A DNA stretch of 64,000 bases from Pseudomonas sp. LRP2-20 (GTDB lineage Bacteria; Pseudomonadota; Gammaproteobacteria; Pseudomonadales; Pseudomonadaceae). Shown one piece after another: positions 1 to 64,000 of this stretch. A program made the position numbers and the translations under genes. Each line of letters opens with the position of its first letter. Position 1 is the stretch's first letter. Under the pieces are notes generated by a model. The model ran no database searches. It was not told the origin of the DNA and worked only from the letters and a program-made list of their open reading frames with translations. The stretch is taken from contig NZ_AP025944.1 of the NCBI RefSeq assembly GCF_024349685.1, positions 750,001-814,000 of the forward strand. Reading direction: 5' to 3'.

Positions 1-1862
1 GTACCGGTGTGGTGCACTCGGCACCTGCCTACGGTGAAGACGACTTCGTCACCTGCAAGCGCTACGGCATGGTCAACGACGACATCCTCACCCCGGTGCA
101 GAGCAACGGCGTGTATGTAGAGTCGCTGCCTTTCTTCGGCGGCCAGTTCATCTGGAAGGCCAACCCGGCCATCGTCGACAAGCTGAGCGAAGTCGGCGCG
201 CTGATGCACACCGAAACCATCAGCCACAGCTACATGCACTGCTGGCGCCACAAGACTCCGCTGATCTACCGCGCCACCGCGCAGTGGTTCGTCGGCATGG
301 ACAAGCAGCCGAGCACCGGCGAGCCGCTGCGTGAACGTGCGCTGAAAGCCATCGAAGAAACCAAGTTCGTCCCGGCCTGGGGCCAGGCGCGCCTGCATTC
401 GATGATCGCCAACCGCCCGGACTGGTGCATCTCGCGTCAGCGCAACTGGGGCGTGCCGATTCCGTTCTTCCTGCACAAGCAGACCGGCGAGCTGCACCCG
501 CGCACCGTCGAGCTGATGGAAGCCGTGGCCAAGCGCGTCGAGCAAGAGGGCATCGAAGCCTGGTTCAAGCTGGACGCTGCCGAGCTGCTGGGTGACGAAG
601 CCGGCCAGTACGACAAGATCGCCGATACCCTGGACGTCTGGTTCGACTCCGGTACCACCCACTGGCACGTGCTGCGTGGCTCGCACGACATCGGCCACGC
701 CACCGGCCCGCGCGCCGACCTGTACCTGGAAGGTTCCGACCAGCACCGCGGCTGGTTCCACTCGTCGTTGCTGACCGGTTGCGCCATCGACGGCCACGCG
801 CCGTACCGCGAGCTGCTGACCCACGGCTTCACCGTGGACGAAAGCGGTCGCAAGATGTCCAAGTCGCTGGGCAACACCATCGAGCCGGAGAAGGTCAACA
901 ACACCCTGGGTGCCGACATCCTGCGCCTGTGGGTTTCCGCGACCGACTACTCGGGCGAGATGGCGGTTTCCGAGCAGATCCTGCAGCGCAGCGCCGATGC
1001 CTACCGCCGTATCCGCAACACCGCGCGCTTCCTGCTCTCCAACCTGTCCGGCTTCGACCCGGCCCGCGACCTGCTGGCCCCCGAAGACATGCTGGCCCTG
1101 GACCGCTGGGCGGTGGACCGTACCCTGCTGCTGCAGCGCGAGCTGGAAGAGCACTACGGCGAATACCGCTTCTGGAACGTCTACTCGAAGATCCACAACT
1201 TCTGCGTGCAGGAGCTGGGTGGCTTCTACCTCGACATCATCAAGGACCGCCAGTACACCACCGGCGCCAACAGTGTCGCCCGCCGTTCCTGCCAGACCGC
1301 GCTGTACCACATCAGCGAGGCACTGGTGCGCTGGATCGCGCCGATCCTGGCGTTCACCGCCGATGAAATCTGGCAGTACCTGCCGGGCGAGCGCAACGAG
1401 TCGGTGATGCTCAACGGCTGGTACCAAGGCCTCAGCGAACTGCCGGAAGGCACCGAGCTGGACCGCGCCTATTGGGACCGCGTAATGGCTGTCAAAGCCG
1501 CGGTCAACAAGGAACTGGAAAACCAGCGTACCGCCAAGGTCATCGGCGGCAACCTGCAAGCCGAAGTCACCCTGTTCGCCGAAGAAAGCCTGAGCGCCGA
1601 CCTGAACAAGCTGGGCGATGAACTGCGCTTCGTGCTGATCACCTCGGCCGCCAGCGTGGTGCCGTTCGCCCAGGCGCCGGCCGAAGCCGTGGCCACCGAA
1701 GTCGAAGGCCTCAAGCTGCAGGTGGTCAAGTCCGGCCACGTGAAGTGCGGCCGTTGCTGGCACTTCCGCGCCGACGTCGGCAGCCACCCGGAGCACCCGG
1801 AAATCTGCGGCCGTTGCGTCGACAACCTGACCGGCGAAGGCGAGGTGCGTCACTATGCCTAA
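1..1862 (+). CDS. ileS: Isoleucyl-tRNA synthetase, C-terminal part (5' end outside window)
   Basis: Class I aminoacyl-tRNA synthetase that charges tRNA-Ile in the cytoplasm. The reading frame is open from base 3, so the gene begins to the left of the window; about 620 residues of the usual ~940 are present. Visible signatures are the editing/CP-domain motif [15 protein letters not shown] at the very start, the catalytic-loop signature KMSKSLGN near base 852, and the C-terminal zinc finger CGRCWHF...CGRC near 1747-1815. The stop codon overlaps the start of lspA by 8 bases, so the two are translationally coupled. Identification is secure. Confidence 0.97.
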
Positions 1863-2370
1863 CCCTGCGGCGGGGCGCTTCGGGCGCCTTGCATGGCTTT
1901 GGCTGAGCTTGCTGGTCCTGGTCCTCGACCAGGCCACCAAGCTGTATTTCAACAACGCGTTGACCATGTACCAGCAGATCGTCGTCATTCCTGACTACTT
2001 CAGCTGGACCCTGGCCTACAACACTGGCGCTGCCTTCAGCTTCCTCGCCGATGGCGCCGGCTGGCAGCGCTGGCTGTTCGCCCTGATCGCCGTGGTGGTC
2101 AGTGCGGTGCTGGTGGTCTGGCTCAAGCGCCTGGGGCGCGGCGAGACCTGGTTGGCGGTAGCGCTGGCGCTGGTGCTGGGGGGCGCGATCGGCAACCTGT
2201 ACGACCGCATCGTGCTTGGCCATGTGGTCGACTTCATCCTGGTGCACTGGCAGAACCGTCATTACTTCCCGGCCTTCAACCTGGCCGACAGCGCCATCAC
2301 CGTTGGCGCGGTGATGCTGGCGCTGGATATGTTCAAGAGCAAGAAGTCCGAGGATCCGGTCCATGACTGA
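1855..2370 (+). CDS. lspA: Lipoprotein signal peptidase (signal peptidase II)
   Basis: Inner-membrane aspartic protease that removes signal peptides from diacylglyceryl prolipoproteins. The 171-residue length is normal. Conserved blocks are DQATKLYF near the N-terminus, [16 protein letters not shown] (first catalytic Asp) and FPAFNLADS (second catalytic Asp), with four hydrophobic membrane segments between them. It starts inside the end of ileS (8-base overlap) and its own end overlaps fkpB by 8 bases, which fits one ileS-lspA-fkpB-ispH transcript, the standard proteobacterial order. Confidence 0.97.
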
Positions 2371-2800
2371 CACCCGTATCGGCCAGAACACCGAAGTCAC
2401 CCTGCACTTCGCGCTGCACCTGGAAAACGGCGACACCGTCGACAGCACCTTCGACAAGGCCCCGGCCACGTTCAAGGTCGGTGACGGCAACCTGCTGCCA
2501 GGTTTCGAGAACGCGCTGTTCGGCTTCAAGGCCGGTGACAAGCGCAACGTGGTGGTGGCGCCGGAGAATGCCTTCGGTCAGCCCAACCCACAGAACGTGC
2601 AGGTCATGCCACGCTCCAACTTCGAAGGCATGGAGCTGTCCGAAGGGCTGCTGATCATCTTCAACGACGCCGCCAACACCGAGCTGCCGGGTGTGGTCAA
2701 AGCGTTCGACGACGACCAGGTGACCATCGACTTCAATCACCCACTGGCTGGCAAGACCCTGACCTTCGAGGTGGAAATCCTCGAGGTGAAGGCCCTGTAA
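2363..2800 (+). CDS. fkpB: FKBP-type peptidyl-prolyl cis-trans isomerase (SlpA/FkpB type)
   Basis: Cytoplasmic proline isomerase and chaperone of 145 residues. It opens with the FKBP strand [19 protein letters not shown], followed by [22 protein letters not shown] and the inserted IF domain ([17 protein letters not shown]) typical of SlyD/SlpA-like enzymes. It lacks the His-rich metal-binding tail of SlyD, which favours SlpA/FkpB. It sits between lspA and ispH, where fkpB is found in most gamma-proteobacteria. Confidence 0.95.
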
Positions 2801-2814
2801 GCCTGGAGCCGAGC

Positions 2815-3762
2815 ATGCAAATCAAACTCGCCAACCCGCGCGGCTTCTGCGCGGGGGTCGACCGGGCGATCGAGATCGTCAACCGTGCGCTGGAAGTCTT
2901 CGGCCCGCCGATCTACGTGCGTCACGAAGTGGTGCACAACAAGTTCGTGGTGGAAGACCTGCGCAACCGTGGCGCCATCTTCGTCGAGGAGCTGGACCAG
3001 GTGCCGGACGATGTCATCGTCATCTTCAGCGCCCATGGCGTTTCCCAGGCCGTGCGCCAGGAAGCGGCAGGCCGCGGCCTGAAGGTATTCGATGCGACCT
3101 GCCCGCTGGTGACCAAGGTGCACATCGAAGTGGCCAAGTACAGCCGCGATGGCCGTGAGTGCATTCTCATCGGCCACGAAGGCCACCCGGAAGTCGAAGG
3201 CACCATGGGGCAATATGACGCCAGCAACGGCGGCGCCATCTACCTCGTCGAAGACGAAGACGATGTTGCCCAGCTGCAGGTGAACGACCCGGATCACCTG
3301 GCCTTCGTCACCCAGACCACGCTGTCGATGGACGACACCAGCCGCGTCATCGATGCCCTGCGCGCACGCTTCCCGAACATCGGCGGCCCGCGCAAGGACG
3401 ATATCTGCTACGCCACGCAAAACCGCCAGGATGCAGTCAAGCAGCTGGCCGGCGAGAGTGATGTATTGCTGGTGGTCGGCAGCCCCAACAGCTCCAACTC
3501 CAACCGCCTGCGCGAGCTGGCCGAGCGCATGGGCACCCCGGCCTATCTGATCGATGGCGCCGAGGACATGCAGCGCGTCTGGTTTGAAAAGGCGCAACGG
3601 GTCGGTATCACTGCCGGTGCTTCGGCTCCCGAAGTATTGGTACAGGGCGTGATTGAACAGCTCAAGGCCTGGGGCGCCATCGGCGCCGAAGAGCTGGATG
3701 GGCGGCCGGAGAACATCACGTTCTCCATGCCCAAAGAGCTGCGGGTTCGCTCGCTGATCTGA
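2815..3762 (+). CDS. ispH: 4-hydroxy-3-methylbut-2-enyl diphosphate reductase
   Basis: Last enzyme of the MEP isoprenoid pathway, a [4Fe-4S] protein making IPP and DMAPP. The 315 residues contain the three cluster cysteines in their usual contexts: [12 protein letters not shown] near residue 12, [11 protein letters not shown] near 95, and [10 protein letters not shown] near 197. Further blocks are [14 protein letters not shown] and [12 protein letters not shown]. It follows fkpB after 14 bases. Its stop lies one base from the end of the convergent prepilin gene on the other strand. Confidence 0.97.
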
Positions 3763-3763
3763 A

Positions 3764-4243
3764 TCAGGGGCCTGCGCACAGTGAGTCTGTTTTCTCATCT
3801 GTGCGCAGGTCGACCCTGCCTGCCCGTGATATCACCACACGATACTTGCTGCTCGTTGATGGGCCTTCGCACACGCTGATCGTTGCGCCCAAGCGCCCCA
3901 CTGGCATTCCCAGAGCACTGAACTTCACCTGCCCATCGGTATTGCCCGCGATTTTCATCGGCCGGGTAAACCGATGTTCGCGTAGCACTTGCTGGTTGTG
4001 CTCGAGCAGCACGCGCCAACCTTTCCCCCAATCACTTTCCAGAGGCCGCACCAGCACTGGCTGGCTTTGCAGCATGGCGTGGCTACGCGCGCTGCGTAGC
4101 GATTGGGCCAGATCCCGGGCCGCCGCCGCTCTGTGCAGGTCATCGCTCAACTTGGCGTAGGCCGGCATGCCTAGCTGCGTCAGCAAGCCGGCTATGGCGA
4201 GGGCGAACATCATTTGTATCAGTGTTACACCACGTTGCCTCAC
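3764..4243 (-). CDS. fimT: GspH/FimT-type minor pseudopilin
   Basis: Minor type IV prepilin, 159 residues from a GTG start preceded by AGGGAGGA. The N-terminus RQRGVTLIQMMFALAIAGLL is a class III prepilin signal: short basic leader, Gly before the cleavage site, hydrophobic helix. The +5 position is Gln instead of the usual Glu. The longer upstream frame is not supported by a ribosome site. It lies opposite to the pilV-pilE cluster and converges with ispH. GspH/FimT assignment is by N-terminal pattern and location; the C-terminal domain is too variable to confirm by eye. Confidence 0.8.
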   Translation of the reverse strand: MRQRGVTLIQMMFALAIAGLLTQLGMPAYAKLSDDLHRAAAARDLAQSLRSARSHAMLQSQPVLVRPLESDWGKGWRVLLEHNQQVLREHRFTRPMKIAGNTDGQVKFSALGMPVGRLGATISVCEGPSTSSKYRVVISRAGRVDLRTDEKTDSLCAGP

Positions 4244-4352
4244 CGTGCATTCCTCCCTGGAAGTGCTTGGCTTTAGCTTCACGGTCTTTGGACATGAGGT
4301 CCAGTCGAACAAGTTCAAGGCAGTTGCGGGAAAGGTCGCAGGAGGTGCAGGG

Positions 4353-4535
4353 ATGCGCAATAAACAGCGGGGCATGACGCTTCTGGAAGTGCTGTTGGCA
4401 GTAGTTGTGGTGGCTGTTGGCATATTTGCTTCGGCAGCCATGCAGCTTAAGGCACTGCAAGCGACTGACAGCGCGCGCCGTGATGGGCAGGCGGCGTTTG
4501 CAGTGCACAGCGAACGCGAGCGGAGCCGGCCATGA
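4353..4535 (+). CDS. pilV: Short PilV-like type IV prepilin (60 residues)
   Basis: Starts at the ATG after GGAGG (4341-4345). The leader MRNKQRG followed by MTLLEVLLAVVVVAVGIFA is a textbook class III prepilin signal with Glu at +5. PilV proteins usually run to about 150-190 residues, but this one stops after 60, just behind the hydrophobic helix, so the globular head is missing. The stop overlaps the pilW start (ATGA), so the operon remains tightly packed. It may be a degenerate pilV or a genuinely minimal prepilin. Confidence 0.75.
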   Translation: MRNKQRGMTLLEVLLAVVVVAVGIFASAAMQLKALQATDSARRDGQAAFAVHSERERSRP

Positions 4536-5179
4536 AGCGCATGCAAGTCGGCTTCGGGTTGCTGGAAGTGATGCTGGCGCTGACGATCGGACTGATGGTG
4601 CTGCTGGCCGCTAGTCAGCTCTTCGTCACTGCCCATCAGGCATGGCGGCTTCAAGGCGCGGCGCTGCGCCTTCAGGATGATGCACGCCTGGCGCTGCTGC
4701 GAATGGCTCAGGATATCCGCATGGCAGGCATGTTCGGTTGTCTGCGCCTGAAGCCTGGTGATATCGAGGATCCGATTGCTCGGCAGGCATTTGCCCAGCC
4801 ACTGGTGATTGGTCCGTCCAGCCTGGAGCTGGTTGTCGCCGAGTCATCAGATTATGCAGGTGAGCCTGACTGGACGCTGTTGACTGACTGCCGTAACGAA
4901 GCCCTCGTATACAAAGTTCCCCCATCGCACACGCCCACGCTCATGGCCTTGCGGATCAGCCGTCATCGTTATGAGCTGCGCGGCTCCACCTTGCAGTTCA
5001 TATGGGGCCGAAATTCCCAGCCGCTCATCGAACATGTGCGCGAGATCCAATTCACTCGGGTTCATTCGCCAGGAGGGGGCAGGGTCGATCTAACGCTCAC
5101 GCTGTTCGAACCGACGCTGCAACTTGAGCAGCGCCATCAATTGAGCGTGGCGCTACGCAATCTGGAATCCGACTCATGA
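4532..5179 (+). CDS. pilW: PilW-type minor prepilin
   Basis: 215-residue minor pilin. The leader MKRMQVGFG is followed by LLEVMLALTIGLMVLLAASQLF, the hydrophobic prepilin helix with Glu at +5, and then a PilW-like globular part (RLQDDARLALLRMAQDIRMAGMFGC). It overlaps pilV and pilX by four bases each, so the minor-pilin genes form one translational unit. In type IV pilus systems PilV, PilW, PilX and PilE prime fibre assembly in the inner membrane. Confidence 0.85.
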   Translation: MKRMQVGFGLLEVMLALTIGLMVLLAASQLFVTAHQAWRLQGAALRLQDDARLALLRMAQDIRMAGMFGCLRLKPGDIEDPIARQAFAQPLVIGPSSLELVVAESSDYAGEPDWTLLTDCRNEALVYKVPPSHTPTLMALRISRHRYELRGSTLQFIWGRNSQPLIEHVREIQFTRVHSPGGGRVDLTLTLFEPTLQLEQRHQLSVALRNLESDS

Positions 5180-5649
5180 GCCGTGAACGCGGTATGGTTC
5201 TGCTGCTGTCTCTGGTGCTAAGCCTACTGCTGGCTTTGCTGGCTGCCTCGGCCTTGCGTGACGCGCTGATCGAAACACGAATGACCGGTGCCATGATTGA
5301 TGGCCTGCAGGCTTTTGAAGACGCGGAAGTCGTGCTGCTCGCTGGCGTCGATCAATTGCAGCGCTCGCCGCCGGGGCAGTGCAGCGATTGCAAGCCACCG
5401 CCACGTCCGCACGATCTGCAAGGCCAATGGCAAAACCACCAGCGCGGGTATTTTCACCTGCAGAACCTGGGTGAAACCGACCGGGCTGCACATATGCCCG
5501 AGGGCGAACGGGTCACCTTGTACCGAATAACAGCCGTCAGCCAGCAACTGGCGGCCCGCCAGGTCCTGGAAGCCGTGTACGCCATACCGACCGCTCAAGC
5601 ACAAGCCCCCCAGCGCATCCTCTGGCGGCAGAGATTGAGGGAGGACTGA
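5176..5649 (+). CDS. pilX: PilX-type minor pilus assembly protein
   Basis: 157 residues starting MSRERGMVLLLSLVLSLLLALLA. As in other PilX proteins the helix lacks the +5 Glu but keeps the Gly before the cleavage site. A conserved ALRDALIETRMTGAM segment follows, then a variable region with a CSDC pair. It lies between pilW (4-base overlap) and pilE (1-base gap). Assignment rests on N-terminal pattern plus position. Confidence 0.8.
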   Translation: MSRERGMVLLLSLVLSLLLALLAASALRDALIETRMTGAMIDGLQAFEDAEVVLLAGVDQLQRSPPGQCSDCKPPPRPHDLQGQWQNHQRGYFHLQNLGETDRAAHMPEGERVTLYRITAVSQQLAARQVLEAVYAIPTAQAQAPQRILWRQRLRED

Positions 5650-5650
5650 C

Positions 5651-6040
5651 ATGCAGCAAGGCATGACCCTGATCGAGTTATTGATTGTCGTGGCCGTCAC
5701 CGGCATTCTGGCAGCCATTGCCTACCCCAGTTACAGCGACCAGCTCAGGCGAGCCGCACTCAGCGAAGTGGTTGGCCTGCTGCATGACGCTGCACTGCGC
5801 CTGGAACGCCATCGCGTGCGTACCGGGCAGTACGCCGAGGGCGACCCGCAGCTGCCCGCCGCCAACCGTCATTATCGCTTGCAGGCCCAACGCGACAGCG
5901 ACACCTTCACGCTGACCGCCCGGCGCCTGCCCGATGGCCTGATGGTCGATGATCGCTGTGGCGATTTCCAGCTCGACCAGGCCGGCGTGCAGAGCAATCC
6001 GGGTGCCGCGCAAGGCAGCGAGCGCTGCTGGGGAAGCTGA
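5651..6040 (+). CDS. pilE: PilE-type minor prepilin
   Basis: 129-residue pseudopilin whose N-terminus MQQGMTLIELLIVVAVTGILAAIAYP is a perfect class III prepilin signal. The following PSYSDQLRRAALSEVVGLLHDAALRLERHR resembles PilE of Pseudomonas. Cysteines DRCGDF and SERCWGS near the end could form the usual C-terminal disulfide loop. It is the last gene of the minor-pilin run; glycine oxidase begins 53 bases later on the same strand. Confidence 0.88.
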   Translation: MQQGMTLIELLIVVAVTGILAAIAYPSYSDQLRRAALSEVVGLLHDAALRLERHRVRTGQYAEGDPQLPAANRHYRLQAQRDSDTFTLTARRLPDGLMVDDRCGDFQLDQAGVQSNPGAAQGSERCWGS

Positions 6041-6093
6041 AGGTTGAATGATGCCCAGGCATCGCGGAATTACTTCAGGTGTTGGATCGACAG

Positions 6094-7191
6094 ATGAGCA
6101 AGCAAGTAGTGGTGGTCGGCGGCGGGGTGATCGGCCTGCTGACCGCATTCAACCTGGCGGCCAAGGTCGGCCAGGTGGTGGTGTGTGACCAGGGCGAAGT
6201 TGGCCGCGAGTCTTCCTGGGCGGGCGGCGGTATCGTCTCGCCATTGTACCCCTGGCGCTACAGCCCGGCGGTGACCGCCCTGGCGCATTGGTCGCAGGAT
6301 TTTTATCCACAGCTGGGCGAGCGTCTGTTTGCCACGACCGGTGTCGACCCAGAGGTGCACACCACTGGCCTGTACTGGCTCGATCTGGACGACGAGGCCG
6401 AGGCGCTGGCTTGGGCCGAGCGCGAGCGTAGACCCCTCAGTGCCGTGGATATCTCGGCCGCCTACGATGCGGTGCCGGTGCTTGGCCCGGGCTTCAAGCA
6501 CGCGATCTTCATGGCCGGTGTGGCCAACGTGCGCAATCCGCGGCTGGTGAAGTCGCTCAAGGCAGCATTGCAGGCACTGCCCAACGTTACCTTGCGTGAG
6601 CACTGCCAGATCAGCGGCTTTGTTCATGAGAACGGGCGCGTGACTGGCGTACAGACGGCTGACGGTGTGCTCACGGCGGATGAAGTGGTGCTTAGCGCTG
6701 GCGCCTGGAGTGGTGACCTGCTGCGCACCCTGGGGCTCGAGCTGCCGGTCGAGCCGGTGAAGGGCCAGATGATCCTGTTCAAGTGCGCCGAGGACTTCCT
6801 GCCGAGCATGGTGCTGGCCAAGGGGCGCTATGCGATCCCGCGTCGGGACGGGCACATTCTGGTGGGCAGCACGCTGGAGCATGCCGGGTACGACAAGACC
6901 CCGACCGAGGACGCGCTGGCCAGCCTCAAGGCCTCCGCCATCGAACTGCTGCCTGAGCTCAAGGATGCCACGGTGGTGGCACACTGGGCAGGCTTGCGGC
7001 CAGGGTCGCCTGAAGGCATCCCCTATATCGGGCCGGTGCCTGGGCATGACGGCTTGTGGTTGAACTGTGGGCATTACCGCAACGGGCTGGTGCTGGCGCC
7101 GGCTTCGTGTCAGCTGTTCACCGACCTGCTCAGCGGGGCCGAGCCCATCATCGATCCGGCGCCGTATGCGCCAGCGGGGCGCTTGGGCTGA
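6094..7191 (+). CDS. thiO: Glycine oxidase (FAD-dependent)
   Basis: 365-residue flavoprotein of the D-amino-acid oxidase family, converting glycine to the imine used in thiazole (thiamine) synthesis. The Rossmann FAD motif VVVVGGGVIGLLTAFNLA starts at residue 4. Further family blocks are SSWAGGGIVSPLYPWRY, PVKGQMILF, GHILVGSTLEHAGYDK and the C-terminal HWAGLRPGSPEGIPYIGP...GHYRNGLVLAP. The ATG at 6094 is preferred over in-frame upstream GTG/TTG codons because it places the Rossmann strand at the N-terminus. The ribosome site is weak. Confidence 0.92.
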   Translation: MSKQVVVVGGGVIGLLTAFNLAAKVGQVVVCDQGEVGRESSWAGGGIVSPLYPWRYSPAVTALAHWSQDFYPQLGERLFATTGVDPEVHTTGLYWLDLDDEAEALAWAERERRPLSAVDISAAYDAVPVLGPGFKHAIFMAGVANVRNPRLVKSLKAALQALPNVTLREHCQISGFVHENGRVTGVQTADGVLTADEVVLSAGAWSGDLLRTLGLELPVEPVKGQMILFKCAEDFLPSMVLAKGRYAIPRRDGHILVGSTLEHAGYDKTPTEDALASLKASAIELLPELKDATVVAHWAGLRPGSPEGIPYIGPVPGHDGLWLNCGHYRNGLVLAPASCQLFTDLLSGAEPIIDPAPYAPAGRLG

Positions 7192-7227
7192 GACTGCACA
7201 GCAGCCCCAATTTCACCAAGCTACAGA

Positions 7228-7458
7228 TCACTGTGATTGGCCGGGCCCCTGCTGCAAGTGTGCCTGGCTGCAATACCAGTCATTGCCCTGCTGCAGCGCC
7301 CGGTCGTCGGGCAGGTGCACGCCGCAGTGGGCGCAACGCACCATCTTCAGTGGCGCATCGAGCTTCGGCTCGGGGTGCGACTGCTGGCTGACTTTGAACT
7401 TGCGCCACAGCCAGAACGCGGCGGCGATCAGGGCGATCCAGAAAAGTAGGCGAACCAT
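7228..7458 (-). CDS. PP0621-family small membrane protein with zinc-ribbon-like motif
   Basis: 76 residues: an N-terminal hydrophobic segment (LLFWIALIAAAFWLW) then a soluble tail with CAHCGVHL and WYCSQAH, a Cys-x2-Cys plus Cys/His arrangement that looks like a small treble-clef zinc site. Proteins of this type sit next to bamD in P. putida and relatives, and its position downstream of bamD on the same strand matches. The function is unknown. Confidence 0.8.
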   Translation of the reverse strand: MVRLLFWIALIAAAFWLWRKFKVSQQSHPEPKLDAPLKMVRCAHCGVHLPDDRALQQGNDWYCSQAHLQQGPGQSQ

Positions 7459-7506
7459 GGTGTCCAGCTTGTTGATTATGGAAGCCGACAGTCTAGGACG
7501 CGGTCA

Positions 7507-7537
7507 TAAAAAAAGGGAGGCCTCAGGCCTCCCTTTC
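7507..7537 (-). terminator. Rho-independent terminator downstream of bamD
   Basis: Perfect 11-bp stem (AAAGGGAGGCC / GGCCTCCCTTT, 7512-7522 and 7526-7536) with a 3-base loop. On the minus strand it is followed by a T run (plus-strand A run 7508-7514), so it ends transcription of bamD. Confidence 0.9.
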
Positions 7538-7551
7538 TCATCGCGCTTGGG

Positions 7552-8571
7552 TCAGTCGAACAGACCAAAGGTCATGTAGCTGAACCACGAGCGATCTTTT
7601 TCGGCTTCTTTCGGGCCTGCCGGCACGATCGGGTCGCCGTTCTCGTCCTTCGGCAGCAGCTCTTGCGGCATCTCGTCGCGCGCGTCCTGGAACTGCTTGA
7701 CCACGTCCTGGTTGGCGCGGGTTTCGCCCGGCGGCAGCGGGGTGTCGGTCTCGATCAGCCCCAGGGTAGCCTTGGACAGCCAGCTGCGGCCGTCAGACTC
7801 GGTCTGCTTGGGCTGGAACTGGCCATCGACCAGGCTTGGGTGGTCCGGGTAGTTGAGCTTGAGGGTTTCCAGGCTGGTGGCAGCCAGGTCGTCCAGGTGC
7901 ATCTTCTGGTACGACTCGACCATGATCGCCAGGCCGTCGCCGACCGATGGGGTTTCCTGGAAGTTCTCGACCACGTAGCGGCCACGGTTGGCAGCGGCCA
8001 CGTAAGCCTGGCGGCCCAGATAGTAGTCGGCCACGTGGATTTCGTAGGCGGCCAGCAGGTTGCGCAGGTAGATCATGCGCTGCTTGGCGTCCGGCGCGTA
8101 GCGGCTGTTGGGGAAGCGGCTGGTCAGCTGGGCGAACTCGTTGTACGAGTCACGGGCGGCGCCCGGGTCACGCTTGGTCATGTCCAGCGGCAGGAAGCGC
8201 GCCAGCAGGCCACGGTCCTGGTCGAACGAGGTCAGGCCCTTGAGGTAGTAGGCGTAGTCGACGTTCGGGTGCTGCGGGTGCAGGCGAATGAAGCGCTCGG
8301 CGGCCGATTTGGCTGCTTCAGGCTCGGAGTTCTTGTAGTTGGCGTAGATCAGCTCGAGCTGCGCCTGGTCGGCGTAGCGGCCGAACGGGTAGCGCGACTC
8401 CAGGGCCTTGAGCTTGTTCACGGCGCTGGTGTAGCTGGAGTTGTCCAGGTCAGCCTGAGCCTGTTGATACAGCTCGGCCTCGCTGAGGTTCTCGTCAATG
8501 ACTTCCTTATTGGAGGAACAGGCCGCGGTGAGCCCGAGGATGGCGATCAGCAGCAGGTGTTTCACTTGCAT
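7552..8571 (-). CDS. bamD: Outer-membrane assembly lipoprotein BamD
   Basis: Essential BAM-complex lipoprotein that folds beta-barrel proteins into the outer membrane. The 339-residue product begins with a lipoprotein signal peptide ([15 protein letters not shown], lipidated Cys at 18). TPR-like repeats follow: [54 protein letters not shown]. It is about 90 residues longer than E. coli BamD owing to a C-terminal extension ([19 protein letters not shown]...), usual in Pseudomonas. The ATG at 8571 is chosen because it gives the signal peptide. It diverges from rluD. Confidence 0.96.
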
Positions 8572-8718
8572 GGCGGCTTGCGTCCCTTTGACGGCCGCTG
8601 TCTTGGGCGGTGCCGTCCTGTTATGATGAGCGCCCCGGCCAACCCCGGGACAAAAGAAGCCGTATTTAACCACAAGCTCGCAGCCGAAACCAAAGGCTGT
8701 GCGCCCGCCGAATCGAGC

Positions 8719-9681
8719 ATGTCCGAGATCATTCAACTTAGCGCAGAGGTCCCGTCCGAACTGGGCGGTCAACGCCTCGACCAAGTCGCCGCCCAATTGT
8801 TCGCCGAGTATTCGCGTTCGCGGCTTACTTCGTGGATCAAAGAAGGCCGCCTGACGGTCGATGGCGCGGTCGTGCGCCCTCGGGACCCGGTCCATGGTGG
8901 TTCGCAACTCATCCTGGAGGCCGAGCAAGAGGCCCAGGGTGAGTGGATCGCAGAAGATATCGAACTGGATATCGTCTACGAAGACGACCACATCATGGTG
9001 ATCAACAAGCCTGCCGGGCTGGTTGTTCACCCGGCCGCCGGGCATGCCAGCGGTACGCTGCTCAATGCGCTGCTGCACCACGTGCCGGACATCGTCAACG
9101 TGCCGCGCGCCGGTATCGTGCATCGCCTGGACAAGGACACCACCGGCCTGATGGTGGTGGCCAAGACCTTGCAGGCGCAGACCAAGCTGGTCGAGCAGAT
9201 GCAGGCCCGTAAAGTCAGCCGCATCTACGAATGCATCGTCATCGGCGTGGTCACCGCCGGTGGCAAGATCGATGCGCCGATCGGCCGTCACGGCGGCATG
9301 CGCCAGCGCATGGCGGTCACCGACGGCGGCAAGCCGGCGGTCAGCCACTACCGTGTGCTCAAGCGCTTCCGCTCGCACACCCACGTGCGCGTGAAGCTGG
9401 AAACCGGCCGTACCCACCAGATTCGTGTGCACATGGCCCATGTCGGTTTCCCGCTGGTCGGCGACCAGACCTATGGCGGGCGCTTCCGCATTCCGCCAGC
9501 GGCCAGCCCGACCATGGTCGAGGCGGTCAAGACCTTCCCACGCCAGGCGCTGCATGCGCGTTTCCTTGCGTTGGCTCACCCGATCACCGGTGAAATCATG
9601 AAATGGGAGTCGCCGCTGCCGGACGACTTCGTCTGGTTGCTGTCGCTGCTCAACCAGGACCGCGAGAGCTTTATCGGATGA
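8719..9681 (+). CDS. rluD: 23S rRNA pseudouridine(1911/1915/1917) synthase
   Basis: 320-residue pseudouridine synthase acting on helix 69 of 23S rRNA. An N-terminal S4-like domain ([21 protein letters not shown]) is followed by the RluA-family catalytic motif [19 protein letters not shown] with catalytic Asp at residue 138, then the C-terminal [20 protein letters not shown] signature. The ATG at 8719 gives the normal length; the much longer upstream frame is only the shadow of bamD. It overlaps pgeF by four bases. The bamD/rluD divergence is conserved in pseudomonads. Confidence 0.96.
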
Positions 9682-10418
9682 ACGGCCTGACGCAGACGCT
9701 GCTGTTCCCCGACTGGCCAGCCCCGGCCTCGGTCCGCGCCTGTGTCACTACCCGTGAGGGCGGCGTCAGCCTGTCGCCCTATGATTCCTGCAATCTCGGT
9801 GATCACGTCGGCGATGACCCGGTCGCCGTCGCCGAGAACCGCCGTCGCCTGAGCGACACATTCGCCATCCAGCCCGCCTGGCTCAAGCAGGTGCATGGCC
9901 TGGTGGTGGCGGATGCCGACCCCGCCGTGGTGGCCGAGGCCGATGCCAGCTGGACCGACCAGCCGGGCGTTGCCTGCACCGTGATGACTGCCGATTGCCT
10001 GCCGGCGTTGTTCTGCGACCGCGCCGGTACGCGCGTGGCCGCAGCGCATGCCGGCTGGCGCGGGCTGGCTGGCGGTGTGCTCGAGGCTACCCTCGATCGC
10101 CTGGCGCTGGCGCCTGAAGAGGTGCTGGTGTGGCTCGGGCCGGCGATTGGCCCCAAGGCGTTCGAAGTCGGGCTGGAGGTGCGCGATGCCTTCACCGCCG
10201 TGCATCCTGAAGCGGCCAGGGCGTTTGTCGACGGCGAGCGGCCGGGCAAGCTGATGGCCGACATCTACGAGCTGGCACGCATTCGCCTGGCGGCGCGTGG
10301 GGTGACGGCTGTTTATGGGGGCGGTTTCTGCACGGTCAGTGACGAGCGGTTCTTCTCCTATCGCCGTACCCCGCAGGGCGGGCGTTTCGCCTCCTTGGTC
10401 TGGCTGGCTGCGCGCTAG
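9678..10418 (+). CDS. pgeF: Peptidoglycan editing factor PgeF (YfiH/laccase-domain family)
   Basis: 246-residue DUF152/multicopper-polyphenol-oxidase-like protein. Family members are zinc-dependent purine nucleoside phosphorylases/deaminases, and E. coli YfiH prevents misincorporated Ser in peptidoglycan precursors. Key motifs are [22 protein letters not shown] (metal Cys) and [16 protein letters not shown] (metal His), with a C-terminal [14 protein letters not shown]. The start overlaps the rluD stop (ATGA), so it is translated as part of the rluD operon, as in other Pseudomonas genomes. Confidence 0.93.
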
Positions 10419-10431
10419 CCTGTACTGGCTT

Positions 10432-10515
10432 CATCGCGGGCAAGCCCGCTCCCACAGGTAACTCACCGGCCTTGAAAGCGGTGCTGTACTTGTGGGAGCG
10501 GGTTTACCCGCGAAT
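10432..10515. repeat. Inverted pair of REP elements
   Basis: Two P. putida-type REP palindromes facing each other (cgcgggcaagcccgctccca ... tgggagcgggtttacccgcg), separated by about 30 bases, between pgeF and the clpB promoter. Confidence 0.85.
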
Positions 10516-10561
10516 GCCCCAGAGCTAAACCATCAGGTTGACGCCGGTCAACCCCGCTAAG

Positions 10562-10590
10562 CTTGAATCTTCCAGAATCACCCTTATCTA
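10562..10590 (+). promoter_or_regulatory. Probable sigma-32 heat-shock promoter of clpB
   Basis: CTTGAAT (10562-10568) and CCCTTATCTA (10581-10590), 12 bases apart, resemble the RpoH consensus CTTGAAA and CCCCATnT. They leave an ~80-base leader before clpB, a known heat-shock gene. The match is by eye. Confidence 0.6.
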
Positions 10591-10670
10591 TTAAGGCATC
10601 TCAGGCAGGTTTCTTCATAAACAGGCGCTGTCCATCGCTCCGACCTGCCCTTTAAAGGAAGGTACCCCCC

Positions 10671-13235
10671 ATGCGAATAGACCGTTTGACCAGCAAGCTG
10701 CAGCTTGCGATATCCGATGCCCAATCCCTGGCCGTTGGCATGGACCACCCAGCCATCGACCCCGTGCACCTGTTGCAGGCACTGCTCGAACAGCAGGGCG
10801 GTTCGATCAAGCCGCTGCTGATGCAGGTCGGCTTCGATATCAACAGCCTGCGCCAGGCGTTGGTGAAAGAACTCGACCAGTTACCGAAAATCCAGAACCC
10901 CACCGGCGACGTGAACATGTCGCAGGACCTGGCTCGCCTGCTCAACCAGGCCGACCGCCTGGCCCAGCAGAAAGGCGACCAGTTCATTTCCAGTGAACTG
11001 GTGCTGCTCGCTGCCATGGACGAGAACAGCAAGCTCGGCAAGCTGCTGCTCGGCCAGGGCGTGAGCAAGAAGGCCCTGGAAAACGCCATCAACAACCTGC
11101 GTGGCGGCGCGGCGGTGAATGACGCCAACGCCGAAGAGTCGCGCCAGGCCCTGGACAAGTACACCGTCGACCTGACCAAGCGCGCCGAAGAAGGCAAGCT
11201 CGACCCGGTGATCGGCCGTGACGACGAAATCCGCCGCACCGTGCAGGTGCTGCAGCGCCGTACCAAGAACAACCCGGTGCTGATTGGTGAGCCTGGCGTG
11301 GGCAAGACTGCCATCGCCGAGGGCCTGGCCCAGCGCATCATCAATGGTGAAGTGCCCGATGGCCTGAAAGGCAAGCGCCTGCTGGCGCTGGACATGGGCG
11401 CGCTGATCGCCGGTGCCAAGTACCGCGGTGAGTTCGAAGAGCGACTCAAAGGCCTGCTCAACGAGCTGTCCAAGCAGGAAGGCCAGATCATCCTGTTCAT
11501 CGACGAACTGCACACCATGGTCGGCGCCGGCAAAGGCGAGGGCGCCATGGACGCGGGCAACATGCTCAAGCCGGCCCTGGCCCGTGGCGAGTTGCACTGC
11601 GTTGGCGCCACCACGCTCAACGAATACCGCCAGTTCATCGAGAAGGACGCGGCGCTGGAGCGGCGCTTCCAGAAAGTGCTGGTGGAAGAGCCGAGCGAGG
11701 AAGACACCATCGCCATCCTGCGTGGCCTGAAAGAGCGCTATGAAGTGCACCACAAGGTGGCCATCACCGACGGTGCGATCATCGCCGCCGCCAAGCTCAG
11801 CCACCGCTACATCACCGACCGCCAGCTGCCGGACAAGGCCATCGACCTGATCGACGAAGCGGCCAGCCGCATCCGCATGGAGATCGACTCCAAGCCGGAA
11901 GTGCTCGACCGCCTCGACCGTCGCCTGATCCAGCTGAAGGTGGAATCCCAGGCGCTGAAGAAAGAAGAAGACGAGGCAGCCAAGAAGCGCCTCGAGAAGC
12001 TCACCGAGGAAATCGAGCGGCTGGAGCGCGAGTATTCCGACCTGGAAGAGATCTGGGCGTCGGAGAAGGCCGAAGTGCAAGGCTCGGCGCAGATCCAGCA
12101 AAAGATCGAGCAGGCCCGCCAGGAGCTGGAGACCGCCCGTCGCAAAGGTGACCTGAGCCGCATGGCCGAGCTGCAGTACGGGGTGATCCCGGACCTGGAG
12201 CGCAGCCTGCAGATGGTCGACCAGCACGGCAAGACCGAGAACCAGTTGCTGCGCAACAAGGTGACCGAGGAAGAGATTGCCGAAGTGGTGTCCAAGTGGA
12301 CCGGCATCCCGGTGGCCAAGATGCTCGAAGGCGAGCGCGAGAAGCTGCTGAAGATGGAAGAACTGCTGCACCAGCGGGTAATTGGCCAAGGCGAGGCGGT
12401 GACTGCGGTTGCCAACGCCGTGCGCCGTTCGCGTGCGGGGTTGTCCGACCCGAACCGGCCGAGTGGTTCGTTCATGTTCCTCGGCCCGACCGGCGTGGGC
12501 AAGACCGAGCTGTGCAAGGCGCTGGCCGAGTTCCTGTTCGACACCGAAGAGGCCATGGTGCGCATCGACATGTCCGAGTTCATGGAGAAACACTCGGTGG
12601 CTCGCCTGATCGGTGCCCCGCCAGGGTACGTGGGTTATGAAGAGGGCGGTTACCTGACCGAAGCCGTGCGCCGCAAGCCATACTCGGTGGTGCTGCTGGA
12701 CGAAGTGGAAAAGGCTCACCCGGATGTGTTCAACGTGCTGCTGCAGGTGCTGGAAGACGGCCGCCTGACTGACAGCCATGGCCGCACCGTGGACTTCCGC
12801 AACACGGTGATCGTGATGACCTCCAACCTGGGCTCGGCGCAGATCCAGGAGCTGGTGGGGGATCGCGAGGCACAGCGTGCGGCGGTGATGGATGCGGTGG
12901 GTTCGCACTTCCGTCCGGAGTTCATCAACCGCATCGACGAAGTGGTGGTGTTCGAGCCGCTGGGCCGCGAGCAGATCGCCGGTATCACCGAGATCCAGCT
13001 TGGCCGCCTGCGCAGCCGCCTGCTCGAGCGCGAACTGTCGCTGAGCCTGAGCCCGGAGGCCTTGGACAAGCTGATCGCCGTGGGTTACGACCCGGTGTAT
13101 GGCGCACGGCCGCTGAAGCGGGCAATCCAGCGCTGGATCGAAAACCCGCTGGCGCAGCTGATCCTGGCTGGCAAGTTCCTCCCAGGGACGGCGATTACCG
13201 CCAAGGTCGAAGGCGACGAAATCGTCTTTGCCTGA
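10671..13235 (+). CDS. clpB: Protein-disaggregating chaperone ClpB
   Basis: Hexameric AAA+ disaggregase of 854 residues that works with DnaK to rescue aggregated proteins. Order: Clp-N domain (two repeats, residues 1-145), first AAA domain with Walker A GEPGVGKT near residue 206, coiled-coil M domain around 400-520 ([20 protein letters not shown]), and second AAA domain with [10 protein letters not shown] near 605 and the [13 protein letters not shown] pore loop. A strong ribosome site (AAAGGAAGG) precedes the ATG. An RpoH-like promoter lies upstream and a clear terminator downstream. Confidence 0.98.
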
Positions 13236-13250
13236 TCACTGCAGTAACCA

Positions 13251-13275
13251 AGCCCCGCTTCGGCGGGGCTTTTTT
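13251..13275 (+). terminator. Rho-independent terminator of clpB
   Basis: AGCCCCGC-TTCG-GCGGGGCT stem-loop with a UUCG-type tetraloop followed by five T residues, 15 bases after the clpB stop. Confidence 0.95.
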
Positions 13276-13285
13276 GTGTCTGCCT

Positions 13286-13371
13286 GTGCCGGCCTCTTCG
13301 CGGGCAAGCCCGCTCCCACTGGGTAATGCAATCCCCTGTGGGAGCGGGTTTACCCGCGAAGAGGCCGGCAC
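13286..13371. repeat. Long inverted REP pair
   Basis: A 34-base arm (13286 onward, gtgccggcctcttcgcgggc...) is matched by its near-perfect complement ending at 13371, with ~18 bases between. This is a BIME-like pair just after the clpB terminator. Confidence 0.88.
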
Positions 13372-13437
13372 GGGCCCAGCAAATCCGGGGCTTTGCTGCC
13401 TTCATGGATAACTTGCTGAAAATTTTGAAATTTTTGC

Positions 13438-13466
13438 TTGCATCAAAATTCGAGTGCCCCTAATAT
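13438..13466 (+). promoter_or_regulatory. Candidate sigma-70 promoter upstream of the tRNA cluster
   Basis: TTGCAT (13438-13443), 17-base spacer, TAATAT (13461-13466). It lies in an AT-rich stretch about 215 bases upstream of tRNA-Asn. An inverted repeat CAACTTAC/GTAAGTTG follows near 13521-13542. Confidence 0.45.
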
Positions 13467-13557
13467 ACGCCGCGTTGTCAGGCACTAAGCGAATCACCAG
13501 CAACATCGGTGACCGCAAAACAACTTACAAATCAGTAAGTTGAATGAAAAAAAGTGG

Positions 13558-13585
13558 TTGACAAGCAAAACGAAGAATGTAGAAT
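13558..13585 (+). promoter_or_regulatory. Strong sigma-70 promoter of the tRNA cluster
   Basis: TTGACA (13558-13563), 16-base spacer, TAGAAT (13580-13585), followed by a GC-rich discriminator (GCCGG) typical of stringently controlled stable-RNA promoters. The tRNA-Asn gene begins ~90 bases later. Confidence 0.75.
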
Positions 13586-13679
13586 AGCCGGCCTCAGCAG
13601 CGACAACGCGAAAGCGGATCGCCAAAGAGACCGAAGCTAACACAAGCTTCGAAGCTGTAAAGATGTGCCGAAGTTCAGT

Positions 13680-13755
13680 TCCGCGATAGCTCAGTCGGTA
13701 GAGCAAATGACTGTTAATCATTGGGTCCCTGGTTCGAGTCCAGGTCGCGGAGCCA
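13680..13755 (+). tRNA. tRNA-Asn (GTT)
   Basis: 76 bases, acceptor TCCGCGA/TCGCGGA, anticodon loop CTGTTAA with GTT, T-loop GGTTCGAGTCC, encoded CCA end. First gene of the tRNA cluster. Confidence 0.97.
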
Positions 13756-13759
13756 ATCT

Positions 13760-13836
13760 CGGGGTGTAGCGCAGTCCGGTAGCGCGCCTGCTTTGGGAGC
13801 AGGATGTCAGGAGTTCGAATCCCCTCACCCCGACCA
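13760..13836 (+). tRNA. tRNA-Pro (TGG), copy 1
   Basis: 77 bases, acceptor CGGGGTG/CACCCCG, anticodon loop TTTGGGA with TGG, T-loop AGTTCGAATCC, encoded CCA. Identical to the copy at 13966. Confidence 0.97.
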
Positions 13837-13842
13837 TTTTCC

Positions 13843-13918
13843 GGGTCGTTAGCTCAGTTGGTAGAGCAGTTGGCTTTTAACCAATTGGTCGTAGGTTCGA
13901 ATCCTACACGACCCACCA
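13843..13918 (+). tRNA. tRNA-Lys (TTT), copy 1
   Basis: 76 bases, acceptor GGGTCGT/ACGACCC, anticodon loop CTTTTAA with TTT, T-loop GGTTCGAATCC, encoded CCA. Identical to the copy at 14048. Confidence 0.97.
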
Positions 13919-13924
13919 TGTAGA

Positions 13925-13958
13925 AAAGGGCATCTCCAATGAGATGCCCTTTTTTTTG
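13925..13958 (+). terminator. Rho-independent terminator between the tRNA repeats
   Basis: AAAGGGCATCTC-CAAT-GAGATGCCCTTT stem (12 bp) followed by a T run. It was duplicated together with the Pro-Lys pair and would separate the two tRNA-Pro/Lys units. Confidence 0.93.
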
Positions 13959-13965
13959 AAACACT

Positions 13966-14042
13966 CGGGGTGTAGCGCAGTCCGGTAGCGCGCCTGCTTT
14001 GGGAGCAGGATGTCAGGAGTTCGAATCCCCTCACCCCGACCA
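13966..14042 (+). tRNA. tRNA-Pro (TGG), copy 2
   Basis: Exact second copy of the 77-base tRNA-Pro. It lies directly after the first terminator with no recognisable promoter of its own, so its expression would depend on read-through. Confidence 0.97.
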
Positions 14043-14047
14043 TTTTT

Positions 14048-14123
14048 GGGTCGTTAGCTCAGTTGGTAGAGCAGTTGGCTTTTAACCAATTGGTCGTAGG
14101 TTCGAATCCTACACGACCCACCA
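14048..14123 (+). tRNA. tRNA-Lys (TTT), copy 2
   Basis: Exact second copy of the 76-base tRNA-Lys, five bases after tRNA-Pro copy 2 (six in copy 1). Confidence 0.97.
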
Positions 14124-14128
14124 TGTAA

Positions 14129-14158
14129 AAAGGGCATCTCGAAAGAGATGCCCTTTTT
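14129..14158 (+). terminator. Rho-independent terminator of the tRNA cluster
   Basis: AAAGGGCATCTC-GAAA-GAGATGCCCTTT stem and T run. Same stem as the one at 13925 but with a GAAA loop in place of CAAT. Confidence 0.93.
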
Positions 14159-14224
14159 CTTTGCCTCAAGAAAACCGCCCTTCGCCGCAGGTTGCGCGCA
14201 TCTGGCTGCCAAACAGTCACCCCC

Positions 14225-14327
14225 CTGTGGGAGCGGGCTTGCCCGCGAAGAAGGCGGCGCGGTGCATGGCACGGGCTTCGCCCGTGTTCGCGGCGGTTCG
14301 GCGCCACGACAAGCCCGCTCCCACAGG
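14225..14327. repeat. REP pair with internal inverted repeats
   Basis: ctgtgggagcgggcttgccc at the left and aagcccgctcccacagg at the right face each other. The ~60 bases between hold a smaller palindrome (acgggcttcgcccgt). Between the tRNA cluster and the end of ndh. Confidence 0.8.
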
Positions 14328-14345
14328 TGAAGCCCTTTGGGCCTG

Positions 14346-15641
14346 TCAGTGCAGCTTCAGGCGTGGCTCGGTGCCCCGGCCAATCTTGCTACCCAACATC
14401 ATCAACGCCGTGCGGAAGAACCCGTACAGCGCCATCTGGTGCATGCGGTACAGCGACACGTAGAACATCCGCGCCAGCCAGCCCTCCAGCTTCACGCTGC
14501 CCATCAGGTTACCCATCAGGTTGCCCACCGCCGAGAAGCGCGACAGCGACACCAGCGAGCCGTAGTCCTTGTATTCGTAAGTCGGCAGCGCCTTGTTCTC
14601 CAGGCGTGCCTTCAGGCTCTGCGCCAGCATCGAGGCTTGCTGGTGCGCGGCCTGGGCCCGTGGCGGCACGTTGCGGTCGCTACCCGGTTGCGGGCAGGCG
14701 GCGCAGTCACCAAAGGCGAAGATGTTGTCGTCGCGGGTGGTCTGCAGGGTAGGGCGCACCACCAGCTGGTTGATGCGGTTGGTTTCCAGGCCGTCGATGT
14801 CCTTGAGGAAGCCCGGCGCACGGATACCCGCCGCCCACACTTTGAGGCTGGCCTGGATCACTTCACCGTCTTTGGTTTTCAGGCCATCTTCGGTCACTTC
14901 ACTGACGGCAGCGTTGGTCATCACCTTCACACCGAGTTTTTCCAGGGTCTTGTGCACCGGCACGCTGATGCGCTCCGGCAGCGCAGGCAGCACGCGCGGA
15001 CCTGCCTCGATCAGGGTGATGTGCATGTCCTTGGGCTGGATGCGATCCAGGCCGTAGGCCGCCAGTTCGTGGGCCGCGTGGTGCAGTTCGGCCGCCAGTT
15101 CCACACCGGTGGCACCGGCGCCGACAATGGCCACGCTGATCTGCTCGCTGGCCACGTCACCGGCGTGGGCACGCAGGTAGTGGTTCAGCAGCTGCTGGTG
15201 GAAGCGCTCGGCCTGCTTGCGGGTGTCGAGGAACAGGCAGTGCTGCGCCGCGCCCAGGGTGCCGAAGTCGTTGGTGTTGGAGCCGACGGCGATCACCAGG
15301 GTGTCGTAGCCCAGGGTGCGCGCAGGCAGCAGCTCGCGGCCCTCTTCATCGAGGGTCGCGGCCAGTTGGATCTGCTTGCCTTCACGGTCCAGGCCACTCA
15401 TGCGCCCCAACTGGAAGTTGAAGTGGTTCCACTTGGCCTGGGCCACGTAGTTCAGTTCGTCTTCCGAAGAGTTCAGCGAGCCGGCGGCCACTTCGTGCAG
15501 CAGGGGTTTCCAGATGTGCGTGAGGTTGGCGTCGACCAGGGTAATCTCGGCCTGCTTGCGCTTGCCCAGGCTTTTACCCAGGCGGGTCGCCAGTTCCAGG
15601 CCGCCGGCGCCGCCGCCGACAATCACGATGCGATGAGTCAT
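14346..15641 (-). CDS. ndh: Type II NADH dehydrogenase
   Basis: 431-residue, single-subunit, non-proton-pumping NADH:quinone oxidoreductase on the inner membrane face. The FAD-binding Rossmann motif IVIVGGGAGGLELATRLG is at the N-terminus and a second NAD(H) dinucleotide fold, VAIVGAGATGVELAAELHH, is near residue 175. NIFAFGDCAACPQPG marks the second FAD contact, and a C-terminal amphipathic region (LEGWLARMFYVSLYRMHQMALYGF) serves for membrane attachment. The ATG at 15641 gives the usual length; the ribosome site is weak. Confidence 0.96.
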   Translation of the reverse strand: MTHRIVIVGGGAGGLELATRLGKSLGKRKQAEITLVDANLTHIWKPLLHEVAAGSLNSSEDELNYVAQAKWNHFNFQLGRMSGLDREGKQIQLAATLDEEGRELLPARTLGYDTLVIAVGSNTNDFGTLGAAQHCLFLDTRKQAERFHQQLLNHYLRAHAGDVASEQISVAIVGAGATGVELAAELHHAAHELAAYGLDRIQPKDMHITLIEAGPRVLPALPERISVPVHKTLEKLGVKVMTNAAVSEVTEDGLKTKDGEVIQASLKVWAAGIRAPGFLKDIDGLETNRINQLVVRPTLQTTRDDNIFAFGDCAACPQPGSDRNVPPRAQAAHQQASMLAQSLKARLENKALPTYEYKDYGSLVSLSRFSAVGNLMGNLMGSVKLEGWLARMFYVSLYRMHQMALYGFFRTALMMLGSKIGRGTEPRLKLH

Positions 15642-15725
15642 GGGGATATCTCATAAGGTTTACGGAATTCGTGGCCCCAGGGGCCGGCCGCAAACTGCGC
15701 GAGGGGAGGGCGAGCGCGAAGCAGC

Positions 15726-15899
15726 TCATAGCACCAGTCCACTCAGCAGGCGGCTGATGAGACCCAACCCGATGGTCACGGCCAGTACCAGCACAAGGAG
15801 CAGCCAGGGCCGGAAAGGCCGGCGCTCGACTTGGTGCTGGGGGGCTCGCAGATACTCATCGACACGACGCTGATCTTCCGGGTTCAGGCGGCTGGTCAT
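15726..15899 (-). CDS. DUF3094 small membrane protein
   Basis: 57 residues starting MTSRLNPEDQRRVDEYL; a short charged N-terminal part (QHQVERRPFRPW) precedes one transmembrane helix (LLLVLVLAVTIGLGLISRLL). This matches the conserved Pseudomonas DUF3094 family found next to ndh. The longer upstream frame is not supported. Function unknown. Confidence 0.85.
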   Translation of the reverse strand: MTSRLNPEDQRRVDEYLRAPQHQVERRPFRPWLLLVLVLAVTIGLGLISRLLSGLVL

Positions 15900-16032
15900 G
15901 GTGGGCCTCGTCAGGTAGACGTTTGTGACTGCAGGAACGCCACAGCGTTCATGCAAGCGCATTCAATCAAATGATAATGCTTTCTATCCCTGGCGCCGAG
16001 TCTACGCCATCGCAAAGACTCTCGGCAGTGGA

Positions 16033-16662
16033 TCAAAGACTGATGCCCACGTCGAAGACGATGCTGCGCCCCAGGTTACCGCGCAGAAAGTCCGGCGCAT
16101 CGGGGTGGGCGAACAAAACCCGGGCGAAGGTCGGCCCCACCAGCGACAGCGAGCGCCAGCCCTGGCGCAGGTATTCGGTGGGCGGCGGGAAATGGGTGTT
16201 GAGGTCGAGCACCTCGCGCTTGAGGCTGGCAAAGGCGATGATGTCCAGCTCACTCAGGTCCAGCCCGCGCTCGCGGTAGTTGTGCGCCTTCTTGCGCAGC
16301 GTCGGCGCCAGGCGCCCGAGCAGCTCGGCGGCGGCGATGCGCCGCGGGCGGGCTTCGCGGCGCACCAGCTGGGCCAGGGAAAAGGCACTGCGCCGGCGCT
16401 GCAGCTCTTCACGCCACTCGTCGTTCAGGCGGCGGCCTTCGTCGAGTACGAAAAACACTTCAAAGGCTGCATCGCGGAACAGCACATCCGGGGGCTCCTG
16501 GCCGGCCGGGGTGAAGTCCTCGCTGCGGTAAGGGATGTTCAGCCCTTGCAACAGGCGCTGGCACACCCACCGCTCCCGCTCCCACTTGCGGGCGTTGGAG
16601 AGAAAGGCATTGGCTTGTTCGGCCTGGATGGTAAGCAGGCGCAGGTAATCTGAGTCATCCAT
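16033..16662 (-). CDS. DUF1780 family protein
   Basis: 209-residue soluble protein starting MDDSDYLRLLTIQAEQANAFLSN. The pattern of a charged N-terminal helix, DVLFRDAAFEVFFVLDEGRR, and a C-terminal TFARVLFAHPDAPDFLRGNLG is the conserved DUF1780 protein of pseudomonads, seen between ndh and the yacG-coaE-pilD cluster. FEVFFVLDEGRRLNDEW hints at a nuclease-like fold but no function is established. An upstream in-frame start at 16683 is possible. Confidence 0.85.
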   Translation of the reverse strand: MDDSDYLRLLTIQAEQANAFLSNARKWERERWVCQRLLQGLNIPYRSEDFTPAGQEPPDVLFRDAAFEVFFVLDEGRRLNDEWREELQRRRSAFSLAQLVRREARPRRIAAAELLGRLAPTLRKKAHNYRERGLDLSELDIIAFASLKREVLDLNTHFPPPTEYLRQGWRSLSLVGPTFARVLFAHPDAPDFLRGNLGRSIVFDVGISL

Positions 16663-16766
16663 GGGAACAAGCTTAGTCGGCAATTGTGAACGTAAGGCCC
16701 TGTTTGACCGTGGGAATCGGCATCAGGGTGTAGACTCGGGCTATCCGTGCCAGGAGCGATTTGCCA

Positions 16767-17450
16767 GTGATCAGCGCCCACGTCCTGTCCTCTGCCAGCC
16801 TGACCATCGGTTGGTTGGGCTACATCCCGTTGTTGATCTGGGCTGCATCGCGTACGCGGTGGGTAGAGTTGTGCACCGACCGGCGCCGCCAGCACCTGCT
16901 GTTTGGCACGGTGTTCTGCCTGTTTGCCCTGTGGCTGGTCAGGCGCGATTTCGATACCGGCGTGTCCTACCACTTCATCGGCATGACGGCGGTGACCTTG
17001 TTGCTGGACTGGCCGCTGGCGATTCTGGGTGGTTTCCTTGCGCAACTCGGCTTGCTGGCGCTGGGCCGGCAGGATCTTGCGGCGCTCGGGGTCAACGGGC
17101 TGCTGCTGGTGGGGTTGCCCGTGCTGATCACCGAAGTGTGCGCGATCCTGGTCGAACGGGCGCAGCCGCGAAACCTGTTCGTTTATATCTTCTGTTCGGG
17201 GTTTTTCCCCGCGGCGCTGACGGTGCTGATTTGCGTGCCGGTGGCGTTGGGCGTGCTGTGGCTGGATGGGCGCTTTGCGATGCCGGAGTGGCTCAGCGAC
17301 TTTATCGGCTACCTGTGGCTGATGATGTTCCCGGAGGCGTTCATCAACGGCATGGTGATCAGTGCCCTGGTGGTGTTTTGCCCGGAGTGGCTGGAAACGT
17401 TCAATCGCACCCGGTATCTGCAGGCGCCGTGGAAGGATGATGAGCGCTGA
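16767..17450 (+). CDS. CbiM-like (energy-coupling factor permease-type) membrane protein
   Basis: 227 residues with about six hydrophobic helices. The N-terminal ISAHVLSSASLTIGWLGYIPLLIW and the later YHFIGMTAVTLLLDWPLAILGGFLAQL resemble CbiM/ECF-type S-components with the HFIGM signature. No ECF ATPase is adjacent, so the substrate is unknown. The start is ambiguous between GTG 16767 and TTG 16761; AGGAG at 16752-16756 could serve either. Confidence 0.7.
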   Translation: MISAHVLSSASLTIGWLGYIPLLIWAASRTRWVELCTDRRRQHLLFGTVFCLFALWLVRRDFDTGVSYHFIGMTAVTLLLDWPLAILGGFLAQLGLLALGRQDLAALGVNGLLLVGLPVLITEVCAILVERAQPRNLFVYIFCSGFFPAALTVLICVPVALGVLWLDGRFAMPEWLSDFIGYLWLMMFPEAFINGMVISALVVFCPEWLETFNRTRYLQAPWKDDER

Positions 17451-17466
17451 TTCATGTATTGGCTGC

Positions 17467-17565
17467 GCCGGCCTCTTCGCGGGCAAGCCCGCTCCCACAG
17501 GATAACCACTGGCTTGAAGGTTGTGGCTTCCCTGTGGGAGCGGGCTTGCCCGCGAAGAGGCCGGT
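17467..17565. repeat. Inverted REP pair
   Basis: gccggcctcttcgcgggcaa...cccgctcccacagg at the left and its complement ctgtgggagcgggcttgccc...gaagaggccgg at the right, ~36 bases apart, between two convergent genes. Confidence 0.88.
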
Positions 17566-17586
17566 ACAGGTATCAGAGATAGCTAC

Positions 17587-17787
17587 TCAATGCCGCGGCT
17601 CCAGCTCCCCGGAAAACAGCTCATCCTCGGCATCCGGCGCCACCGGAATCTTGTGCTCCTCGGCCGCCCAGGCGCCCAAGTCAATCAGCTTGCAGCGGTC
17701 GGAACAGAATGGCCGGAACGCGTTCTTCTCGTTCCATTCCACAGGTGCGCCACAGGTCGGGCAATCGACGGTCAATGGCTGGCTCAT
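17587..17787 (-). CDS. yacG: DNA gyrase inhibitor YacG
   Basis: 66-residue zinc protein with [10 protein letters not shown] and [14 protein letters not shown], the four-cysteine YacG zinc finger and the following helix. Known members bind GyrB and block gyrase. It overlaps the end of coaE by four bases, the last gene of a pilC-pilD-coaE-yacG operon on the minus strand. Confidence 0.96.
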
Positions 17788-18407
17788 GGCTGGCCTCCTC
17801 GTAAAGTCAGGTAAAAGTGGTGCAGGCGGTCAATCTGCTTGTGCAGCGCGGCCAGGTCGCCGTCATTGACCAGCACATCGTCGGCATGGGCCAGGCGCTC
17901 TTCACGGGCCAGCTGGGCCTTGAGAATGGCCTGCACCTGCTCGGCGCTGGTGTTGTCACGCGCCAGTGTACGCGCCACCTGCAGCTCCTGCGGCACATCG
18001 ATGACCAGCACCCGCTGGACCTTCTGGTGCTGGCCCGACTCGATCAGCAACGGCGACACGTACACCGCATAGGGGGACTCGGCCTTGGCCAGGTAACTGA
18101 AGATCTCCTGCCCGATCAACGGGTGCAGCAGTTGCTCCAGCCACTTGCGCTGAGCCGGGTTGGCGAAGATCAGCTGGCGCAAGGCCGCACGATCAAGCTG
18201 GCCATCGTCCAGCAGCACGCCGGGGCCGAAGCGTTCGACGATGCTGGCCAGCGCCGGGCGGCCGGGCTCGACCACCCAGCGCGCCGCCTGGTCGGCATCG
18301 ACCAGGTGCACGCCAAGTTCGACGAAGCGCTCGGCGGCGGCGCTCTTGCCGCTGCCGATGCCGCCGGTCAGCCCGAGAATCCAGGGGGTGAAGGCCTTGG
18401 TGGTCAT
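17784..18407 (-). CDS. coaE: Dephospho-CoA kinase
   Basis: 207-residue P-loop kinase catalysing the last step of coenzyme A synthesis. The Walker [18 protein letters not shown] is at the N-terminus, with [34 protein letters not shown] and CoaE-like RMARD/LID-type residues later. The start ATG overlaps the pilD stop by one base (TGATG), implying coupled translation. Confidence 0.96.
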
Positions 18408-19273
18408 CACATTCCAAACAGTTGCAGGTAGAAGGCGTATATTTCATCACCCCAGAGCACAGCAATCCACCCCGCAGTGGCCAGATAAGGGCCAAAGGGT
18501 ATGGCAGTGCCGACGGATTGCCTGCGCACACGCAGCAGGCACAGGCCCGCCACCACACCGATCACCGACGACAGCATCAAGGTGAGCGGCAATACCTGCC
18601 AGCCACCCCAGGCGCCGATCAGCGCCAGCAGCTTGAAGTCGCCATAGCCCATGCCTTCCTTGCCGGTGATCAGCTTGAACGCCCAGTACACCAACCACAG
18701 GCTCAGGTACCCGGCCACCGCGCCCCACAGCGCATCGGGCAGTGGCACCACCGTGTCGAAGGCATTGACGATCAAGCCCAGCCATAGCGTCGGCAGCACC
18801 AGCACATCGGGCAACAGCTGCTGGTCATGATCGATCAGGCTCAGTGCCAGCAGGCTCCAGGTCAGCAACATCAGGGCCAAGGCCTCGGTGCCTGCGCCGG
18901 AATGCCAGGCTACTAGCATCGACAGCAGCGCACAGGCCACCTCGATCAGGGGATAACGCGCGCTGATCGGTTGCTTGCACGCCGAACAGCGCCCGCGCAA
19001 TACCAGGTAGCTCAGCACGGGAATGTTTTCCCAGGCGCGGATCGCGTGCTGGCAATGCGGGCAGTGGGAGGCGGGGAGGGATAGATTGAAGCGCTCGTGC
19101 TCGGTGGTCGGCAGGCCCAGCACTTCCTGCGCCTCACGTTGCCACTGGCGCTCGAGCATGATCGGCAGGCGATGCACCACCACGTTGAGGAAGCTGCCCA
19201 CCAGCAGGCCGAGTACAGCCGCCAAGGTGATGAAGTACGCCGGCTGCTCGGCCAGCAAAGTCCAGAAAGTCAT
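18407..19273 (-). CDS. pilD: Type IV prepilin peptidase / N-methyltransferase
   Basis: 288-residue inner-membrane aspartyl protease that cleaves and N-methylates prepilins and type II secretion pseudopilins. The cytoplasmic loop has two Cys pairs (CPHCQHAI...CSACKQPI). Catalytic Asp residues are in [12 protein letters not shown] and [18 protein letters not shown]. Eight hydrophobic helices are evident. It lies two bases after pilC. It should process all prepilins in this window. Confidence 0.96.
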
Positions 19274-19275
19274 GT

Positions 19276-20484
19276 TCAGATCAAGCTACCCAGCTGGAAG
19301 ATCGGCAGGTACATCGCCACCACCAGGCCACCGACCAGCAGGCCCAGGATCAGCACGATGGCCGGCTCCAGCAGGCTGGTCAACTGGTCCAGTGTCTGGC
19401 TGACCTGTTCCTCGTAATGGCTGGCAGACTTCGCCAGCATCTGGTCCAGCGTGCCGCTGGATTCACCAATGGCGGTGAGTTGCACCAACAATGGCGGGAA
19501 CAGCGGTTCATTGGCCATCGCCTGGTGCAGCGCCTGCCCGTTGGCCATGGCCTGGCGCAAGCGCTGCACCGCCTGTTCATGCAGCTCGTTGCCGCAGGCC
19601 TTGGCCACGGTGACCAGCGCATCCAGCAGCGGCACCCCGGCAGCATAGGACGTAGCCAGGGTGCGGGCAAAGCGCGCCAGGGCCGCCTGGCTCAACAACC
19701 TGCCGAATACAGGAAGGCGCAAGGCTTGTGCAGTTATCCACAGGCGTGCTGGCGCATGCTTCAGATACAGCCGGGTTACGGCGAAGCCCAGGCCCAGCGC
19801 GGTTATCAACAGCAGCGGCGCATAGCGCCCCAGCCCTGTGGACAAGTTGATCACCCACTGCGTGAAGGCTGGTAACGCGGCATCGAAACCGGCAAACAGG
19901 CTCTCGAACCGCGGAATCACTTCCAGCAACAACACCGCCGATACCCCCAACCCGGTCAGCAACAGCAGCACCGGATAGAGCATCGCCTTGCGCACCCTTT
20001 TACGCAGCACCTGCCGCTGCTCCAGCATCCCCGCCAATTGCTCCAGCTGCCGATCGAGCGTGCCGGATTGCTCGCCCACGCGAATCAGGTTGCAGTACAA
20101 CCCATCGAACCACGCCGGATGGCGCTGCAGCGCATCTGCCAGCCCCAGGCCCGAAGCCACATCCCGTTTCAATTTATCCAGCAAGGCTGCCTGCCCCGCA
20201 CTGCAGCCACTGCGGCCCATCACCTCGAAGGCCTGCAACAGCGGCACCCCGGCCTTGATCAAGGTCGCCAGCTGCCGGCTGAAACCCGCCGGGTCGGCCT
20301 TTTCCCGAGCCTTCGGCAGCCGCCATTCAAACCCGCCGGCCGCCCGCAGGCTGACCACGCGAATGCCTTGGCGCTGCAGGCCGGCCCGTGCATAAGCCGC
20401 GCTGCGCCCGCTGACCTGGCCGCTGACAGTAGCGCCACTGGCATCGGTGCCGCGCCACGCATAGAGCTGTGTCGATGAGTTCAT
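19276..20484 (-). CDS. pilC: Type IV pilus inner-membrane platform protein
   Basis: 402-residue GspF-family protein anchoring the pilus motor. Two T2SF domains are visible (FSRQLATLIKAGVPLLQAFEVM and FARTLATSYAAGVPLLDALVTV), each followed by long hydrophobic helices (AMLYPVLLLLTGLGVSAVLLLEVIPRF; LEPAIVLILGLLVGGLVVAMYLPIF). No pilB assembly ATPase lies between pilC and pilA, unlike in P. aeruginosa. The absence of pilB from this cluster has been described for P. putida. Confidence 0.95.
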   Translation of the reverse strand: MNSSTQLYAWRGTDASGATVSGQVSGRSAAYARAGLQRQGIRVVSLRAAGGFEWRLPKAREKADPAGFSRQLATLIKAGVPLLQAFEVMGRSGCSAGQAALLDKLKRDVASGLGLADALQRHPAWFDGLYCNLIRVGEQSGTLDRQLEQLAGMLEQRQVLRKRVRKAMLYPVLLLLTGLGVSAVLLLEVIPRFESLFAGFDAALPAFTQWVINLSTGLGRYAPLLLITALGLGFAVTRLYLKHAPARLWITAQALRLPVFGRLLSQAALARFARTLATSYAAGVPLLDALVTVAKACGNELHEQAVQRLRQAMANGQALHQAMANEPLFPPLLVQLTAIGESSGTLDQMLAKSASHYEEQVSQTLDQLTSLLEPAIVLILGLLVGGLVVAMYLPIFQLGSLI

Positions 20485-20699
20485 GCAAAGGTCCTTTTCT
20501 GCCCGTGCGACAAGCCTGGAAACAGCTTGCCGCGTCCCTGAGCGGGCGTGCGTCCGTGATGCTCACTAGAGTAGTTCAGCGAAGATGACGCCCTGGCGCG
20601 CAGGGGTGACAAAAGGTGTCTGTTCAGGCCTACTGCGCCGCTGCCAGCTGGGGGCGAGCCTGACCTCCACGAGTACACGTATCAAAAAGGAAATCGTTC

Positions 20700-21110
20700 A
20701 TGAAAGGGCAACGCGGTATCACCCTGATCGAACTGATGATCGTCGTCGCGATCATCGGCATTCTGGCGACCATCGCCATCCCGATGTACACCAACCACCA
20801 GTCCCGCACCAAGGCGGCCGCCGGCTTGCTGGAGATCAGCGCGCTGAAGACGGCGATGGAGCTGCGGTTGAATGAAGGCAAGGATGTGGGGAGTGTGGCT
20901 GAGTTGGGTGGGCAGCCGGATACGGCGAACTGTGCGATTGCGGTGAGCAGCAAGGCGGCTGACGGGATTGGCACGATTGCATGCGCCCTGGTTGATGTGC
21001 CGGCCAATGTGGTTGGCAAGAGCCTTGCCCTGACGCGCTCGCCAACTGGCTGGACCTGCACGACCGATATCGAGGAAGACCTCGCGCCGAAGGGTTGCAA
21101 AGCGCCCTGA
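20700..21110 (+). CDS. pilA: Major type IV pilin
   Basis: 136 residues with the class III signal MKGQRG then [34 protein letters not shown], containing Glu at +5. The head carries two possible disulfide pairs, NCAI...TIACAL and WTCTT...KGCKAP, the last being the C-terminal D-region loop. It is divergent from pilC across a 215-base intergenic region. GG-N9-GC at 20518-20531 resembles but does not match a sigma-54 site, and no convincing promoter was seen. tRNA-Thr follows 70 bases downstream, as in P. aeruginosa. Confidence 0.94.
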
Positions 21111-21180
21111 GGGGAGGGGAATAAGGCCGGGGAAACAGGGGTTTACGCGGCAGGTGCGGCAGTGGTACGTTGCGCTACAC

Positions 21181-21256
21181 GCCGGTGTAGCTCAGTCGGT
21201 AGAGCAGCGCACTCGTAACGCGAAGGTCGCAGGTTCGATTCCTGTCTCCGGCACCA
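21181..21256 (+). tRNA. tRNA-Thr (CGT), integration site of the genomic element
   Basis: 76 bases with acceptor GCCGGTG/CTCCGGC (one T-T mismatch), anticodon loop CTCGTAA with CGT, T-loop GGTTCGATTCC and encoded CCA. The gene is intact. Its 3' part (21234-21249) is repeated at 38528, marking insertion of the mobile element behind it. Confidence 0.96.
21234..21249 (+). other. attL, left attachment core
   Basis: TTCGATTCCTGTCTCC within the T-arm and acceptor stem of tRNA-Thr, identical over 16 bases to 38528-38543. Flanking bases differ at once on the left side. Confidence 0.9.
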
Positions 21257-21300
21257 GAGACCAGTTTCCAGAAGTCTATGACTGTCTACGAAACCCCCGC

Positions 21301-21329
21301 AAAGCCCGTCTAGAGCGGGCTTTATTGTT
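21301..21329 (+). terminator. Terminator-like hairpin after tRNA-Thr
   Basis: AAAGCCCG-TCTAGAG-CGGGCTTT followed by a T-rich stretch. It would end tRNA-Thr transcription before the integrase. Confidence 0.7.
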
Positions 21330-21365
21330 TCTGTCTGTCTCGTTTTGTCTCTGGGCATCTACGCG

Positions 21366-21390
21366 TTTTAGGGATATGGTTAGGGATATC
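21366..21390 (+). promoter_or_regulatory. Left AGGGATA repeats, probable integrase/AlpA arm sites
   Basis: Two tandem AGGGATAT units lie 16-45 bases upstream of the integrase start, plus an inverted CGTATCCCTAT at 21408-21418 overlapping the start codon. The same paired units recur 54-77 bases inside the right end (38451-38474), as expected for arm-type recombinase or Xis sites. Confidence 0.65.
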
Positions 21391-21416
21391 TCGGTTCGAC
21401 AAGGAAACGTATCCCT

Positions 21417-22706
21417 ATGGCGCGCACAGTGGTGCCTCTCACCGATCCCAAATGTGATGCGGCCAAGCCTCGGGAGAAGGATTACAAGCTGTTCGATGGC
21501 AAAGGCCTCTACCTGCTGGTGAAGCCGTCAGGGGTCAAGACCTGGCGTATGAAGTACATCAAACCTGATGGCCGTGATGGTTTAGCTACGTTTGGCAACT
21601 ATCCGGCGCTCGGCTTGAAAGCGGCCAGGGAGCGACGCGCTCAGGCGCTTGAGCTATTGGCAGCCGGGAAAGACCCCATCGAGCAGGCGCGCTTGGACAA
21701 ACAAGAAGCGGCTAACGCCCGGGCGAATACATTCCGTTTGCTTGCTCAGGAATGGCACGCGGCCTGCGCTCGTAAGTGGACGCCTGGTCATGCCTCCACC
21801 GTGTGGCGACGCATTGAATCCCACCTGTTGCCCACTCTCGGTGATCGTCCGGTCGCGGAGCTCAAAACACGGGATCTGCTTGTTCCGCTGAAAGCGGCGG
21901 AAAAGCGGGATACCTTGGATACGGCTGCACGCCTACGCCAGTACATGACGGGCATCCTCCGTATGGCGGTTCAGCATGGCCATCTGGATTTCAACCCTGC
22001 GATCGATCTGCAAGGCGCGACGGCCACCCGCAAAACAGCGCACCGGCCTGCTTTGCCATTCGAACGCTTACCTGAGCTTCTTCAGCGGATAGATGCCGAC
22101 AGCGGGCGCGGCCTGACTAAGCTTGCGGTGCAGCTGACCATGTTGGTGTTCATCCGCTCCAGTGAGCTCCGCTTCGCTCGCTGGGGAGAGATAGACATGG
22201 GGAGGCTGATGTGGGAAATCCCTGGCGAAAGAGTGGCTATTGAGGGTGTGAAGAACTCCTATCGAGGCTCCAAGATGAGCACGCCACACCTGGTACCACT
22301 CAGCCGGCAGGCTGTAGAGGTGCTGGAGAGAATTCGTAACCTCACTGGTCGTTTCGATCTGGTGTTTGCGGGTGACCACAATCATTGGAAACCGATGAGC
22401 GAGAACACCGTGAACAAAGCGCTGCGGCGAATGGGGTATGACACTAAAGCAGAGGTATGCGGCCACGGTTTTCGGACAATGGCCTGTTCCGCATTGGTTG
22501 AGTCTGGGCTTTGGAGTAAAGACGCTGTCGAACGACAAATGAGCCACCAGGAGAGAAACACGGTGCGTGCCGCCTACATCCACAAGGCTGAGCACATACA
22601 AGAGCGTAGGCTCATGGTGCAGTGGTGGGCTGATTACTTGGACGCAAATCGCAAGGAGGCGATCACCCCCTACGATTTTGCCCATGGGCGGTTGCCTCGT
22701 TCATGA
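21417..22706 (+). CDS. int: P4-type tyrosine recombinase (integrase)
   Basis: 429-residue site-specific recombinase. The N-terminal DUF4102 arm-binding domain (LFDGKGLYLLVKPSG...ATFGNYPALGLKAARERR) is followed by a core-binding SAM-like domain and the catalytic domain with the first Arg in FIRSSELRFARW, His350-x2-Arg353 in CGHGFR, and nucleophile Tyr387 in AAYIHKAEHIQERR. It lies just inside attL, transcribed away from the tRNA. AAGGAAA precedes the ATG. It should catalyse integration at tRNA-Thr and excision with an AlpA-type partner. Confidence 0.96.
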   Translation: MARTVVPLTDPKCDAAKPREKDYKLFDGKGLYLLVKPSGVKTWRMKYIKPDGRDGLATFGNYPALGLKAARERRAQALELLAAGKDPIEQARLDKQEAANARANTFRLLAQEWHAACARKWTPGHASTVWRRIESHLLPTLGDRPVAELKTRDLLVPLKAAEKRDTLDTAARLRQYMTGILRMAVQHGHLDFNPAIDLQGATATRKTAHRPALPFERLPELLQRIDADSGRGLTKLAVQLTMLVFIRSSELRFARWGEIDMGRLMWEIPGERVAIEGVKNSYRGSKMSTPHLVPLSRQAVEVLERIRNLTGRFDLVFAGDHNHWKPMSENTVNKALRRMGYDTKAEVCGHGFRTMACSALVESGLWSKDAVERQMSHQERNTVRAAYIHKAEHIQERRLMVQWWADYLDANRKEAITPYDFAHGRLPRS

Positions 22707-22781
22707 GACAGATGGGGTGGGAAATATCGAACAGGGATATTTGGGCAAATCTGGTTGAGGATGCTCAGCCTCTTCAAGGCA

Positions 22782-22904
22782 GGTGTATCAGGTGTAACCG
22801 GTGTAACGGCAGGATACAACGTATTGAAAATATTAAGGAAAACCTGGTTACACCTTATGCAGTGTCGGCTTACACCTGGGTGTAACTCAGCAAGAAAGTG
22901 TAAC
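22782..22904. repeat. Left iteron cluster (GGTGTAAC), candidate replication origin
   Basis: Seven copies of the octamer GGTGTAAC or close variants: direct at 22782 (GGTGTATC), 22791, 22800, 22879 and 22897 (AGTGTAAC); inverted at 22847-22854 (GTTACACC) and 22869-22876 (CTTACACC). They flank an AT-rich core (22811-22840). The 301-base gap 22707-23007 between integrase and the PrtN-like gene holds nothing else convincing. Iterons plus AT-rich core beside a DUF927 primase element is the P4 ori layout. Confidence 0.7.
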
Positions 22905-23007
22905 AGCCGGAAAGCCCAGCTCTTCCTGCTGGTCGCTCTTTCGTTCGGACACAAAACATCTAAACGGCGCGGAATTCAGTCCACAGCCATGGGGCGCGGG
23001 GGGGCAA

Positions 23008-23241
23008 ATGATTGAAAGTCAAACATACGACATGCTTCTGAAACGTTATGGCAGCACGTGCTTACCGCTTGAGCTCGTGCGACAGCACTATCTTTCGCAC
23101 ATGGGGATGCCGGCGCTTCTCAGAGCGTTTGGCAAAGGGAGGATATCGTTGCGCGTAGTGAAGGGTGAGTGGGGCGGACGCATGCAACGGGTGGTATACC
23201 TTCACGACCTGGCTAGCTGGCTCGATCAAGGGAGTAATTGA
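23008..23241 (+). CDS. PrtN-like (pyocin activator family) DNA-binding protein
   Basis: 77 residues: MIESQTYDMLLKRYGSTCLPLELV, then YLSHMGMPALLRAFGKGRISLRVV and LHDLASWLDQGSN. The spacing of LLKRYG, LPLELV, LLRAFGKGRI and the closing DLASWLD agrees with PrtN/pyocin-activator proteins, small regulators that switch on R/F-pyocin genes in P. aeruginosa. In satellites such a gene may control excision or early genes, or respond to a helper. The assignment is by motif pattern. Confidence 0.7.
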   Translation: MIESQTYDMLLKRYGSTCLPLELVRQHYLSHMGMPALLRAFGKGRISLRVVKGEWGGRMQRVVYLHDLASWLDQGSN

Positions 23242-23406
23242 CCCCCTTACCGCTGCGCAGCGGGTTGTTGACGACCACGACCGTTCGTCGGGGTCGAATG
23301 TCGTATAGATGTGACGAGAGTGCTACGAAGAAGCGAGATGGGGATAACTCCAGCCGCCTAGAAATTTCTCTGTTTCTTTCCCCAGTGAATCGGCATAAAT
23401 AGTTGG

Positions 23407-23428
23407 CCCTGTTCATACCAATACAGGG
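23407..23428. promoter_or_regulatory. Inverted repeat before alpA (operator or translation-blocking hairpin)
   Basis: CCCTGT-N10-ACAGGG ends eight bases before the alpA ATG and its right arm contains the AGGGAA ribosome site, so binding or folding here would block alpA expression. Confidence 0.55.
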
Positions 23429-23436
23429 AACTAGCT

Positions 23437-23745
23437 ATGACAACTCGTAGCACTTCAAGCACCACCCATCTTGCACCATCAAGTCCAAGAGCTGACCTCG
23501 GTGACACGAACCCACTCGGCTTTGATCCAGCAACACGACTGATCCGCATAACAGATGTGGTCGCCCTGGTAGGTCTTGCGCGTCCGACGATCTATAAGCT
23601 GATGAGCCAGCCTGAAAGCGGTTTTCCCCAGCCAGTCAAACTTACGGATAGCACCGCTCGCGGTGCGCCTGTCGCTTGGGTCTTGTCTGAAGTTTTGGAC
23701 TGGACCCGCGCCCGCATTGCCGCTCGCGACAAGGTGGCGGCATGA
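23437..23745 (+). CDS. AlpA-family transcriptional regulator / excisionase
   Basis: 102 residues. After a ~33-residue Ser/Thr-rich leader comes the AlpA/MerR-like winged helix: RLIRITDVVALVGLARPTIYKLM...GFPQPVKLT...VAWVLSEVLDWTRARIAARD. AlpA/Vis proteins of P4-like satellites act as excisionase and regulator. A dyad overlaps its ribosome site. It overlaps the next gene by four bases (ATGA). Confidence 0.88.
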   Translation: MTTRSTSSTTHLAPSSPRADLGDTNPLGFDPATRLIRITDVVALVGLARPTIYKLMSQPESGFPQPVKLTDSTARGAPVAWVLSEVLDWTRARIAARDKVAA

Positions 23746-24077
23746 CACCAATCTTCCTGCCACACACCATCCTCGACGCGGTCGGAGTACTTGAAGGCGC
23801 CCGGCCTGCAGTGGCCATGGGACGTGATCGCCTACGCGCCTTGCGTGATCGTGCCATTTCTGAGGGCGCGCACGTTCTGCTCTTGGCCTGGCCGTCTCTG
23901 GAATGGGTGATGCTGGCCGTCGAGGTGCCATCGGGCGTAGTAATCGAAGACGCGCGGCAACTAATACCCAATCTGCTGGCCAATCCCGCTGCCTTGGAGC
24001 ACATGCGTTCAGAGTCTCGCAATGGCCAGCATCTAAGTTGGCTGTCTCTGGTCCGCCCCGTCGCCGCTAAGCACTAA
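23742..24077 (+). CDS. Hypothetical protein coupled to alpA
   Basis: 111 residues, start overlapping the alpA stop (ATGA). The sequence (ALRDRAISEGAHVLLLAWPSLEWVMLAVEVPSGVVIEDARQLIPNLLANPAAL) is soluble, with no motif I recognise. A GC-rich hairpin (24085-24107, AACGCC/GGCGTT) follows the stop. Probably an accessory early protein of the satellite. Confidence 0.6.
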   Translation: MTPIFLPHTILDAVGVLEGARPAVAMGRDRLRALRDRAISEGAHVLLLAWPSLEWVMLAVEVPSGVVIEDARQLIPNLLANPAALEHMRSESRNGQHLSWLSLVRPVAAKH

Positions 24078-24172
24078 CGAAAACGCCCCCGGCTGCAACC
24101 GGAGGCGTTAGAGGTACATTCGTATGCCCCCTCAATCTATGACGTCGTGCGTGATCGCGCAAGCCTCGCGTA

Positions 24173-24201
24173 TTGCTCCTATCAAATCGAGGCGCTATGC
24201 T
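24173..24201 (+). promoter_or_regulatory. Sigma-70-like promoter for the C4-like RNA
   Basis: TTGCTC (24173-24178), 17-base spacer, TATGCT (24196-24201). It would start transcription near 24208, just ahead of the structured RNA. Confidence 0.55.
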
Positions 24202-24207
24202 CCGTCT

Positions 24208-24290
24208 GTCGCTGCAAATTCAGTGACCGGGTTTGGCGACCCGATATACTTGGCGCATAGGCGCCCCATCCGACAGCAGGCGCTTTTTTT
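24208..24290 (+). ncRNA. C4/P4-CI-like antisense (immunity) RNA, copy 1
   Basis: About 83 bases. Hairpin 1 is CGGG-TTTGGCGA-CCCG (24229-24244). Hairpin 2 is GGCGC/GCGCC (24252-24265), or alternatively the downstream GCGCC pairs GGCGC before a seven-T run (24284-24290), giving a terminator. The loop sequence TTGGCGA is complementary to TCGCCAA at 24363-24369 in the leader of the early operon, and a second hairpin with the same TTTGGCGA loop lies at 24393-24408. This loop-to-leader pairing resembles how P4 CI and P1 C4 RNAs repress replication or antirepressor genes. A near-copy is at 38693. Confidence 0.65.
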
Positions 24291-24442
24291 GTGTCTGCCG
24301 TTTCGTGTTATGGCGGCTGTGTGTGGGAGGCCTTCGGGCCTGCCGGGTTCCAAGTTCCCGGTTCGCCAACCTGCGCACAGCTGCCACCCAAAATCGTTTG
24401 GCGACGATCAGTGGCAGCTCCAGCTAACTTGGAGTACCACAC

Positions 24443-24601
24443 ATGCCCGCCCTCAATCCGTCCAAAATCCGCGCCGCCGCCCACCGGGCAATGGCTCTCG
24501 CCGCTCTACACGCAAACTCAAGCCTTGCTACCCGCCTCGCACGCTACAACCGACATATGAGCATTGCTCGCTCCCTGGAAACCGTCGGGGGTGCGCAATG
24601 A
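24443..24601 (+). CDS. Small protein (52 residues) opening the early operon
   Basis: ATG with GGAG (24431-24434) eight bases upstream; product begins MPALNPSKIRAAAHRAMA and ends SLETVGGAQ. It is rich in Ala and Arg with no recognised motif. Its stop overlaps the next start (ATGA, 24598-24601). Leader peptides of this sort precede the primase genes of P4-like elements, so it may couple the antisense RNA control to translation. Confidence 0.6.
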   Translation: MPALNPSKIRAAAHRAMALAALHANSSLATRLARYNRHMSIARSLETVGGAQ

Positions 24602-24894
24602 GATCTGCATCTAAGGGACTTGAGGGGCGTCTCCCCGAAGACCTTCTATCTGTATGCGCCACCAATGCTGCCGGTGTGCCAATTGATGCCATCACCGCGG
24701 CTTGTTCCCGCGTCGACGCCGTTTTGCACTTACTCATGGCGCAGTTCAATTCCGGTCCGGATGTTGAGAGGCTGTCTGACTCAGTAATAGCGAATGTTAT
24801 TTGGGACGTCCAAGGCACCGTGGGACTGATTCGGTCGTTGGCTTTGCATGGCGATAGGACCACGTACCAATTGGTGCATGGAGGGGGGGAATGA
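24598..24894 (+). CDS. Hypothetical protein (98 residues) upstream of the primase
   Basis: Starts MRSASKGLEGRLPEDLL and continues with a helical region (ITAACSRVDAVLHLLMAQF...VIANVIWDVQGTVGLIRSLALHGDR). It overlaps both neighbours by four bases (ATGA on each side), a three-gene coupled unit ending in the primase-helicase. The IWDVQGTVGLIRSLA segment is loosely echoed in the product of 39062-39292. Function unknown. Confidence 0.65.
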   Translation: MRSASKGLEGRLPEDLLSVCATNAAGVPIDAITAACSRVDAVLHLLMAQFNSGPDVERLSDSVIANVIWDVQGTVGLIRSLALHGDRTTYQLVHGGGE

Positions 24895-27767
24895 GTAAGC
24901 GCCCCAGCTTCGCCGAAGTAAAACACGCCTCCCTCCAGTCAATCGAGCAAGTCCTTTCTAATTGGTTGCCAGGCGGCAAACGGGTAGATGGTGGCAAGGA
25001 ATACACAGCCCCCAACCCTACACGAGCTGACAAACATGCAGGCTCGCTTAAGGTCAACTTGGCTAAAGGCACTTGGTGCGACTTCGCAACCGGCGACAAA
25101 GGCGGTGATCTGATTGACCTGGTGCGCTACCTTGATCGCGGCACCGATGTAGAGGCTTGCAACAAACTAGCGGCCTTCCTCGGCGTTGAGGCGTCCATTA
25201 GCACCAATGTCGCACCATCCACTGGCCACGCTCAAAAGTCAGAGTGGGTGCCAGTGCTACCCATTCCTGACCAAGCAATGCAGAGGGTGCTGCAAAAACA
25301 CAAGCAGCACGGTAAACCCTCCAAAGTTTGGATCTACCGTGAGGCCTGCGGTCAGGCGCTTATGGTGCTGTATCGCTTCGACCTCGGCCCGGATGAGAAC
25401 GGCAGGTCGCGCAAAGTCTTCGCGCCCCTCACCTGGTGTAAACACTCTACTAACGGCTCGCTGGCTTGGCGCTGGCAGGGCTTATCGGAGCCACGCCCGC
25501 TCCTGCGCCTTGATGACCTGGCTAAACGTCCTTCGGCACCAGTTGTATTGTGCGAGGGTGAAAAGGCCGCCGATGCCGCTGCCGAGCTGTTGCCCGAGCA
25601 TGTTGCCACCTGCTGGCCTAACGGGACGAACTCTTGGCAGAAGGCTGATTTCGCGGCGCTAGCCGGGCGTGACGTATTGCTGTGGCCAGATAACGATGCC
25701 CCAGGTTTGAAGTGCATGGATGCCTTGGCCGATCACCTTCGGAAGCTTGGAGCTGCCTCGGTTCAGACGGTAGCTTTGACTGTATTCAGGCAACTTCCTA
25801 GTATGGACGGTGAGCGCTCCACTTTCGCGCCGGGCGGTGAGTGGCGCGAAGGTGACGATGCGGCGGATGCCCAATCCAAAGGTTGGACAGCCCAACACTT
25901 GTCGGAGCTGCAACGCACCGGTGAGCTGTTTGCCCTCGCACCTGCCGCCACGCCCAACCCCACCAAGCAGAGCAAAGCCACTGACCAGGCCAAGCCTCAA
26001 TCCGAAAAGAAAACCGCCCCGGCCCCGAGCGGCTTTCGTGTCACAAAGGATGGGGTGTTCTATGCCGGTGAGGATGGCGAAGCAAGACCGGTTTGTTCAC
26101 GGCTAGAGATATTGGCTCGCACCCGTGACGAAAAGGGCCATGGCTGGGGCCTGCTGGTGGAGTTCGATGATCCCGACGGTGCTAGCAAGCGCCTTAACAT
26201 TCCGGCCAGGGCAATGGCGGGCGACTTTGGCAAGGAAGTGCTCGCGCCACTGGTTGATATGGGGCTGCGCCTGGCACCCGTGCGCACTGCTCGCAATTCG
26301 CGCAACGACCTACAGAGCTACCTGCAAGGATATGACGGTTCCGAGCGCGCCCGCTTGGTCACTCGCCTGGGCTGGCATGGGAATGCTTACTTAGTGCCGG
26401 ATCGGCAGATCGGTGCCAGCACTGAATACCTGCACTTCTACGAAGCCGGCACCCAGCTCCCGCCCATTACCCAAGTTGGAACACTAGAGCAGTGGCAACA
26501 GCAAATCGGCACGTTGTGCGTGGGGAACAACCGCCTGACATTCGTCGTGTGCGTAGCTTTTGCTGGAGCGGTGCTGCATTTGCTTGGGCATGAATCAGGC
26601 GGTTTCCACCTTTATGGCGATAGCTCAGGCGGGAAGACCACCCATTTACAGGTGGCCGCTTCGGTTTGGGGTGGGCCGCGCCTGGTGCGCTCCTGGCGCT
26701 CTACGGACAACGCCCTGGAAAGTATCGCGGCGGCGCACTCGGACGGATTGCTGGTGCTCGATGAGATCGGGATGTGCGACCCACGGATCATCGGGGAAAC
26801 TGTCTACATGCTCGGCAACGGCACCGGCAAGGCGCGGGCCAATGATCGGGGCATGAGCGGGCGCCAAGTTCAGGAGTGGCGTTTGCTGTTTCTCTCCACC
26901 GGAGAAAAGACCCTTGCGCAGCACATGGCCGAGGCAAACAAGGACCTTAAAGCAGGTATGGAGGTGCGCCTACTTGCTGTCCCTGCCGATGCCAGTAAAG
27001 GGCTTGGACTGTTCGAGGAGCTGCATGGCTTCGACGATGCCGCCGCTCTGTCAGATGCGCTCAAAGCTCGGGTGACCAAGTTCTACGGCTCGCCTGCCCT
27101 CGCATTCCTGTCGGCCCTCTGCGACCCAACCAAGTTGCGCGCCTATACAGCCATGGTACGCAGCACCGTGGAGCGCTTCACTGCTGAAGCGCTCCCTGCC
27201 AGTGCTAGCGGCCAGGCCCAGCGTGCCGCAACCCGCTTCGGTTTGGCGGCGGCTGCGGGGGAGCTGGCCACCGCCCTGGGCGTTACGGGGTGGCCAGATG
27301 GTTTGGCGCTCGACTCCGCCCGCGTATGCCTGAATGCCTGGTTAGCTGAGCGGGGTGGCGCTGGAAACATGGAAGGTGATGCGATTCTCGCACGCCTGCG
27401 CCAGGTGATTGAGCGTTTTGGGGAGAGCCGCTTTACACGCTGGGAATCGACCGCTGCCAAGGTAGATGAGCACGGCCCCCGCACTATTGACCGGCTCGGC
27501 TTTCGCAAGTCGATGGAGCACGGCATGGGTGACACGTCGCACACGACGACAACCTATTACGTGCTTCCCGAAGCTTGGCGCTCTGAAATTTTCCGAGGCA
27601 TGAACCTCAATGCAGTGAACAAAGAGCTGCTGAGGCGTCGGGTATTAGAGCCAGGCAAAGATGGCAAGGCTTCCACCTCTGTGCGCCTGCCCGGCCTCGG
27701 ACTACAGCGCTGCTACGTCGTCGTGACGATCCCTGAACCGGCTGAGAACGAAGCACAGGCCGCCTGA
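24891..27767 (+). CDS. Toprim-DUF927 primase-helicase (P4 alpha-like replication protein)
   Basis: 958 residues. The N-terminal primase-like region (AEVKHASLQSIEQVLSNWLPGG...WCDFATGDKGGDLIDL) is followed by a Toprim domain with acidic motifs CEGEK (221-225) and DND (267-269). A Pro/Lys-rich linker leads to a DUF927 helicase domain with Walker A GDSSGGKT (576-583) and Walker B LLVLDE (Asp624-Glu625). Architecture fits a phage or satellite replication protein that binds iterons, unwinds and primes. It closes the coupled early operon. This is the main evidence that the element can replicate autonomously. Confidence 0.92.
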   Translation: MSKRPSFAEVKHASLQSIEQVLSNWLPGGKRVDGGKEYTAPNPTRADKHAGSLKVNLAKGTWCDFATGDKGGDLIDLVRYLDRGTDVEACNKLAAFLGVEASISTNVAPSTGHAQKSEWVPVLPIPDQAMQRVLQKHKQHGKPSKVWIYREACGQALMVLYRFDLGPDENGRSRKVFAPLTWCKHSTNGSLAWRWQGLSEPRPLLRLDDLAKRPSAPVVLCEGEKAADAAAELLPEHVATCWPNGTNSWQKADFAALAGRDVLLWPDNDAPGLKCMDALADHLRKLGAASVQTVALTVFRQLPSMDGERSTFAPGGEWREGDDAADAQSKGWTAQHLSELQRTGELFALAPAATPNPTKQSKATDQAKPQSEKKTAPAPSGFRVTKDGVFYAGEDGEARPVCSRLEILARTRDEKGHGWGLLVEFDDPDGASKRLNIPARAMAGDFGKEVLAPLVDMGLRLAPVRTARNSRNDLQSYLQGYDGSERARLVTRLGWHGNAYLVPDRQIGASTEYLHFYEAGTQLPPITQVGTLEQWQQQIGTLCVGNNRLTFVVCVAFAGAVLHLLGHESGGFHLYGDSSGGKTTHLQVAASVWGGPRLVRSWRSTDNALESIAAAHSDGLLVLDEIGMCDPRIIGETVYMLGNGTGKARANDRGMSGRQVQEWRLLFLSTGEKTLAQHMAEANKDLKAGMEVRLLAVPADASKGLGLFEELHGFDDAAALSDALKARVTKFYGSPALAFLSALCDPTKLRAYTAMVRSTVERFTAEALPASASGQAQRAATRFGLAAAAGELATALGVTGWPDGLALDSARVCLNAWLAERGGAGNMEGDAILARLRQVIERFGESRFTRWESTAAKVDEHGPRTIDRLGFRKSMEHGMGDTSHTTTTYYVLPEAWRSEIFRGMNLNAVNKELLRRRVLEPGKDGKASTSVRLPGLGLQRCYVVVTIPEPAENEAQAA

Positions 27768-27857
27768 ACCACTACCTCTAAATCCACGAGGTAGTGTCGG
27801 CAACATATGGCCTTGCCAGCCTCGCACATAACCACTTCCAATCATTAGGTGTTGATC

Positions 27858-28715
27858 ATGAAAGAACTAAAAAAGCAGCGCGACGAACTGATTGCAGAAC
27901 GTGACTCTCTTGAAGACAGTATTCCGGACCTTCGAGCCGCGTGGAAGGCAATACCGAGTAACTGGAACCATCATGGCAATTGCATTGGCAGCCCCGAGGG
28001 AACGGCGGCTATGAATAAGCTTTCCAGCGCAGAAGCTCGTTTGCGCAGTATTCCTGGTGCTATTGAGCGAATTGAACGCGAGATCAGCTATCAGGAAAGC
28101 TTGGCGAATGCGAAGCAGGCCAAGACAACGGCTCGTCAGGTCATGTCCGATTCAGTTAAGACGGTAACTTCACTGGAGAGCACTCGCACACTTGTTTTTG
28201 AGCGCCTGCAAGCGATCCAAAAAGAATCAAATCTAGCCATCGAGAAGGCGCAGCAAGCTGAGATTGAGGCTGCGAACCTCTACGCCCGCAACGTTGCTAC
28301 CGGTAACAGTGAGGGTGAAAAGGCTGCAAGCACCGCGATGGAGAGAGCTAGCATCTTGCTCATTGAGGCTGATGAACATGCAAGGCGCCAAGAACTGATT
28401 GTCGCTGCATTGCAGGCGGAAATTGAGGCGCTCGATGCTCAGATCTCCAAGGCTAAGCAGGAGTCTAGCCAAGCTCAGGACAGCGCCCTACGCGCAGCCG
28501 CTTTGGCCCTCGGCGATGAATGGAATCGCTTGGCCAAGCAACTTGCCGCTGTGGGCTCTCGAATTCTCGCCGCAGACCATCATCGAGGTTGCGGGGGCAT
28601 GATGTTGTCAGGCCTGTCGATCCCGCTCTTCGGCCCCTCGGCCAGAGAGCTCGACCGCGATGATGTGCTAGAAGGCGCTAAAGGCATCACCCCAATAGAC
28701 CTGATCGAAGCGTAA
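27858..28715 (+). CDS. Coiled-coil hypothetical protein
   Basis: 285 residues, dominated by long charged helices (KELKKQRDELIAERDSLEDSIPDL; GAIERIEREISYQESLANAKQ; LQAEIEALDAQISKAKQESSQAQ), with a short C-terminal Gly-rich hydrophobic patch (GCGGMMLSGLSIPLFGPSA). No signal peptide or enzymatic motif was seen. It follows the primase by 90 bases and ends at a terminator, so it is the last gene of the satellite core before the cargo. It could be a structural or DNA-transaction accessory, or a defence factor; nothing in it decides between these. Confidence 0.7.
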   Translation: MKELKKQRDELIAERDSLEDSIPDLRAAWKAIPSNWNHHGNCIGSPEGTAAMNKLSSAEARLRSIPGAIERIEREISYQESLANAKQAKTTARQVMSDSVKTVTSLESTRTLVFERLQAIQKESNLAIEKAQQAEIEAANLYARNVATGNSEGEKAASTAMERASILLIEADEHARRQELIVAALQAEIEALDAQISKAKQESSQAQDSALRAAALALGDEWNRLAKQLAAVGSRILAADHHRGCGGMMLSGLSIPLFGPSARELDRDDVLEGAKGITPIDLIEA

Positions 28716-28720
28716 CCCCG

Positions 28721-28753
28721 AAACAGCCCGCAGATGCGGGCTGTTTGTTTTTG
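28721..28753 (+). terminator. Rho-independent terminator closing the satellite core
   Basis: AAACAGCCCGC-AGAT-GCGGGCTGTTT stem (11 bp) followed by GTTTTT. It isolates replication genes from the cargo. Confidence 0.92.
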
Positions 28754-29112
28754 CGATGTTGCGGTTGCTCCCGTCAAAAGCAGCTTGGCCAAGCTCGCGG
28801 ATGTGCAAAATGGGTCGAGAACAGCCAGTCACGACGGACCGCTATCGACCCGTAGCTGCCATCGCCGATGGCGAGGAAAAACGGCCCAAAGCGAACGGCC
28901 TTGAGTGAGCAGACTATCCTTGAGGCTTGAAGGCGTACACGAAACTAGGGCGATTCAGTCAGGCTCCCCTCCGTCGGCTGCCCTCAATCGGAGTGCACTT
29001 CTCAATACGCGGGAAAGGCTTTCGATGCTGCCGGAGCTCACCACTGCTGACTGGCGAGACGGGCTCTATCAGCACGTGTGGCGTACGGTGAGCCCCCTCC
29101 CCCAAAACGGGT
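28754..29112. other. Gene-free junction between core and cargo
   Basis: I see no supported gene, RNA or repeat. Weak frames lack ribosome sites and family resemblance. The stretch contains degraded-looking sequence (gtcgagaacagcc...gctatcgacccgtagctgcc) that may be a remnant of an earlier insertion boundary. Confidence 0.4.
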
Positions 29113-29847
29113 TTAGGCCGTCATTGCGCGATTGGTAGCAACTATCTGTTCATGCGTAAGCTGGCTTCCTGGAGCCATAAACTTAGCCAACAGCGCATCG
29201 CGATTTTTAGGCGCCCTTTCCTTATCTGCCATTTGCAACGCTAATTTCAGCTCAGGCAATGTCAATTCAGTACAGTAAGCAGGCGTACCGGGCTGCTGAC
29301 GCCAGGAGTCTTCAAGGCTTCCAGCGGCGAGCGCGGTGAAGCCCGTATCCTCAACAAGATCCTGCGCGATTGTTTCCGCGTATGTATCTCCACCAGCTAC
29401 AGGCAAGGCAATACGCGTTGGGGATTCGGCTGGTTGGCCTTTATCGGCAAGGGTCGCGGCGAGGACGGCGTTCCAAGCTTTAATAACCGGGTGGCCAATT
29501 CGCTTACTTACCCAAATGCTCTCTGGCAAGCCGTCATCGACTTCCTTGATTAATCCATCACGTCCCGGATAATAATTAGAAGTATCAATGACAACTGTCT
29601 TCTCTGGAACCTTACTCATGATTGGTTCGAGATCAGGATAATTTGCAAAGGGAATCGAGAGGATAACCACTTCCACCCCGGAAACCGCCTCCTCCTTGGT
29701 CACAGCATGCACGCCGATTTCATTAGCAAGAGCTTGAATGCTTTCAGGACCTTTTGAATTTGCCAATTTAACTTCGTGCCCGCACGCAGCAAGCTTTCGT
29801 GCCAGAGTAGAACCAATATTGCCCGCACCAACAATTCCGATTTTCAT
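29113..29847 (-). CDS. NADPH-dependent F420-reductase-like protein, copy B
   Basis: 244-residue NAD(P)-binding protein beginning MKIGIVGAGNIGSTLARKLA (Rossmann GxGxxG), with VVILSIPFANYPDL and VVIDTSNYYPGRDG as in the F420_oxidored family. Pseudomonads do not make F420, so the cofactor is probably NADP(H) only and the substrate is unknown. It parallels the gene at 30030 over its whole length, so the two are paralogues. It is third in the MarR-led minus-strand group, 182 bases after its paralogue. Confidence 0.8.
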   Translation of the reverse strand: MKIGIVGAGNIGSTLARKLAACGHEVKLANSKGPESIQALANEIGVHAVTKEEAVSGVEVVILSIPFANYPDLEPIMSKVPEKTVVIDTSNYYPGRDGLIKEVDDGLPESIWVSKRIGHPVIKAWNAVLAATLADKGQPAESPTRIALPVAGGDTYAETIAQDLVEDTGFTALAAGSLEDSWRQQPGTPAYCTELTLPELKLALQMADKERAPKNRDALLAKFMAPGSQLTHEQIVATNRAMTA

Positions 29848-30029
29848 ACATATACCCCTTGAGCTTAAACAAACAAAAATATCTGATTAAGTAGTGCTCG
29901 GCGCCCTAGTGAATTTTTCGAAAATTTATCAGGGACAACAGCACGCATACCACTAAACAGTTTAAATAACTCGGGCCACTACGACTTTGGCAAGCTGATA
30001 GATCTTAATTGATGCGCTTTAGAATATGC

Positions 30030-30776
30030 TCATGCATAAATAAGCTTGGAAAGCTGAACTATGTAGTTACGACTTGGGTTTGTACCGATCGTGCCGAATC
30101 TCTCGTTATACACTGCAAAGAAAAGATCTTGCCGTTTTCTTGAGCGCGCCAGATCCGCGTCAGCCAGTGCTTGGGGGAGAGCCTCGGACGTCAGCTCAGT
30201 GCAATAGCAAGGCGTGCCACACTGCTGTCGCCAAGACTCTGCTAAGGAGCCAGCATAATAGGCATCGAATCCGGAGTCCTCGACGAGTGCCATTGCCACA
30301 ATGCGATCTTGATCACGATCAGCAGCGACAGGGACGGCAATGCGCTCCGGATCGCCAGCAGGCCTGCCTGCTTCATTGAGCGAGGCGGAGTAAATTGTAT
30401 TCCAGGCTTTTGCGAGGGGAAGGCCAATTTGTTCGGATGCCCACATACTGTCGGGCTGACCATTCTCGATTGCGTCCAATCGCTCGTCGCGTGCGGGTAT
30501 GTAGTTGGATGTGTCGATGATTACAACATCTTCAGGCAGGCCTGTAAGTAGCTTTTTAAGATCCGGAATTCGTACAAAAGGTATTGAGAGGATTATGACG
30601 TCAGCGCCAACTAAAGCCTCTTCTTTTGTGACTGGAATCGCTCCCGTGGAGAGCACGTCAGCATCTATGGTGTTAGGCCCGCGTGAATTTGTAACTCTTA
30701 CTATATGGCCAGCAGTACTGAGCAATTTTGCAAGCGTTCCCCCGATAAATCCGCTACCGATAATTCCAATGTTCAT
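30030..30776 (-). CDS. NADPH-dependent F420-reductase-like protein, copy A
   Basis: 248 residues: MNIGIIGSGFIGGTLAKLLS Rossmann motif, VIILSIPFVRIPDLKKLL, VVIIDTSNYIPARDERLDAIENGQPDSMW, and a C-terminal ESWRQQCGTPCYCTELT shared with copy B (DSWRQQPGTPAYCTELT). The two proteins differ mainly at the C-terminus. It sits between the MarR gene and copy B on the minus strand. The pairing suggests a duplicated oxidoreductase, or a heteromer, controlled by MarR. Confidence 0.8.
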   Translation of the reverse strand: MNIGIIGSGFIGGTLAKLLSTAGHIVRVTNSRGPNTIDADVLSTGAIPVTKEEALVGADVIILSIPFVRIPDLKKLLTGLPEDVVIIDTSNYIPARDERLDAIENGQPDSMWASEQIGLPLAKAWNTIYSASLNEAGRPAGDPERIAVPVAADRDQDRIVAMALVEDSGFDAYYAGSLAESWRQQCGTPCYCTELTSEALPQALADADLARSRKRQDLFFAVYNERFGTIGTNPSRNYIVQLSKLIYA

Positions 30777-30960
30777 AGAGATTCCTCATCTTTGGAGGTG
30801 GGTGCTCATGGTATAAGGCTCAGCGATTGCAGCCAGGCAGAGCCTCACCCCTAGCGATTGGTTCTGCAAATGCATCACAGGTCTTTTAGTTCGCTGTCTC
30901 ATCTGAATCTGGCAATCAGCTTAAAAACTTTGCGTTCGCCAACCGCTTCTGAGGCGGGTA

Positions 30961-31392
30961 CTAACTGATGGCAGGTCGCGCCAAACCCTCAAGCGTGCGA
31001 TGGAGCTCTTGAAGGCCTTGAGGTGTGAGCTGGCACGCAGTTCTGATCTTGTCGGTGATGCTACGAAGCTCATCCTCCATGCCACGGGCATGCATCGTGA
31101 GGTCTATCAGCACTCGACGCTCATCGGAGGCATCACGTGTGCGTGTGATCACTCCGGCAGCTTCCAACCTTTTGAGTAAAGGTGTAAGCGTGCCGGTCTC
31201 CATGTCGAGGCGTTCACATAAATCGCTCACAGATTGAGGCGACCCATTCAACAGCTCCAGCGTGACCAGGTACTGCGAAAATGTGAGGCCCAGTGGTTCG
31301 AGGAACGGCTTGTGCAACCGAACCATCCGGTTCGCGGCAGCGTTGAGCGCGAAGGAAAGCTCTGTGGCCACGCTTCGTTGCGTCAAACTCAT
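30961..31392 (-). CDS. MarR/OhrR-family transcriptional regulator
   Basis: 143 residues with the MarR winged helix: FSQYLVTLELLNGSPQSVSDLCERL, METGTLTPLLKRLEAAGVITRTRDASDERRVLIDLT. The region GTLTPLLKRLE...DERRV is typical of OhrR, but the N-terminal redox Cys of OhrR is replaced by Phe (ELSFALNAAANRM), so peroxide sensing by that residue is unlikely. A palindrome overlapping its promoter suggests autoregulation and control of the two reductase-like genes downstream. Confidence 0.88.
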   Translation of the reverse strand: MSLTQRSVATELSFALNAAANRMVRLHKPFLEPLGLTFSQYLVTLELLNGSPQSVSDLCERLDMETGTLTPLLKRLEAAGVITRTRDASDERRVLIDLTMHARGMEDELRSITDKIRTACQLTPQGLQELHRTLEGLARPAIS

Positions 31393-31410
31393 ATATGTAG
31401 CCTGCTATAA

Positions 31411-31454
31411 TGTAGTGTGCTACACAAATTATGCTCAGCCATTCCCGGTGTCAA
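31411..31454 (-). promoter_or_regulatory. MarR promoter with overlapping operator palindrome
   Basis: On the minus strand TTGACA (31454-31449) and CATAAT (31433-31428) are 15 bases apart. TGTAG-TGTG-CTACA (31411-31424) lies directly downstream, and another TGTAG half-site is at 31396. A regulator bound there would block initiation. Confidence 0.6.
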
Positions 31455-31455
31455 C

Positions 31456-31776
31456 AGCTTCTGAGGCTGCCGGCCTTTTTCCAGATGAGAGGTCACTAGA
31501 ATGGCAGCGGGCAAATAGCTCTTGAGGACAGAATTTGTGCCTGAAGGCAATCGAGAGGCTTTGCGTCCTTAAGCGGTGAATGAACCGCTACCGTGCAGGC
31601 ATGAGCTTGTATGTGGCCAGAGCGAAAGCCTCTCAGGTCAAGTCTCTTCGAGTTGTCGCAACGAAACGCCCGTTCTTGAGGTTTATGGCGTTCCCTGGCA
31701 ACCGTTCTTAGTGTCCAGGGGGCGGTACCCCAGCAATGGAACCGTTCAGCTTCCAATAGGGCAGGTCTTGTTTGAG
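31456..31776. other. Gene-free stretch between the two cargo operons
   Basis: No supported gene or structured RNA. A 94-codon minus-strand frame lacks a ribosome site and family resemblance. Confidence 0.4.
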
Positions 31777-32718
31777 TCACTCGTATCGGTCAATGGTTGA
31801 GTCAGGGCGCCTCACCAAAGCGTCTAAGCCTTGCGGCGACTGGTCAATTCCCGCCCTGGCCCAGAACGTTTCTGCAGACTGACTGAGGGTTGCTTTTGGC
31901 CGGGTCAAATGAATTTCCAGGGGAATGTCCCAGCTTTCATCGAGCGCCCGGATCAAACGCCCGTCCAGTATCTCCTGCTCCGTAAGGCTCTTGGGTAGCC
32001 ACGCCACGCCCTTACTTTCCAAGGCCATGGACATCAACACCGCTGCAAGGTGACTGGTGAACAGGGGCTTGAGGTGAAGGTAATCTTCTTTGCCGCGCAG
32101 TCTGTGCGCGACGATACGGCCCAGTCCGGATTCATGGGTGTAGGCGAGGTAAGGCAATGCTGCAGGAGAAGTACCGAAGTCAGCGCGAGCACTGGCAAGC
32201 GGAACGAGAGTATCTTCGCCTACCTTCTTGCTGGTGAACTGTTCGGGTGCCAATAGTGGCGGAACGTCGGGGTGGCGGTGGCATAGCAAAAACTGAACCT
32301 GGCCATGAATCAGCATTTGCTCACAAACGGCCATGCTATCTGAGTGCAGTTGAACTGCCTCGATTGGGGCACCGCTTTCGGAACTCCGGAGCCACTTCGG
32401 GAAGAATGTAAACGAGAGGGAGTGTGTCGCTGCGAATTGTAGTGACCTGGCTGCTACCCCTGCGACCTCTTGAGCTTCGCTGCGTATTCGGTACAAGGAT
32501 CGGGCCGCTTCCTGGGCACTGGGCAAGATATGTCTTCCAGCCTCGGTGAGCGTAGCTCCGTGTGGTGAGCGCACGAACAGCTCAACTCCCATCCAATTCT
32601 CCAGAGAGCGGACTCTGCGGCTGAAGGCCGGCTGGGTTACGTGTCGCGCTTCGGCAGCCCGCACGAAGCTTCCGTACTCCGCCAGCGCTGAAAGATCTTC
32701 TAGCCAAACAAGTTCCAA
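31777..32718 (-). CDS. LysR-family regulator, divergent from the tartrate operon
   Basis: 313 residues. The LysR helix-turn-helix WLEDLSALAEYGSFVRAAEARHVTQPAFSRRVRSLENWMG starts at residue 5, followed by the linker and a periplasmic-binding-like effector domain (SLQFAATHSLSFTFFPKWL...GVAWLPKSL). The N-terminal pattern resembles the HypT/YjiE branch. It is transcribed away from the dehydratase gene across 99 bases, the classic arrangement for a LysR activator of the adjoining catabolic operon. I infer that tartrate or a related acid is the effector. Confidence 0.88.
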   Translation of the reverse strand: MELVWLEDLSALAEYGSFVRAAEARHVTQPAFSRRVRSLENWMGVELFVRSPHGATLTEAGRHILPSAQEAARSLYRIRSEAQEVAGVAARSLQFAATHSLSFTFFPKWLRSSESGAPIEAVQLHSDSMAVCEQMLIHGQVQFLLCHRHPDVPPLLAPEQFTSKKVGEDTLVPLASARADFGTSPAALPYLAYTHESGLGRIVAHRLRGKEDYLHLKPLFTSHLAAVLMSMALESKGVAWLPKSLTEQEILDGRLIRALDESWDIPLEIHLTRPKATLSQSAETFWARAGIDQSPQGLDALVRRPDSTIDRYE

Positions 32719-32817
32719 GGGCCATGCCTCCTGTGCATAGGGTCCGGCATTAATAGCATTGGGCGAGCGCTACCTCAAAGCATAACGTGGGGCCACATAC
32801 AACAAGAGGAACCCGTC

Positions 32818-33987
32818 ATGCGTATCGTCGACATCCGTGAAAAAACCGTTTCCATTGCCTCGCCAATCGCCAATGCCTATATCGATTTTTCCAAGATGAC
32901 CTGCTCGGTCGTCGCTGTTGTCACAGATGTGATTCGCGACGGTAAGCCGGTCATCGGCTATGGCTTCAACTCCAACGGTCGCTATGGCCAAGGCGCTTTG
33001 ATGCGTGACCGCTTCCTGGCGCGTATCACTGAAGCAGACCCAGAGACTCTCATCGACCACGAAAACAACAACCTGGACCCGTTTGCCATCTGGAAAACCC
33101 TGATGACCAACGAGAAACCAGGAGGTCACGGTGAGCGCTCTGTCGCCGTGGGTACCATCGACATGGCGGTCTGGGATGCTGTAGCAAAAATCGAAGGAAA
33201 ACCGCTGTACCGCTTGCTCGCTGATCGTTACCGCAACGGCGTCGCCGACGATAAAGTCTGGGTGTACGCAGCCGGCGGCTACTACTACCCTGGCAAAGAT
33301 CAAACCAAGCTCAAAGCCGAGATGCAGAGCTATCTCGACCGCGGCTACGACGTCGTGAAAATGAAGATCGGCGCGGTCCCGCTGGACGAGGACATCCGCC
33401 GTATCGAAGCCGTGCTTGAAGTGGTTGGCGACGGCCGCCGTCTGGCCGTCGATGCCAATGGGCGCTTCGATCTGCAGACCGGCATCGCCTACGCCGAAGC
33501 CATCAAGAAGTACAACCTGTTCTGGTACGAAGAGATCGGTGATCCGCTCGACTACGCGCTGCAGGCTGAGCTGGCAAATCACTATGAACTGCCTATGGCC
33601 ACTGGCGAAAACCTGTTCTCTCATCAGGACGCCCGCAACCTGCTGCGCCACGGCGGTATGCGACCTGATCGTGACTATCTTCAGTTCGACTGCGCGCTGT
33701 CTTACGGCCTTGTCGAATACATGCGCACCCTCAAAGTGATGGAAGAAATGGGTTGGTCTTCCCGGCGCGTTGTACCCCACGGTGGCCACCAGATGTCGCT
33801 CAACATTGCCGCAGGCCTGCACCTTGGTGGTAACGAGTCGTACCCGGATGTGTTCCAGCCGTTCGGCGGCTTCGCGGACGGCATCAAGGTTGAAAACGGC
33901 TACGTCGGCTTGCCCGACATCCCAGGTGTGGGCTTTGAAGCCAAATCCGCCTTGTACGCAGTGATGCGTGAGCTGGGTGAGGGCTGA
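32818..33987 (+). CDS. tarD: D-tartrate dehydratase-like enolase-superfamily enzyme
   Basis: 389-residue member of the mandelate-racemase group of the enolase superfamily. The sequence closely resembles the characterised D-tartrate dehydratase of Bradyrhizobium (same length, NEKPGGHGERSVAVGTIDMAVWDAVAK, YAAGGYYYPGK). Catalytic residues align: KMK at 181-183 with the base at Lys183, metal ligands Asp212, Glu238 and Glu264, and His321 in VPHGGHQMS. It would convert D-tartrate to oxaloacetate. AGAGGAA precedes the ATG. First gene of the cargo operon with carrier and decarboxylase. Substrate assignment is by memory of the family, not a search. Confidence 0.85.
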   Translation: MRIVDIREKTVSIASPIANAYIDFSKMTCSVVAVVTDVIRDGKPVIGYGFNSNGRYGQGALMRDRFLARITEADPETLIDHENNNLDPFAIWKTLMTNEKPGGHGERSVAVGTIDMAVWDAVAKIEGKPLYRLLADRYRNGVADDKVWVYAAGGYYYPGKDQTKLKAEMQSYLDRGYDVVKMKIGAVPLDEDIRRIEAVLEVVGDGRRLAVDANGRFDLQTGIAYAEAIKKYNLFWYEEIGDPLDYALQAELANHYELPMATGENLFSHQDARNLLRHGGMRPDRDYLQFDCALSYGLVEYMRTLKVMEEMGWSSRRVVPHGGHQMSLNIAAGLHLGGNESYPDVFQPFGGFADGIKVENGYVGLPDIPGVGFEAKSALYAVMRELGEG

Positions 33988-34089
33988 TCATCCTCGGTGT
34001 GCGGTCTCTGAAGAAGAGGCCGCAGTACCAGGCGGCGCGCAGCGCCGCCAAGCCACATGCCCATCACAAAAATAAAATGAGGTGCTTTC

Positions 34090-35397
34090 GTGGAAATCTC
34101 CAAATCCCGCTGGTACAGCCAGCTGTATGTGCAAGTGCTGATCGGCATCGTGATCGGCGCGGCAATCGGTTACTTCTTACCCGACATCGGCGCCAAGCTC
34201 CAACCCTTCGCCGATGGCTTCATCAAACTGATCAAGATGCTCTTGGCACCGATCATCTTCGGTACTGTTGTTGTTGGTATCGCCAAGATGGGCAGCATCA
34301 AAGAGGTTGGCCGAATTGGCGTCAAGGCGCTTATCTACTTCGAGATACTGTCGACCATTGCCTTGGTCGTCGGCCTCATTGTGGTTAACATCGTTAAACC
34401 CGGCGAAGGCATGAACATCAATGCCAACGCCCTCGATGGCAGTGCCATCAGCAAATACAGCCAAGCCGCGAGTGAACAAGGCGGCACGATCGAATTCTTC
34501 CTCAATATCATCCCGCATACCTTCGTCGGCGCTTTCTCCAACGGCGTAATGCTGCAGGTGATCCTGCTTTCTGTCTTGATGGGCGTCGCTCTGGTGCAGA
34601 TGGGTGAAACCAGCAAGCCGCTGATCAATACCATCGACTTGTTCCTTCAAGGCCTGTTCAAAATCGTCGCAATGGTCATGCGCCTCGCTCCGATCGGCGC
34701 GGGTGCCGGCATGGCATTCACCATTGGCAAATACGGTATCGGCACGTTGCTGTCACTCGGCCAATTGCTGGTCGCACTTTATATCACCACTCTGATATTC
34801 ATTGTGGTCGTGCTCGGTGCCGTCGCCAGATGGTCCGGAATGCCGCTGATGCAGTTCCTTCGTTACTTCAAAGATGAAATTCTCATCACCCTCGGCACGT
34901 GTTCAACCGAAGCCGTGCTACCGAGAATGATGGTGAAACTAGAGAAGCTCGGCTGCAAGAAATCGGTGGTCGGCATGGTGCTGCCTACGGGATACACCTT
35001 CAACGCGGACGGTACCTGCATCTACCTCACAATGGCTGCAATCTTCATCGCCCAAGCGACCAATACACCGCTGACATTCATGGATCAGATGATTCTGTTG
35101 GCCGTATTCCTGCTGACTTCCAAAGGCTCGGCTGGTGTTGCGGGTGCGGGGTTTGTAACGCTGGCTGCAACGCTTACAACTATCCATTCCATTCCGCTGG
35201 TAGGCCTTGTGCTGCTGCTGGGCATTGATCGGTTCCTCAACGAAGCGCGGGCGGTGACCAACCTGATCGGTAATGGCATCGGCACCATCGCGATCGCCAA
35301 GTGGGACAACTCGTTTGATGTCGAAGCTTGTGAACGAGAAATCGCAGCTATGAAAGAAGAAAAGGCGGCAAGGAAGGCCTTGCTGGCGCACAAGTGA
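34090..35397 (+). CDS. DctA-type dicarboxylate:cation symporter
   Basis: 435-residue DAACS-family inner-membrane carrier. Visible features: Ser/Thr-rich reentrant loop LGTCSTEAVLPRMMVKLEKLGC, substrate-binding LPTGYTFNADGTCIYLTMAAIF, and TSKGSAGVAGAGFVTLAATL. The GTG start has GAGGTG five bases upstream. Its place between the dehydratase and oxaloacetate decarboxylase genes suggests it imports tartrate (or a similar C4 dicarboxylate), although DctA homologues commonly take succinate, malate and fumarate. Confidence 0.92.
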   Translation: MEISKSRWYSQLYVQVLIGIVIGAAIGYFLPDIGAKLQPFADGFIKLIKMLLAPIIFGTVVVGIAKMGSIKEVGRIGVKALIYFEILSTIALVVGLIVVNIVKPGEGMNINANALDGSAISKYSQAASEQGGTIEFFLNIIPHTFVGAFSNGVMLQVILLSVLMGVALVQMGETSKPLINTIDLFLQGLFKIVAMVMRLAPIGAGAGMAFTIGKYGIGTLLSLGQLLVALYITTLIFIVVVLGAVARWSGMPLMQFLRYFKDEILITLGTCSTEAVLPRMMVKLEKLGCKKSVVGMVLPTGYTFNADGTCIYLTMAAIFIAQATNTPLTFMDQMILLAVFLLTSKGSAGVAGAGFVTLAATLTTIHSIPLVGLVLLLGIDRFLNEARAVTNLIGNGIGTIAIAKWDNSFDVEACEREIAAMKEEKAARKALLAHK

Positions 35398-35513
35398 ATC
35401 GCCCTCACTTCCGGTCATCGCGCTTGAAGTCGGCGATGATCGGTAGTGATCTGGTTTCTTTAGCCCCGCAAAGCGTGCTCTGCACCAGCTGAATGAATTT
35501 GATGGAGCCGAAT

Positions 35514-36389
35514 ATGATCGAACGATCGCATCATGAATTGCGCAAGGCGTTTGGTGATTTGCTTCAAGGACATGTCTGTAAATTTGCTGCTTCCGTATTC
35601 GATCCCATCTCGGTGCGTATGGCATCCGACCTTGGTTTCCAGGTGGGTATACAGGGAGGGTCTGTCGCCTCGCTTCAAGTGCTTGGGGCACCGGACATTG
35701 CACTCCTGACGCTTGATGAATATGTCGAGCAGGTCACCAGAGTTGGGCGTGCGAGCCAAATCCCTATCATTGCTGACGCTGACCATGGCTTTGGCAATGC
35801 GCTGAATGTCATGCGCACAGTCAGTGAGTTGCAGAAAGCCGGCGTTGCAGCGTTGACTTTGGAAGACACCCACCTACCGGCGAAATACGAAGAGCATTCG
35901 CCGGTGCTGATCGGAGGGGAAGAGGCAGCAGCCAAGATATACGCTGCTCGATTTTCCCGCTCGGATGATAGCCTCAGCATCATCGCCAGAACGAACGTGG
36001 CCGCTACCACCTTAGAAGACTCTATCGCTCGTACTGCGGCCTATCAGAAAGCGGGTGCAGACGCTATCTGCTTGGTTGGGGTCAAAGATTTCCATCACCT
36101 GGCAGCACTCACGGAACACCTCACCACGCCGATCATGCTTATCAACTACGATAATCAGGCGCTTAGCGATGTTGAGAAGCTTAGTGCTGCCAATGTGCGC
36201 ATCGTGGTCAATGGGCATGCCCCTTATTTTTCTGCGATCAAATCGATCTACCAAACACTGCGTGAGCAAAGCGGTTCACAGGGTTGCGAGCTCTCCCTCC
36301 CTGAACTGATTTCGAAATACACACGCGTTGAGAGATATCGAGAGTGGACAAAGACGTATCTGAAGGTGGGGCACGACTCACCACGTTGA
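35514..36389 (+). CDS. Oxaloacetate decarboxylase-like (PEP mutase/isocitrate lyase superfamily)
   Basis: 291 residues. Beginning MIERSHHELRKAFGDLL, it resembles P. aeruginosa PA4872, a characterised oxaloacetate decarboxylase. Mg-binding Asp88-Ala-Asp90 in IIADADHGFGNALNV and EDTHLPAKY (Glu117-Asp118) are intact; SVASLQVLGAPD and the C-terminal VVNGHAPYFSAIKSIYQTLRE are also shared. It would turn oxaloacetate from the dehydratase into pyruvate and CO2. The ATG at 35514 is chosen for GGAG (35504-35507) and for alignment with PA4872; 35493 is an alternative. Confidence 0.85.
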   Translation: MIERSHHELRKAFGDLLQGHVCKFAASVFDPISVRMASDLGFQVGIQGGSVASLQVLGAPDIALLTLDEYVEQVTRVGRASQIPIIADADHGFGNALNVMRTVSELQKAGVAALTLEDTHLPAKYEEHSPVLIGGEEAAAKIYAARFSRSDDSLSIIARTNVAATTLEDSIARTAAYQKAGADAICLVGVKDFHHLAALTEHLTTPIMLINYDNQALSDVEKLSAANVRIVVNGHAPYFSAIKSIYQTLREQSGSQGCELSLPELISKYTRVERYREWTKTYLKVGHDSPR

Positions 36390-36516
36390 GAAACCCAACA
36401 AAGATTCTTTGGCACGCTGCCCGCTTAGCTCGCCCATTGATGAAACCACCACACAGCAGCCTGCCGCCCGCCGAGCCCTCTGAGTGGGCATGCAAGCCGT
36501 CGTTTCTGGAGCGACA

Positions 36517-36750
36517 GGTGTAATTCTCTACAACAGGTTGTAACAGAAGCTGCGCAGGCCGCGACCCAATTCCAGCAGCTAGCTCTGGACAATGAAGGTC
36601 CGCTAAGGGTCGATAGCGGCCTACCATGGTTACACCGGATCTGTTGTTACACTGCTAGGGCAAAGCGAAGGCTCGAGCGTGTATCACTGTTTTTTTCTTT
36701 AAGAACAGTGGGTTGTGCGGTGTCGTTACACCTATTACACCTGTTACACA
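36517..36750. repeat. Right iteron cluster (GTTACACC), candidate crr
   Basis: Copies of the left-cluster octamer or its complement: 36517 (GGTGTAAT), 36629-36636 (GTTACACC), 36646-36652 (GTTACAC), 36725-36732 (GTTACACC), 36734-36741 (ATTACACC), 36743-36750 (GTTACACA). The last three are spaced exactly nine bases apart. A CACTGT...ACAGTG dyad with a T-rich centre lies at 36685-36710. The gap 36390-37101 has no supported gene. Confidence 0.65.
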
Positions 36751-36922
36751 GCTTTGGATCCGTAATCATCTAGCAACCCCATGCCCCTAGTTGGTCGTGC
36801 CTTCAGCGGCTGAGGCATTCCCCACCTCCCGGATCCTAGGAGCCGTCGGGGACCCTGAGAGATGTGGCGAGATACGGGGCAGGAAACCCGCGATCTTTTG
36901 TTAGCGGCTGATCTGCCAGCTT

Positions 36923-36957
36923 AGTGAACTGGTCAACCTGGTGAACAGCGGTGAATT
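36923..36957. repeat. GGTGAACA-type repeats
   Basis: AGTGAACT (36923), GGTCAACC (36931), GGTGAACA (36940) and GGTGAATT (36950) occur at 8-10 base steps. GGTGAACA is, from memory, the complement of the P4 alpha-protein iteron TGTTCACC. Adjacent to the right GTTACACC cluster. Confidence 0.45.
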
Positions 36958-37101
36958 GTTCGACTTTTTTAACACCGGCTGGGTTGGTTTCTCTGGATCA
37001 GGTGACGTTCCCAGCTCGCTGCGCATTTGCCGAGCTTGGGATATGCTCGATCTCTGGTGGCGCGGGCAAGGAGCGCGTGCCCGGAATTGGAAGACTCATG
37101 C

Positions 37102-38427
37102 ATGACCGACTCCCTAGCTGACTTGGACACGCTGGTACTCAGGTGCCGAGCGGAGCGTTCGAGAGACTATGTTTCGGAATCAATCCAGTGCTACAAGGCT
37201 GGCGCGTACAGGTCAGCCATTGTTAACGCCTGGATTGCGGTCGTATTCGACCTAGTCGATAAAATCCGCGATCTTGCCCTTGCAGGTGATGCAAAAGCGC
37301 AGCGCATCAACAGTCGCTATGAGACCTACATCGACCAGATCAATGCGGGCAATGACCAAGGTGTGAAAAACGCCTTGGAATTCGAGCGGACGATTATCGG
37401 TACGTGTGGTACGGATCTGGGCTTCTTTGACCACCAGCAAATGCGTGATCTTCAGCGCCTTCGCGAAGATCGACACCAATGTGCGCATCCTTCATTTCAG
37501 TCTGCAGGGATTCCTCACCGGCCGAATGCTGAGCTTGCTCGCCTCCACCTCCGTAATGCGGTAGAGCATGTGTTGTCACAGCCACCTATCCAGGGGCGCG
37601 CCGCTATCGCTGAGCTGCTCACCACCGTTGCCTCTGACTATTTCCCGAGGGATCACCACCAGGCATCGATTGCACTACGCCAAACCCCATTGGCGAACCC
37701 GTCCGAAGCCCTCGTTCGTGGCTTGGTTGACTCGCTCATCTTCGGATTTGCTCAGCCAGATAGTCCCGTGACTGGGAAAATCCAAGTCGGTGCGGTGCTG
37801 TCGGTGCTGCTCGATTCCCATCGAGCGATTGCTGAGCCTAGGATCTCCCAGCAATTGAGTACGCTAATCAGGCAGGTAGGAGACCCAGGATTGCCAGCAG
37901 TTGCCCGACTGGTAGCGGCGACACCTGAAATGGCCGGTTTGATTGATGAAGCTGCTCGTGTGCGGATGGCGGAGTTCCTTCGCAGTGGACCCGAAGCTGA
38001 GGTAATGCCGGCCCTGGCGGTTGGGAGACATCCGACGTTGGCTGCCGCGGCGAACCAGAGAATTCAGGCATTGGGGACCGACCGTCTCTCTGTTGCGATC
38101 CAGGAGCATGACATAGGTGCGTTGGCGAAGGAGCGGTCGCTCCAACTGCTATCGGAGTCGCGCAGCTGGCACACTTCAAATGACGTAATCGAGAAGTTGA
38201 TCACTCCTCTCTTCGATACGCTCACTCGCGAGGATCTGGAGCGCATCATCAGAATGCCTAGAGAAACCGGTGCAGACCTGCCCGGCTCTACCATGTATGG
38301 ACGTCTCCTCAGTCAGGTCGATCGCTTAGGAGTGATACCTGTGGATGAGCTCGATCCGCTAGTGACCGAGTATAATGGACAGTTTTTCGCAGAGAACCTC
38401 CAGCGGGCTCGGGAGGGAGCGGCATAG
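37102..38427 (+). CDS. HEPN-like protein, candidate defence RNase
   Basis: 441 residues of no recognised named family. The first ~165 residues look like a HEPN fold: helices with YKAGAYRSAIVNAWIAVVFDLVDKIRDL and then REDRHQCAHP, in which Arg124-x4-His129 fits the RNase motif R-x4-6-H. The remainder is helical and repeat-like (ALSVLLDSHRAIAEP, LPAVARLVAATPEMAGLIDEAARV, LAVGRHPTLAAAANQRI). It stands alone near the right end of the element, the usual place for phage-defence genes. The upstream in-frame TTG at 37027 is less likely. Function inferred only. Confidence 0.7.
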   Translation: MTDSLADLDTLVLRCRAERSRDYVSESIQCYKAGAYRSAIVNAWIAVVFDLVDKIRDLALAGDAKAQRINSRYETYIDQINAGNDQGVKNALEFERTIIGTCGTDLGFFDHQQMRDLQRLREDRHQCAHPSFQSAGIPHRPNAELARLHLRNAVEHVLSQPPIQGRAAIAELLTTVASDYFPRDHHQASIALRQTPLANPSEALVRGLVDSLIFGFAQPDSPVTGKIQVGAVLSVLLDSHRAIAEPRISQQLSTLIRQVGDPGLPAVARLVAATPEMAGLIDEAARVRMAEFLRSGPEAEVMPALAVGRHPTLAAAANQRIQALGTDRLSVAIQEHDIGALAKERSLQLLSESRSWHTSNDVIEKLITPLFDTLTREDLERIIRMPRETGADLPGSTMYGRLLSQVDRLGVIPVDELDPLVTEYNGQFFAENLQRAREGAA

Positions 38428-38450
38428 TCGCCAAGGGGGGCAGATTGGGC

Positions 38451-38474
38451 TTTAGGGATATGTATAGGGATACG
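38451..38474 (+). promoter_or_regulatory. Right AGGGATA repeats, probable integrase/AlpA arm sites
   Basis: TTTAGGGATATG followed by ATAGGGATACG, matching the paired repeats near the integrase (21367-21390 and inverted at 21408-21418). It lies 54 bases inside attR. Confidence 0.65.
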
Positions 38475-38527
38475 TTTGAAGGCTGAAGGCATCATTATCC
38501 AGTGTTCACGGGGCCAAGTCTGCATTA

Positions 38528-38543
38528 TTCGATTCCTGTCTCC
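38528..38543 (+). other. attR, right attachment core
   Basis: TTCGATTCCTGTCTCC, identical to tRNA-Thr bases 21234-21249. The sequence then diverges (CCCACAT in place of GGCACCA). Confidence 0.9.
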
Positions 38544-38553
38544 CCCACATATC

Positions 38554-38581
38554 AAGGCTTGCAGCGAAGCAGGCCTTTTTT
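38554..38581 (+). terminator. Terminator right of attR
   Basis: AAGGCTTGC-AGCGAA-GCAGGCCTT (one G-T pair) followed by T residues. It is probably the original tRNA-Thr terminator, or that of an older insert, displaced by the element. Confidence 0.7.
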
Positions 38582-38657
38582 CATTCTCGATGAAGGCACC
38601 GCCAGTAGACAGTACTTTTCCTACAGAACGCGTAGAGCCTTTGTTGCGCTCGGAGGC

Positions 38658-38686
38658 TTGCGAATACAGCCTCAGGGGGATAAATT
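38658..38686 (+). promoter_or_regulatory. Promoter-like sequence for the second C4-like RNA
   Basis: TTGCGA (38658-38663), 17-base spacer, TAAATT (38681-38686), in the same position relative to the RNA as in copy 1. Confidence 0.45.
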
Positions 38687-38692
38687 GCCCCA

Positions 38693-38777
38693 GTCGCGGC
38701 CAATTCCGTGACCGGGTTTGGCGACCCGTACGAAAAGGCGCAACGGCGCCCCGACCACGATTGCAGGCGCTTTTTTT
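38693..38777 (+). ncRNA. C4/P4-CI-like antisense RNA, copy 2 (outside the element)
   Basis: Strongly similar to 24208-24290: CGGG-TTTGGCGA-CCCG hairpin, GGCGC-AAC-GGCGCC hairpin, and GCAGGCGC with a seven-T run. The downstream leader also repeats copy 1: TCGCCAA at 38850-38856 can pair with the loop, and ACCG-TTTGGCGA-CGGT lies at 38879-38894. Base changes in both hairpin stems keep pairing (ATCG/CGAT versus ACCG/CGGT), supporting a conserved RNA structure. It lies right of attR. Confidence 0.62.
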
Positions 38778-38928
38778 GCGTCCGCAGTTTCGTGTAATGG
38801 CGGCTGTGCGTGGGAGACCTTCGGGTCTGCCGAGTTCCTTTTCCTCGGTTCGCCAACCTGCGTACAGCTGCCACCCTAACCGTTTGGCGACGGTCAGCGT
38901 GGTGCTTCAACCGAAAAGGACCTCATGC

Positions 38929-39069
38929 ATGCTCATCAGAAGTCTATCCAGGATCCTCGCATCCGTTCTCCGCCGCCGCCCCGCGCCGGCCCCGAAACCT
39001 CACCGCTTCTACCCAATCTGCGACCTGGCTCGCCCCACCTCCCAACCCAGGCAGGTGCCCCATGACTGA
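38929..39069 (+). CDS. Small protein after the second C4-like leader (46 residues, start and frame uncertain)
   Basis: AAAAGGA (38914-38920) precedes two ATGs: 38929, giving MLIRSLSRILASVLRRRPAPAPKP... (ends 39069, better GC at third positions), and 38925 in another frame, giving MHAHQKSIQDPRIRSPPPP... (ends 39065 with an ATGA overlap, like copy 1). Either would mirror the 52-residue gene of copy 1. One of the two is probably translated and coupled to the next gene. Confidence 0.4.
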   Translation: MLIRSLSRILASVLRRRPAPAPKPHRFYPICDLARPTSQPRQVPHD

Positions 39070-39292
39070 CCAGGAACGCTTATCCACCATCCAAAGCTAC
39101 GCCTGGACCCTCGAACTGCTCGGCGAAGCCTTGGTCCAGCACGATGAAGTGCTGGAGTGCGAACACAACCCTCACCTGAGCTTTCGCAACACCGCTGGCA
39201 TTCACCAGGCGATCCGGATCATCAGCCGGCTGGCCAGTGAGCAATGCGGGAAGATGATCGATCCCAACGAACTTAGTCACCTGGTCGACTAA
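39062..39292 (+). CDS. Hypothetical protein of the satellite remnant
   Basis: 76 residues: MTDQERLSTIQSYAWTLELLGEALVQHDEVLE...LSFRNTAGIHQAIRIISRLASEQCGKMIDPNEL. Helical, acidic, no known motif. It stands where the 98-residue gene stands in the intact element, directly upstream of where a primase would be expected, but no primase follows. It overlaps the preceding small frame. Confidence 0.6.
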   Translation: MTDQERLSTIQSYAWTLELLGEALVQHDEVLECEHNPHLSFRNTAGIHQAIRIISRLASEQCGKMIDPNELSHLVD

Positions 39293-39371
39293 TGAAAGCA
39301 ACGCTGTCGCCAGCCCAAGGCTGGCGCAGCTGCTAATGTCAGAACCTCAGCGAGCAATGACGAGGTTCAAG

Positions 39372-40172
39372 ATGGTTTCGCACAAGGATGTCATCACCAG
39401 CAACCGTGACGCCTGGAATGCCTCCGCCGACCACCACCGGCGCAGCGCTGAGTGGGCTCGGCTTACCGATGCCGTGGCGGACAAAGGCTTTTCTTGCCTG
39501 GATTCGACCCTGACTGAACAGTTGCAACAGGTAGGCATAACGGGCAAGTCGGTTATCCAGTTGGGCTGCAACAATGGCCGCGAAGTGCTTTCGCTGTTTG
39601 CCCTTGGCGCACTGGAAGTGGTGGGTGTCGATCAGTCTTCGGCGTTTCTCAAGCAAGCGCAGGAGCTGGCCGAGCGATCCCAGTATTCGCCGGAGTTCAT
39701 CGAGGCCGACATTCACGCGCTGCCAGCCACGCTCAACGAGCGCTTCGATGTCGCGTTGATCACCATCGGTGTTGTGAACTGGATGCCCGACCTTGGTCTG
39801 TTCTTCAGCCACGTTGCCAGGACGCTGAAACCCGGCGGGACGCTGGTGATTTACGAGACGCACCCGTTTCTGGAAATGCTCGATCCCGAAGCCAGCGACC
39901 CATGGCGCATCAGTGGTTCCTACTTCCAGACCGAGCCGGTGGTCGAAACGGGTGCAATTGTTTACGAGGGCAGGGGCGAGGCGACCGGGCAGCGATCTTA
40001 CTGGCATATCCACCGGCTGGGCGATCTGCTCATGGGGGTGTTGGGCGCGGAGTTGAGGCTGCGCGCATTCAACGAATACGCGCATTCCAATCGGGAAGAT
40101 CTGTACGACGTCTACACCCAGGGCGTGGTGCAGGTACCCATGTGTTATGCCCTGGTAGCTGAAAAACTGTGA
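39372..40172 (+). CDS. Class I SAM-dependent methyltransferase
   Basis: 266 residues with the Rossmann-type SAM motif VIQLGCNNGREVLSLFALGALEVVGVDQS (motif I plus acidic strand-2 end), ADIHALPATLNERFDVALIT (motifs II/III) and LKPGGTLVIYETHP. The C-terminal part carries the substrate site and is not diagnostic. The ATG at 39372 is chosen for GAGG (39361-39364) seven bases upstream. Substrate unknown. Confidence 0.85.
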   Translation: MVSHKDVITSNRDAWNASADHHRRSAEWARLTDAVADKGFSCLDSTLTEQLQQVGITGKSVIQLGCNNGREVLSLFALGALEVVGVDQSSAFLKQAQELAERSQYSPEFIEADIHALPATLNERFDVALITIGVVNWMPDLGLFFSHVARTLKPGGTLVIYETHPFLEMLDPEASDPWRISGSYFQTEPVVETGAIVYEGRGEATGQRSYWHIHRLGDLLMGVLGAELRLRAFNEYAHSNREDLYDVYTQGVVQVPMCYALVAEKL

Positions 40173-40230
40173 GCTAGCAAATGGGCAGCAGGGTGTTCAG
40201 GGGCGTTGTGAATCGCCCCTGATTCCTCTC

Positions 40231-40620
40231 TCAGCCCCATAGCTTTGCAGCTTGCGGCACCCCGCCATAGCCATAAGCCGTAGCGCGCACGTCTATGATG
40301 TGGACGTTCGAATGAGGGTGCACATTCCCGATGCGTCCTGAGAGCAAATCATAGGCTTCACGCTGATACTGCCGTTTCTGCTCCACAGTTGTCGTTTCGT
40401 CGGTGATCGTGACCTCCAGGCGAAAGCTGTTTCGCCCTAATCGCTCAAGCGATTCGCTGTCGATAAACCACAAGCCAGCATCGACGAACCGAACGATAAC
40501 CATCGTTTGGGATGGCTGCTTGTCCAGAACGCGTGCAGTCAGTTCAGTCAGCTCGTGGCTGAGGTCGGACGCCAACGCAGCATTCGGCGCGCCGGACAAG
40601 GTCAGGGTGATACCAGGCAT
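40231..40620 (-). CDS. Tautomerase-superfamily protein with N-terminal proline
   Basis: 129 residues starting MPGITLTLSGAPNAALASDLSHELTELTARVL. The start at 40620 leaves Pro as residue 1 after Met removal, as required by 4-oxalocrotonate tautomerase-type catalysis; a longer in-frame start (40629) would bury it. WFIDSESLERLGRNSFRLEVTITDETTT and VHPHSNVHIIDVRATAYGYGG continue the fold. It diverges from the LysR gene at 40724 across 103 bases, suggesting regulation by it. Confidence 0.82.
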   Translation of the reverse strand: MPGITLTLSGAPNAALASDLSHELTELTARVLDKQPSQTMVIVRFVDAGLWFIDSESLERLGRNSFRLEVTITDETTTVEQKRQYQREAYDLLSGRIGNVHPHSNVHIIDVRATAYGYGGVPQAAKLWG

Positions 40621-40723
40621 TTGAGTCATCCTCGTCAGTGAATGTGCCTCTAACTTAGCCTTTGAACATGTTCCTAAAAAGCGGGAAAATCAGTGCTTAT
40701 CTTCCTGTTTATCCGGAACCTGT

Positions 40724-41566
40724 ATGTACCACCTCGACCTTGCCCAGCTCCACGTCTACTTGGCGGTCTGTGACGCAGGCAGTATCTCTGCAGCCGCTCC
40801 GGCCCTGTTTCGCTCAACCTCCGCCATCAGCGAACAGCTGCGCAAGCTGGAAGATGCCATTGGCGTCGAGTTGCTCATTCGAGGCAAGCAAGGCGTTCGC
40901 CCCACCCCCGCGGGTGAGCGTCTTGTGCGCCATGCCCGGCAGCTCCTCAACATGGGTGAGCGGGCGCTGTCCGATGTACGGGGCGAACAATTCGAAGGGG
41001 AGATACGACTGGCGATCACCGATTACTTCCGCCCCGACGACATTGCTGGCTTACTGAAAAAACTACGTGAATGGCATCCCCGGCTGCGACTTCACGTGGT
41101 TATGAAAAAGAGCCTGGAAATTGATCAGGCAAGTGACTACCTGGACATTGGCTTGGCCATGCGTTTTAACGAGCGCGTGTCCACAGCCAACACCTTTGAG
41201 GTGAGGCAGGAACCACTGCAATGGGTAGCCGCTGCCGGCTGGGTTCCAGAGCCCGGCCAGCCGCTGCCAGTGCTCGCGATCAGCGGGTGCGGATTGTCGG
41301 AATACAGCTGCCAGGTGTTGGAGCGCGCCGGGGTGGAATACGAGATCGTTTATTCGACTTCAGGTGTGGCGGGGCTGCAATCGGCGTTGCGGGCAGGGCT
41401 TGGAATAGCCTGCCTTAACGCGAGTGCCGTACCGCATGGCGTGGAGCCTTACCGGGCTGGCATGCCGGGGTTGGCGCAAGCCAGGTTCTTGTTGCTTGCG
41501 CCGCGGAAGGGGGAGTCTGCGCTAGTGGAAAATGTGCGGCGATTGTTGCAGGGTTATCTCGCATAG
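40724..41566 (+). CDS. LysR-family regulator
   Basis: 280 residues. The helix-turn-helix LAQLHVYLAVCDAGSISAAAPALFRSTSAISEQLRKLEDAIGVELL is at the N-terminus, followed by a LysR effector domain (IRLAITDYFRPDDIAGLLKKLREW...VAGLQSALRAGLGIACLNASAV). Divergent from the tautomerase, which is the likely target. The effector cannot be told from sequence. Confidence 0.9.
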   Translation: MYHLDLAQLHVYLAVCDAGSISAAAPALFRSTSAISEQLRKLEDAIGVELLIRGKQGVRPTPAGERLVRHARQLLNMGERALSDVRGEQFEGEIRLAITDYFRPDDIAGLLKKLREWHPRLRLHVVMKKSLEIDQASDYLDIGLAMRFNERVSTANTFEVRQEPLQWVAAAGWVPEPGQPLPVLAISGCGLSEYSCQVLERAGVEYEIVYSTSGVAGLQSALRAGLGIACLNASAVPHGVEPYRAGMPGLAQARFLLLAPRKGESALVENVRRLLQGYLA

Positions 41567-41655
41567 GCTTCGGGACGAGCCATTGATCGTTTCATTACCC
41601 GTTTTGGCCTTGCCCCGTGAGTATCCAGGTTGGCTTCTCAGACTAGAGAAACGCT

Positions 41656-42102
41656 ATGACTGATGAAAAAAGCGATGATCGCCCTGTTTACCAAGCAGCC
41701 TGCCATTGCGGAACAGTGCGATTTTCACTGCGCTTGACCGACGGCCTGCGTACAGCACGAAGGTGCAACTGCTCGCTCTGCCGCATGCGGGGCGCCGTGG
41801 CTGTATCAGCCAACCTGAACGACATCACTGTCACCCAAGGTGAAGCAGCGCTGACCCTCTATCAATTCAACACACACGAAGCCAAGCACTACTTCTGCTC
41901 GAAGTGCGGCATCTACACCTTCCACCAGCGTCGTTCTGCGCCGGACCAGTACGGGGTGAACGTGGCCTGTATTGAGGGCATGAGCCCATTTGACTTCCCA
42001 GAGGTGCCTGTCAGTGACGGGCGGAATCATCCTAAAGACCGCGTAGGTGGCGGGGTAGGGGTTGCAGGATGGCTGCGATACGAAAGCAACCGGCACTCCT
42101 GA
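41656..42102 (+). CDS. GFA-family (Mss4-like) zinc protein
   Basis: 148 residues with zinc ligands CHCGTVRF, CNCSLCRMRGAVAV and YFCSKCGIYTFHQRR, the layout of GFA (glutathione-dependent formaldehyde-activating) proteins. Despite the name, most family members have no proven reaction. Stands alone. Confidence 0.88.
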   Translation: MTDEKSDDRPVYQAACHCGTVRFSLRLTDGLRTARRCNCSLCRMRGAVAVSANLNDITVTQGEAALTLYQFNTHEAKHYFCSKCGIYTFHQRRSAPDQYGVNVACIEGMSPFDFPEVPVSDGRNHPKDRVGGGVGVAGWLRYESNRHS

Positions 42103-42118
42103 ACCCTGCGCCATTGGC

Positions 42119-42217
42119 TCAGTGTGCCGGCCTCTTGTCTCTCGACACCGCTCTGGGATTGAGGGGGGATGCCGCCACCATTAGGTGATCACTGGCTGCG
42201 AGGTCTTCTTTCGACAT
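42119..42217 (-). CDS. Possible 32-residue small protein
   Basis: ATG with AGGAG nine bases upstream on the minus strand; product MSKEDLAASDHLMVAASPLNP...DKRPAH. Without comparison it could equally be a remnant. The 472-base gap 42103-42574 otherwise holds a REP element and a hairpin. Confidence 0.35.
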   Translation of the reverse strand: MSKEDLAASDHLMVAASPLNPRAVSRDKRPAH

Positions 42218-42257
42218 AGATGAATGCTCCTGGAAGTCTGCGCTGGTGCTTGGGTTG

Positions 42258-42303
42258 TTGGGGCCGCTTTGCGGCCCATCGCCGGCAAGCGCGGCTCCCA
42301 CAG
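42258..42303. repeat. Single REP element
   Basis: gggccgctttgcggcccatc hairpin followed by gccggcaagcgcggctccca, the alternative P. putida REP type also seen flanking the minisatellite at 57.4-57.7 kb. Confidence 0.75.
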
Positions 42304-42531
42304 GGTAGGAACCGCGCAAGTTTTCAGATCTGAGCAAGATCGCTGTTCCACCGGGGCGTGGTAGACCTCATCAAGCCCAGTTCGGCATCTTGGGTTTGTC
42401 TTCCATCAGGCCGTTGGTGTTTTGCCGACAGTGAAAAGATTCCCCGCAGGCCTTGGGATGATGGGGTGGGCAAGTCGTCAGGGGTTTGCGCAACGGCACA
42501 TTTGGATGTTCCGCTGGCAAGCAAGCCAAGG

Positions 42532-42555
42532 GGCCGCCGGAGTCACCCGGCGGCC
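42532..42555 (-). terminator. Hairpin downstream of the GntP-type gene
   Basis: GGCCGCCGG-AGTCAC-CCGGCGGCC, a 9-bp GC-rich stem 20 bases after the permease stop. No T tract follows on the minus strand, so it may be a weak terminator or transcript-stabilising structure. Confidence 0.5.
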
Positions 42556-42574
42556 AAGCTTCTTTGATTCCGGC

Positions 42575-43960
42575 TCAGTTCACCGTGATCGCGGCATTCA
42601 GCATCAACACCACGATCAAGCCGACCAGCGCCACGATGGACTGCACCACCGAGATGGTCTTGGTGGCCTCACCCATGGTCATGCCGAAGGACTCCTTCAC
42701 CATCCAGAAACCTGCATGGTTGGCGTAGTTGAAGAACAGCGAACCGCAACCGATGGACAAGGCCAGCAAAGGCAGGTTGAGGCTAGGGTCTGCACCCGCA
42801 AGCGGTGCCAGCAACCCGGCAGCCCCTACGATACCCACCGTGGCAGAGCCGGTAGATACCGAGAGCAACATCGCGATCAGCCACCCCAGCAGCAATGGCG
42901 GGAAGGCCGACTGCTGGGTGAGGTGCACGATGGCATCGCCCACCTTGGCGCTGGTCAGCATTTCCTGAAAGGCCCCGCCACCGGCGATGATCATGATGAT
43001 CGAGGCGATAGGCTTGAGGCTTTTGCCCAGCGCATCGCGCAGCTGTTCGGCGTCGCCGCCGCGCGCCAGTACCAGGCTCGCACCGGCGAACAGCACGCCC
43101 AGCAGCATGGCGATCAGCGGGTTGCCGAGGAAGCTGGCCAGTTCCAGCATCGCATTGCCCTTGGGCAGTACCATCTCGGCGACGGCGTGCACCAGCATCA
43201 GGATCGCCGGCAGCAACGCGGCCAGCATGCCGATCAGCACGCCGGGGCGGGGTTGATTGTCGGCTTTTTCAGTCAGGGTGAACTGGTCCAGCAACGCCTG
43301 GTCGGGCCGCGTGCTCATGCGCGGTGCAATGAACAGGCCATACAGCGGGCCGCCCAGGATCATGGCCGGGATAGCCGCAAGGAAGCCATAGAGCATGGTG
43401 GGCCCGACCGAGGTCTTGAGCACGGCGATGGCGGTCAACGGGCCTGGGTGCGGGGGTACCATGCCGTGCATGGCGGCAAGCGCCGCAATCACCGGCACAC
43501 CGACATACACATACGCCGAGCCCTTGAAGCTAGCCTGGCCTTCCAGCTTGCGCGCCACGCTGAAGATCAGCGGCAGCATGATCACCAGGCCTACCTCGAA
43601 GAACATCGGAATGCCGATGACAAAGGCAACCAGCATCATGGCCCACGGGATCATGCGGTCCGAGGTGCGCTTGAGGATCACGTCGGCGACCTGCTCGGTG
43701 ACGCCAGCGTCAGCCAGTATCTTGCCCAGCATCGCGCCAAGCGCGATCACCACCCCGACCGCACCCAACGTCTTGCCGGCGCCAGTGAGCAGGTGAGCAA
43801 CGATGCTGCCGGGTTCCATGCGGGTGGCAAAGCCCACGCCAATGGACACCACCAGCAAGGCCAGCAGCGGGTGCATCTTGAGGCGGGACACGATGAGCGC
43901 TACCAGCACCAGGACACTGACCAGTGCGGTCAGCAACAGCTGTATATCTAAGGGAGTCAT
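42575..43960 (-). CDS. GntP-family gluconate/organic acid permease
   Basis: 461-residue polytopic transporter. GntP features: MLGKILADAGVTEQVADVIL, FEVGLVIMLPLIFSVAR, MHGMVPPHPGPLTAIAVLK and GSATVGIVGAAGLL, with about 12 hydrophobic helices. Substrate could be gluconate or another sugar acid. The P. putida counterpart also lies close to a malate dehydrogenase gene. Divergent from mdh across 378 bases. Confidence 0.92.
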   Translation of the reverse strand: MTPLDIQLLLTALVSVLVLVALIVSRLKMHPLLALLVVSIGVGFATRMEPGSIVAHLLTGAGKTLGAVGVVIALGAMLGKILADAGVTEQVADVILKRTSDRMIPWAMMLVAFVIGIPMFFEVGLVIMLPLIFSVARKLEGQASFKGSAYVYVGVPVIAALAAMHGMVPPHPGPLTAIAVLKTSVGPTMLYGFLAAIPAMILGGPLYGLFIAPRMSTRPDQALLDQFTLTEKADNQPRPGVLIGMLAALLPAILMLVHAVAEMVLPKGNAMLELASFLGNPLIAMLLGVLFAGASLVLARGGDAEQLRDALGKSLKPIASIIMIIAGGGAFQEMLTSAKVGDAIVHLTQQSAFPPLLLGWLIAMLLSVSTGSATVGIVGAAGLLAPLAGADPSLNLPLLALSIGCGSLFFNYANHAGFWMVKESFGMTMGEATKTISVVQSIVALVGLIVVLMLNAAITVN

Positions 43961-44338
43961 TCAGGGAATCTCGATTGGGCTGGCGCGTTAGCGGCACTCA
44001 GGCATTGCGGGCATGACAGGGGTTCCGCAGGCAGTAGCGGGCCGTTATCGGTCGCGGGCGGAGGGCCGACTGGATGCGCAAACTTCGAACTTCGGAGGAA
44101 TGGGGCTGGCGGATGGAGGTGTCGCGCCGGGCAAGCGCGTAGGGCTGGGCAGTGCGGTCATGGAGCGATTCACCTTGTTATTTGGTCATCTATATGAATC
44201 TTTACAAAGTATTTCCGCGATGGTGGGATGCTGTCAATAGCATGCGGTCGCATCACATGGTCTTTTCGCCTTGGCAGGCAATACTTCTTTCTATACGCAG
44301 GCGTGCTCCTGGTGGCGCGCGCCGCTGGGAGGTGTCAG
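43961..44338. other. Divergent intergenic region between gntP-type gene and mdh
   Basis: No supported gene. TTGGCA (44271-44276) and TATACG (44292-44297), 15 bases apart, form a weak plus-strand promoter candidate for malate dehydrogenase. No clear operator was seen for the permease side. Confidence 0.4.
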
Positions 44339-45268
44339 GTGAACAAGCTATCAATCGTGGGTGCCGGGATCGTGGGCGAGGCGGCGGCGCAGATCATTGC
44401 CCGGGAAGAGTACTGCCGTGAGCTGATGTTGCTCGATGTGCAGGGTGAACTGGCCCAGGGCAAGGCGCTGGACATCTGGCAGGCAGCCGTCGAGTCAGGT
44501 TCCGATACCAAGGTGCTGGGTGGCGCCAAGGCCGAAATGCTGCAGGATTCGGAGCTGGTGGTGATTACCGCAGGCGTGCCGCGCAAGCCTGGCCAGTCGC
44601 GGCAAGACGTGCTGAGCATCAACCTGCCGATCCTCGACGGCATCATGCACGACATCAATCGTTATGCGCCGACAGCGACGGTGCTGGTGGTGTCGAACCC
44701 GGTCGATGTGCTGACCTATCGCGCCTGCTCGCTCAGCAAGCTGGGGCGCAGCAGGGTATTCGGCCAGGCCGGTGTGCTGGATACCGCTCGCATGAAGTGT
44801 TTCATTGCCGAGCAGACGGGGTTTTCTGCCCGGGACATCACGGCGCTGGTGCTGGGCGGGCATGGCGACAGCATGGTGCCGCTGATGCGTTACTGCCAGA
44901 TCGGCTCGGTGCCGCTGTCGCACTTCCTGTCCAGTGAGCAGATTGAGCAGATTGTGGAGCGCACACGTAAAGGTGGCGGCGAGATTCTGGGCTTGAAGAA
45001 GGTCGGCAGTGCTTGCGATGCACCGGGTGTGGCCATTGCGCAGATGGTGGATGCGATCGCCAATGGGCGTAACCGCATTCTGCCGGCGGTTGCGATTCTT
45101 GAAGGGGAATACGGGCGCAACGATATCGCCATGGGTGTCCCTTGCGTGCTGGCGGGGGAGGGGATTGCCCGGGTAATCGAGTTGCCCCTGGATGCGCAGG
45201 AGCAGGCGATGTTTGATCACTCTGCAGACCAGGTGGCGCGGGATATTACGGAGATGAAGGCGTTGTGA
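44339..45268 (+). CDS. mdh: Malate dehydrogenase (LDH-like type)
   Basis: 309-residue NAD-dependent dehydrogenase interconverting malate and oxaloacetate. N-terminal GAGIVGEAAA dinucleotide motif, VPRKPGQSRQDVL substrate loop (Arg pattern of malate rather than lactate enzymes), VSNPVDVLTY, and the catalytic His in VLGGHGDSMVPL. The GTG start at 44339 has GGGAGG six bases upstream; longer frames are unsupported. This type resembles the tetrameric LDH-like MDH rather than the E. coli form. Confidence 0.93.
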   Translation: MNKLSIVGAGIVGEAAAQIIAREEYCRELMLLDVQGELAQGKALDIWQAAVESGSDTKVLGGAKAEMLQDSELVVITAGVPRKPGQSRQDVLSINLPILDGIMHDINRYAPTATVLVVSNPVDVLTYRACSLSKLGRSRVFGQAGVLDTARMKCFIAEQTGFSARDITALVLGGHGDSMVPLMRYCQIGSVPLSHFLSSEQIEQIVERTRKGGGEILGLKKVGSACDAPGVAIAQMVDAIANGRNRILPAVAILEGEYGRNDIAMGVPCVLAGEGIARVIELPLDAQEQAMFDHSADQVARDITEMKAL

Positions 45269-45423
45269 GAGTTTGAATCGTCGTTGGTCATGCCTTACAA
45301 CGGGTGTGCAGGCTCGGGCAGTATGGGGTTATTCACGTAACCTCTACGGCAGGGAACATTTACCATTTAACCTGTCACACCCGTTCATCGGGGTTCCCCC
45401 ACCATTACCAAGGAAAGGTAAGC

Positions 45424-45837
45424 ATGGCCTTTGACGCTTTCATCCAAATCGGTATCGGAGTGAGCGAAGTTGAGCCTGGAGTGGTTGCCTTTCTGATTCT
45501 CGCACCCATGTTGCTGGCCATGGTCGTACAGTGTTACATCGCACATAAATACACTGAGCGCTTCGAGTCGTTTCTTACGAACTGCACTTTCGTGACCGGC
45601 AATAAAAAGACGTTTGAACATGCGGGCCTCGTGGGCAAGGTCATGCGCACGGGGTTGATCTCCATGGTGCTGACCATGCCGAAGATATTCGTGCGTAGAA
45701 GGTTGATTGACCTTGATGAAGTCAGACGCTTCCCGCCGAGCATGAGACGCCTTCTGGTGAGTCTGTTGGTAATTCATATCCTGTTGGTCACCGCGCTGGT
45801 CATTTTCAATTACGCGCAGCCAGTGAACGGTCACTGA
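45424..45837 (+). CDS. Hypothetical membrane protein (137 residues)
   Basis: Starts MAFDAFIQIGIGVSE with GGAAAGG upstream. Two transmembrane helices, VVAFLILAPMLLAMVVQCYIA and LLVSLLVIHILLVTALVIF, bracket a cytoplasmic basic region (KVMRTGLISMVLTMPKIFVRRRLIDLDEVRRF). No recognised family. Single gene. Confidence 0.75.
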   Translation: MAFDAFIQIGIGVSEVEPGVVAFLILAPMLLAMVVQCYIAHKYTERFESFLTNCTFVTGNKKTFEHAGLVGKVMRTGLISMVLTMPKIFVRRRLIDLDEVRRFPPSMRRLLVSLLVIHILLVTALVIFNYAQPVNGH

Positions 45838-45931
45838 GCGAAAAATGAGCTTGAGATGGGCCTATTTGACGTTGAGGGCTGCATTGAGCCCTTTCGCGGC
45901 CTGCAAGGTATCGCGGTCATGTCGGGCGGGT

Positions 45932-46918
45932 TTATACGAGCCGTGGAATGAGCCTGATGTAAATCAGCTCACTCATCAGTTCCAGCAGCGTCTGAGTGAT
46001 CACCGCCGCCGCGGCCAACCCCCGCAGGTCCTCCGGCAACGCCAACGCCAACGGCAACACCACCAGCGAGTTCCGTGTCGCGGCGCTGAAGGTCGCCGAG
46101 CGTGCCTCTGCCACCGGCAGGCGCAGCAACCGTGCGGAAACGAACCCGAGCAGCGGCGCCAGTAGCATGAAGCCGACATACACCGGAATCACCGGCAGCA
46201 ACCGATCGAAATCCCGCAGCACCACGGCAATCTGCGAGGCGATCACTGCTATCAGCACCAGTGCCATCGCCGGCACTGGCATCCATGCCCAAGCATCGTT
46301 CCAGGCCGACACTGCGCGAGAGCGGCGGGCGCCAGCGCTGGTGAGCACGGCAAAGACCATCGGCAGCACGATCAGCAGCACGAAGGCTTCCACGAACGGG
46401 GCGATGCTGATGGTGACGCCGCTGCTGTCGCCAAGCATCAGTGCCAGGTACACCGGCAGCAGCACCAGCTGCACCAGCAACAGCACGGGCGTGGCGGCGA
46501 GGGTCAGGCGCGAGTCGCCTTTGCCGATGTGGGTGAACACCACCACGTAGTCGATGCACGGCGTAAGCAGCACCAGCAGGGCGCCGATGAGGATCGCCGG
46601 GTGGTCGGCCAGGCCCCGGGTGAGGGCCCATACCAGCAAGGGCACGAGGATGAAGTTGGCGAGCAGCAGCGCGGCCATGAAGCGGCGGTTGCCCAAGCCC
46701 TGGCGCAGGTCGAGGAACGGGATCTGCAGGAACATCGCGTACATCAGGATGGCGATGGCGGGGGTGACCAGGGTTTGCAGGTGTTGCGCAGTGTCGCTGG
46801 CCAGCAGGCCGAAGGCCAGGGCTGCGAGAACGGCAGCGAAGTAGATGGGGATCTGCTGGGTTTCGAGTTGCTCTCTGGTCAAAGCCGGGCCTGTGTTTGT
46901 TTGTGCTTTGGGTGGCAC
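45932..46918 (-). CDS. Bile acid:sodium symporter/ACR3-like transporter
   Basis: 328 residues with ten hydrophobic helices. LLTPCIDYVVVFTHIGKGD carries the Cys in helix 4 seen in ACR3 arsenite exporters, and SATFSAATRNSLVVLPLALALP matches the conserved helix of the SBF superfamily. No arsenic genes are adjacent, so arsenite export is uncertain. Confidence 0.8.
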   Translation of the reverse strand: MPPKAQTNTGPALTREQLETQQIPIYFAAVLAALAFGLLASDTAQHLQTLVTPAIAILMYAMFLQIPFLDLRQGLGNRRFMAALLLANFILVPLLVWALTRGLADHPAILIGALLVLLTPCIDYVVVFTHIGKGDSRLTLAATPVLLLVQLVLLPVYLALMLGDSSGVTISIAPFVEAFVLLIVLPMVFAVLTSAGARRSRAVSAWNDAWAWMPVPAMALVLIAVIASQIAVVLRDFDRLLPVIPVYVGFMLLAPLLGFVSARLLRLPVAEARSATFSAATRNSLVVLPLALALPEDLRGLAAAAVITQTLLELMSELIYIRLIPRLV

Positions 46919-46974
46919 AGGTTAATACGTGACGGCCGGGGCTGCATGATCTGAATGAACCTGAAGAGGCCCAG

Positions 46975-47032
46975 GTTCACCCGCGTGTACCGCGTCGCCT
47001 GCTTCGCGGGTGAACCCGCTCCCTCAAGGATT
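46975..47032. repeat. REP-like palindrome
   Basis: ttcacccgcg ... cgcgggtgaacccgctccct, a diverged REP with inverted arms around a GC-rich centre. Confidence 0.65.
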
Positions 47033-47062
47033 GGGTCAGTACCGAGGAGGTGAGCAAACACA

Positions 47063-47656
47063 TCAGTCAGGCTTGAGCCAATCGACACCGCGCTCCTGAA
47101 TGATCAGGCTCAAGGTCCCTTGACGTGCTGCCGGGTAGCACGCCAGGAAGCCGCCGACCGGGTACAGGTTGTGGATCTCCACGGGGTGCCCCTGAGTATT
47201 GCTCAGCTGAACTTCTCGCCGGCCATCCTCAAGCTGAGTCAGGTCGAACGCCTCACCCGTCTGTGCATCAATCAGCGCCCACAGGCTTGGGTCTGTTGCC
47301 TTGATCGGCTGGACGTTCACCAGGCCATCGCCGGTGGTGAACACCCCTTGGCCCGAATGGGGGCCGCTGCGCAGATAGATGCGGTAACCCACCTCGGTAT
47401 GGCGAAAGTACAGCAGCAACGCCGGGGGTTGGGCGGCCAGCTCGAATGTGATCAAGCCGATCTCCTGGCCGTGACGCCAGTCTGATTCGTTGCCATTCAA
47501 CATGCCGAGGGTCGTGGCGCCCTCCACGGCATATCCCGGCGCCTGGTGAGGGCTCACCAGCGATACGGGGCCGGTGGTCATGTCGCCCAGCACATTGACC
47601 GGCGCTTCAGCAACTTGAAAGGTGGCGGTGAAGGACAGTGCTACGTGGTCAGCCAT
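47063..47656 (-). CDS. Hypothetical soluble protein (197 residues)
   Basis: Starts MADHVALSFTATFQVAEAPVNVLGDMTTGPV. Beta-rich composition, no signal peptide, no motif I recognise; C-terminal VEIHNLYPVGGFLACYPAARQGTLSL. It lies downstream of glyA on the same strand but after the glyA terminator, so it is a separate unit. Confidence 0.7.
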   Translation of the reverse strand: MADHVALSFTATFQVAEAPVNVLGDMTTGPVSLVSPHQAPGYAVEGATTLGMLNGNESDWRHGQEIGLITFELAAQPPALLLYFRHTEVGYRIYLRSGPHSGQGVFTTGDGLVNVQPIKATDPSLWALIDAQTGEAFDLTQLEDGRREVQLSNTQGHPVEIHNLYPVGGFLACYPAARQGTLSLIIQERGVDWLKPD

Positions 47657-47754
47657 GGCTGGCCTCCTGCTCGTTTTCAGCGGAGGTGTCAGGTTAGGCG
47701 GCCTGGTCCGCTCAGCCCATCCGGAAGCGGTTCCGCTGCCGGGCGGCAGGCATT

Positions 47755-47783
47755 AAAAAGCCCGGCACAAGGCCGGGCTTTTT
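47755..47783 (-). terminator. Rho-independent terminator of glyA
   Basis: AAAAAGCCCGG-CACAAGG-CCGGGCTTTTT, a perfect 11-bp stem with T runs on both strands, 20 bases after the glyA stop. It could work in both directions. Confidence 0.93.
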
Positions 47784-47802
47784 CACATCAGGCGTTCGCC
47801 AA

Positions 47803-49056
47803 TCAGTTGCCGTAGACCGGCAGCTTCTTGCAGATGGCCTTGACCTTCTCACGTACGGCTTCGATCACCGCTTCGTTGTTCAGGTCAGCCAGGATGTCGC
47901 AGATCCAGCCGGCCAGTTCGCGGCACTCGGTTTCCTTGAAGCCACGGGTGGTGACGGCTGGGGTGCCGAAACGCAGGCCCGAGGTGACGAACGGGGAACG
48001 TGGGTCGTTCGGTACCGAGTTCTTGTTGACGGTGATGAAGGCTTTGCCAAGGGCAGCGTCAGCATCTTTACCGGAGATTTCCTGCTTGATCAGCGACAGC
48101 AGGAACAGGTGGTTCTGGGTGCCGCCGGAAACGACGTCGAAACCACGCTCGATGAACACTTCGGCCATGGCCTGGGCGTTCTTCACGACCTGCTGCTGGT
48201 AAGCCTTGAACTCAGGCTGCAGCGCTTCCTTGAAGCAGATGGCCTTGGCGGCGATGACGTGCTCCAGCGGGCCGCCCTGGGCGCCCGGGAAGACGGCGGA
48301 GTTCAGCTTCTTCTCGATCTCTTCGTTCTTGCGAGCGAGGATCAGGCCGCCACGCGGGCCGCGCAGGGTCTTGTGGGTGGTGGTGGTGACCACGTCGGCG
48401 AACGGCACCGGGTTCGGGTACACGCCAGCGGCAACCAGGCCGGCAACGTGGGCCATGTCGACGAACAGGTAGGCACCGACCTTGTCGGCGATGGCGCGGA
48501 AGCGGGCGAAGTCCAGGACCTGCGAGTAGGCCGAGAAGCCGGCAACGATCATCTTCGGCTTGTGCTCGACGGCCAGGCGCTCGACTTCGTCGTAGTCGAT
48601 CAGGCCGTTGCCGTCGATGCCGTACTGGATGGCGTTGTACAGCTTGCCCGACGAGCTTACCGAAGCACCGTGGGTCAGGTGACCACCGTGGGCCAGGCTC
48701 ATGCCCAGGATGGTGTCACCGGCCGACAGCAGGGCCAGGTAGACCGCGGCGTTGGCTTGCGAGCCAGCGTGCGGCTGGACGTTGGCGTAGTCGGCGCCGA
48801 ACAGCTCTTTGGCGCGGTCGATGGCCAGTTGCTCGACCACGTCGACGTACTCGCAGCCGCCGTAGTAGCGCTTGCCTGGGTAGCCTTCGGCGTACTTGTT
48901 GGTCAGGACCGAGCCCTGGGCTTCCATGACTGCCGGGCTGGTGTAGTTTTCCGAAGCGATCAGCTCGATATGCTCTTCCTGGCGCAGGGCTTCTTGCTGC
49001 ATGGCTTCGAAGAGCTCGGCGTCGTACTTGGCAATGGTCAAATCACGGCTGAACAT
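47803..49056 (-). CDS. glyA: Serine hydroxymethyltransferase
   Basis: 417-residue PLP enzyme converting serine plus THF to glycine and methylene-THF. Key blocks: [57 protein letters not shown], and the PLP-lysine motif [19 protein letters not shown]. The ATG at 49056 ([16 protein letters not shown]) is the standard N-terminus; the longer frame adds four residues without support. P. putida has more than one glyA; the link to the downstream GGDEF/EAL gene suits the copy called glyA2. Confidence 0.97.
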
Positions 49057-49244
49057 GGCGGTCCTCAAGGATCGGGGTAATTTGGGGGGGCATTCTAACC
49101 GATTGATCCGCGCCTGGCATATGAACTGGCATCAAGTCGCGGACCAATGGGCTTCATGTTGCATCCCGCGCCGTGTCTGGGCTGGAGTTGACTCGAAGGT
49201 CCATTTTCCCAGCCCGAATTTCAGCTCCCACAGGGAGGGCTTCA

Positions 49245-52200
49245 TCACTGGAACATGAACAGGGTCTGGTTGGCGAACTGCGCCTCGAACTGGTTGGCCG
49301 GCATCGGCCGCCCGAACAGGTAGCCCTGAACCTCGTCGCAGCCATGCTCGCGCAGGAACTCCAGCTGTTCGTGGGTTTCCACGCCTTCGGCGATCACCGC
49401 CAGGTTGAGGCTGTGGGCCATGGCGATGATCGCCCGGGCGATCTGCGCGTCCTGCTCGCCCTCGGGCAGGCCGTCGACGAAGGTGCGGTCGATCTTCAGC
49501 ACGTCGATCGGGAACTGCTTGAGGTAGTTCAACGACGAGTAACCGGTGCCGAAGTCGTCGACCGCGATGCTCAGGCCGAGATTCTTCAGGCTGGCGAGAA
49601 TCTGCAGCGCCTCGTTGACCTCGCGCATCAGGATGCTCTCGGTCAGCTCCAGCTCCAGGCACGCCGGCGGCAGGCCGGTTTCCTCGAGGATGGTGGCGAT
49701 CCGCGTGCCCAATTGGCCGTCGGAGAACTGCCGCGCCGAGATGTTCACCGACACCTTCGGCACGCGCACCTTGTTCTTGTGCCAGACCTTGAGCTGGCGG
49801 CTGGCCTCGCGCAGCACCCAGTCGCCGACATCCACCACCAGGCCCAGCTCTTCGATGACCGGGATGAAGTCCCCCGGCGGCACCAGGCCACGGGTCGGGT
49901 GGCGCCAGCGCAGCAGCGCTTCGGCACCGGTCAGCCGCTTGCCGTCACCGCTGAACTGCGGCTGGTAGTAGAGGATGAATTCGTTCTGTTCCAGCGCGTG
50001 GCGCAGGTCGCTTTCCAGTTCCAGGCGCTCCAATGCGCTGGCGTTCATTTCGGTCTGGTAGAACTGGAAGTTATTCTTGCCGCGCTCCTTGGCGTGATAC
50101 ATGGCGGTGTCGGCGTTCTTCATCAGCTGGCTCAGCTCGTTGCCGTCCTGCGGGCTGAGGGCGATGCCGATACTGGCCGTGACGAAGAACTCGCGGCCTT
50201 CCAGCACGAACGGCCGCACCAGGCCGCCAAGAATGTTCTCGGCCACGTGGATGGCGCGGTTCAGGGCCATTTCACGGGTGGCGCGCGGCTGCAGCAGCAA
50301 GGTGAATTCGTCACCGCCCATGCGCGCCACGGTGTCGTCGTCATCGACGCAGGCCAGCAGGCGCAGGGCCATGTCCTTGAGCATGCGGTCGCCTGCGGCG
50401 TGGCCGAGGGAGTCGTTGATCGGCTTGAAGCGGTCGAGGTCGAGGAACATCAGCACCACCCACGACTTCTGCCGCTCGGCCTGCTGCAGGGCGGTGTGCA
50501 GGCGGTCCTGGAACAGCGTGCGGTTGGGCAGGTGGGTCAGGGCGTCGTAGTAGGCCAGGCGGTGGATGCGCTGTTCGCTGGCCTTGCGCTCGCTGATGTC
50601 GGTGAAGAAGCACACATAGCTGGCCAGGTCGCCTTCGTCGTCGAGTACCGCGGTAATGCCGACCCAGGCCGGGTAATGGTCGCCGTCGCGGCGCTTGAGC
50701 CACACTTCGCCTTCCCAGCTGCCGCGCTGGTGCAGTTGCTTGAGCACGTAGCGCAGGTGGCTCTGCTGCTGGTCCTCGACCACCAGCATGGCCGGCAGCT
50801 GGTCGAGCACGTCGCTGACCGCGTAGCCACTGACCCGGCTGAACGCTTCGTTGGCCTGCACGATGTAGCCGGCCGGGTCGGTGATGAGAATCGCCGACGT
50901 GGAGTGTTCGAATACCGTCGCCGCCATGCGCAGGTCTTTTTCCGCACGGCGTTGCTGGCTGATGTCGCGGCCCACGCCGAGCACGCCCTCGAAGCGTTGC
51001 TGGTCGTCCCACACCAGTACCAGGCGCAGTTCGATGGGGATCTTGCGGCCATCGGCGCGCAGGCAGTCGAACAGGAACAGTTGCGTCGGCAGCTGGCTGC
51101 GCAGTTGGGCCAGTTGCTCGTTATCGCCCATGGCCTTGCTGACCCGGTCCATCAGGCTGTAGATGCCGGTGAGTTGCGAAGGGTTGGCGATGATCGATTG
51201 CCAGCCGTTGTCGAAGATCCACTCGGCCTGGTAGCCCAGCACAGCGTGTACCGAAGGGCTGAGGTAGTTGAGTTGCAGGCGGCTGTCGGTGGAGAAGATC
51301 ACATCGCTGATGCTTTCGGCGAGCATGCGGTAGCGCTGCTCGCTGTCGCGCAGCGACTGGCTGGCCGCGATCTGCACGGTGACATCCTTGCCCACGCCGA
51401 TGATGCGTGTGACCTGGCCATCCTCGTCGCGGGTCAGCACCTGCTCGCGGATTTCGTAGCAGCGCCAGCCGCCGTCGCGGTGGCGGAAGCGCAGTTGAGT
51501 GTGCAGCGACTGGCTGTGTGCGCTGTTGCGCTGTTGCTGGCGCAAAGCCTGATAGTTCGCCGCGTCTTCGGGGTGCAGCAGCAATTCCCAGAAGCGGTCG
51601 CCCATCTGTGCAAGCTCGGTGCGGTCGTAGCCGAGCGTATGGCCGAGGTGGCGGTTGCTGAAGATCATGCGCTGGCTGACCACGTCCTGTACGTACAGCT
51701 GGTCGGGCACGGTGCGGACCACGTCGGACCAGAAGCTTTCGCGCTCCAGCAACGACAGCTCCACCTGCTTGCGGCTGGTGATGTCGCTGATGCTGAGGAT
51801 CACGGCCTGGTAGTCACGCCGCTGCTGTGGCAGGCGCGCCATCAGCCACAGGTGCAACTCGCCGCCCAGCGGCGCGGGCAGGCGCACTTCCAGTTCCAGC
51901 GACGGGCGCTGTTCGATCAGGGCGTCGATCAGTTGCATGCCGACGCTGTCGCGGCCATCGCCGCTGCCATCGATCAGCCGTTGCCAGGCGCCTTCGTGGC
52001 ACTCGACGTTGAGCAGCTGGCGCGCCACCTGGTTGATCTCGGTGATCTTCAGCTCCAGCAGCAGCGAGCGGCGCAGGTTGGGGTCCAGCGCCAGGCTCTG
52101 CTTGAGCCCGGCCAGGTTGCGCAGGTGATAGCGGTCGAGCTGGCCGGGCAGGCTCGACAGGTCGAGCACGCACAAGGCCACGCCCGTGCCTTCGAAGATT

Positions 52201-53123
52201 TCCTGGTAGCGCCGGCGGTCTTCCTGCAGGGCGCGCTGGCGGCGGCGCATGTTGACCAGCGCCAGCACTGGCAGCAGGGCGCAGAACAGCGCCAGCAGGC
52301 ACTTGCCGACCAGTGCCGGCAGCAGCTTCTGCTGGGCCAGGCCGGCGTCGAACAGGCCACGCAACTGCCAGGCGCTATTGTCGATGAAGGCGAGCATCAC
52401 GCTTTGCAGCGGTTCGCCGCTGGTCTGTACCGGGGCGTGGCGTTCCAGTACCTCACCGCTGCGGCTGTTTTCCAGCAGCCAGAGCGGGTGGCCCGGGCCG
52501 TCCAGGTGCACGGTGAGCACCTGGTAGTAGTCAGGTGACAGGCGCAGCAGCCAGTAGCCGCGATCCTGTTCGGCCGTCTGGCGCAACAGCAGGTAGATGG
52601 TGCGGTTGTCCGCCGCGTTGGCGAAGAAGTAGTTGCGGCCCTGGTTCAGCCCGACCAGTTCGTCAATCAGTTGGCGGTCGGGGCTACCGGCCAGGGTGTC
52701 GCTGCGCAGTTGCCCGGCAGGGTCCAGCCAGGCCAGGTCGCGCAGGGCGGGCAGGCGTTCGCGCAGGGTCGCCAGCAGGCTCGGCAGGGCAGCGGGCGTC
52801 GGTGCTTTGACGTAGGGCTGGACCACGTTGAGGGCCTGTTGGGCCTTGAGCGCCATGTTCAGGCTCAGGTGGTCGGCGAGTTCGGCACTGGCGTCCAGGT
52901 TTTGCTGGCGCTGGTCGGCCTGGGTGTGGCGGAACTGCGAGAACAGCTGCCACAGCAGCAAACCCAGCAGGATCAAGGCCAGCAGGGCCAGCGCGCCTTT
53001 GACCGAACCACGCAGCGAAGCGACTGGGGCCGGCGAAGCGGGGCGCAGCAGAGTCGGATGATTGAGATTGGTCAAGCGTTGGTCCTGCGATTGGCCTGGC
53101 GATGGCAGGGTGGAAACATGCAC
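49245..53123 (-). CDS. Membrane PAS-GGDEF-EAL protein (cyclic-di-GMP metabolism)
   Basis: About 1292 residues. TM1 (43-62) and TM2 (about 272-295) flank a periplasmic sensor. Then come several PAS/PAC units (about 310-900), GGDEF with intact MGGDEF near 935, and EAL with intact [10 protein letters not shown] near 1066. [10 protein letters not shown] and the final [12 protein letters not shown] of EAL are present, so it may act as both diguanylate cyclase and phosphodiesterase. Start uncertain: GTG at 53123 has no good ribosome site, and a TTG further in is possible. Confidence 0.9.
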
Positions 53124-53335
53124 GGTATATGCCGGGATCTGCACAGGCCTGGACCGCGGCCGCGCACTATAAAGCCGGACATCCGAACGGGCTAGCATGC
53201 CTGTGATTATGGCAATGTGCCAGTCCGATTGTCCGGCGCCAGCGGTCGTGGTGATGCCGGCCTGTTCGGCAAGACCCTGCATCCTGTGCGAGAATGCCGG
53301 CCGCTTCAATGACAACGCATCGGAGATGTTCGGTT

Positions 53336-53746
53336 TTGGTTACTCACTTTTCCACCAATGGCCTCGATTCCGCCTGTGGGCGCAGCAGTCAGACCCTTGT
53401 CAGCACTGCCGTGACCGCGGACGTATCCTGCAAATCGTGCCAGCGTTCGCTGGTCAAACCCGACGCGGCTGCGGCGTCGAAAAACAAGACGCCATCGCTT
53501 GCTGAACTGCGCAAGACCGCCAAGGCGGCAGTACCGGCGGTAGAAGCAGTGCCGGCAGCCGTTGCCGCCAAGCCTGCCGGCAAGGTCGTGAGCGCGCCTG
53601 CCGCAGCCAAGCCTGCCAAGGTAGCCGAGCAACCGGCCCGCAGTGCTGGCTTCAGCGTCAAGGCCGATTATGCCGCGCGCCTGGCCGAGCAGAGCGACCG
53701 TTGCCGCCTGCCACGGGGCAAGGCTGGCAAACAGCGTCACGTCTGA
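53336..53746 (+). CDS. Hypothetical Ala/Lys-rich protein with Cys motifs
   Basis: From TTG 53336 (GGAGA nine bases upstream) the product is 136 residues; ATG 53309 would add nine. [20 protein letters not shown]...[10 protein letters not shown] suggests a small zinc-binding N-terminus. It is followed by a long Ala/Pro/Lys linker ([22 protein letters not shown] type) and a basic tail. Low-complexity part is likely disordered. Function unknown; divergent from the GGDEF/EAL gene. Confidence 0.65.
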
Positions 53747-53761
53747 GCCCTCTCGGCGGCT

Positions 53762-53910
53762 GTGCCGGCCCTTTCGCGGGCAAGCCCGCTCCCACAGGAA
53801 ACTCCACAGCCTTGAAGGTGGTGCTATTCCTGTGGCTCCCACAGGAAACTCCACAGCCCTGAATGTGGTGCTATCCCTGTGGGAGCGGGCTTGCCCGCGA
53901 AGAGGCCGGA
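53762..53910. repeat. REP pair with an internal tandem duplication
   Basis: Outer REP arms (gccggccctttcgcgggcaa ... ttgcccgcgaagaggccgg) enclose two copies of a ~46-base unit (gctcccacaggaaactccac..., from 53790 and 53836) differing at a few positions. Confidence 0.85.
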
Positions 53911-54094
53911 ACAGGCAACAAATGCCTCCCAGGTTCACAACGATCCCGCCCCCGCCATCCGACCACCCTGTGCAACGCCGCGCGTTGGCGTAGAATGGTC
54001 GACTTTGTTCAATACACCCCGTAAACACATCCCCCTGGCCATACCGCCGGGGCGATCGTCGATGTCTTTACCTATCTGATTAGAGGGCTTGGTT

Positions 54095-55762
54095 TTGGCT
54101 CAATACGTCTACACCATGCATCGGCTGAGCAAGGTCGTGCCGCCGAAGCGGGAAATTCTCAAGAATATTTCCCTGTCGTTCTTCCCTGGCGCCAAGATCG
54201 GCGTGCTCGGCCTGAACGGCGCCGGTAAATCGACCCTGCTGCGGATCATGGCGGGCGTCGACAAGGAATTCGACGGCGAAGCCCGTCCGATGCCCGACAT
54301 CAACGTGGGTTACCTGCCGCAGGAACCGCAACTGGACCCGAACAAGACCGTACGTGAAGTGGTCGAGGAAGCGGTCAGCGTGATCAAGGACGCCCAGGCT
54401 CGCCTGGACGAGGTCTACGCGGCATACGCCGAGCCGGATGCCGACTTCGACAAGCTGGCCGCCGAACAGGCCAAGCTCGAAGCCATCCTGCAGGCCGCCG
54501 ATGGCCACAATCTGGAACGCCAGCTGGACGTCGCCGCCGACGCCCTGCGCCTGCCGGCCTGGGATGCGCGCATCGAACACCTCTCCGGTGGTGAAAAGCG
54601 CCGTGTGGCCCTGTGCCGCCTGCTGCTGTCGGCCCCCGACATGCTGCTGCTCGACGAACCGACCAACCACCTGGACGCCGATTCGGTCGCCTGGCTGGAG
54701 CGCTTCCTGCACGACTTCCCGGGCACCGTGGTAGCGATCACCCACGACCGTTACTTCCTCGACAACGTCGCTGGCTGGATCCTCGAACTGGACCGCGGCG
54801 CAGGCATCCCGTACGAAGGCAACTACTCGGGCTGGCTGGAAGCCAAGTCGGAGCGCCTGGCGCAGGAATCCAAGCAGCAGAGCGCCCATGAGAAGGCCAT
54901 GAAAGAGGAACTGGAATGGGTGCGCAAAGGCGCCAAGGCCCGCCAGTCCAAGTCCAAGGCCCGTCTGCAGCGTTTCGAAGAAATGCAGTCGCAGGAGTTC
55001 CAGAAGCGCAGCGAAACCAACGAGATCTACATCCCGGCCGGTCCGCGCCTGGGCGACAAGGTCATCGAGTTCAAGAATGTCACCAAGGGCTATGGCGACC
55101 GCGTGCTGATCGACAACCTGTCGTTCGCCATGCCCAAGGGTGCCATCGTCGGCGTGATCGGTGGTAACGGTGCCGGTAAGTCGACCCTGTTCCGCATGCT
55201 GATGGGCAAGGAACAACCGGACTCGGGCAGCATCGAGATCGGCGAAACCGTGCAGCTGGCCTGCGTGGACCAGAGCCGTGAAGACCTCGACGGTTCCAAG
55301 ACCGTGTTCCAGCAGATCTCCGACGGTTCCGACCAGATCCGCATCGGTAACTACGAGATCCCGTCGCGTACCTACGTCGGCCGCTTCAACTTCAAGGGTG
55401 GCGACCAGCAGAAGTTCGTCAAGGACCTGTCCGGTGGTGAGCGTGGCCGCCTGCACCTGGCCCTGACCCTGAAGGAGGGCGGTAACGTCCTGCTGCTCGA
55501 CGAACCGTCCAACGACCTCGACGTCGAAACCCTGCGTTCCCTGGAAGAAGCCCTGCTGGACTTCCCGGGCGCCGCCATCGTGATTTCCCACGACCGTTGG
55601 TTCCTGGACCGTGTGGCCACTCACATCCTGGCGTACGAAGACGACTCCAACGTGGTGTTCTTCGAAGGCAACTACACCGAGTACGAAGCCGACCGCAAGA
55701 AGCGCCTGGGCGACGCAGCTGCCCAGCCGCACCGTGTACGGCACAAGAAGCTGGCCCAGTAA
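54095..55762 (+). CDS. ettA: Energy-dependent translational throttle protein EttA (ABC-F)
   Basis: 555 residues, the same length as E. coli EttA. Two ABC domains: Walker A GLNGAGKSTLLRIM with LSGGEKRRVALCRLL and LLLDEPTNHLDADS; then IGGNGAGKSTLFRML with LSGGERGRLHLALTL and LLLDEPSNDLDVET. The P-site tRNA interaction arm and linker (EELEWVRKGAKARQSKSKARL) lie between. TTG at 54095 (AGAGGG seven bases upstream) gives the standard MAQYVYTMHRLSK start. It gates ribosome entry into elongation by ATP/ADP ratio. Confidence 0.97.
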   Translation: MAQYVYTMHRLSKVVPPKREILKNISLSFFPGAKIGVLGLNGAGKSTLLRIMAGVDKEFDGEARPMPDINVGYLPQEPQLDPNKTVREVVEEAVSVIKDAQARLDEVYAAYAEPDADFDKLAAEQAKLEAILQAADGHNLERQLDVAADALRLPAWDARIEHLSGGEKRRVALCRLLLSAPDMLLLDEPTNHLDADSVAWLERFLHDFPGTVVAITHDRYFLDNVAGWILELDRGAGIPYEGNYSGWLEAKSERLAQESKQQSAHEKAMKEELEWVRKGAKARQSKSKARLQRFEEMQSQEFQKRSETNEIYIPAGPRLGDKVIEFKNVTKGYGDRVLIDNLSFAMPKGAIVGVIGGNGAGKSTLFRMLMGKEQPDSGSIEIGETVQLACVDQSREDLDGSKTVFQQISDGSDQIRIGNYEIPSRTYVGRFNFKGGDQQKFVKDLSGGERGRLHLALTLKEGGNVLLLDEPSNDLDVETLRSLEEALLDFPGAAIVISHDRWFLDRVATHILAYEDDSNVVFFEGNYTEYEADRKKRLGDAAAQPHRVRHKKLAQ

Positions 55763-55783
55763 GCCGGTCTTCTGATGCACAGC

Positions 55784-55811
55784 AATGGGGCCCTATGTGG
55801 CCCCATTTTTG
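55784..55811 (+). terminator. Rho-independent terminator of ettA
   Basis: ATGGGGCC-CTATGT-GGCCCCAT stem followed by four T residues, 22 bases after the stop. Confidence 0.92.
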
Positions 55812-55839
55812 TGCCTGGCAGGAAAGGGTTGTTGGCTTG

Positions 55840-55918
55840 ATTCGCGGGCCAGCCCGCTCCAACAGCGCCAGGTTTTGCAGGGGGCCTGTGGGGGCGGGTT
55901 ACCCGCGAAGAGGTCAAC
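55840..55918. repeat. REP pair
   Basis: attcgcgggccagcccgctcc and ggggcgggttacccgcgaag facing each other, somewhat diverged. The AT-rich stretch after it (55920-56054) should hold the gdhA promoter, but no clear -35/-10 pair stands out. Confidence 0.75.
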
Positions 55919-56054
55919 ACAGAAGGATGATTTTGTATACACTTATATAAAACGCACCAAATAATTTCATAAAAACGACATTTCGCCCTATTCCGGTGCG
56001 ATTGCTTCTTGGTACATTTCAGAAAAAACCAATAAGTCCAATCCTCTTGGTGAG

Positions 56055-57404
56055 ATGTCTACCATGATCGAATCTGTCGACAATTTCCTTGCACGCCTGC
56101 AGCAACGCGACCCGGGCCAACCGGAATTCCACCAGGCTGTGGAAGAAGTGCTGCGTACCCTGTGGCCGTTCCTCGAAGCCAACCCTCATTACCTGCAGTC
56201 CGGCATCCTCGAGCGCATGGTCGAGCCTGAGCGCGCCGTGCTGTTCCGCGTGTCGTGGGTCGATGACCAGGGCAAGGTTCAGGTCAACCGCGGCTACCGC
56301 ATCCAGATGAGCAGCGCCATCGGCCCCTACAAGGGCGGCCTGCGCTTCCACCCGTCGGTGAACCTGAGCGTGCTCAAGTTCCTGGCCTTCGAACAGGTAT
56401 TCAAGAACTCCCTCACCTCGCTGCCCATGGGCGGTGGCAAAGGCGGCTCGGACTTCGACCCGAAAGGCAAGAGCGATGCCGAAGTCATGCGCTTCTGCCA
56501 GGCCTTCATGAGCGAGCTGTATCGCCACATCGGTGCTGACTGCGACGTGCCGGCCGGTGACATTGGCGTCGGCGCCCGCGAGATCGGCTTCATGTTCGGC
56601 CAGTACAAGCGCCTGGCCAACCAGTTCACCTCGGTGCTCACCGGCAAGGGCATGACCTATGGCGGCAGCTTGATCCGCCCTGAAGCCACCGGCTACGGCT
56701 GTGTGTACTTCGCTGAGGAAATGCTCAAGCGCCAGAACCTGCGCATCGATGGCCGCCGGGTGGCGATTTCCGGTTCCGGCAACGTTGCCCAGTACGCTGC
56801 GCGCAAGGTCATGGACCTGGGTGGCAAGGTGATTTCGCTGTCCGACTCCGAAGGCACCCTGTACGCCGAAGCCGGCCTGACCGATGCCCAGTGGGACGCG
56901 CTGATGGAGCTGAAGAACGTCAAGCGTGGCCGCATCAGCGAGCTGGCTGGCCAGTTCGGCCTGGAATTCCGCAAGGGCCAGACGCCGTGGAGCCTGCCGT
57001 GCGACATCGCCCTGCCGTGCGCCACGCAGAACGAGCTGGACATCGAAGACGCCCGCACCCTGCTGCGCAACGGCTGCATCTGCGTGGCCGAAGGCGCCAA
57101 CATGCCGACTACCCTGGCGGCGGTTGACCTGTTCATCGAGGCCGGCATCCTGTACGCCCCGGGCAAGGCGTCCAACGCCGGTGGCGTGGCCGTGTCGGGC
57201 CTGGAGATGTCGCAGAACGCCATGCGCCTGCTGTGGACCGCTGGTGAAGTGGACAGCAAGCTGCACAACATCATGCAGTCGATTCACCATGCCTGCGTGC
57301 ACTACGGTGAAGAGGCGGATGGCAAGGTCAACTACGTGAAGGGTGCAAACATTGCCGGCTTCGTGAAAGTCGCCGATGCCATGCTGGCGCAAGGCGTAGT
57401 CTGA
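56055..57404 (+). CDS. gdhA: NADP-specific glutamate dehydrogenase
   Basis: 449-residue hexameric enzyme making glutamate from 2-oxoglutarate and ammonium. The glutamate-binding motif PYKGGLRFHPSVN and catalytic Lys in LPMGGGKGGSDFDPKG are intact; the NADP domain has VAISGSGNVAQYAARKV. PSNAGGVAVSGLEMSQN is close to the C-terminal family signature. The start may be ATG 56055 or, nine bases on, ATG 56064 (MIESVDNFL), for which GGTGAG is better placed. Confidence 0.97.
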   Translation: MSTMIESVDNFLARLQQRDPGQPEFHQAVEEVLRTLWPFLEANPHYLQSGILERMVEPERAVLFRVSWVDDQGKVQVNRGYRIQMSSAIGPYKGGLRFHPSVNLSVLKFLAFEQVFKNSLTSLPMGGGKGGSDFDPKGKSDAEVMRFCQAFMSELYRHIGADCDVPAGDIGVGAREIGFMFGQYKRLANQFTSVLTGKGMTYGGSLIRPEATGYGCVYFAEEMLKRQNLRIDGRRVAISGSGNVAQYAARKVMDLGGKVISLSDSEGTLYAEAGLTDAQWDALMELKNVKRGRISELAGQFGLEFRKGQTPWSLPCDIALPCATQNELDIEDARTLLRNGCICVAEGANMPTTLAAVDLFIEAGILYAPGKASNAGGVAVSGLEMSQNAMRLLWTAGEVDSKLHNIMQSIHHACVHYGEEADGKVNYVKGANIAGFVKVADAMLAQGVV

Positions 57405-57413
57405 TCTGAGGGC

Positions 57414-57460
57414 CTGGGGCTGCTTTGCAGCCCATCGCCGGCAAGCGCGGCTCCCACAGT
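57414..57460. repeat. REP element left of the minisatellite
   Basis: ggggctgctttgcagcccatc plus gccggcaagcgcggctccca, facing the complementary element at 57680-57733. Confidence 0.75.
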
Positions 57461-57465
57461 GTCAT

Positions 57466-57676
57466 CACAGGGTTCAAGGGCAGCTTTCACAAGCTCGCAC
57501 AGGGCTCAAGGGCAGCTTTCACAAGCTCGCACAGGGCTCAAGGGCAGCTTTCACAAGCTCACACAAGGGCTCAAGGGCAGCTTTCACAAGCTCACACAGG
57601 GCTCAAGGGCAGCTTTCACAAGCTCACACAGGGTTCAAGGGCAGCTTTCACAAGCTCACACAGGGCTCAAGGGCAG
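57466..57676. repeat. 32-bp tandem minisatellite, six full copies plus 18 bases
   Basis: Unit CACAGGGCTCAAGGGCAGCT then TTCACAAGCTCG/A. Copies start at 57466, 57498, 57530, 57562 (33 bases, one extra A), 57595, 57627 and 57659 (partial). Variation is confined to two T/C and G/A positions plus the inserted base. Confidence 0.95.
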
Positions 57677-57679
57677 TGT

Positions 57680-57733
57680 GATGCACCTGTGGGAGCCGCG
57701 CTTGCCGGCGATGGGCCGCGCAGCGGCCCCTAG
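57680..57733. repeat. REP element right of the minisatellite
   Basis: tgtgggagccgcgcttgccggc plus gatgggccgcgcagcggccc, the inverse of the left element, overlapping the end of the next gene by a few bases. Confidence 0.75.
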
Positions 57734-58227
57734 GCCCCACTGTCAATCTCGACCACCTCGATCATCTGATCCCCTGCCGGTCGCCGCCACAGCACTTCAT
57801 CCCCAGGCCCGGCCCCAAGCAAGGCCCGCCCCAGCGGCGAGCCCCAGTTGATCATGCCGCGCCCGGCATCCGCCTCGTCCTCGCCCACCAGCTGCACCAC
57901 ATGCTCCTGGTCCTGCTCATCGACGAACCGTACCCGGCTACCAATCTGCACCTTGCTGCGCGATGTCGCCGCCGGCACCACCTGGGCACTCTGCACCCGC
58001 GCGCTGAAATAGCGCAGGTCCCGCTCGGTATCAGCCAGGCGCTGCTTGTCGCCGCGCTCGCCTTGGGCCTGCAACTCGCTGCGCAAGGCATTCAGCTCGC
58101 TCACGCGCTGTTGCAGCTGGAGCAGGCCGCTGGCGGTCACGTAATTGGGCTGGTCGCTGACGCGCCGCTCCACCGGCTGATCGGCTTGGGCGGCAGCCTG
58201 GTCTTCGTTGACGAATGCTCGGCTCAT
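57730..58227 (-). CDS. GreA/GreB-family transcription factor
   Basis: 165 residues. The N-terminal coiled coil (ASGLLQLQQRVSELNALRSELQAQGERGDKQRLAD) and C-terminal FKBP-like domain (KVQIGSRVRFVDEQDQEHVVQLVGEDEADAGRGMINWGSPLGRALLGAGPGDEVLWRRPAG) give the Gre architecture. SPLGRALLG is the Gre family signature. Such factors bind the RNA polymerase secondary channel; whether it cleaves backtracked RNA is not decided by sequence. Start ATG 58227 has a perfect AGGAGG. Confidence 0.88.
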   Translation of the reverse strand: MSRAFVNEDQAAAQADQPVERRVSDQPNYVTASGLLQLQQRVSELNALRSELQAQGERGDKQRLADTERDLRYFSARVQSAQVVPAATSRSKVQIGSRVRFVDEQDQEHVVQLVGEDEADAGRGMINWGSPLGRALLGAGPGDEVLWRRPAGDQMIEVVEIDSGA

Positions 58228-58311
58228 GGGATGGCCTCCTTGTGCTGGAGACCAGCATGACAGGCCGGTGGTTTCAGTGGATGTCCATTTGCGACGCGGG
58301 CACTTGAACAA

Positions 58312-58668
58312 TCAGTTGCGGCGATAGGCACGGGCGGCGCCCTGGTCCTTCTCCTGTTGCCACTCGCGATCACGCTCGTCCCAGAACCGCTCGTGGTACT
58401 GGCGCTGCTCCTCACTGTTCTGCATCGCGTGGCACTGGCGGAATCCATCGTCCCAGCCGGTCTCGTACTGGCGATCGTGCAGGTAACGCGGTACGTCCTT
58501 GTGGAAGTTGCCCACCATCAGTCCGGCCGCCTGGCGGCCGCTGCTGCAACCATCCTGGTAGCCGTCGGCGTAGGCGGGGGGATAACCGTGGTTGACCATC
58601 TGATCGTGGGTGGTTTCGCAACCCGCCAGCAACAACGCAACGCACAAGCCGAACCAGTACCGCGACAT
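58312..58668 (-). CDS. Small lipoprotein
   Basis: 118 residues beginning MSRYWFGLCVALLLAGCETTHDQ, a lipoprotein signal peptide with lipobox LLAGC. The mature part is Tyr/Asp-rich and hydrophilic (YPPAYADGYQDGCSSGRQAAG; DRQYETGWDDGFRQCHAM), with Cys residues that could form disulfides in the periplasm. No functional family. Downstream of the Gre-family gene's start, same strand. Confidence 0.8.
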   Translation of the reverse strand: MSRYWFGLCVALLLAGCETTHDQMVNHGYPPAYADGYQDGCSSGRQAAGLMVGNFHKDVPRYLHDRQYETGWDDGFRQCHAMQNSEEQRQYHERFWDERDREWQQEKDQGAARAYRRN

Positions 58669-58808
58669 GACCACCTGGACCCTTGGGGAGATACCAGAAA
58701 GTCTAGGTGGCGATTTGTCGGGGAGCTGTCAAAACAGTGTCAAAGAGTCGGTTGGTTCACAGTGCTGTGGTTGATGCCGACTTGCCCGCGAAAGGCCGCA
58801 AAGCGGCC

Positions 58809-60662
58809 TCAATAGTGATACCACTTCACTTCCAGCATCACTTCGTTCTGCGCCGTCGCCAGGTGGCTGAATTCCCGCGAGGCACTCAACCTCACCCCCA
58901 GGTTCTGGCTGATCTCCCACTGCTGGTTCAGGCTCACACTGCGCCGCACCTCGCCATTGGTGAAGTAATCGCCCTTGGCCTCCAGCGTCATGTTGCCCAA
59001 CCCGTTGCGCCACAGCAGCCCGCCATTGAACCCTGTCGCGGGGGCGATGAACTGGGCGAAGTCGTTGTGGTGCTCGACCCGCACCGTGCCCAGGGCGAAG
59101 CCCAGCAAGCCATCGGCCAGTTGCCAGGTGCCACCGGCTCCGCCATTCACATGGCTTACCAGCACCTCGTCGTCATGTTTGCCCGGTACCCGCTCCAGGC
59201 CACCTGCCACCTGCCAGGACCACGGCTTGAGCAGCTCGTTGCGCGGTGTCAGCGAGCGGATGGTGGCCAGGTCCAGGCGTTGCACCTGCCAGTCGTTGCC
59301 TTCGTACTGGCGTACCTTGAGCTGCAAAATCTCGATCTGCGCCCCCAGCGGGAAGCCATAGGCATTGTCGTTGAGGTCGTGGTAGGCCATGCGCAGGCCG
59401 TACTCGGCGTAGGCGCGGTCCTCTCGGGTGCCGACGCCCAGTTGCCAGGTCCGCGAGTCATGGCCGTCCTCGGGCAGGCCGGGGCGTTCGATCTGCAAGG
59501 GCGGCGGCGGGTTGCTGTTGATCGCCCGCAACAGCTCGAAGCTGCGCTTGGCCTGCCCAGGGTCGCGCTCCTGGCCATTGGCCCGGTAGCGCTCCAGGCG
59601 GTAGGCGGCATCCTGCACCAGCGCCTGGCGCTCGCGGGGCAGGGCCTTGAATTCGGGGCTTTGCAATTGCGCGGTATCGGCACTGACGGCCAGCACCTGG
59701 CGCTTCTCGTCATGGTCCAGCGGCTCGGCGCGGGCCAGCAGCTCGCGTTCGCGTGACGGGCGGTAGGTTTCGCTGGCGACCAGGCCCGACTGCTTCACCG
59801 CCTTCACCGTGTCGGTGGGAATGGCCGTGAGCGGGAACTGCGAGGTCAGGTCCAGGCTTGGCCGGGCCACCTGCAGCAACTCCAGCAGGCGGTAGGAGCA
59901 ATTTTCGTCGAAGAAGAAGTAATCGAACTGGATCTGCTTCAGTTCCCAGACGTGCTCGACCATGCGCCCGGTTTCTTCCGGTGTCAGGTCCAGCTGGTAC
60001 TCCCACAGGTCGCGGTTCTCCAGGCTGCGATATTCGGAGAGCTTTTCCTGGTAGGGCATCAGCGCGAACAGGCCCGGATAGCCGCCCATCAGGCCCTTCC
60101 AGGCATACAGGATGCTGTTGTCGCTGCCTTCGATATAGGCGCCGAAGTTGATCGCGTAGCTCAGCAGTGTGGTGTCGTCGCTACGGGTGTTGGACTGGTC
60201 GATGCGCAGCAGGGTATGGCCGAACATCGACGATGGGCTGTTCAGGTAGGCTGCCGGGAAGATCAGCGCCGCGCTGTGCGGGTCGATCGACTGGTACCAG
60301 GTCTTGAACTCCTGGCAGTCCGGTTGCGGCAGGCCTTGCAGGTCGAGCTGTTCACGCAGCCAGCGGGTGCGCGCGGGGAATACGCACTGGGCGTGCTTGT
60401 CACCCAGGCTGGCGGGGGCGTACAGCGCTGCGACCGTGGCCTTGAGCTCCTGGTCAGGGTGGTGTGCGCCGTCCTCGGCGAGGAAGAAGGCGTCATCGTC
60501 CACATAGCTGCGCCAGCCGCCGAGCTTGGCGGTTTCATAGTGGCCCAGGGCAATCCAGTAAGGGGTGTTGGCCAGTTGCTGGATACGGCCTTGGTCCAGC
60601 ACGGGCATGGCATGAGCGGGGGCGCAGGCAAACAGCGCCAGGGCAGCGAAGCGTTTGAGCAT
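58809..60662 (-). CDS. DUF4105 (Lnb N-terminal periplasmic) protein
   Basis: 617 residues with signal peptide MLKRFAALALFACAPAHA. The DUF4105 core contains AALIFPAAYLNSPSSMFGHTLLRID and FFFDENCSYRLLELLQVARP (His and Cys forming a likely papain-like or lipase-type site). The C-terminal part is strand-rich (QVAGGLERVPGKHDDEVLV...GDYFTNGEVRRSVSLNQQW), as if it forms an outer-membrane barrel. It follows the DUF3015 gene on the same strand with a terminator-like hairpin between. Lnb family members are lacto-N-biosidase-like; the true role is unknown. Confidence 0.85.
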   Translation of the reverse strand: MLKRFAALALFACAPAHAMPVLDQGRIQQLANTPYWIALGHYETAKLGGWRSYVDDDAFFLAEDGAHHPDQELKATVAALYAPASLGDKHAQCVFPARTRWLREQLDLQGLPQPDCQEFKTWYQSIDPHSAALIFPAAYLNSPSSMFGHTLLRIDQSNTRSDDTTLLSYAINFGAYIEGSDNSILYAWKGLMGGYPGLFALMPYQEKLSEYRSLENRDLWEYQLDLTPEETGRMVEHVWELKQIQFDYFFFDENCSYRLLELLQVARPSLDLTSQFPLTAIPTDTVKAVKQSGLVASETYRPSRERELLARAEPLDHDEKRQVLAVSADTAQLQSPEFKALPRERQALVQDAAYRLERYRANGQERDPGQAKRSFELLRAINSNPPPPLQIERPGLPEDGHDSRTWQLGVGTREDRAYAEYGLRMAYHDLNDNAYGFPLGAQIEILQLKVRQYEGNDWQVQRLDLATIRSLTPRNELLKPWSWQVAGGLERVPGKHDDEVLVSHVNGGAGGTWQLADGLLGFALGTVRVEHHNDFAQFIAPATGFNGGLLWRNGLGNMTLEAKGDYFTNGEVRRSVSLNQQWEISQNLGVRLSASREFSHLATAQNEVMLEVKWYHY

Positions 60663-60690
60663 ATCGGGCAACTACTTCTTGACGATGCCG

Positions 60691-60725
60691 AAAAAGGCGA
60701 AACCCGCCCCGGAGGCCGGGGCGGG
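60691..60725 (-). terminator. Terminator-like hairpin after the DUF3015 gene
   Basis: CCCGCCCC-GGAGGCC-GGGGCGGG stem (60703-60725). On the minus strand it is followed by TTTCGCCTTTTT. It may attenuate read-through into the DUF4105 gene. Confidence 0.75.
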
Positions 60726-60736
60726 AGCAGCTGCAC

Positions 60737-61225
60737 TCAGGCCTCGGTGGCGTATTTGGCCAGGCGTGGGTCGTTCTTCAGAACGGCCAGCGTGTTGCTG
60801 TGGACAGTTTCGGCAGTCACGTCGGCGCTGCTGAAGATCTGGTTGAAGTGCTGGTGGGTGACCGAGGCGAAGTAGCCGCGATCTTCCGGTGCGACGCCCA
60901 GGACCACGGCATAGGTGGTCAGGGCTTCGCCCTGGCCCATGGCCATGTCTTCGGACAGCTCGTTCATCATGCCATTCATGGCGAACCAGGATTTGCCGCC
61001 ATAGGTCAGCGAAGCCTTGGTGGAGCAGCCGTTGGTACCGGAGGTCATGCCGAAGGTGGCGTTGCCGGAGGTGCCGTTGGTGGTGGAGGCCAGGAAGTGG
61101 GCCGGCGTGCCACGCTGGCCTTCGAACAGCATGTTGCCCCAGCCGCAGTTCGGGCCGCCCGGCGCTTCGGCAAGCGCGTTGAGCGAGACCACGGTGAACA
61201 GAGTACCCAGAAGAATCCGTTTCAT
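60737..61225 (-). CDS. DUF3015 periplasmic protein
   Basis: 162 residues with signal peptide MKRILLGTLFTVVSLNALA. The mature part has GPNCGWGNMLFEGQRGTPAHFLASTTNGTSGNATFGMTSGTNGC (two Cys) and NELSEDMAMGQGEALTTYAVVLG, the usual DUF3015 composition. Frequently found upstream of DUF4105 genes; the pair may function together at the cell envelope. Confidence 0.87.
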   Translation of the reverse strand: MKRILLGTLFTVVSLNALAEAPGGPNCGWGNMLFEGQRGTPAHFLASTTNGTSGNATFGMTSGTNGCSTKASLTYGGKSWFAMNGMMNELSEDMAMGQGEALTTYAVVLGVAPEDRGYFASVTHQHFNQIFSSADVTAETVHSNTLAVLKNDPRLAKYATEA

Positions 61226-61480
61226 AGCATTGTTCTCTATTTTGTCTTAACCAAGGGTCAGGGTTGTCTGGCAACGCCGTTGCCAGGTCGGGAAAGCTTT
61301 TCACCCACCCGCGCAGCTTGGAGTTTAGGCATGATCTAAAGGTTGCGTTGTTGATTGCGAAAAATTTGCTTGCCCATTACAGCGTCGCAGCTGCGACATA
61401 AAGTCCCGTGGAGCCTTGCAAGGCGCGCGCGGGCAGCGCCAGAATGCTGCGTATCTGCCCCGCCGAAGTAAGGAAACCCA

Positions 61481-63919
61481 ATGCCCGATCCTGTCGCTGC
61501 GCGCCTGCGTCTCGCGCCTGAAGCCCTGACCCGGCGTTTCTCCCCCGAGCAGTTTGCCTTTACCAATACCGACGATCTGGAGCCGTTTCGCGGAGTCCTG
61601 GGCCAGGAGCGTGCTGTCGAGGCCCTGCAGTTCGGCGTGGCCATGCCGCGCCCCGGTTACAACGTGTATGTGATGGGCGAGCCTGGCACCGGCCGCTTCT
61701 CGTTCGTCAAGCGCTACCTCAAGGCCGAGGGCAAGCGCCAGCAGACCCCGGCCGACTGGCTCTACGTCAACCATTTCGACGACACCCGTGAGCCACGCGC
61801 TCTGGAGCTGCCATCCGGCAGCGCGGCCGAGTTCATCAGCGACATGAGCGGGTTGATCGACAACCTGCTGGCGACCTTCCCTGCGGTGTTCGAGCACCCG
61901 TCGTACCAGCAGAAGAAGGGCGCCATCGACCGTGCCTTCAACCAGCGTTATGACCGTGCGCTGGATGTGATCGAGCGCGCCTCGCTGGAAAAGGACGTGG
62001 CCTTGTACCGCGATGCCAGCAACGTCGCCTTCACCCCGATGGCCGATGGCAAGGCGCTGGATGAAGCCGAATTCGCCCAGCTGCCCGAAGAGGTCCGCGA
62101 GCAGTTCCACGAGGACATCGCCCTGCTCGAGGAGCGCCTCAATGAGGAACTGGCCAGCCTGCCGCAATGGAAGCGCGAATCGAACAACCAGCTGCGCCAG
62201 CTCAATGAAGAGACCATCACCCTGGCCCTGCAGCCGTTGCTGGCGCCGCTGTCGGAGAAGTACGCCGAGAACGCGGCCGTTTGTGCCTACCTGCAGTCCG
62301 TGCAGCTGAACCTGCTGCGTACCGTGGTCGAGCAATTGGTCGACGACAGCAAGACCGACGCTGCTGCCCGCAAGCTGCTCGAAGAGCAGTACGCGCCGAG
62401 CCTGGTGGTCGGCCACCACGCGGACGGTGGCGCGCCGGTGGTGTTCGAGCCGCACCCGACCTACGACAACCTGTTCGGGCGCATTGAATACAGCACCGAC
62501 CAGGGTGCGCTGTACACTTCTTACCGGCAGTTGCGCCCGGGCGCCTTGCACCGCGCCAACGGCGGCTTCCTGATTCTCGAAGCCGAGAAGATGCTGGGTG
62601 AACCGTTCGTCTGGGACGCCCTCAAGCGTGCCCTGCAGTCGCGCAAGCTGAAGATGGAATCGCCACTGGGCGAGCTGGGTCGTGTCGCCACGGTCAGCCT
62701 GACGCCGCAGATGATCCCGCTGAACATCAAGCTGGTGATCATCGGTTCGCGCCAGCTGTACTACGCGCTGCAGGACCACGACCCGGACTTCCAGGAGATG
62801 TTCCGCGTGCTGGTCGACTTCGACGAAGACATGCCGATGGTCGACGAGAACCTCGAGCAGTTCGCCCAGCTGCTGCGCACCCGCACCAACGAGGAAGGCA
62901 TGGCCCCGCTGACCAGCGATGCGGTGGCGCGCCTGGCCACCTACAGCGCACGCCTGGCGGAAAACCAGTCGCGCCTGTCGGCACGCATCGGCGACCTGTT
63001 CCAGCTGGTCAGCGAGGCGGATTTCATCCGCCAGTTGGCCAATGACGAGATGACCGATGCCGGGCACATCGAACGTGCGCTCAAGGCCAAGGCCACCCGC
63101 ACCGGGCGGGTCTCGCAGCGGGTGCTCGACGACATGCTCGCCGGCATCATCCTGATCGATACCGAGGGCGCGGCCATCGGCAAGTGCAACGGCCTGACCG
63201 TGCTGGAGGTCGGCGACTCGGCATTCGGCATGCCGGCGCGCATTTCCGCCACCGTCTACCCGGGCGGCAGCGGCATTGTCGACATCGAGCGTGAGGTCAA
63301 CCTCGGCCAGCCGATCCACTCCAAGGGGGTGATGATCCTCACCGGGTACCTGGGCAGCCGCTATGCCCAGGAATTCCCCCTGGCGATTTCGGCGAGCATC
63401 GCGCTGGAGCAGTCCTACGGCTATGTCGATGGCGACAGCGCTTCGCTGGGCGAAGCGTGCACGCTGATCTCGGCCTTGTCGCGCACGCCGCTCAAGCAGT
63501 GCTTCGCCATCACCGGCTCGATCAACCAGTTCGGTGAAGTGCAGGCGGTGGGTGGGGTCAACGAGAAGATCGAAGGCTTCTTCCGCCTCTGCGAGGCACG
63601 TGGCCTGACCGGCGAGCAGGGGGTGATCATCCCGCGCGCCAACGTCGCCACGCTGATGCTCGACGAGCGCGTGCTGCAGGCGGTGGAGAACGGCATGTTC
63701 CACGTCTACGCCGTGAGCCAGGCTGACGAGGCGCTGAGCCTGCTGGTGGGCCAGGATGCCGGGGAGCTCAACGACGAAGGCGTGTTTACCGAAGGCAGCG
63801 TCAATGCCCGCGTGGTCGAGCGTTTGCGCGAGATTGCCGAGATGATCAGCGAGGAAGAAATCGAGAAAGCGGAAAAGGAACGGGTGGAAGAGGTGATTGC
63901 CCAGGCGAAACCGGCCTGA
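61481..63919 (+). CDS. LonB/YcbZ-like AAA protease with altered Walker A
   Basis: 812 residues. N-terminal AAA-like region with GEPGTGR at 66-72: Arg72 stands where Walker A Lys is expected. A long helical insertion (about 150-280) follows, then a second ATPase-type segment (PGALHRANGGFLILEAEKMLGEPFVWDALKRAL) and a C-terminal Lon protease domain with catalytic Ser653 (DGDSASLGEA) and Lys696 (VNEKIEG). AAGGAA precedes the ATG. Likely a cytosolic ATP-dependent or ATP-modulated protease. Confidence 0.92.
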   Translation: MPDPVAARLRLAPEALTRRFSPEQFAFTNTDDLEPFRGVLGQERAVEALQFGVAMPRPGYNVYVMGEPGTGRFSFVKRYLKAEGKRQQTPADWLYVNHFDDTREPRALELPSGSAAEFISDMSGLIDNLLATFPAVFEHPSYQQKKGAIDRAFNQRYDRALDVIERASLEKDVALYRDASNVAFTPMADGKALDEAEFAQLPEEVREQFHEDIALLEERLNEELASLPQWKRESNNQLRQLNEETITLALQPLLAPLSEKYAENAAVCAYLQSVQLNLLRTVVEQLVDDSKTDAAARKLLEEQYAPSLVVGHHADGGAPVVFEPHPTYDNLFGRIEYSTDQGALYTSYRQLRPGALHRANGGFLILEAEKMLGEPFVWDALKRALQSRKLKMESPLGELGRVATVSLTPQMIPLNIKLVIIGSRQLYYALQDHDPDFQEMFRVLVDFDEDMPMVDENLEQFAQLLRTRTNEEGMAPLTSDAVARLATYSARLAENQSRLSARIGDLFQLVSEADFIRQLANDEMTDAGHIERALKAKATRTGRVSQRVLDDMLAGIILIDTEGAAIGKCNGLTVLEVGDSAFGMPARISATVYPGGSGIVDIEREVNLGQPIHSKGVMILTGYLGSRYAQEFPLAISASIALEQSYGYVDGDSASLGEACTLISALSRTPLKQCFAITGSINQFGEVQAVGGVNEKIEGFFRLCEARGLTGEQGVIIPRANVATLMLDERVLQAVENGMFHVYAVSQADEALSLLVGQDAGELNDEGVFTEGSVNARVVERLREIAEMISEEEIEKAEKERVEEVIAQAKPA

Positions 63920-63925
63920 GTCAAT

Positions 63926-63972
63926 AAAACGGCGCTGGCGGCCATGTGCTACCGTTCAGCGCCGGTTTTCCA
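63926..63972 (+). terminator. Candidate terminator of the Lon-like gene
   Basis: AAAACGGCGCTG (63927-63937 region) pairs with CAGCGCCGGTTTT (63958 onward) with a 20-base loop, 7 bases after the stop and followed by T residues. Confidence 0.6.
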
Positions 63973-64000
63973 TCTTTCTGTGCTGTTCTTCTATGCTGGA

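Follow-up and report, generated by a model that had tools for sequence, protein, structure and literature searches.

P4-like satellites are described by a set of components that comprises a tyrosine integrase, AlpA, delta, psu, epsilon, alpha and sid (PMC8628076, excerpted text). Gram-negative PICIs carry int, alpA, an immunity RNA and a primase in one direction, together with accessory genes, and as a rule have no structural genes of their own; an origin of replication placed after the primase, and packaging and induction by helper phages, also count among their features; the excerpted texts on them (PMC6092414 and PMC10111431) make no mention of Pseudomonas. The element phiAH14b of Pseudomonas sp. 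ANT_H14 (KU708005) is 16,812 bp long and is reported to be packed in full-size helper capsids (PMC4936722). The Pseudomonas islands I23, I44 and I55 have an integrase, AlpA and defence cargo but no autonomous transfer genes; I55 is transferred by a jumbo phage, and I44 also bears a metabolic operon of about 14 kb (PMC12595487, excerpted text). Satellite cargo has mostly been discussed as defence and virulence.

A stretch of 64,000 nucleotides of the chromosome of Pseudomonas sp. LRP2-20 (the window) contains a 17.3 kb island that is probably an integrated, phage-satellite-like element, one of a family of Pseudomonas elements in which traits of P4 are combined with those of Gram-negative PICIs, and carrying a captured, predicted D-tartrate pathway.

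Integration site and boundaries

An exact 16-bp direct repeat, TTCGATTCCTGTCTCC, starts at 21234 and 38528 and bounds the island (about 17.3 kb), as first described, the left copy lying inside the 3′ end of a tRNA-Thr(CGT) gene. No further copy is present in the window at up to three mismatches. The same 16 bp (there a 17-bp match) delimit the tRNA-Thr elements of G003, G091, L049 and L069.

21181..21256, + strand: tRNA-Thr(CGT), the integration target (ARAGORN, Rfam)
21234..21249, + strand: attL, 16-bp repeat copy (repeat search)
38528..38543, + strand: attR, 16-bp repeat copy (repeat search)
38680..38878, + strand: second C4 leader, just outside attR (Rfam)

The outer C4 leader is 84% identical to the leader inside the island, and DNA resembling its region is present in G045, G025 and L049. 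It is probably the scar of an earlier element, and the site is therefore layered. The 122 bp to the right of attR give matches of at most 37–46 bp in other genomes (398 compared). Comparison with an empty tRNA-Thr site, as proposed in the preliminary description, found none exactly empty among the relatives' sites compared; the nearest is that of G025, where the C4 scar starts 429 bp past the tRNA with no intervening element. The cargo does not appear to be ancestral, its genes being absent from all 13 relatives' sites read. In G072, 31 integrase residues adjoin the end of the gene for a 288-aa protein described below, an apparent deletion derivative.

Core genes and comparison with described satellites

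The genes and sites outside the cargo are as follows.

21417..22706, + strand: P4-type tyrosine integrase (Pfam PF13356, PF22022, PF00589)
23008..23241, + strand: PrtN-like or excisionase-like small protein (PF11112, phrog_1300)
23437..23745, + strand: AlpA-family regulator/excisionase (PF05930)
23742..24077, + strand: 111-aa protein without a family (Pfam and PHROG scans)
24195..24391, + strand: C4 immunity-RNA leader (Rfam RF03163, RF01695)
24891..27767, + strand: Toprim-DUF927 primase-helicase (PF06048, E 4e-78; motifs)
27849..28715, + strand: 288-aa all-helical protein downstream of the helicase (homologues, AlphaFold2)
36837..36960, + strand: GGTGAAC-type conserved repeat block, candidate replication origin (motif comparison)
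37102..38427, + strand: PD-T7-3-like defence gene (PADLOC PDLC04108)

Pfam supports the P4-type integrase, AlpA, PrtN-like protein and DUF927 domain named in the preliminary description, and Rfam its antisense-RNA leader, resolving a1/b1 targets (24195–24247) and a C4 antisense RNA (RF01695, 24306–24391). The C4 RNA also occurs in the leaders of all six sister islands at the same tRNA-Thr, and in P4, phiAH14b and vB_Pae_U10. The Toprim part of the primase-helicase is seen as a Toprim-like motif (CEGEK, WPDND) which, with the Walker A sequence GDSSGGKTT, is invariant across three aligned homologues, but no Toprim family of Pfam matches this protein. Its only two matches among PDB sequences are 8tch ('Pathogenicity island protein') and 5dgk ('Active helicase').

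The DUF927 core recurs elsewhere, in 80 named loci, 75 of them in Pseudomonas; an integrase is found in 75 of the 80 and AlpA in 78. The PrtN-like protein had been counted as defining the core; it is present here but in only two of the named loci, and so lies outside the common core. Homologues (E 1e-8) of the 111-aa protein, which has no Pfam or PHROG match, occur in 18 of the 80, and those of the 288-aa protein in 68. An AlphaFold2 model of the latter is all-helical (pLDDT 92). Its profile gives 21 matches among PDB sequences at E ≤5 (best E 0.0045), largely coiled-coil proteins, and none in six-frame translations of P4, phiAH14b and U10. A Sid-like role, considered for it, is at most a tentative proposal.

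Common to the island and P4 (NC_001609; PMC8628076, excerpted text) are Int (51% identity over 413 aa), AlpA (38% over 87 aa of ORF88), the C4 immunity RNA and the origin repeats GGTGAACA. The GGTGAAC repeats equal the P4 'ori type 1 repeat' in sequence; here the block lies about 9 kb downstream of the primase, close to attR, and the strict repeat triple is found in 47 of 100 loci. The island is 17.3 kb long and P4 11.6 kb. While the tyrosine integrase and AlpA (PF05930) are present, delta (PF04606) is not matched anywhere in the genome (E 0.001), and psu (PF07455) and epsilon (PF10554) have none in Pfam scans of 18 element and 10 small gap ORFs. P4 alpha (PF03288) has no tblastn match, Pfam giving DUF927 for the island primase-helicase instead, and hhalign of this protein against P4 alpha returns a probability of 0.2% (from a profile of three sequences only). 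On these gene searches, the term 'P4-like' applied in the preliminary description fails in its published sense.

The order and direction required of a PICI are found in int, alpA and the primase, with an immunity repressor RNA between alpA and the primase. Unlike Gram-negative PICIs, the island shows no terminase family among the ORFs scanned. With phiAH14b it shares Int (41%), AlpA (29%), the C4 RNA and a DUF927-type helicase (31% over 565 aa), and phiAH14b likewise has no structural genes. Primase and helicase are on separate genes in phiAH14b, in contrast to the single Toprim-DUF927 gene here; the 288-aa protein has no counterpart in it, its GGTGAAC pair is only loosely similar and its annotation includes no catabolic operon. 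I23, I44 and I55 differ in their tmRNA site, in having alpA at the 3′ end and in their RadC/YqaJ genes, and the excerpted text mentions neither DUF927 nor a primase (PMC12595487). Judged from its predicted genes, the island has the anatomy of Gram-negative PICIs or of phiAH14b-type elements, with Int, AlpA, C4 RNA and origin repeats in common with P4.

Sister islands, exchangeable cargo and proposed spread

Elements with the DUF927 core use four main tRNA sites. An upstream tRNA is found in 85 of 100 loci, the integrase match beginning 161–196 bp after it. Six sister islands occupy the same tRNA-Thr and have different cargo, and the integrases of the islands L049 and L052, whose cargo differs, are 98–99% identical to that of the island.

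28748..36724, no strand: exchangeable cargo interval (alignment breaks against sister islands)

On the left, alignments to L049, L052 and L038 all end at 28747; on the right, alignment restarts at 36607 (L049) or 36725 (L052, L038 and G091). By these breaks, cargo is swapped between fixed junctions at 28747 and 36607–36725. The interval amounts to about 46% of the 17.3 kb, in keeping with the original account of a satellite-like replicon in tRNA-Thr that is roughly half cargo. As that account had it, the cargo is apparently catabolic. The sister islands carry mostly defence-associated genes, five of six having such genes in or near the slot. Metabolic cargo has a precedent in the operon of I44 (PMC12595487, excerpted text), and therefore what is new here is the cargo, not the kind of island. 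The account overlooked the PD-T7-3-like defence gene at the right end. Its start was set at M26 of the ORF at 37027, the PADLOC match (PDLC04108, E 8.6e-29) covers residues 34–203 only, and an 81% identical homologue is present in G072. A wider cargo census covered the 16 of 80 named loci with an attR (66 proteins, from ORFs of at least 150 aa); its families are the 25 most often matched of 483 for PADLOC, several being ATPase models that may match the same few proteins, and the 25 most often matched of 61 for Pfam, and a rare metabolic gene could be overlooked.

Lengths of 15.3–18.1 kb were obtained for 20 of the 22 elements that could be sized. Part of this range stems from how it was measured, because 54 of 91 distinct elements yielded no attR and the room at most loci is only about 16–19 kb. 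The first sizing was bounded by a 10-kb flank, and 14 loci were then extended to 40 kb: two have no upstream tRNA, nine no repeat of at least 12 bp, and three a repeat, the nearest at 18.1, 18.2 and 18.5 kb, with a second at 29.0 kb in one case. A narrow size range is therefore suggestive only.

From these parts we infer origin activity, transfer by a helper and D-tartrate use. The gene families and att repeats suggest that Int would insert the island into the 3′ end of the tRNA-Thr gene, from which AlpA and the PrtN-like protein would help to excise it. In quiescence the C4 antisense RNA, by its family, would shorten the replication transcript as in P4, and, once the island is released as a circle, the Toprim-DUF927 helicase-primase may start copying it at the GGTGAAC block close to attR. 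Neither the element ORFs (18 scanned with Pfam, nine with PHROGs) nor the small gap ORFs (10 with each) hit a virion, packaging or lysis family, in line with the preliminary description, and spread would therefore most likely be in helper-phage particles; the narrow sizes may hint at a packaging limit.

An unlikely alternative, though one of some weight, is that the island is not a satellite but is moved by generalized transduction or a conjugative element, its replication genes maintaining the excised circle. It would fit the Pfam and PHROG scans of element ORFs, which gave no packaging, capsid-remodelling or terminase family, and the three prophage capsid/terminase families unmatched in the host. 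PF05125, PF03354, PF05065 and PF04606 have no match in the host genome, so no resident helper was identified by these four families. IMG/VR, searched with a DUF927 alignment, likewise yielded no relative (102 stretches fit the pattern, none was confirmed); the repeat pattern is found there in one contig, and the 6.5 kb of it that were compared show no protein similarity to the island. Against this alternative, no relaxase family was found in Pfam scans of the element ORFs, the sized elements are alike in length, and several core parts recur in the reportedly encapsidated phiAH14b. Slightly less probable is a defective element that has become fixed, the tartrate genes being an ordinary chromosomal locus. 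The layered site, with its C4 scar outside attR, and the apparent deletion in G072 are in line with such decay, but Int, AlpA and the helicase are open and the repeat block is present, and the nearly identical integrases of L049 and L052 accompany other cargo. A phage-satellite-like element remains the preferred reading.

The predicted D-tartrate pathway

The cargo looks, as judged by homology, like a ready-made D-tartrate-use gene set, D-tartrate being an acid that occurs in nature.

29113..29847, − strand: F420_oxidored-like NAD(P)-binding protein (PF03807)
30030..30776, − strand: second F420_oxidored-like protein (PF03807)
30961..31392, − strand: MarR-family regulator (Pfam scan)
31777..32718, − strand: LysR-family regulator, divergent from the operon (Pfam scan)
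32818..33987, + strand: probable D-tartrate dehydratase, TarD (PDB matches)
34090..35397, + strand: DctA-type C4-dicarboxylate symporter (NF002461, above cut-off)
35493..36389, + strand: PA4872-type probable oxaloacetate decarboxylase (PDB 3b8i, E 2.8e-99)

TarD matches PDB entries 4kem, 2dw7, 1tzz and 2dw6 at E 1.1e-189 or better, and the alignment with the Bradyrhizobium chains among them (2dw6, 2dw7 and 1tzz) spans the whole of TarD. Seven checked positions, which we take to be catalytic, are identical in TarD and 2dw7. Each of the 20 other genomes read has the LysR–TarD pair, 17 of them with DctA alongside, and in none of the 20 inspected is the DUF927 core near the LysR/TarD/DctA/decarboxylase locus. 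By analogy with close homologues, the pathway would be controlled by LysR and supplied by DctA, TarD would convert D-tartrate to oxaloacetate, and the decarboxylase would yield pyruvate and CO2. D-tartrate is the probable substrate; that it is another hydroxy-diacid is quite improbable, for while enolase-superfamily enzymes vary in substrate and DctA is a general C4-dicarboxylate carrier, TarD keeps the full-length alignment and the seven positions, and the resemblance of its partner lyase to oxaloacetate decarboxylase fits oxaloacetate as the product of TarD.

More tentatively, the Pseudomonas family may be one of widespread satellites that serve as a size-limited (about 15–18 kb), phage-borne shuttle, built on a DUF927 replicase and P4-type origin repeats without alpha and loadable with complete catabolic pathways instead of defence genes. 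A helper phage could then confer growth on D-tartrate in one step. Placed in the slot used for defence cargo, a ready-made catabolic operon would connect satellites with the way D-tartrate use spreads through the pseudomonads, and D-tartrate growth would be a simple selectable trait by which satellite transfer could be tracked. How the family replicates, and whether it exploits helpers, can be approached through the repeat block, which is conserved, and through the 288-aa protein.

Capture of the operon by a transposon was considered and is not claimed, since no transposase family was found in the scanned ORFs. The sole inverted-repeat pair in 28600–37200 (seed 11, minimum length 16) is imperfect, 18 nt long and located at 28839 and 36602; its motif comes close to a palindrome and has a related copy elsewhere in the genome.

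Boundaries and core genes of the element

The window lies at 750001–814000 of the single 6.03-Mb contig that makes up the host genome, and Pseudomonas is the source of relatives of its flanks and of the element core. The main features are:

21181–21256, tRNA-Thr(CGT)
36837–36960, noncoding repeat block, a candidate replication origin that recurs near the right end of family elements
37102–38427, PD-T7-3-like defence gene, the last gene of the element (PADLOC PD-T7-3 match, N-terminal part only)
38656–39258, region immediately beyond attR with a small ORF and another C4 leader, which shares 84% identity with the C4 leader inside the element

The preliminary description of a 17.3-kb element bounded by repeats at tRNA-Thr holds: exact 16 bp copies are found at 21234 (attL) and 38528 (attR), with no third copy in the 64-kb window even when three mismatches are allowed. 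The G+C content is mostly 60–68% in the flanks versus 50–60% within the element, and is still 57–60% past the element to about 42 kb, where the flank varies between relatives.

The integrase, AlpA, PrtN-like protein, antisense-RNA leader and DUF927 replication protein described earlier are all present. The integrase shares 51% identity with P4 Int over 413 aa, AlpA shares 38% with P4 ORF88 over 87 aa, and the PrtN-like gene lies between them; this protein is uncommon in the family (2 of the best 80 of 108 loci in GTDB species genomes). The leader of the replication gene contains a C4 antisense RNA together with its a1/b1 targets; C4 is the immunity RNA of P4, and here it would control the element. 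C4 is assigned by Rfam to the records of P4, of the Pseudomonas satellite phiAH14b and of vB_Pae_U10. The replication protein (958 aa) carries DUF927, and its Toprim-like motif and Walker A are invariant in three homologues. Among PDB sequences it matches just two, 8tch ('Pathogenicity island protein') and 5dgk ('Active helicase'). In NCBIfam it scores weakly, under the cut-off, against the SCC replicative helicase Cch1, and no similarity to P4 alpha was detectable by tblastn or by profile comparison with a shallow profile. The following gene encodes a 288-aa protein that is all-helical in the model (pLDDT 92).

A family of elements sharing the core

When three DUF927 proteins were used as queries against GTDB species genomes, 108 loci were confirmed, of which the best 80 were kept (75 Pseudomonas, three Stutzerimonas, one Azotobacter and one Sphingopyxis MAG). 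The proposed search for other elements with the same core was borne out, as these 80 carry the integrase in 75 cases, AlpA in 78 and the 288-aa protein in 68 (E 1e-8). Within the genus, 40 of 199 genomes have a DUF927 match at E 1e-100, fragments among them. With 19 further loci, some duplicating loci among the 80, and the window, the set comprised 100 loci, 91 of them distinct by DUF927 DNA. An upstream tRNA was found in 85 of the 100, namely Leu(CAA) in 32, Arg(CCG) in 23, Met(CAT) in 22, Thr(CGT) in seven and Leu(TAA) in one, and in these 85 the integrase match begins 161–196 bp past the tRNA.

Sizes were taken from an exact repeat of at least 13 bp after the upstream tRNA. Twenty-two of the 91 distinct elements could be sized, 20 at 15.26–18.13 kb (mean 16.7, SD 0.75) and two at about 9.5 kb, the upper end of the range being poorly sampled because the median room past the tRNA was only 17.2 kb; 54 showed no such repeat, and another 15 had no upstream tRNA. 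When 14 loci were extended to 40 kb, three of the 12 that were searchable gave repeats, the closest lying at 18.1, 18.2 and 18.5 kb (one of these loci also has a repeat at 29.0 kb), and the other nine had none. The length of phiAH14b is 16,812 bp. One relative (G159) has another DUF927 match, a partial one, some 14 kb past the first, plus a further att-like repeat at 29 kb, which suggests a tandem element.

The repeat block lies 1.0–2.0 kb before attR in 15 measurable loci (two being the same element). By BLAST at E 0.01 it is matched in 70 loci, 51 of them forward-oriented with enough flank for alignment. Its core, GTGAACaGGTGAACccGGTGAAC, is often followed by an inverted copy, and 47 of the 100 loci have this core in near-strict form; the window copy fits the repeat pattern with one mismatch, and none of 100 shuffles did so within two. 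The annotated 'ori type 1 repeat' of P4 is TGTTCACC, i.e., GGTGAACA, in eight of 11 copies read, and two such repeats in crr are 9 bp apart, the same spacing as in the window block, from which the element would replicate. A dense GGTGAAC repeat array was also seen at 2700–3050 of a 35.8-kb IMG/VR contig, the 6.5 kb fetched from which contained no protein match to the element.

The element would be able to excise and to be packaged by a helper. A resident helper was not identified, the host genome having no match to PF05125, PF03354, PF05065 or PF04606. PMC4936722 reports phiAH14b packed in the capsids of its helper, and features of PICI and P4 for comparison are given in PMC6092414, PMC10111431 and PMC8628076.

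The cargo slot and the putative tartrate operon

The left cargo junction is sharp: alignments to the sister islands L049 and L052 (both P. putida) and G072 end at 28747, and resume on the right at 36607 (L049) or 36725 (L052, G072 and G091). An imperfect 18-nt inverted repeat (28839–28856 and 36602–36619) lies near both junctions; the motif is near-palindromic, and another site in the genome has a related copy of it. Six sister islands occupy tRNA-Thr. In or near the slot, L049 carries an FRG protein (PADLOC PDC-S15) and an OLD-like TOPRIM ATPase with a UvrD helicase, a pair that we read from its domains as Gabija-like. AbiJ and Fic are found there in L052, and SIR2 and HerA in G003, while AbiV is the final gene ahead of attR in G091. 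L050 has a reverse transcriptase in or near the slot, likely inside the element (attR was not found), and two proteins of L069, scanned singly, were a ParA-like ATPase and one without a family. A homologue of the PD-T7-3-like gene (81% identity) lies near the right end of the G072 island. For 66 cargo proteins from 16 sized elements of the 80, the PADLOC and Pfam families listed include ATPase, Gabija/Septu-like, Abi, methylase and signalling families, some of them not defence, and the 25 Pfam families listed include no catabolic enzymes.

Here, the slot is occupied by LysR, TarD, DctA and decarboxylase genes, together with a gene for a MarR regulator and a pair of F420_oxidored-like genes. 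The alignment of TarD with PDB chains 2dw6, 2dw7 and 1tzz, the Bradyrhizobium D-tartrate dehydratase, is full-length, and TarD is identical at 2dw7 positions K182, K184, D213, E239, E265, H322 and E341, which include catalytic residues. The lyase matches PDB 3b8i ('PA4872 oxaloacetate decarboxylase') and has a 59% paralogue elsewhere in the host. For TarD, the host genome as a whole gives a single match at E 1e-100. The operon would allow use of D-tartrate; according to PMC10079672, a D-tartrate dehydratase has been characterised from B. japonicum.

Counting the host, 31 of 199 genomes of the genus have TarD and 58 of 398 have the operon DNA, whole or in part, no other copy of this DNA exceeding 86% identity. 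In 20-kb stretches from 20 other genomes, LysR-TarD was present in all, with DctA adjoining in 17, the decarboxylase in two and F420-like genes nearby in six; the element integrase, AlpA and DUF927 (at least 35% identity) were absent from all 20 stretches, so that the element seems, from these comparisons, to have captured a ready-made locus, perhaps with its neighbours. TarD, DctA, the decarboxylase and the F420-like genes were found in none of the 80 and 19 DUF927 loci, in which the fetched stretches shorten some elements, and in three other genomes with both TarD and a DUF927 match the two lie on separate contigs or are separated by more than 1.7 Mb. TarD relatives are on 108 plasmid records (E 1e-60), most commonly from Pantoea, and Pseudomonas is not among the ten genera listed; 13 phage-collection records match, all below 60% identity.

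Tycheposons are also tRNA-integrated elements with metabolic cargo. Catabolic cargo had been considered unusual for such a replicon, and the mostly defence-type sister islands agree with this, but metabolic cargo has a published precedent on a satellite-like island of Pseudomonas, as PMC12595487 describes a metabolic operon of about 14 kb next to defence genes on island I44. Searches of open-licence PubMed Central papers listed no account of a satellite that carries a tartrate operon.

History of the tRNA-Thr site

The tRNA sites of thirteen relatives were fetched as 14 stretches, and the expected empty site, with the tRNA joined directly to the right flank, was not seen in any of them. G045 and G025, as well as P. 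putida NBRC 14671 (L049), have DNA similar to the outer C4 leader region, and this leader is probably a scar that an earlier element left at this tRNA. G045 (aligned flanks 88–95% identical) lacks the element, and its tRNA-Thr is separated from the C4 scar by a Fic gene. In G025, a more distant relative, the scar starts 429 bp past the tRNA. The 122 bp right of attR have no other complete copy in 398 genomes. In G072 (L038, 1740–2156), 31 residues of the integrase start adjoin 54 residues ending the 288-aa protein, and this looks like an immobilised island that has lost its core and retained the PD-T7-3-like gene.

Further right, the flank has one more variable insert, a tautomerase/LysR/GFA block (40225–42091) that is present in G077 and missing from G045, where 40173 continues directly to 42570. 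On the left side, a five-tRNA cluster in which Pro(TGG) and Lys(TTT) recur lies at 13680–14123.
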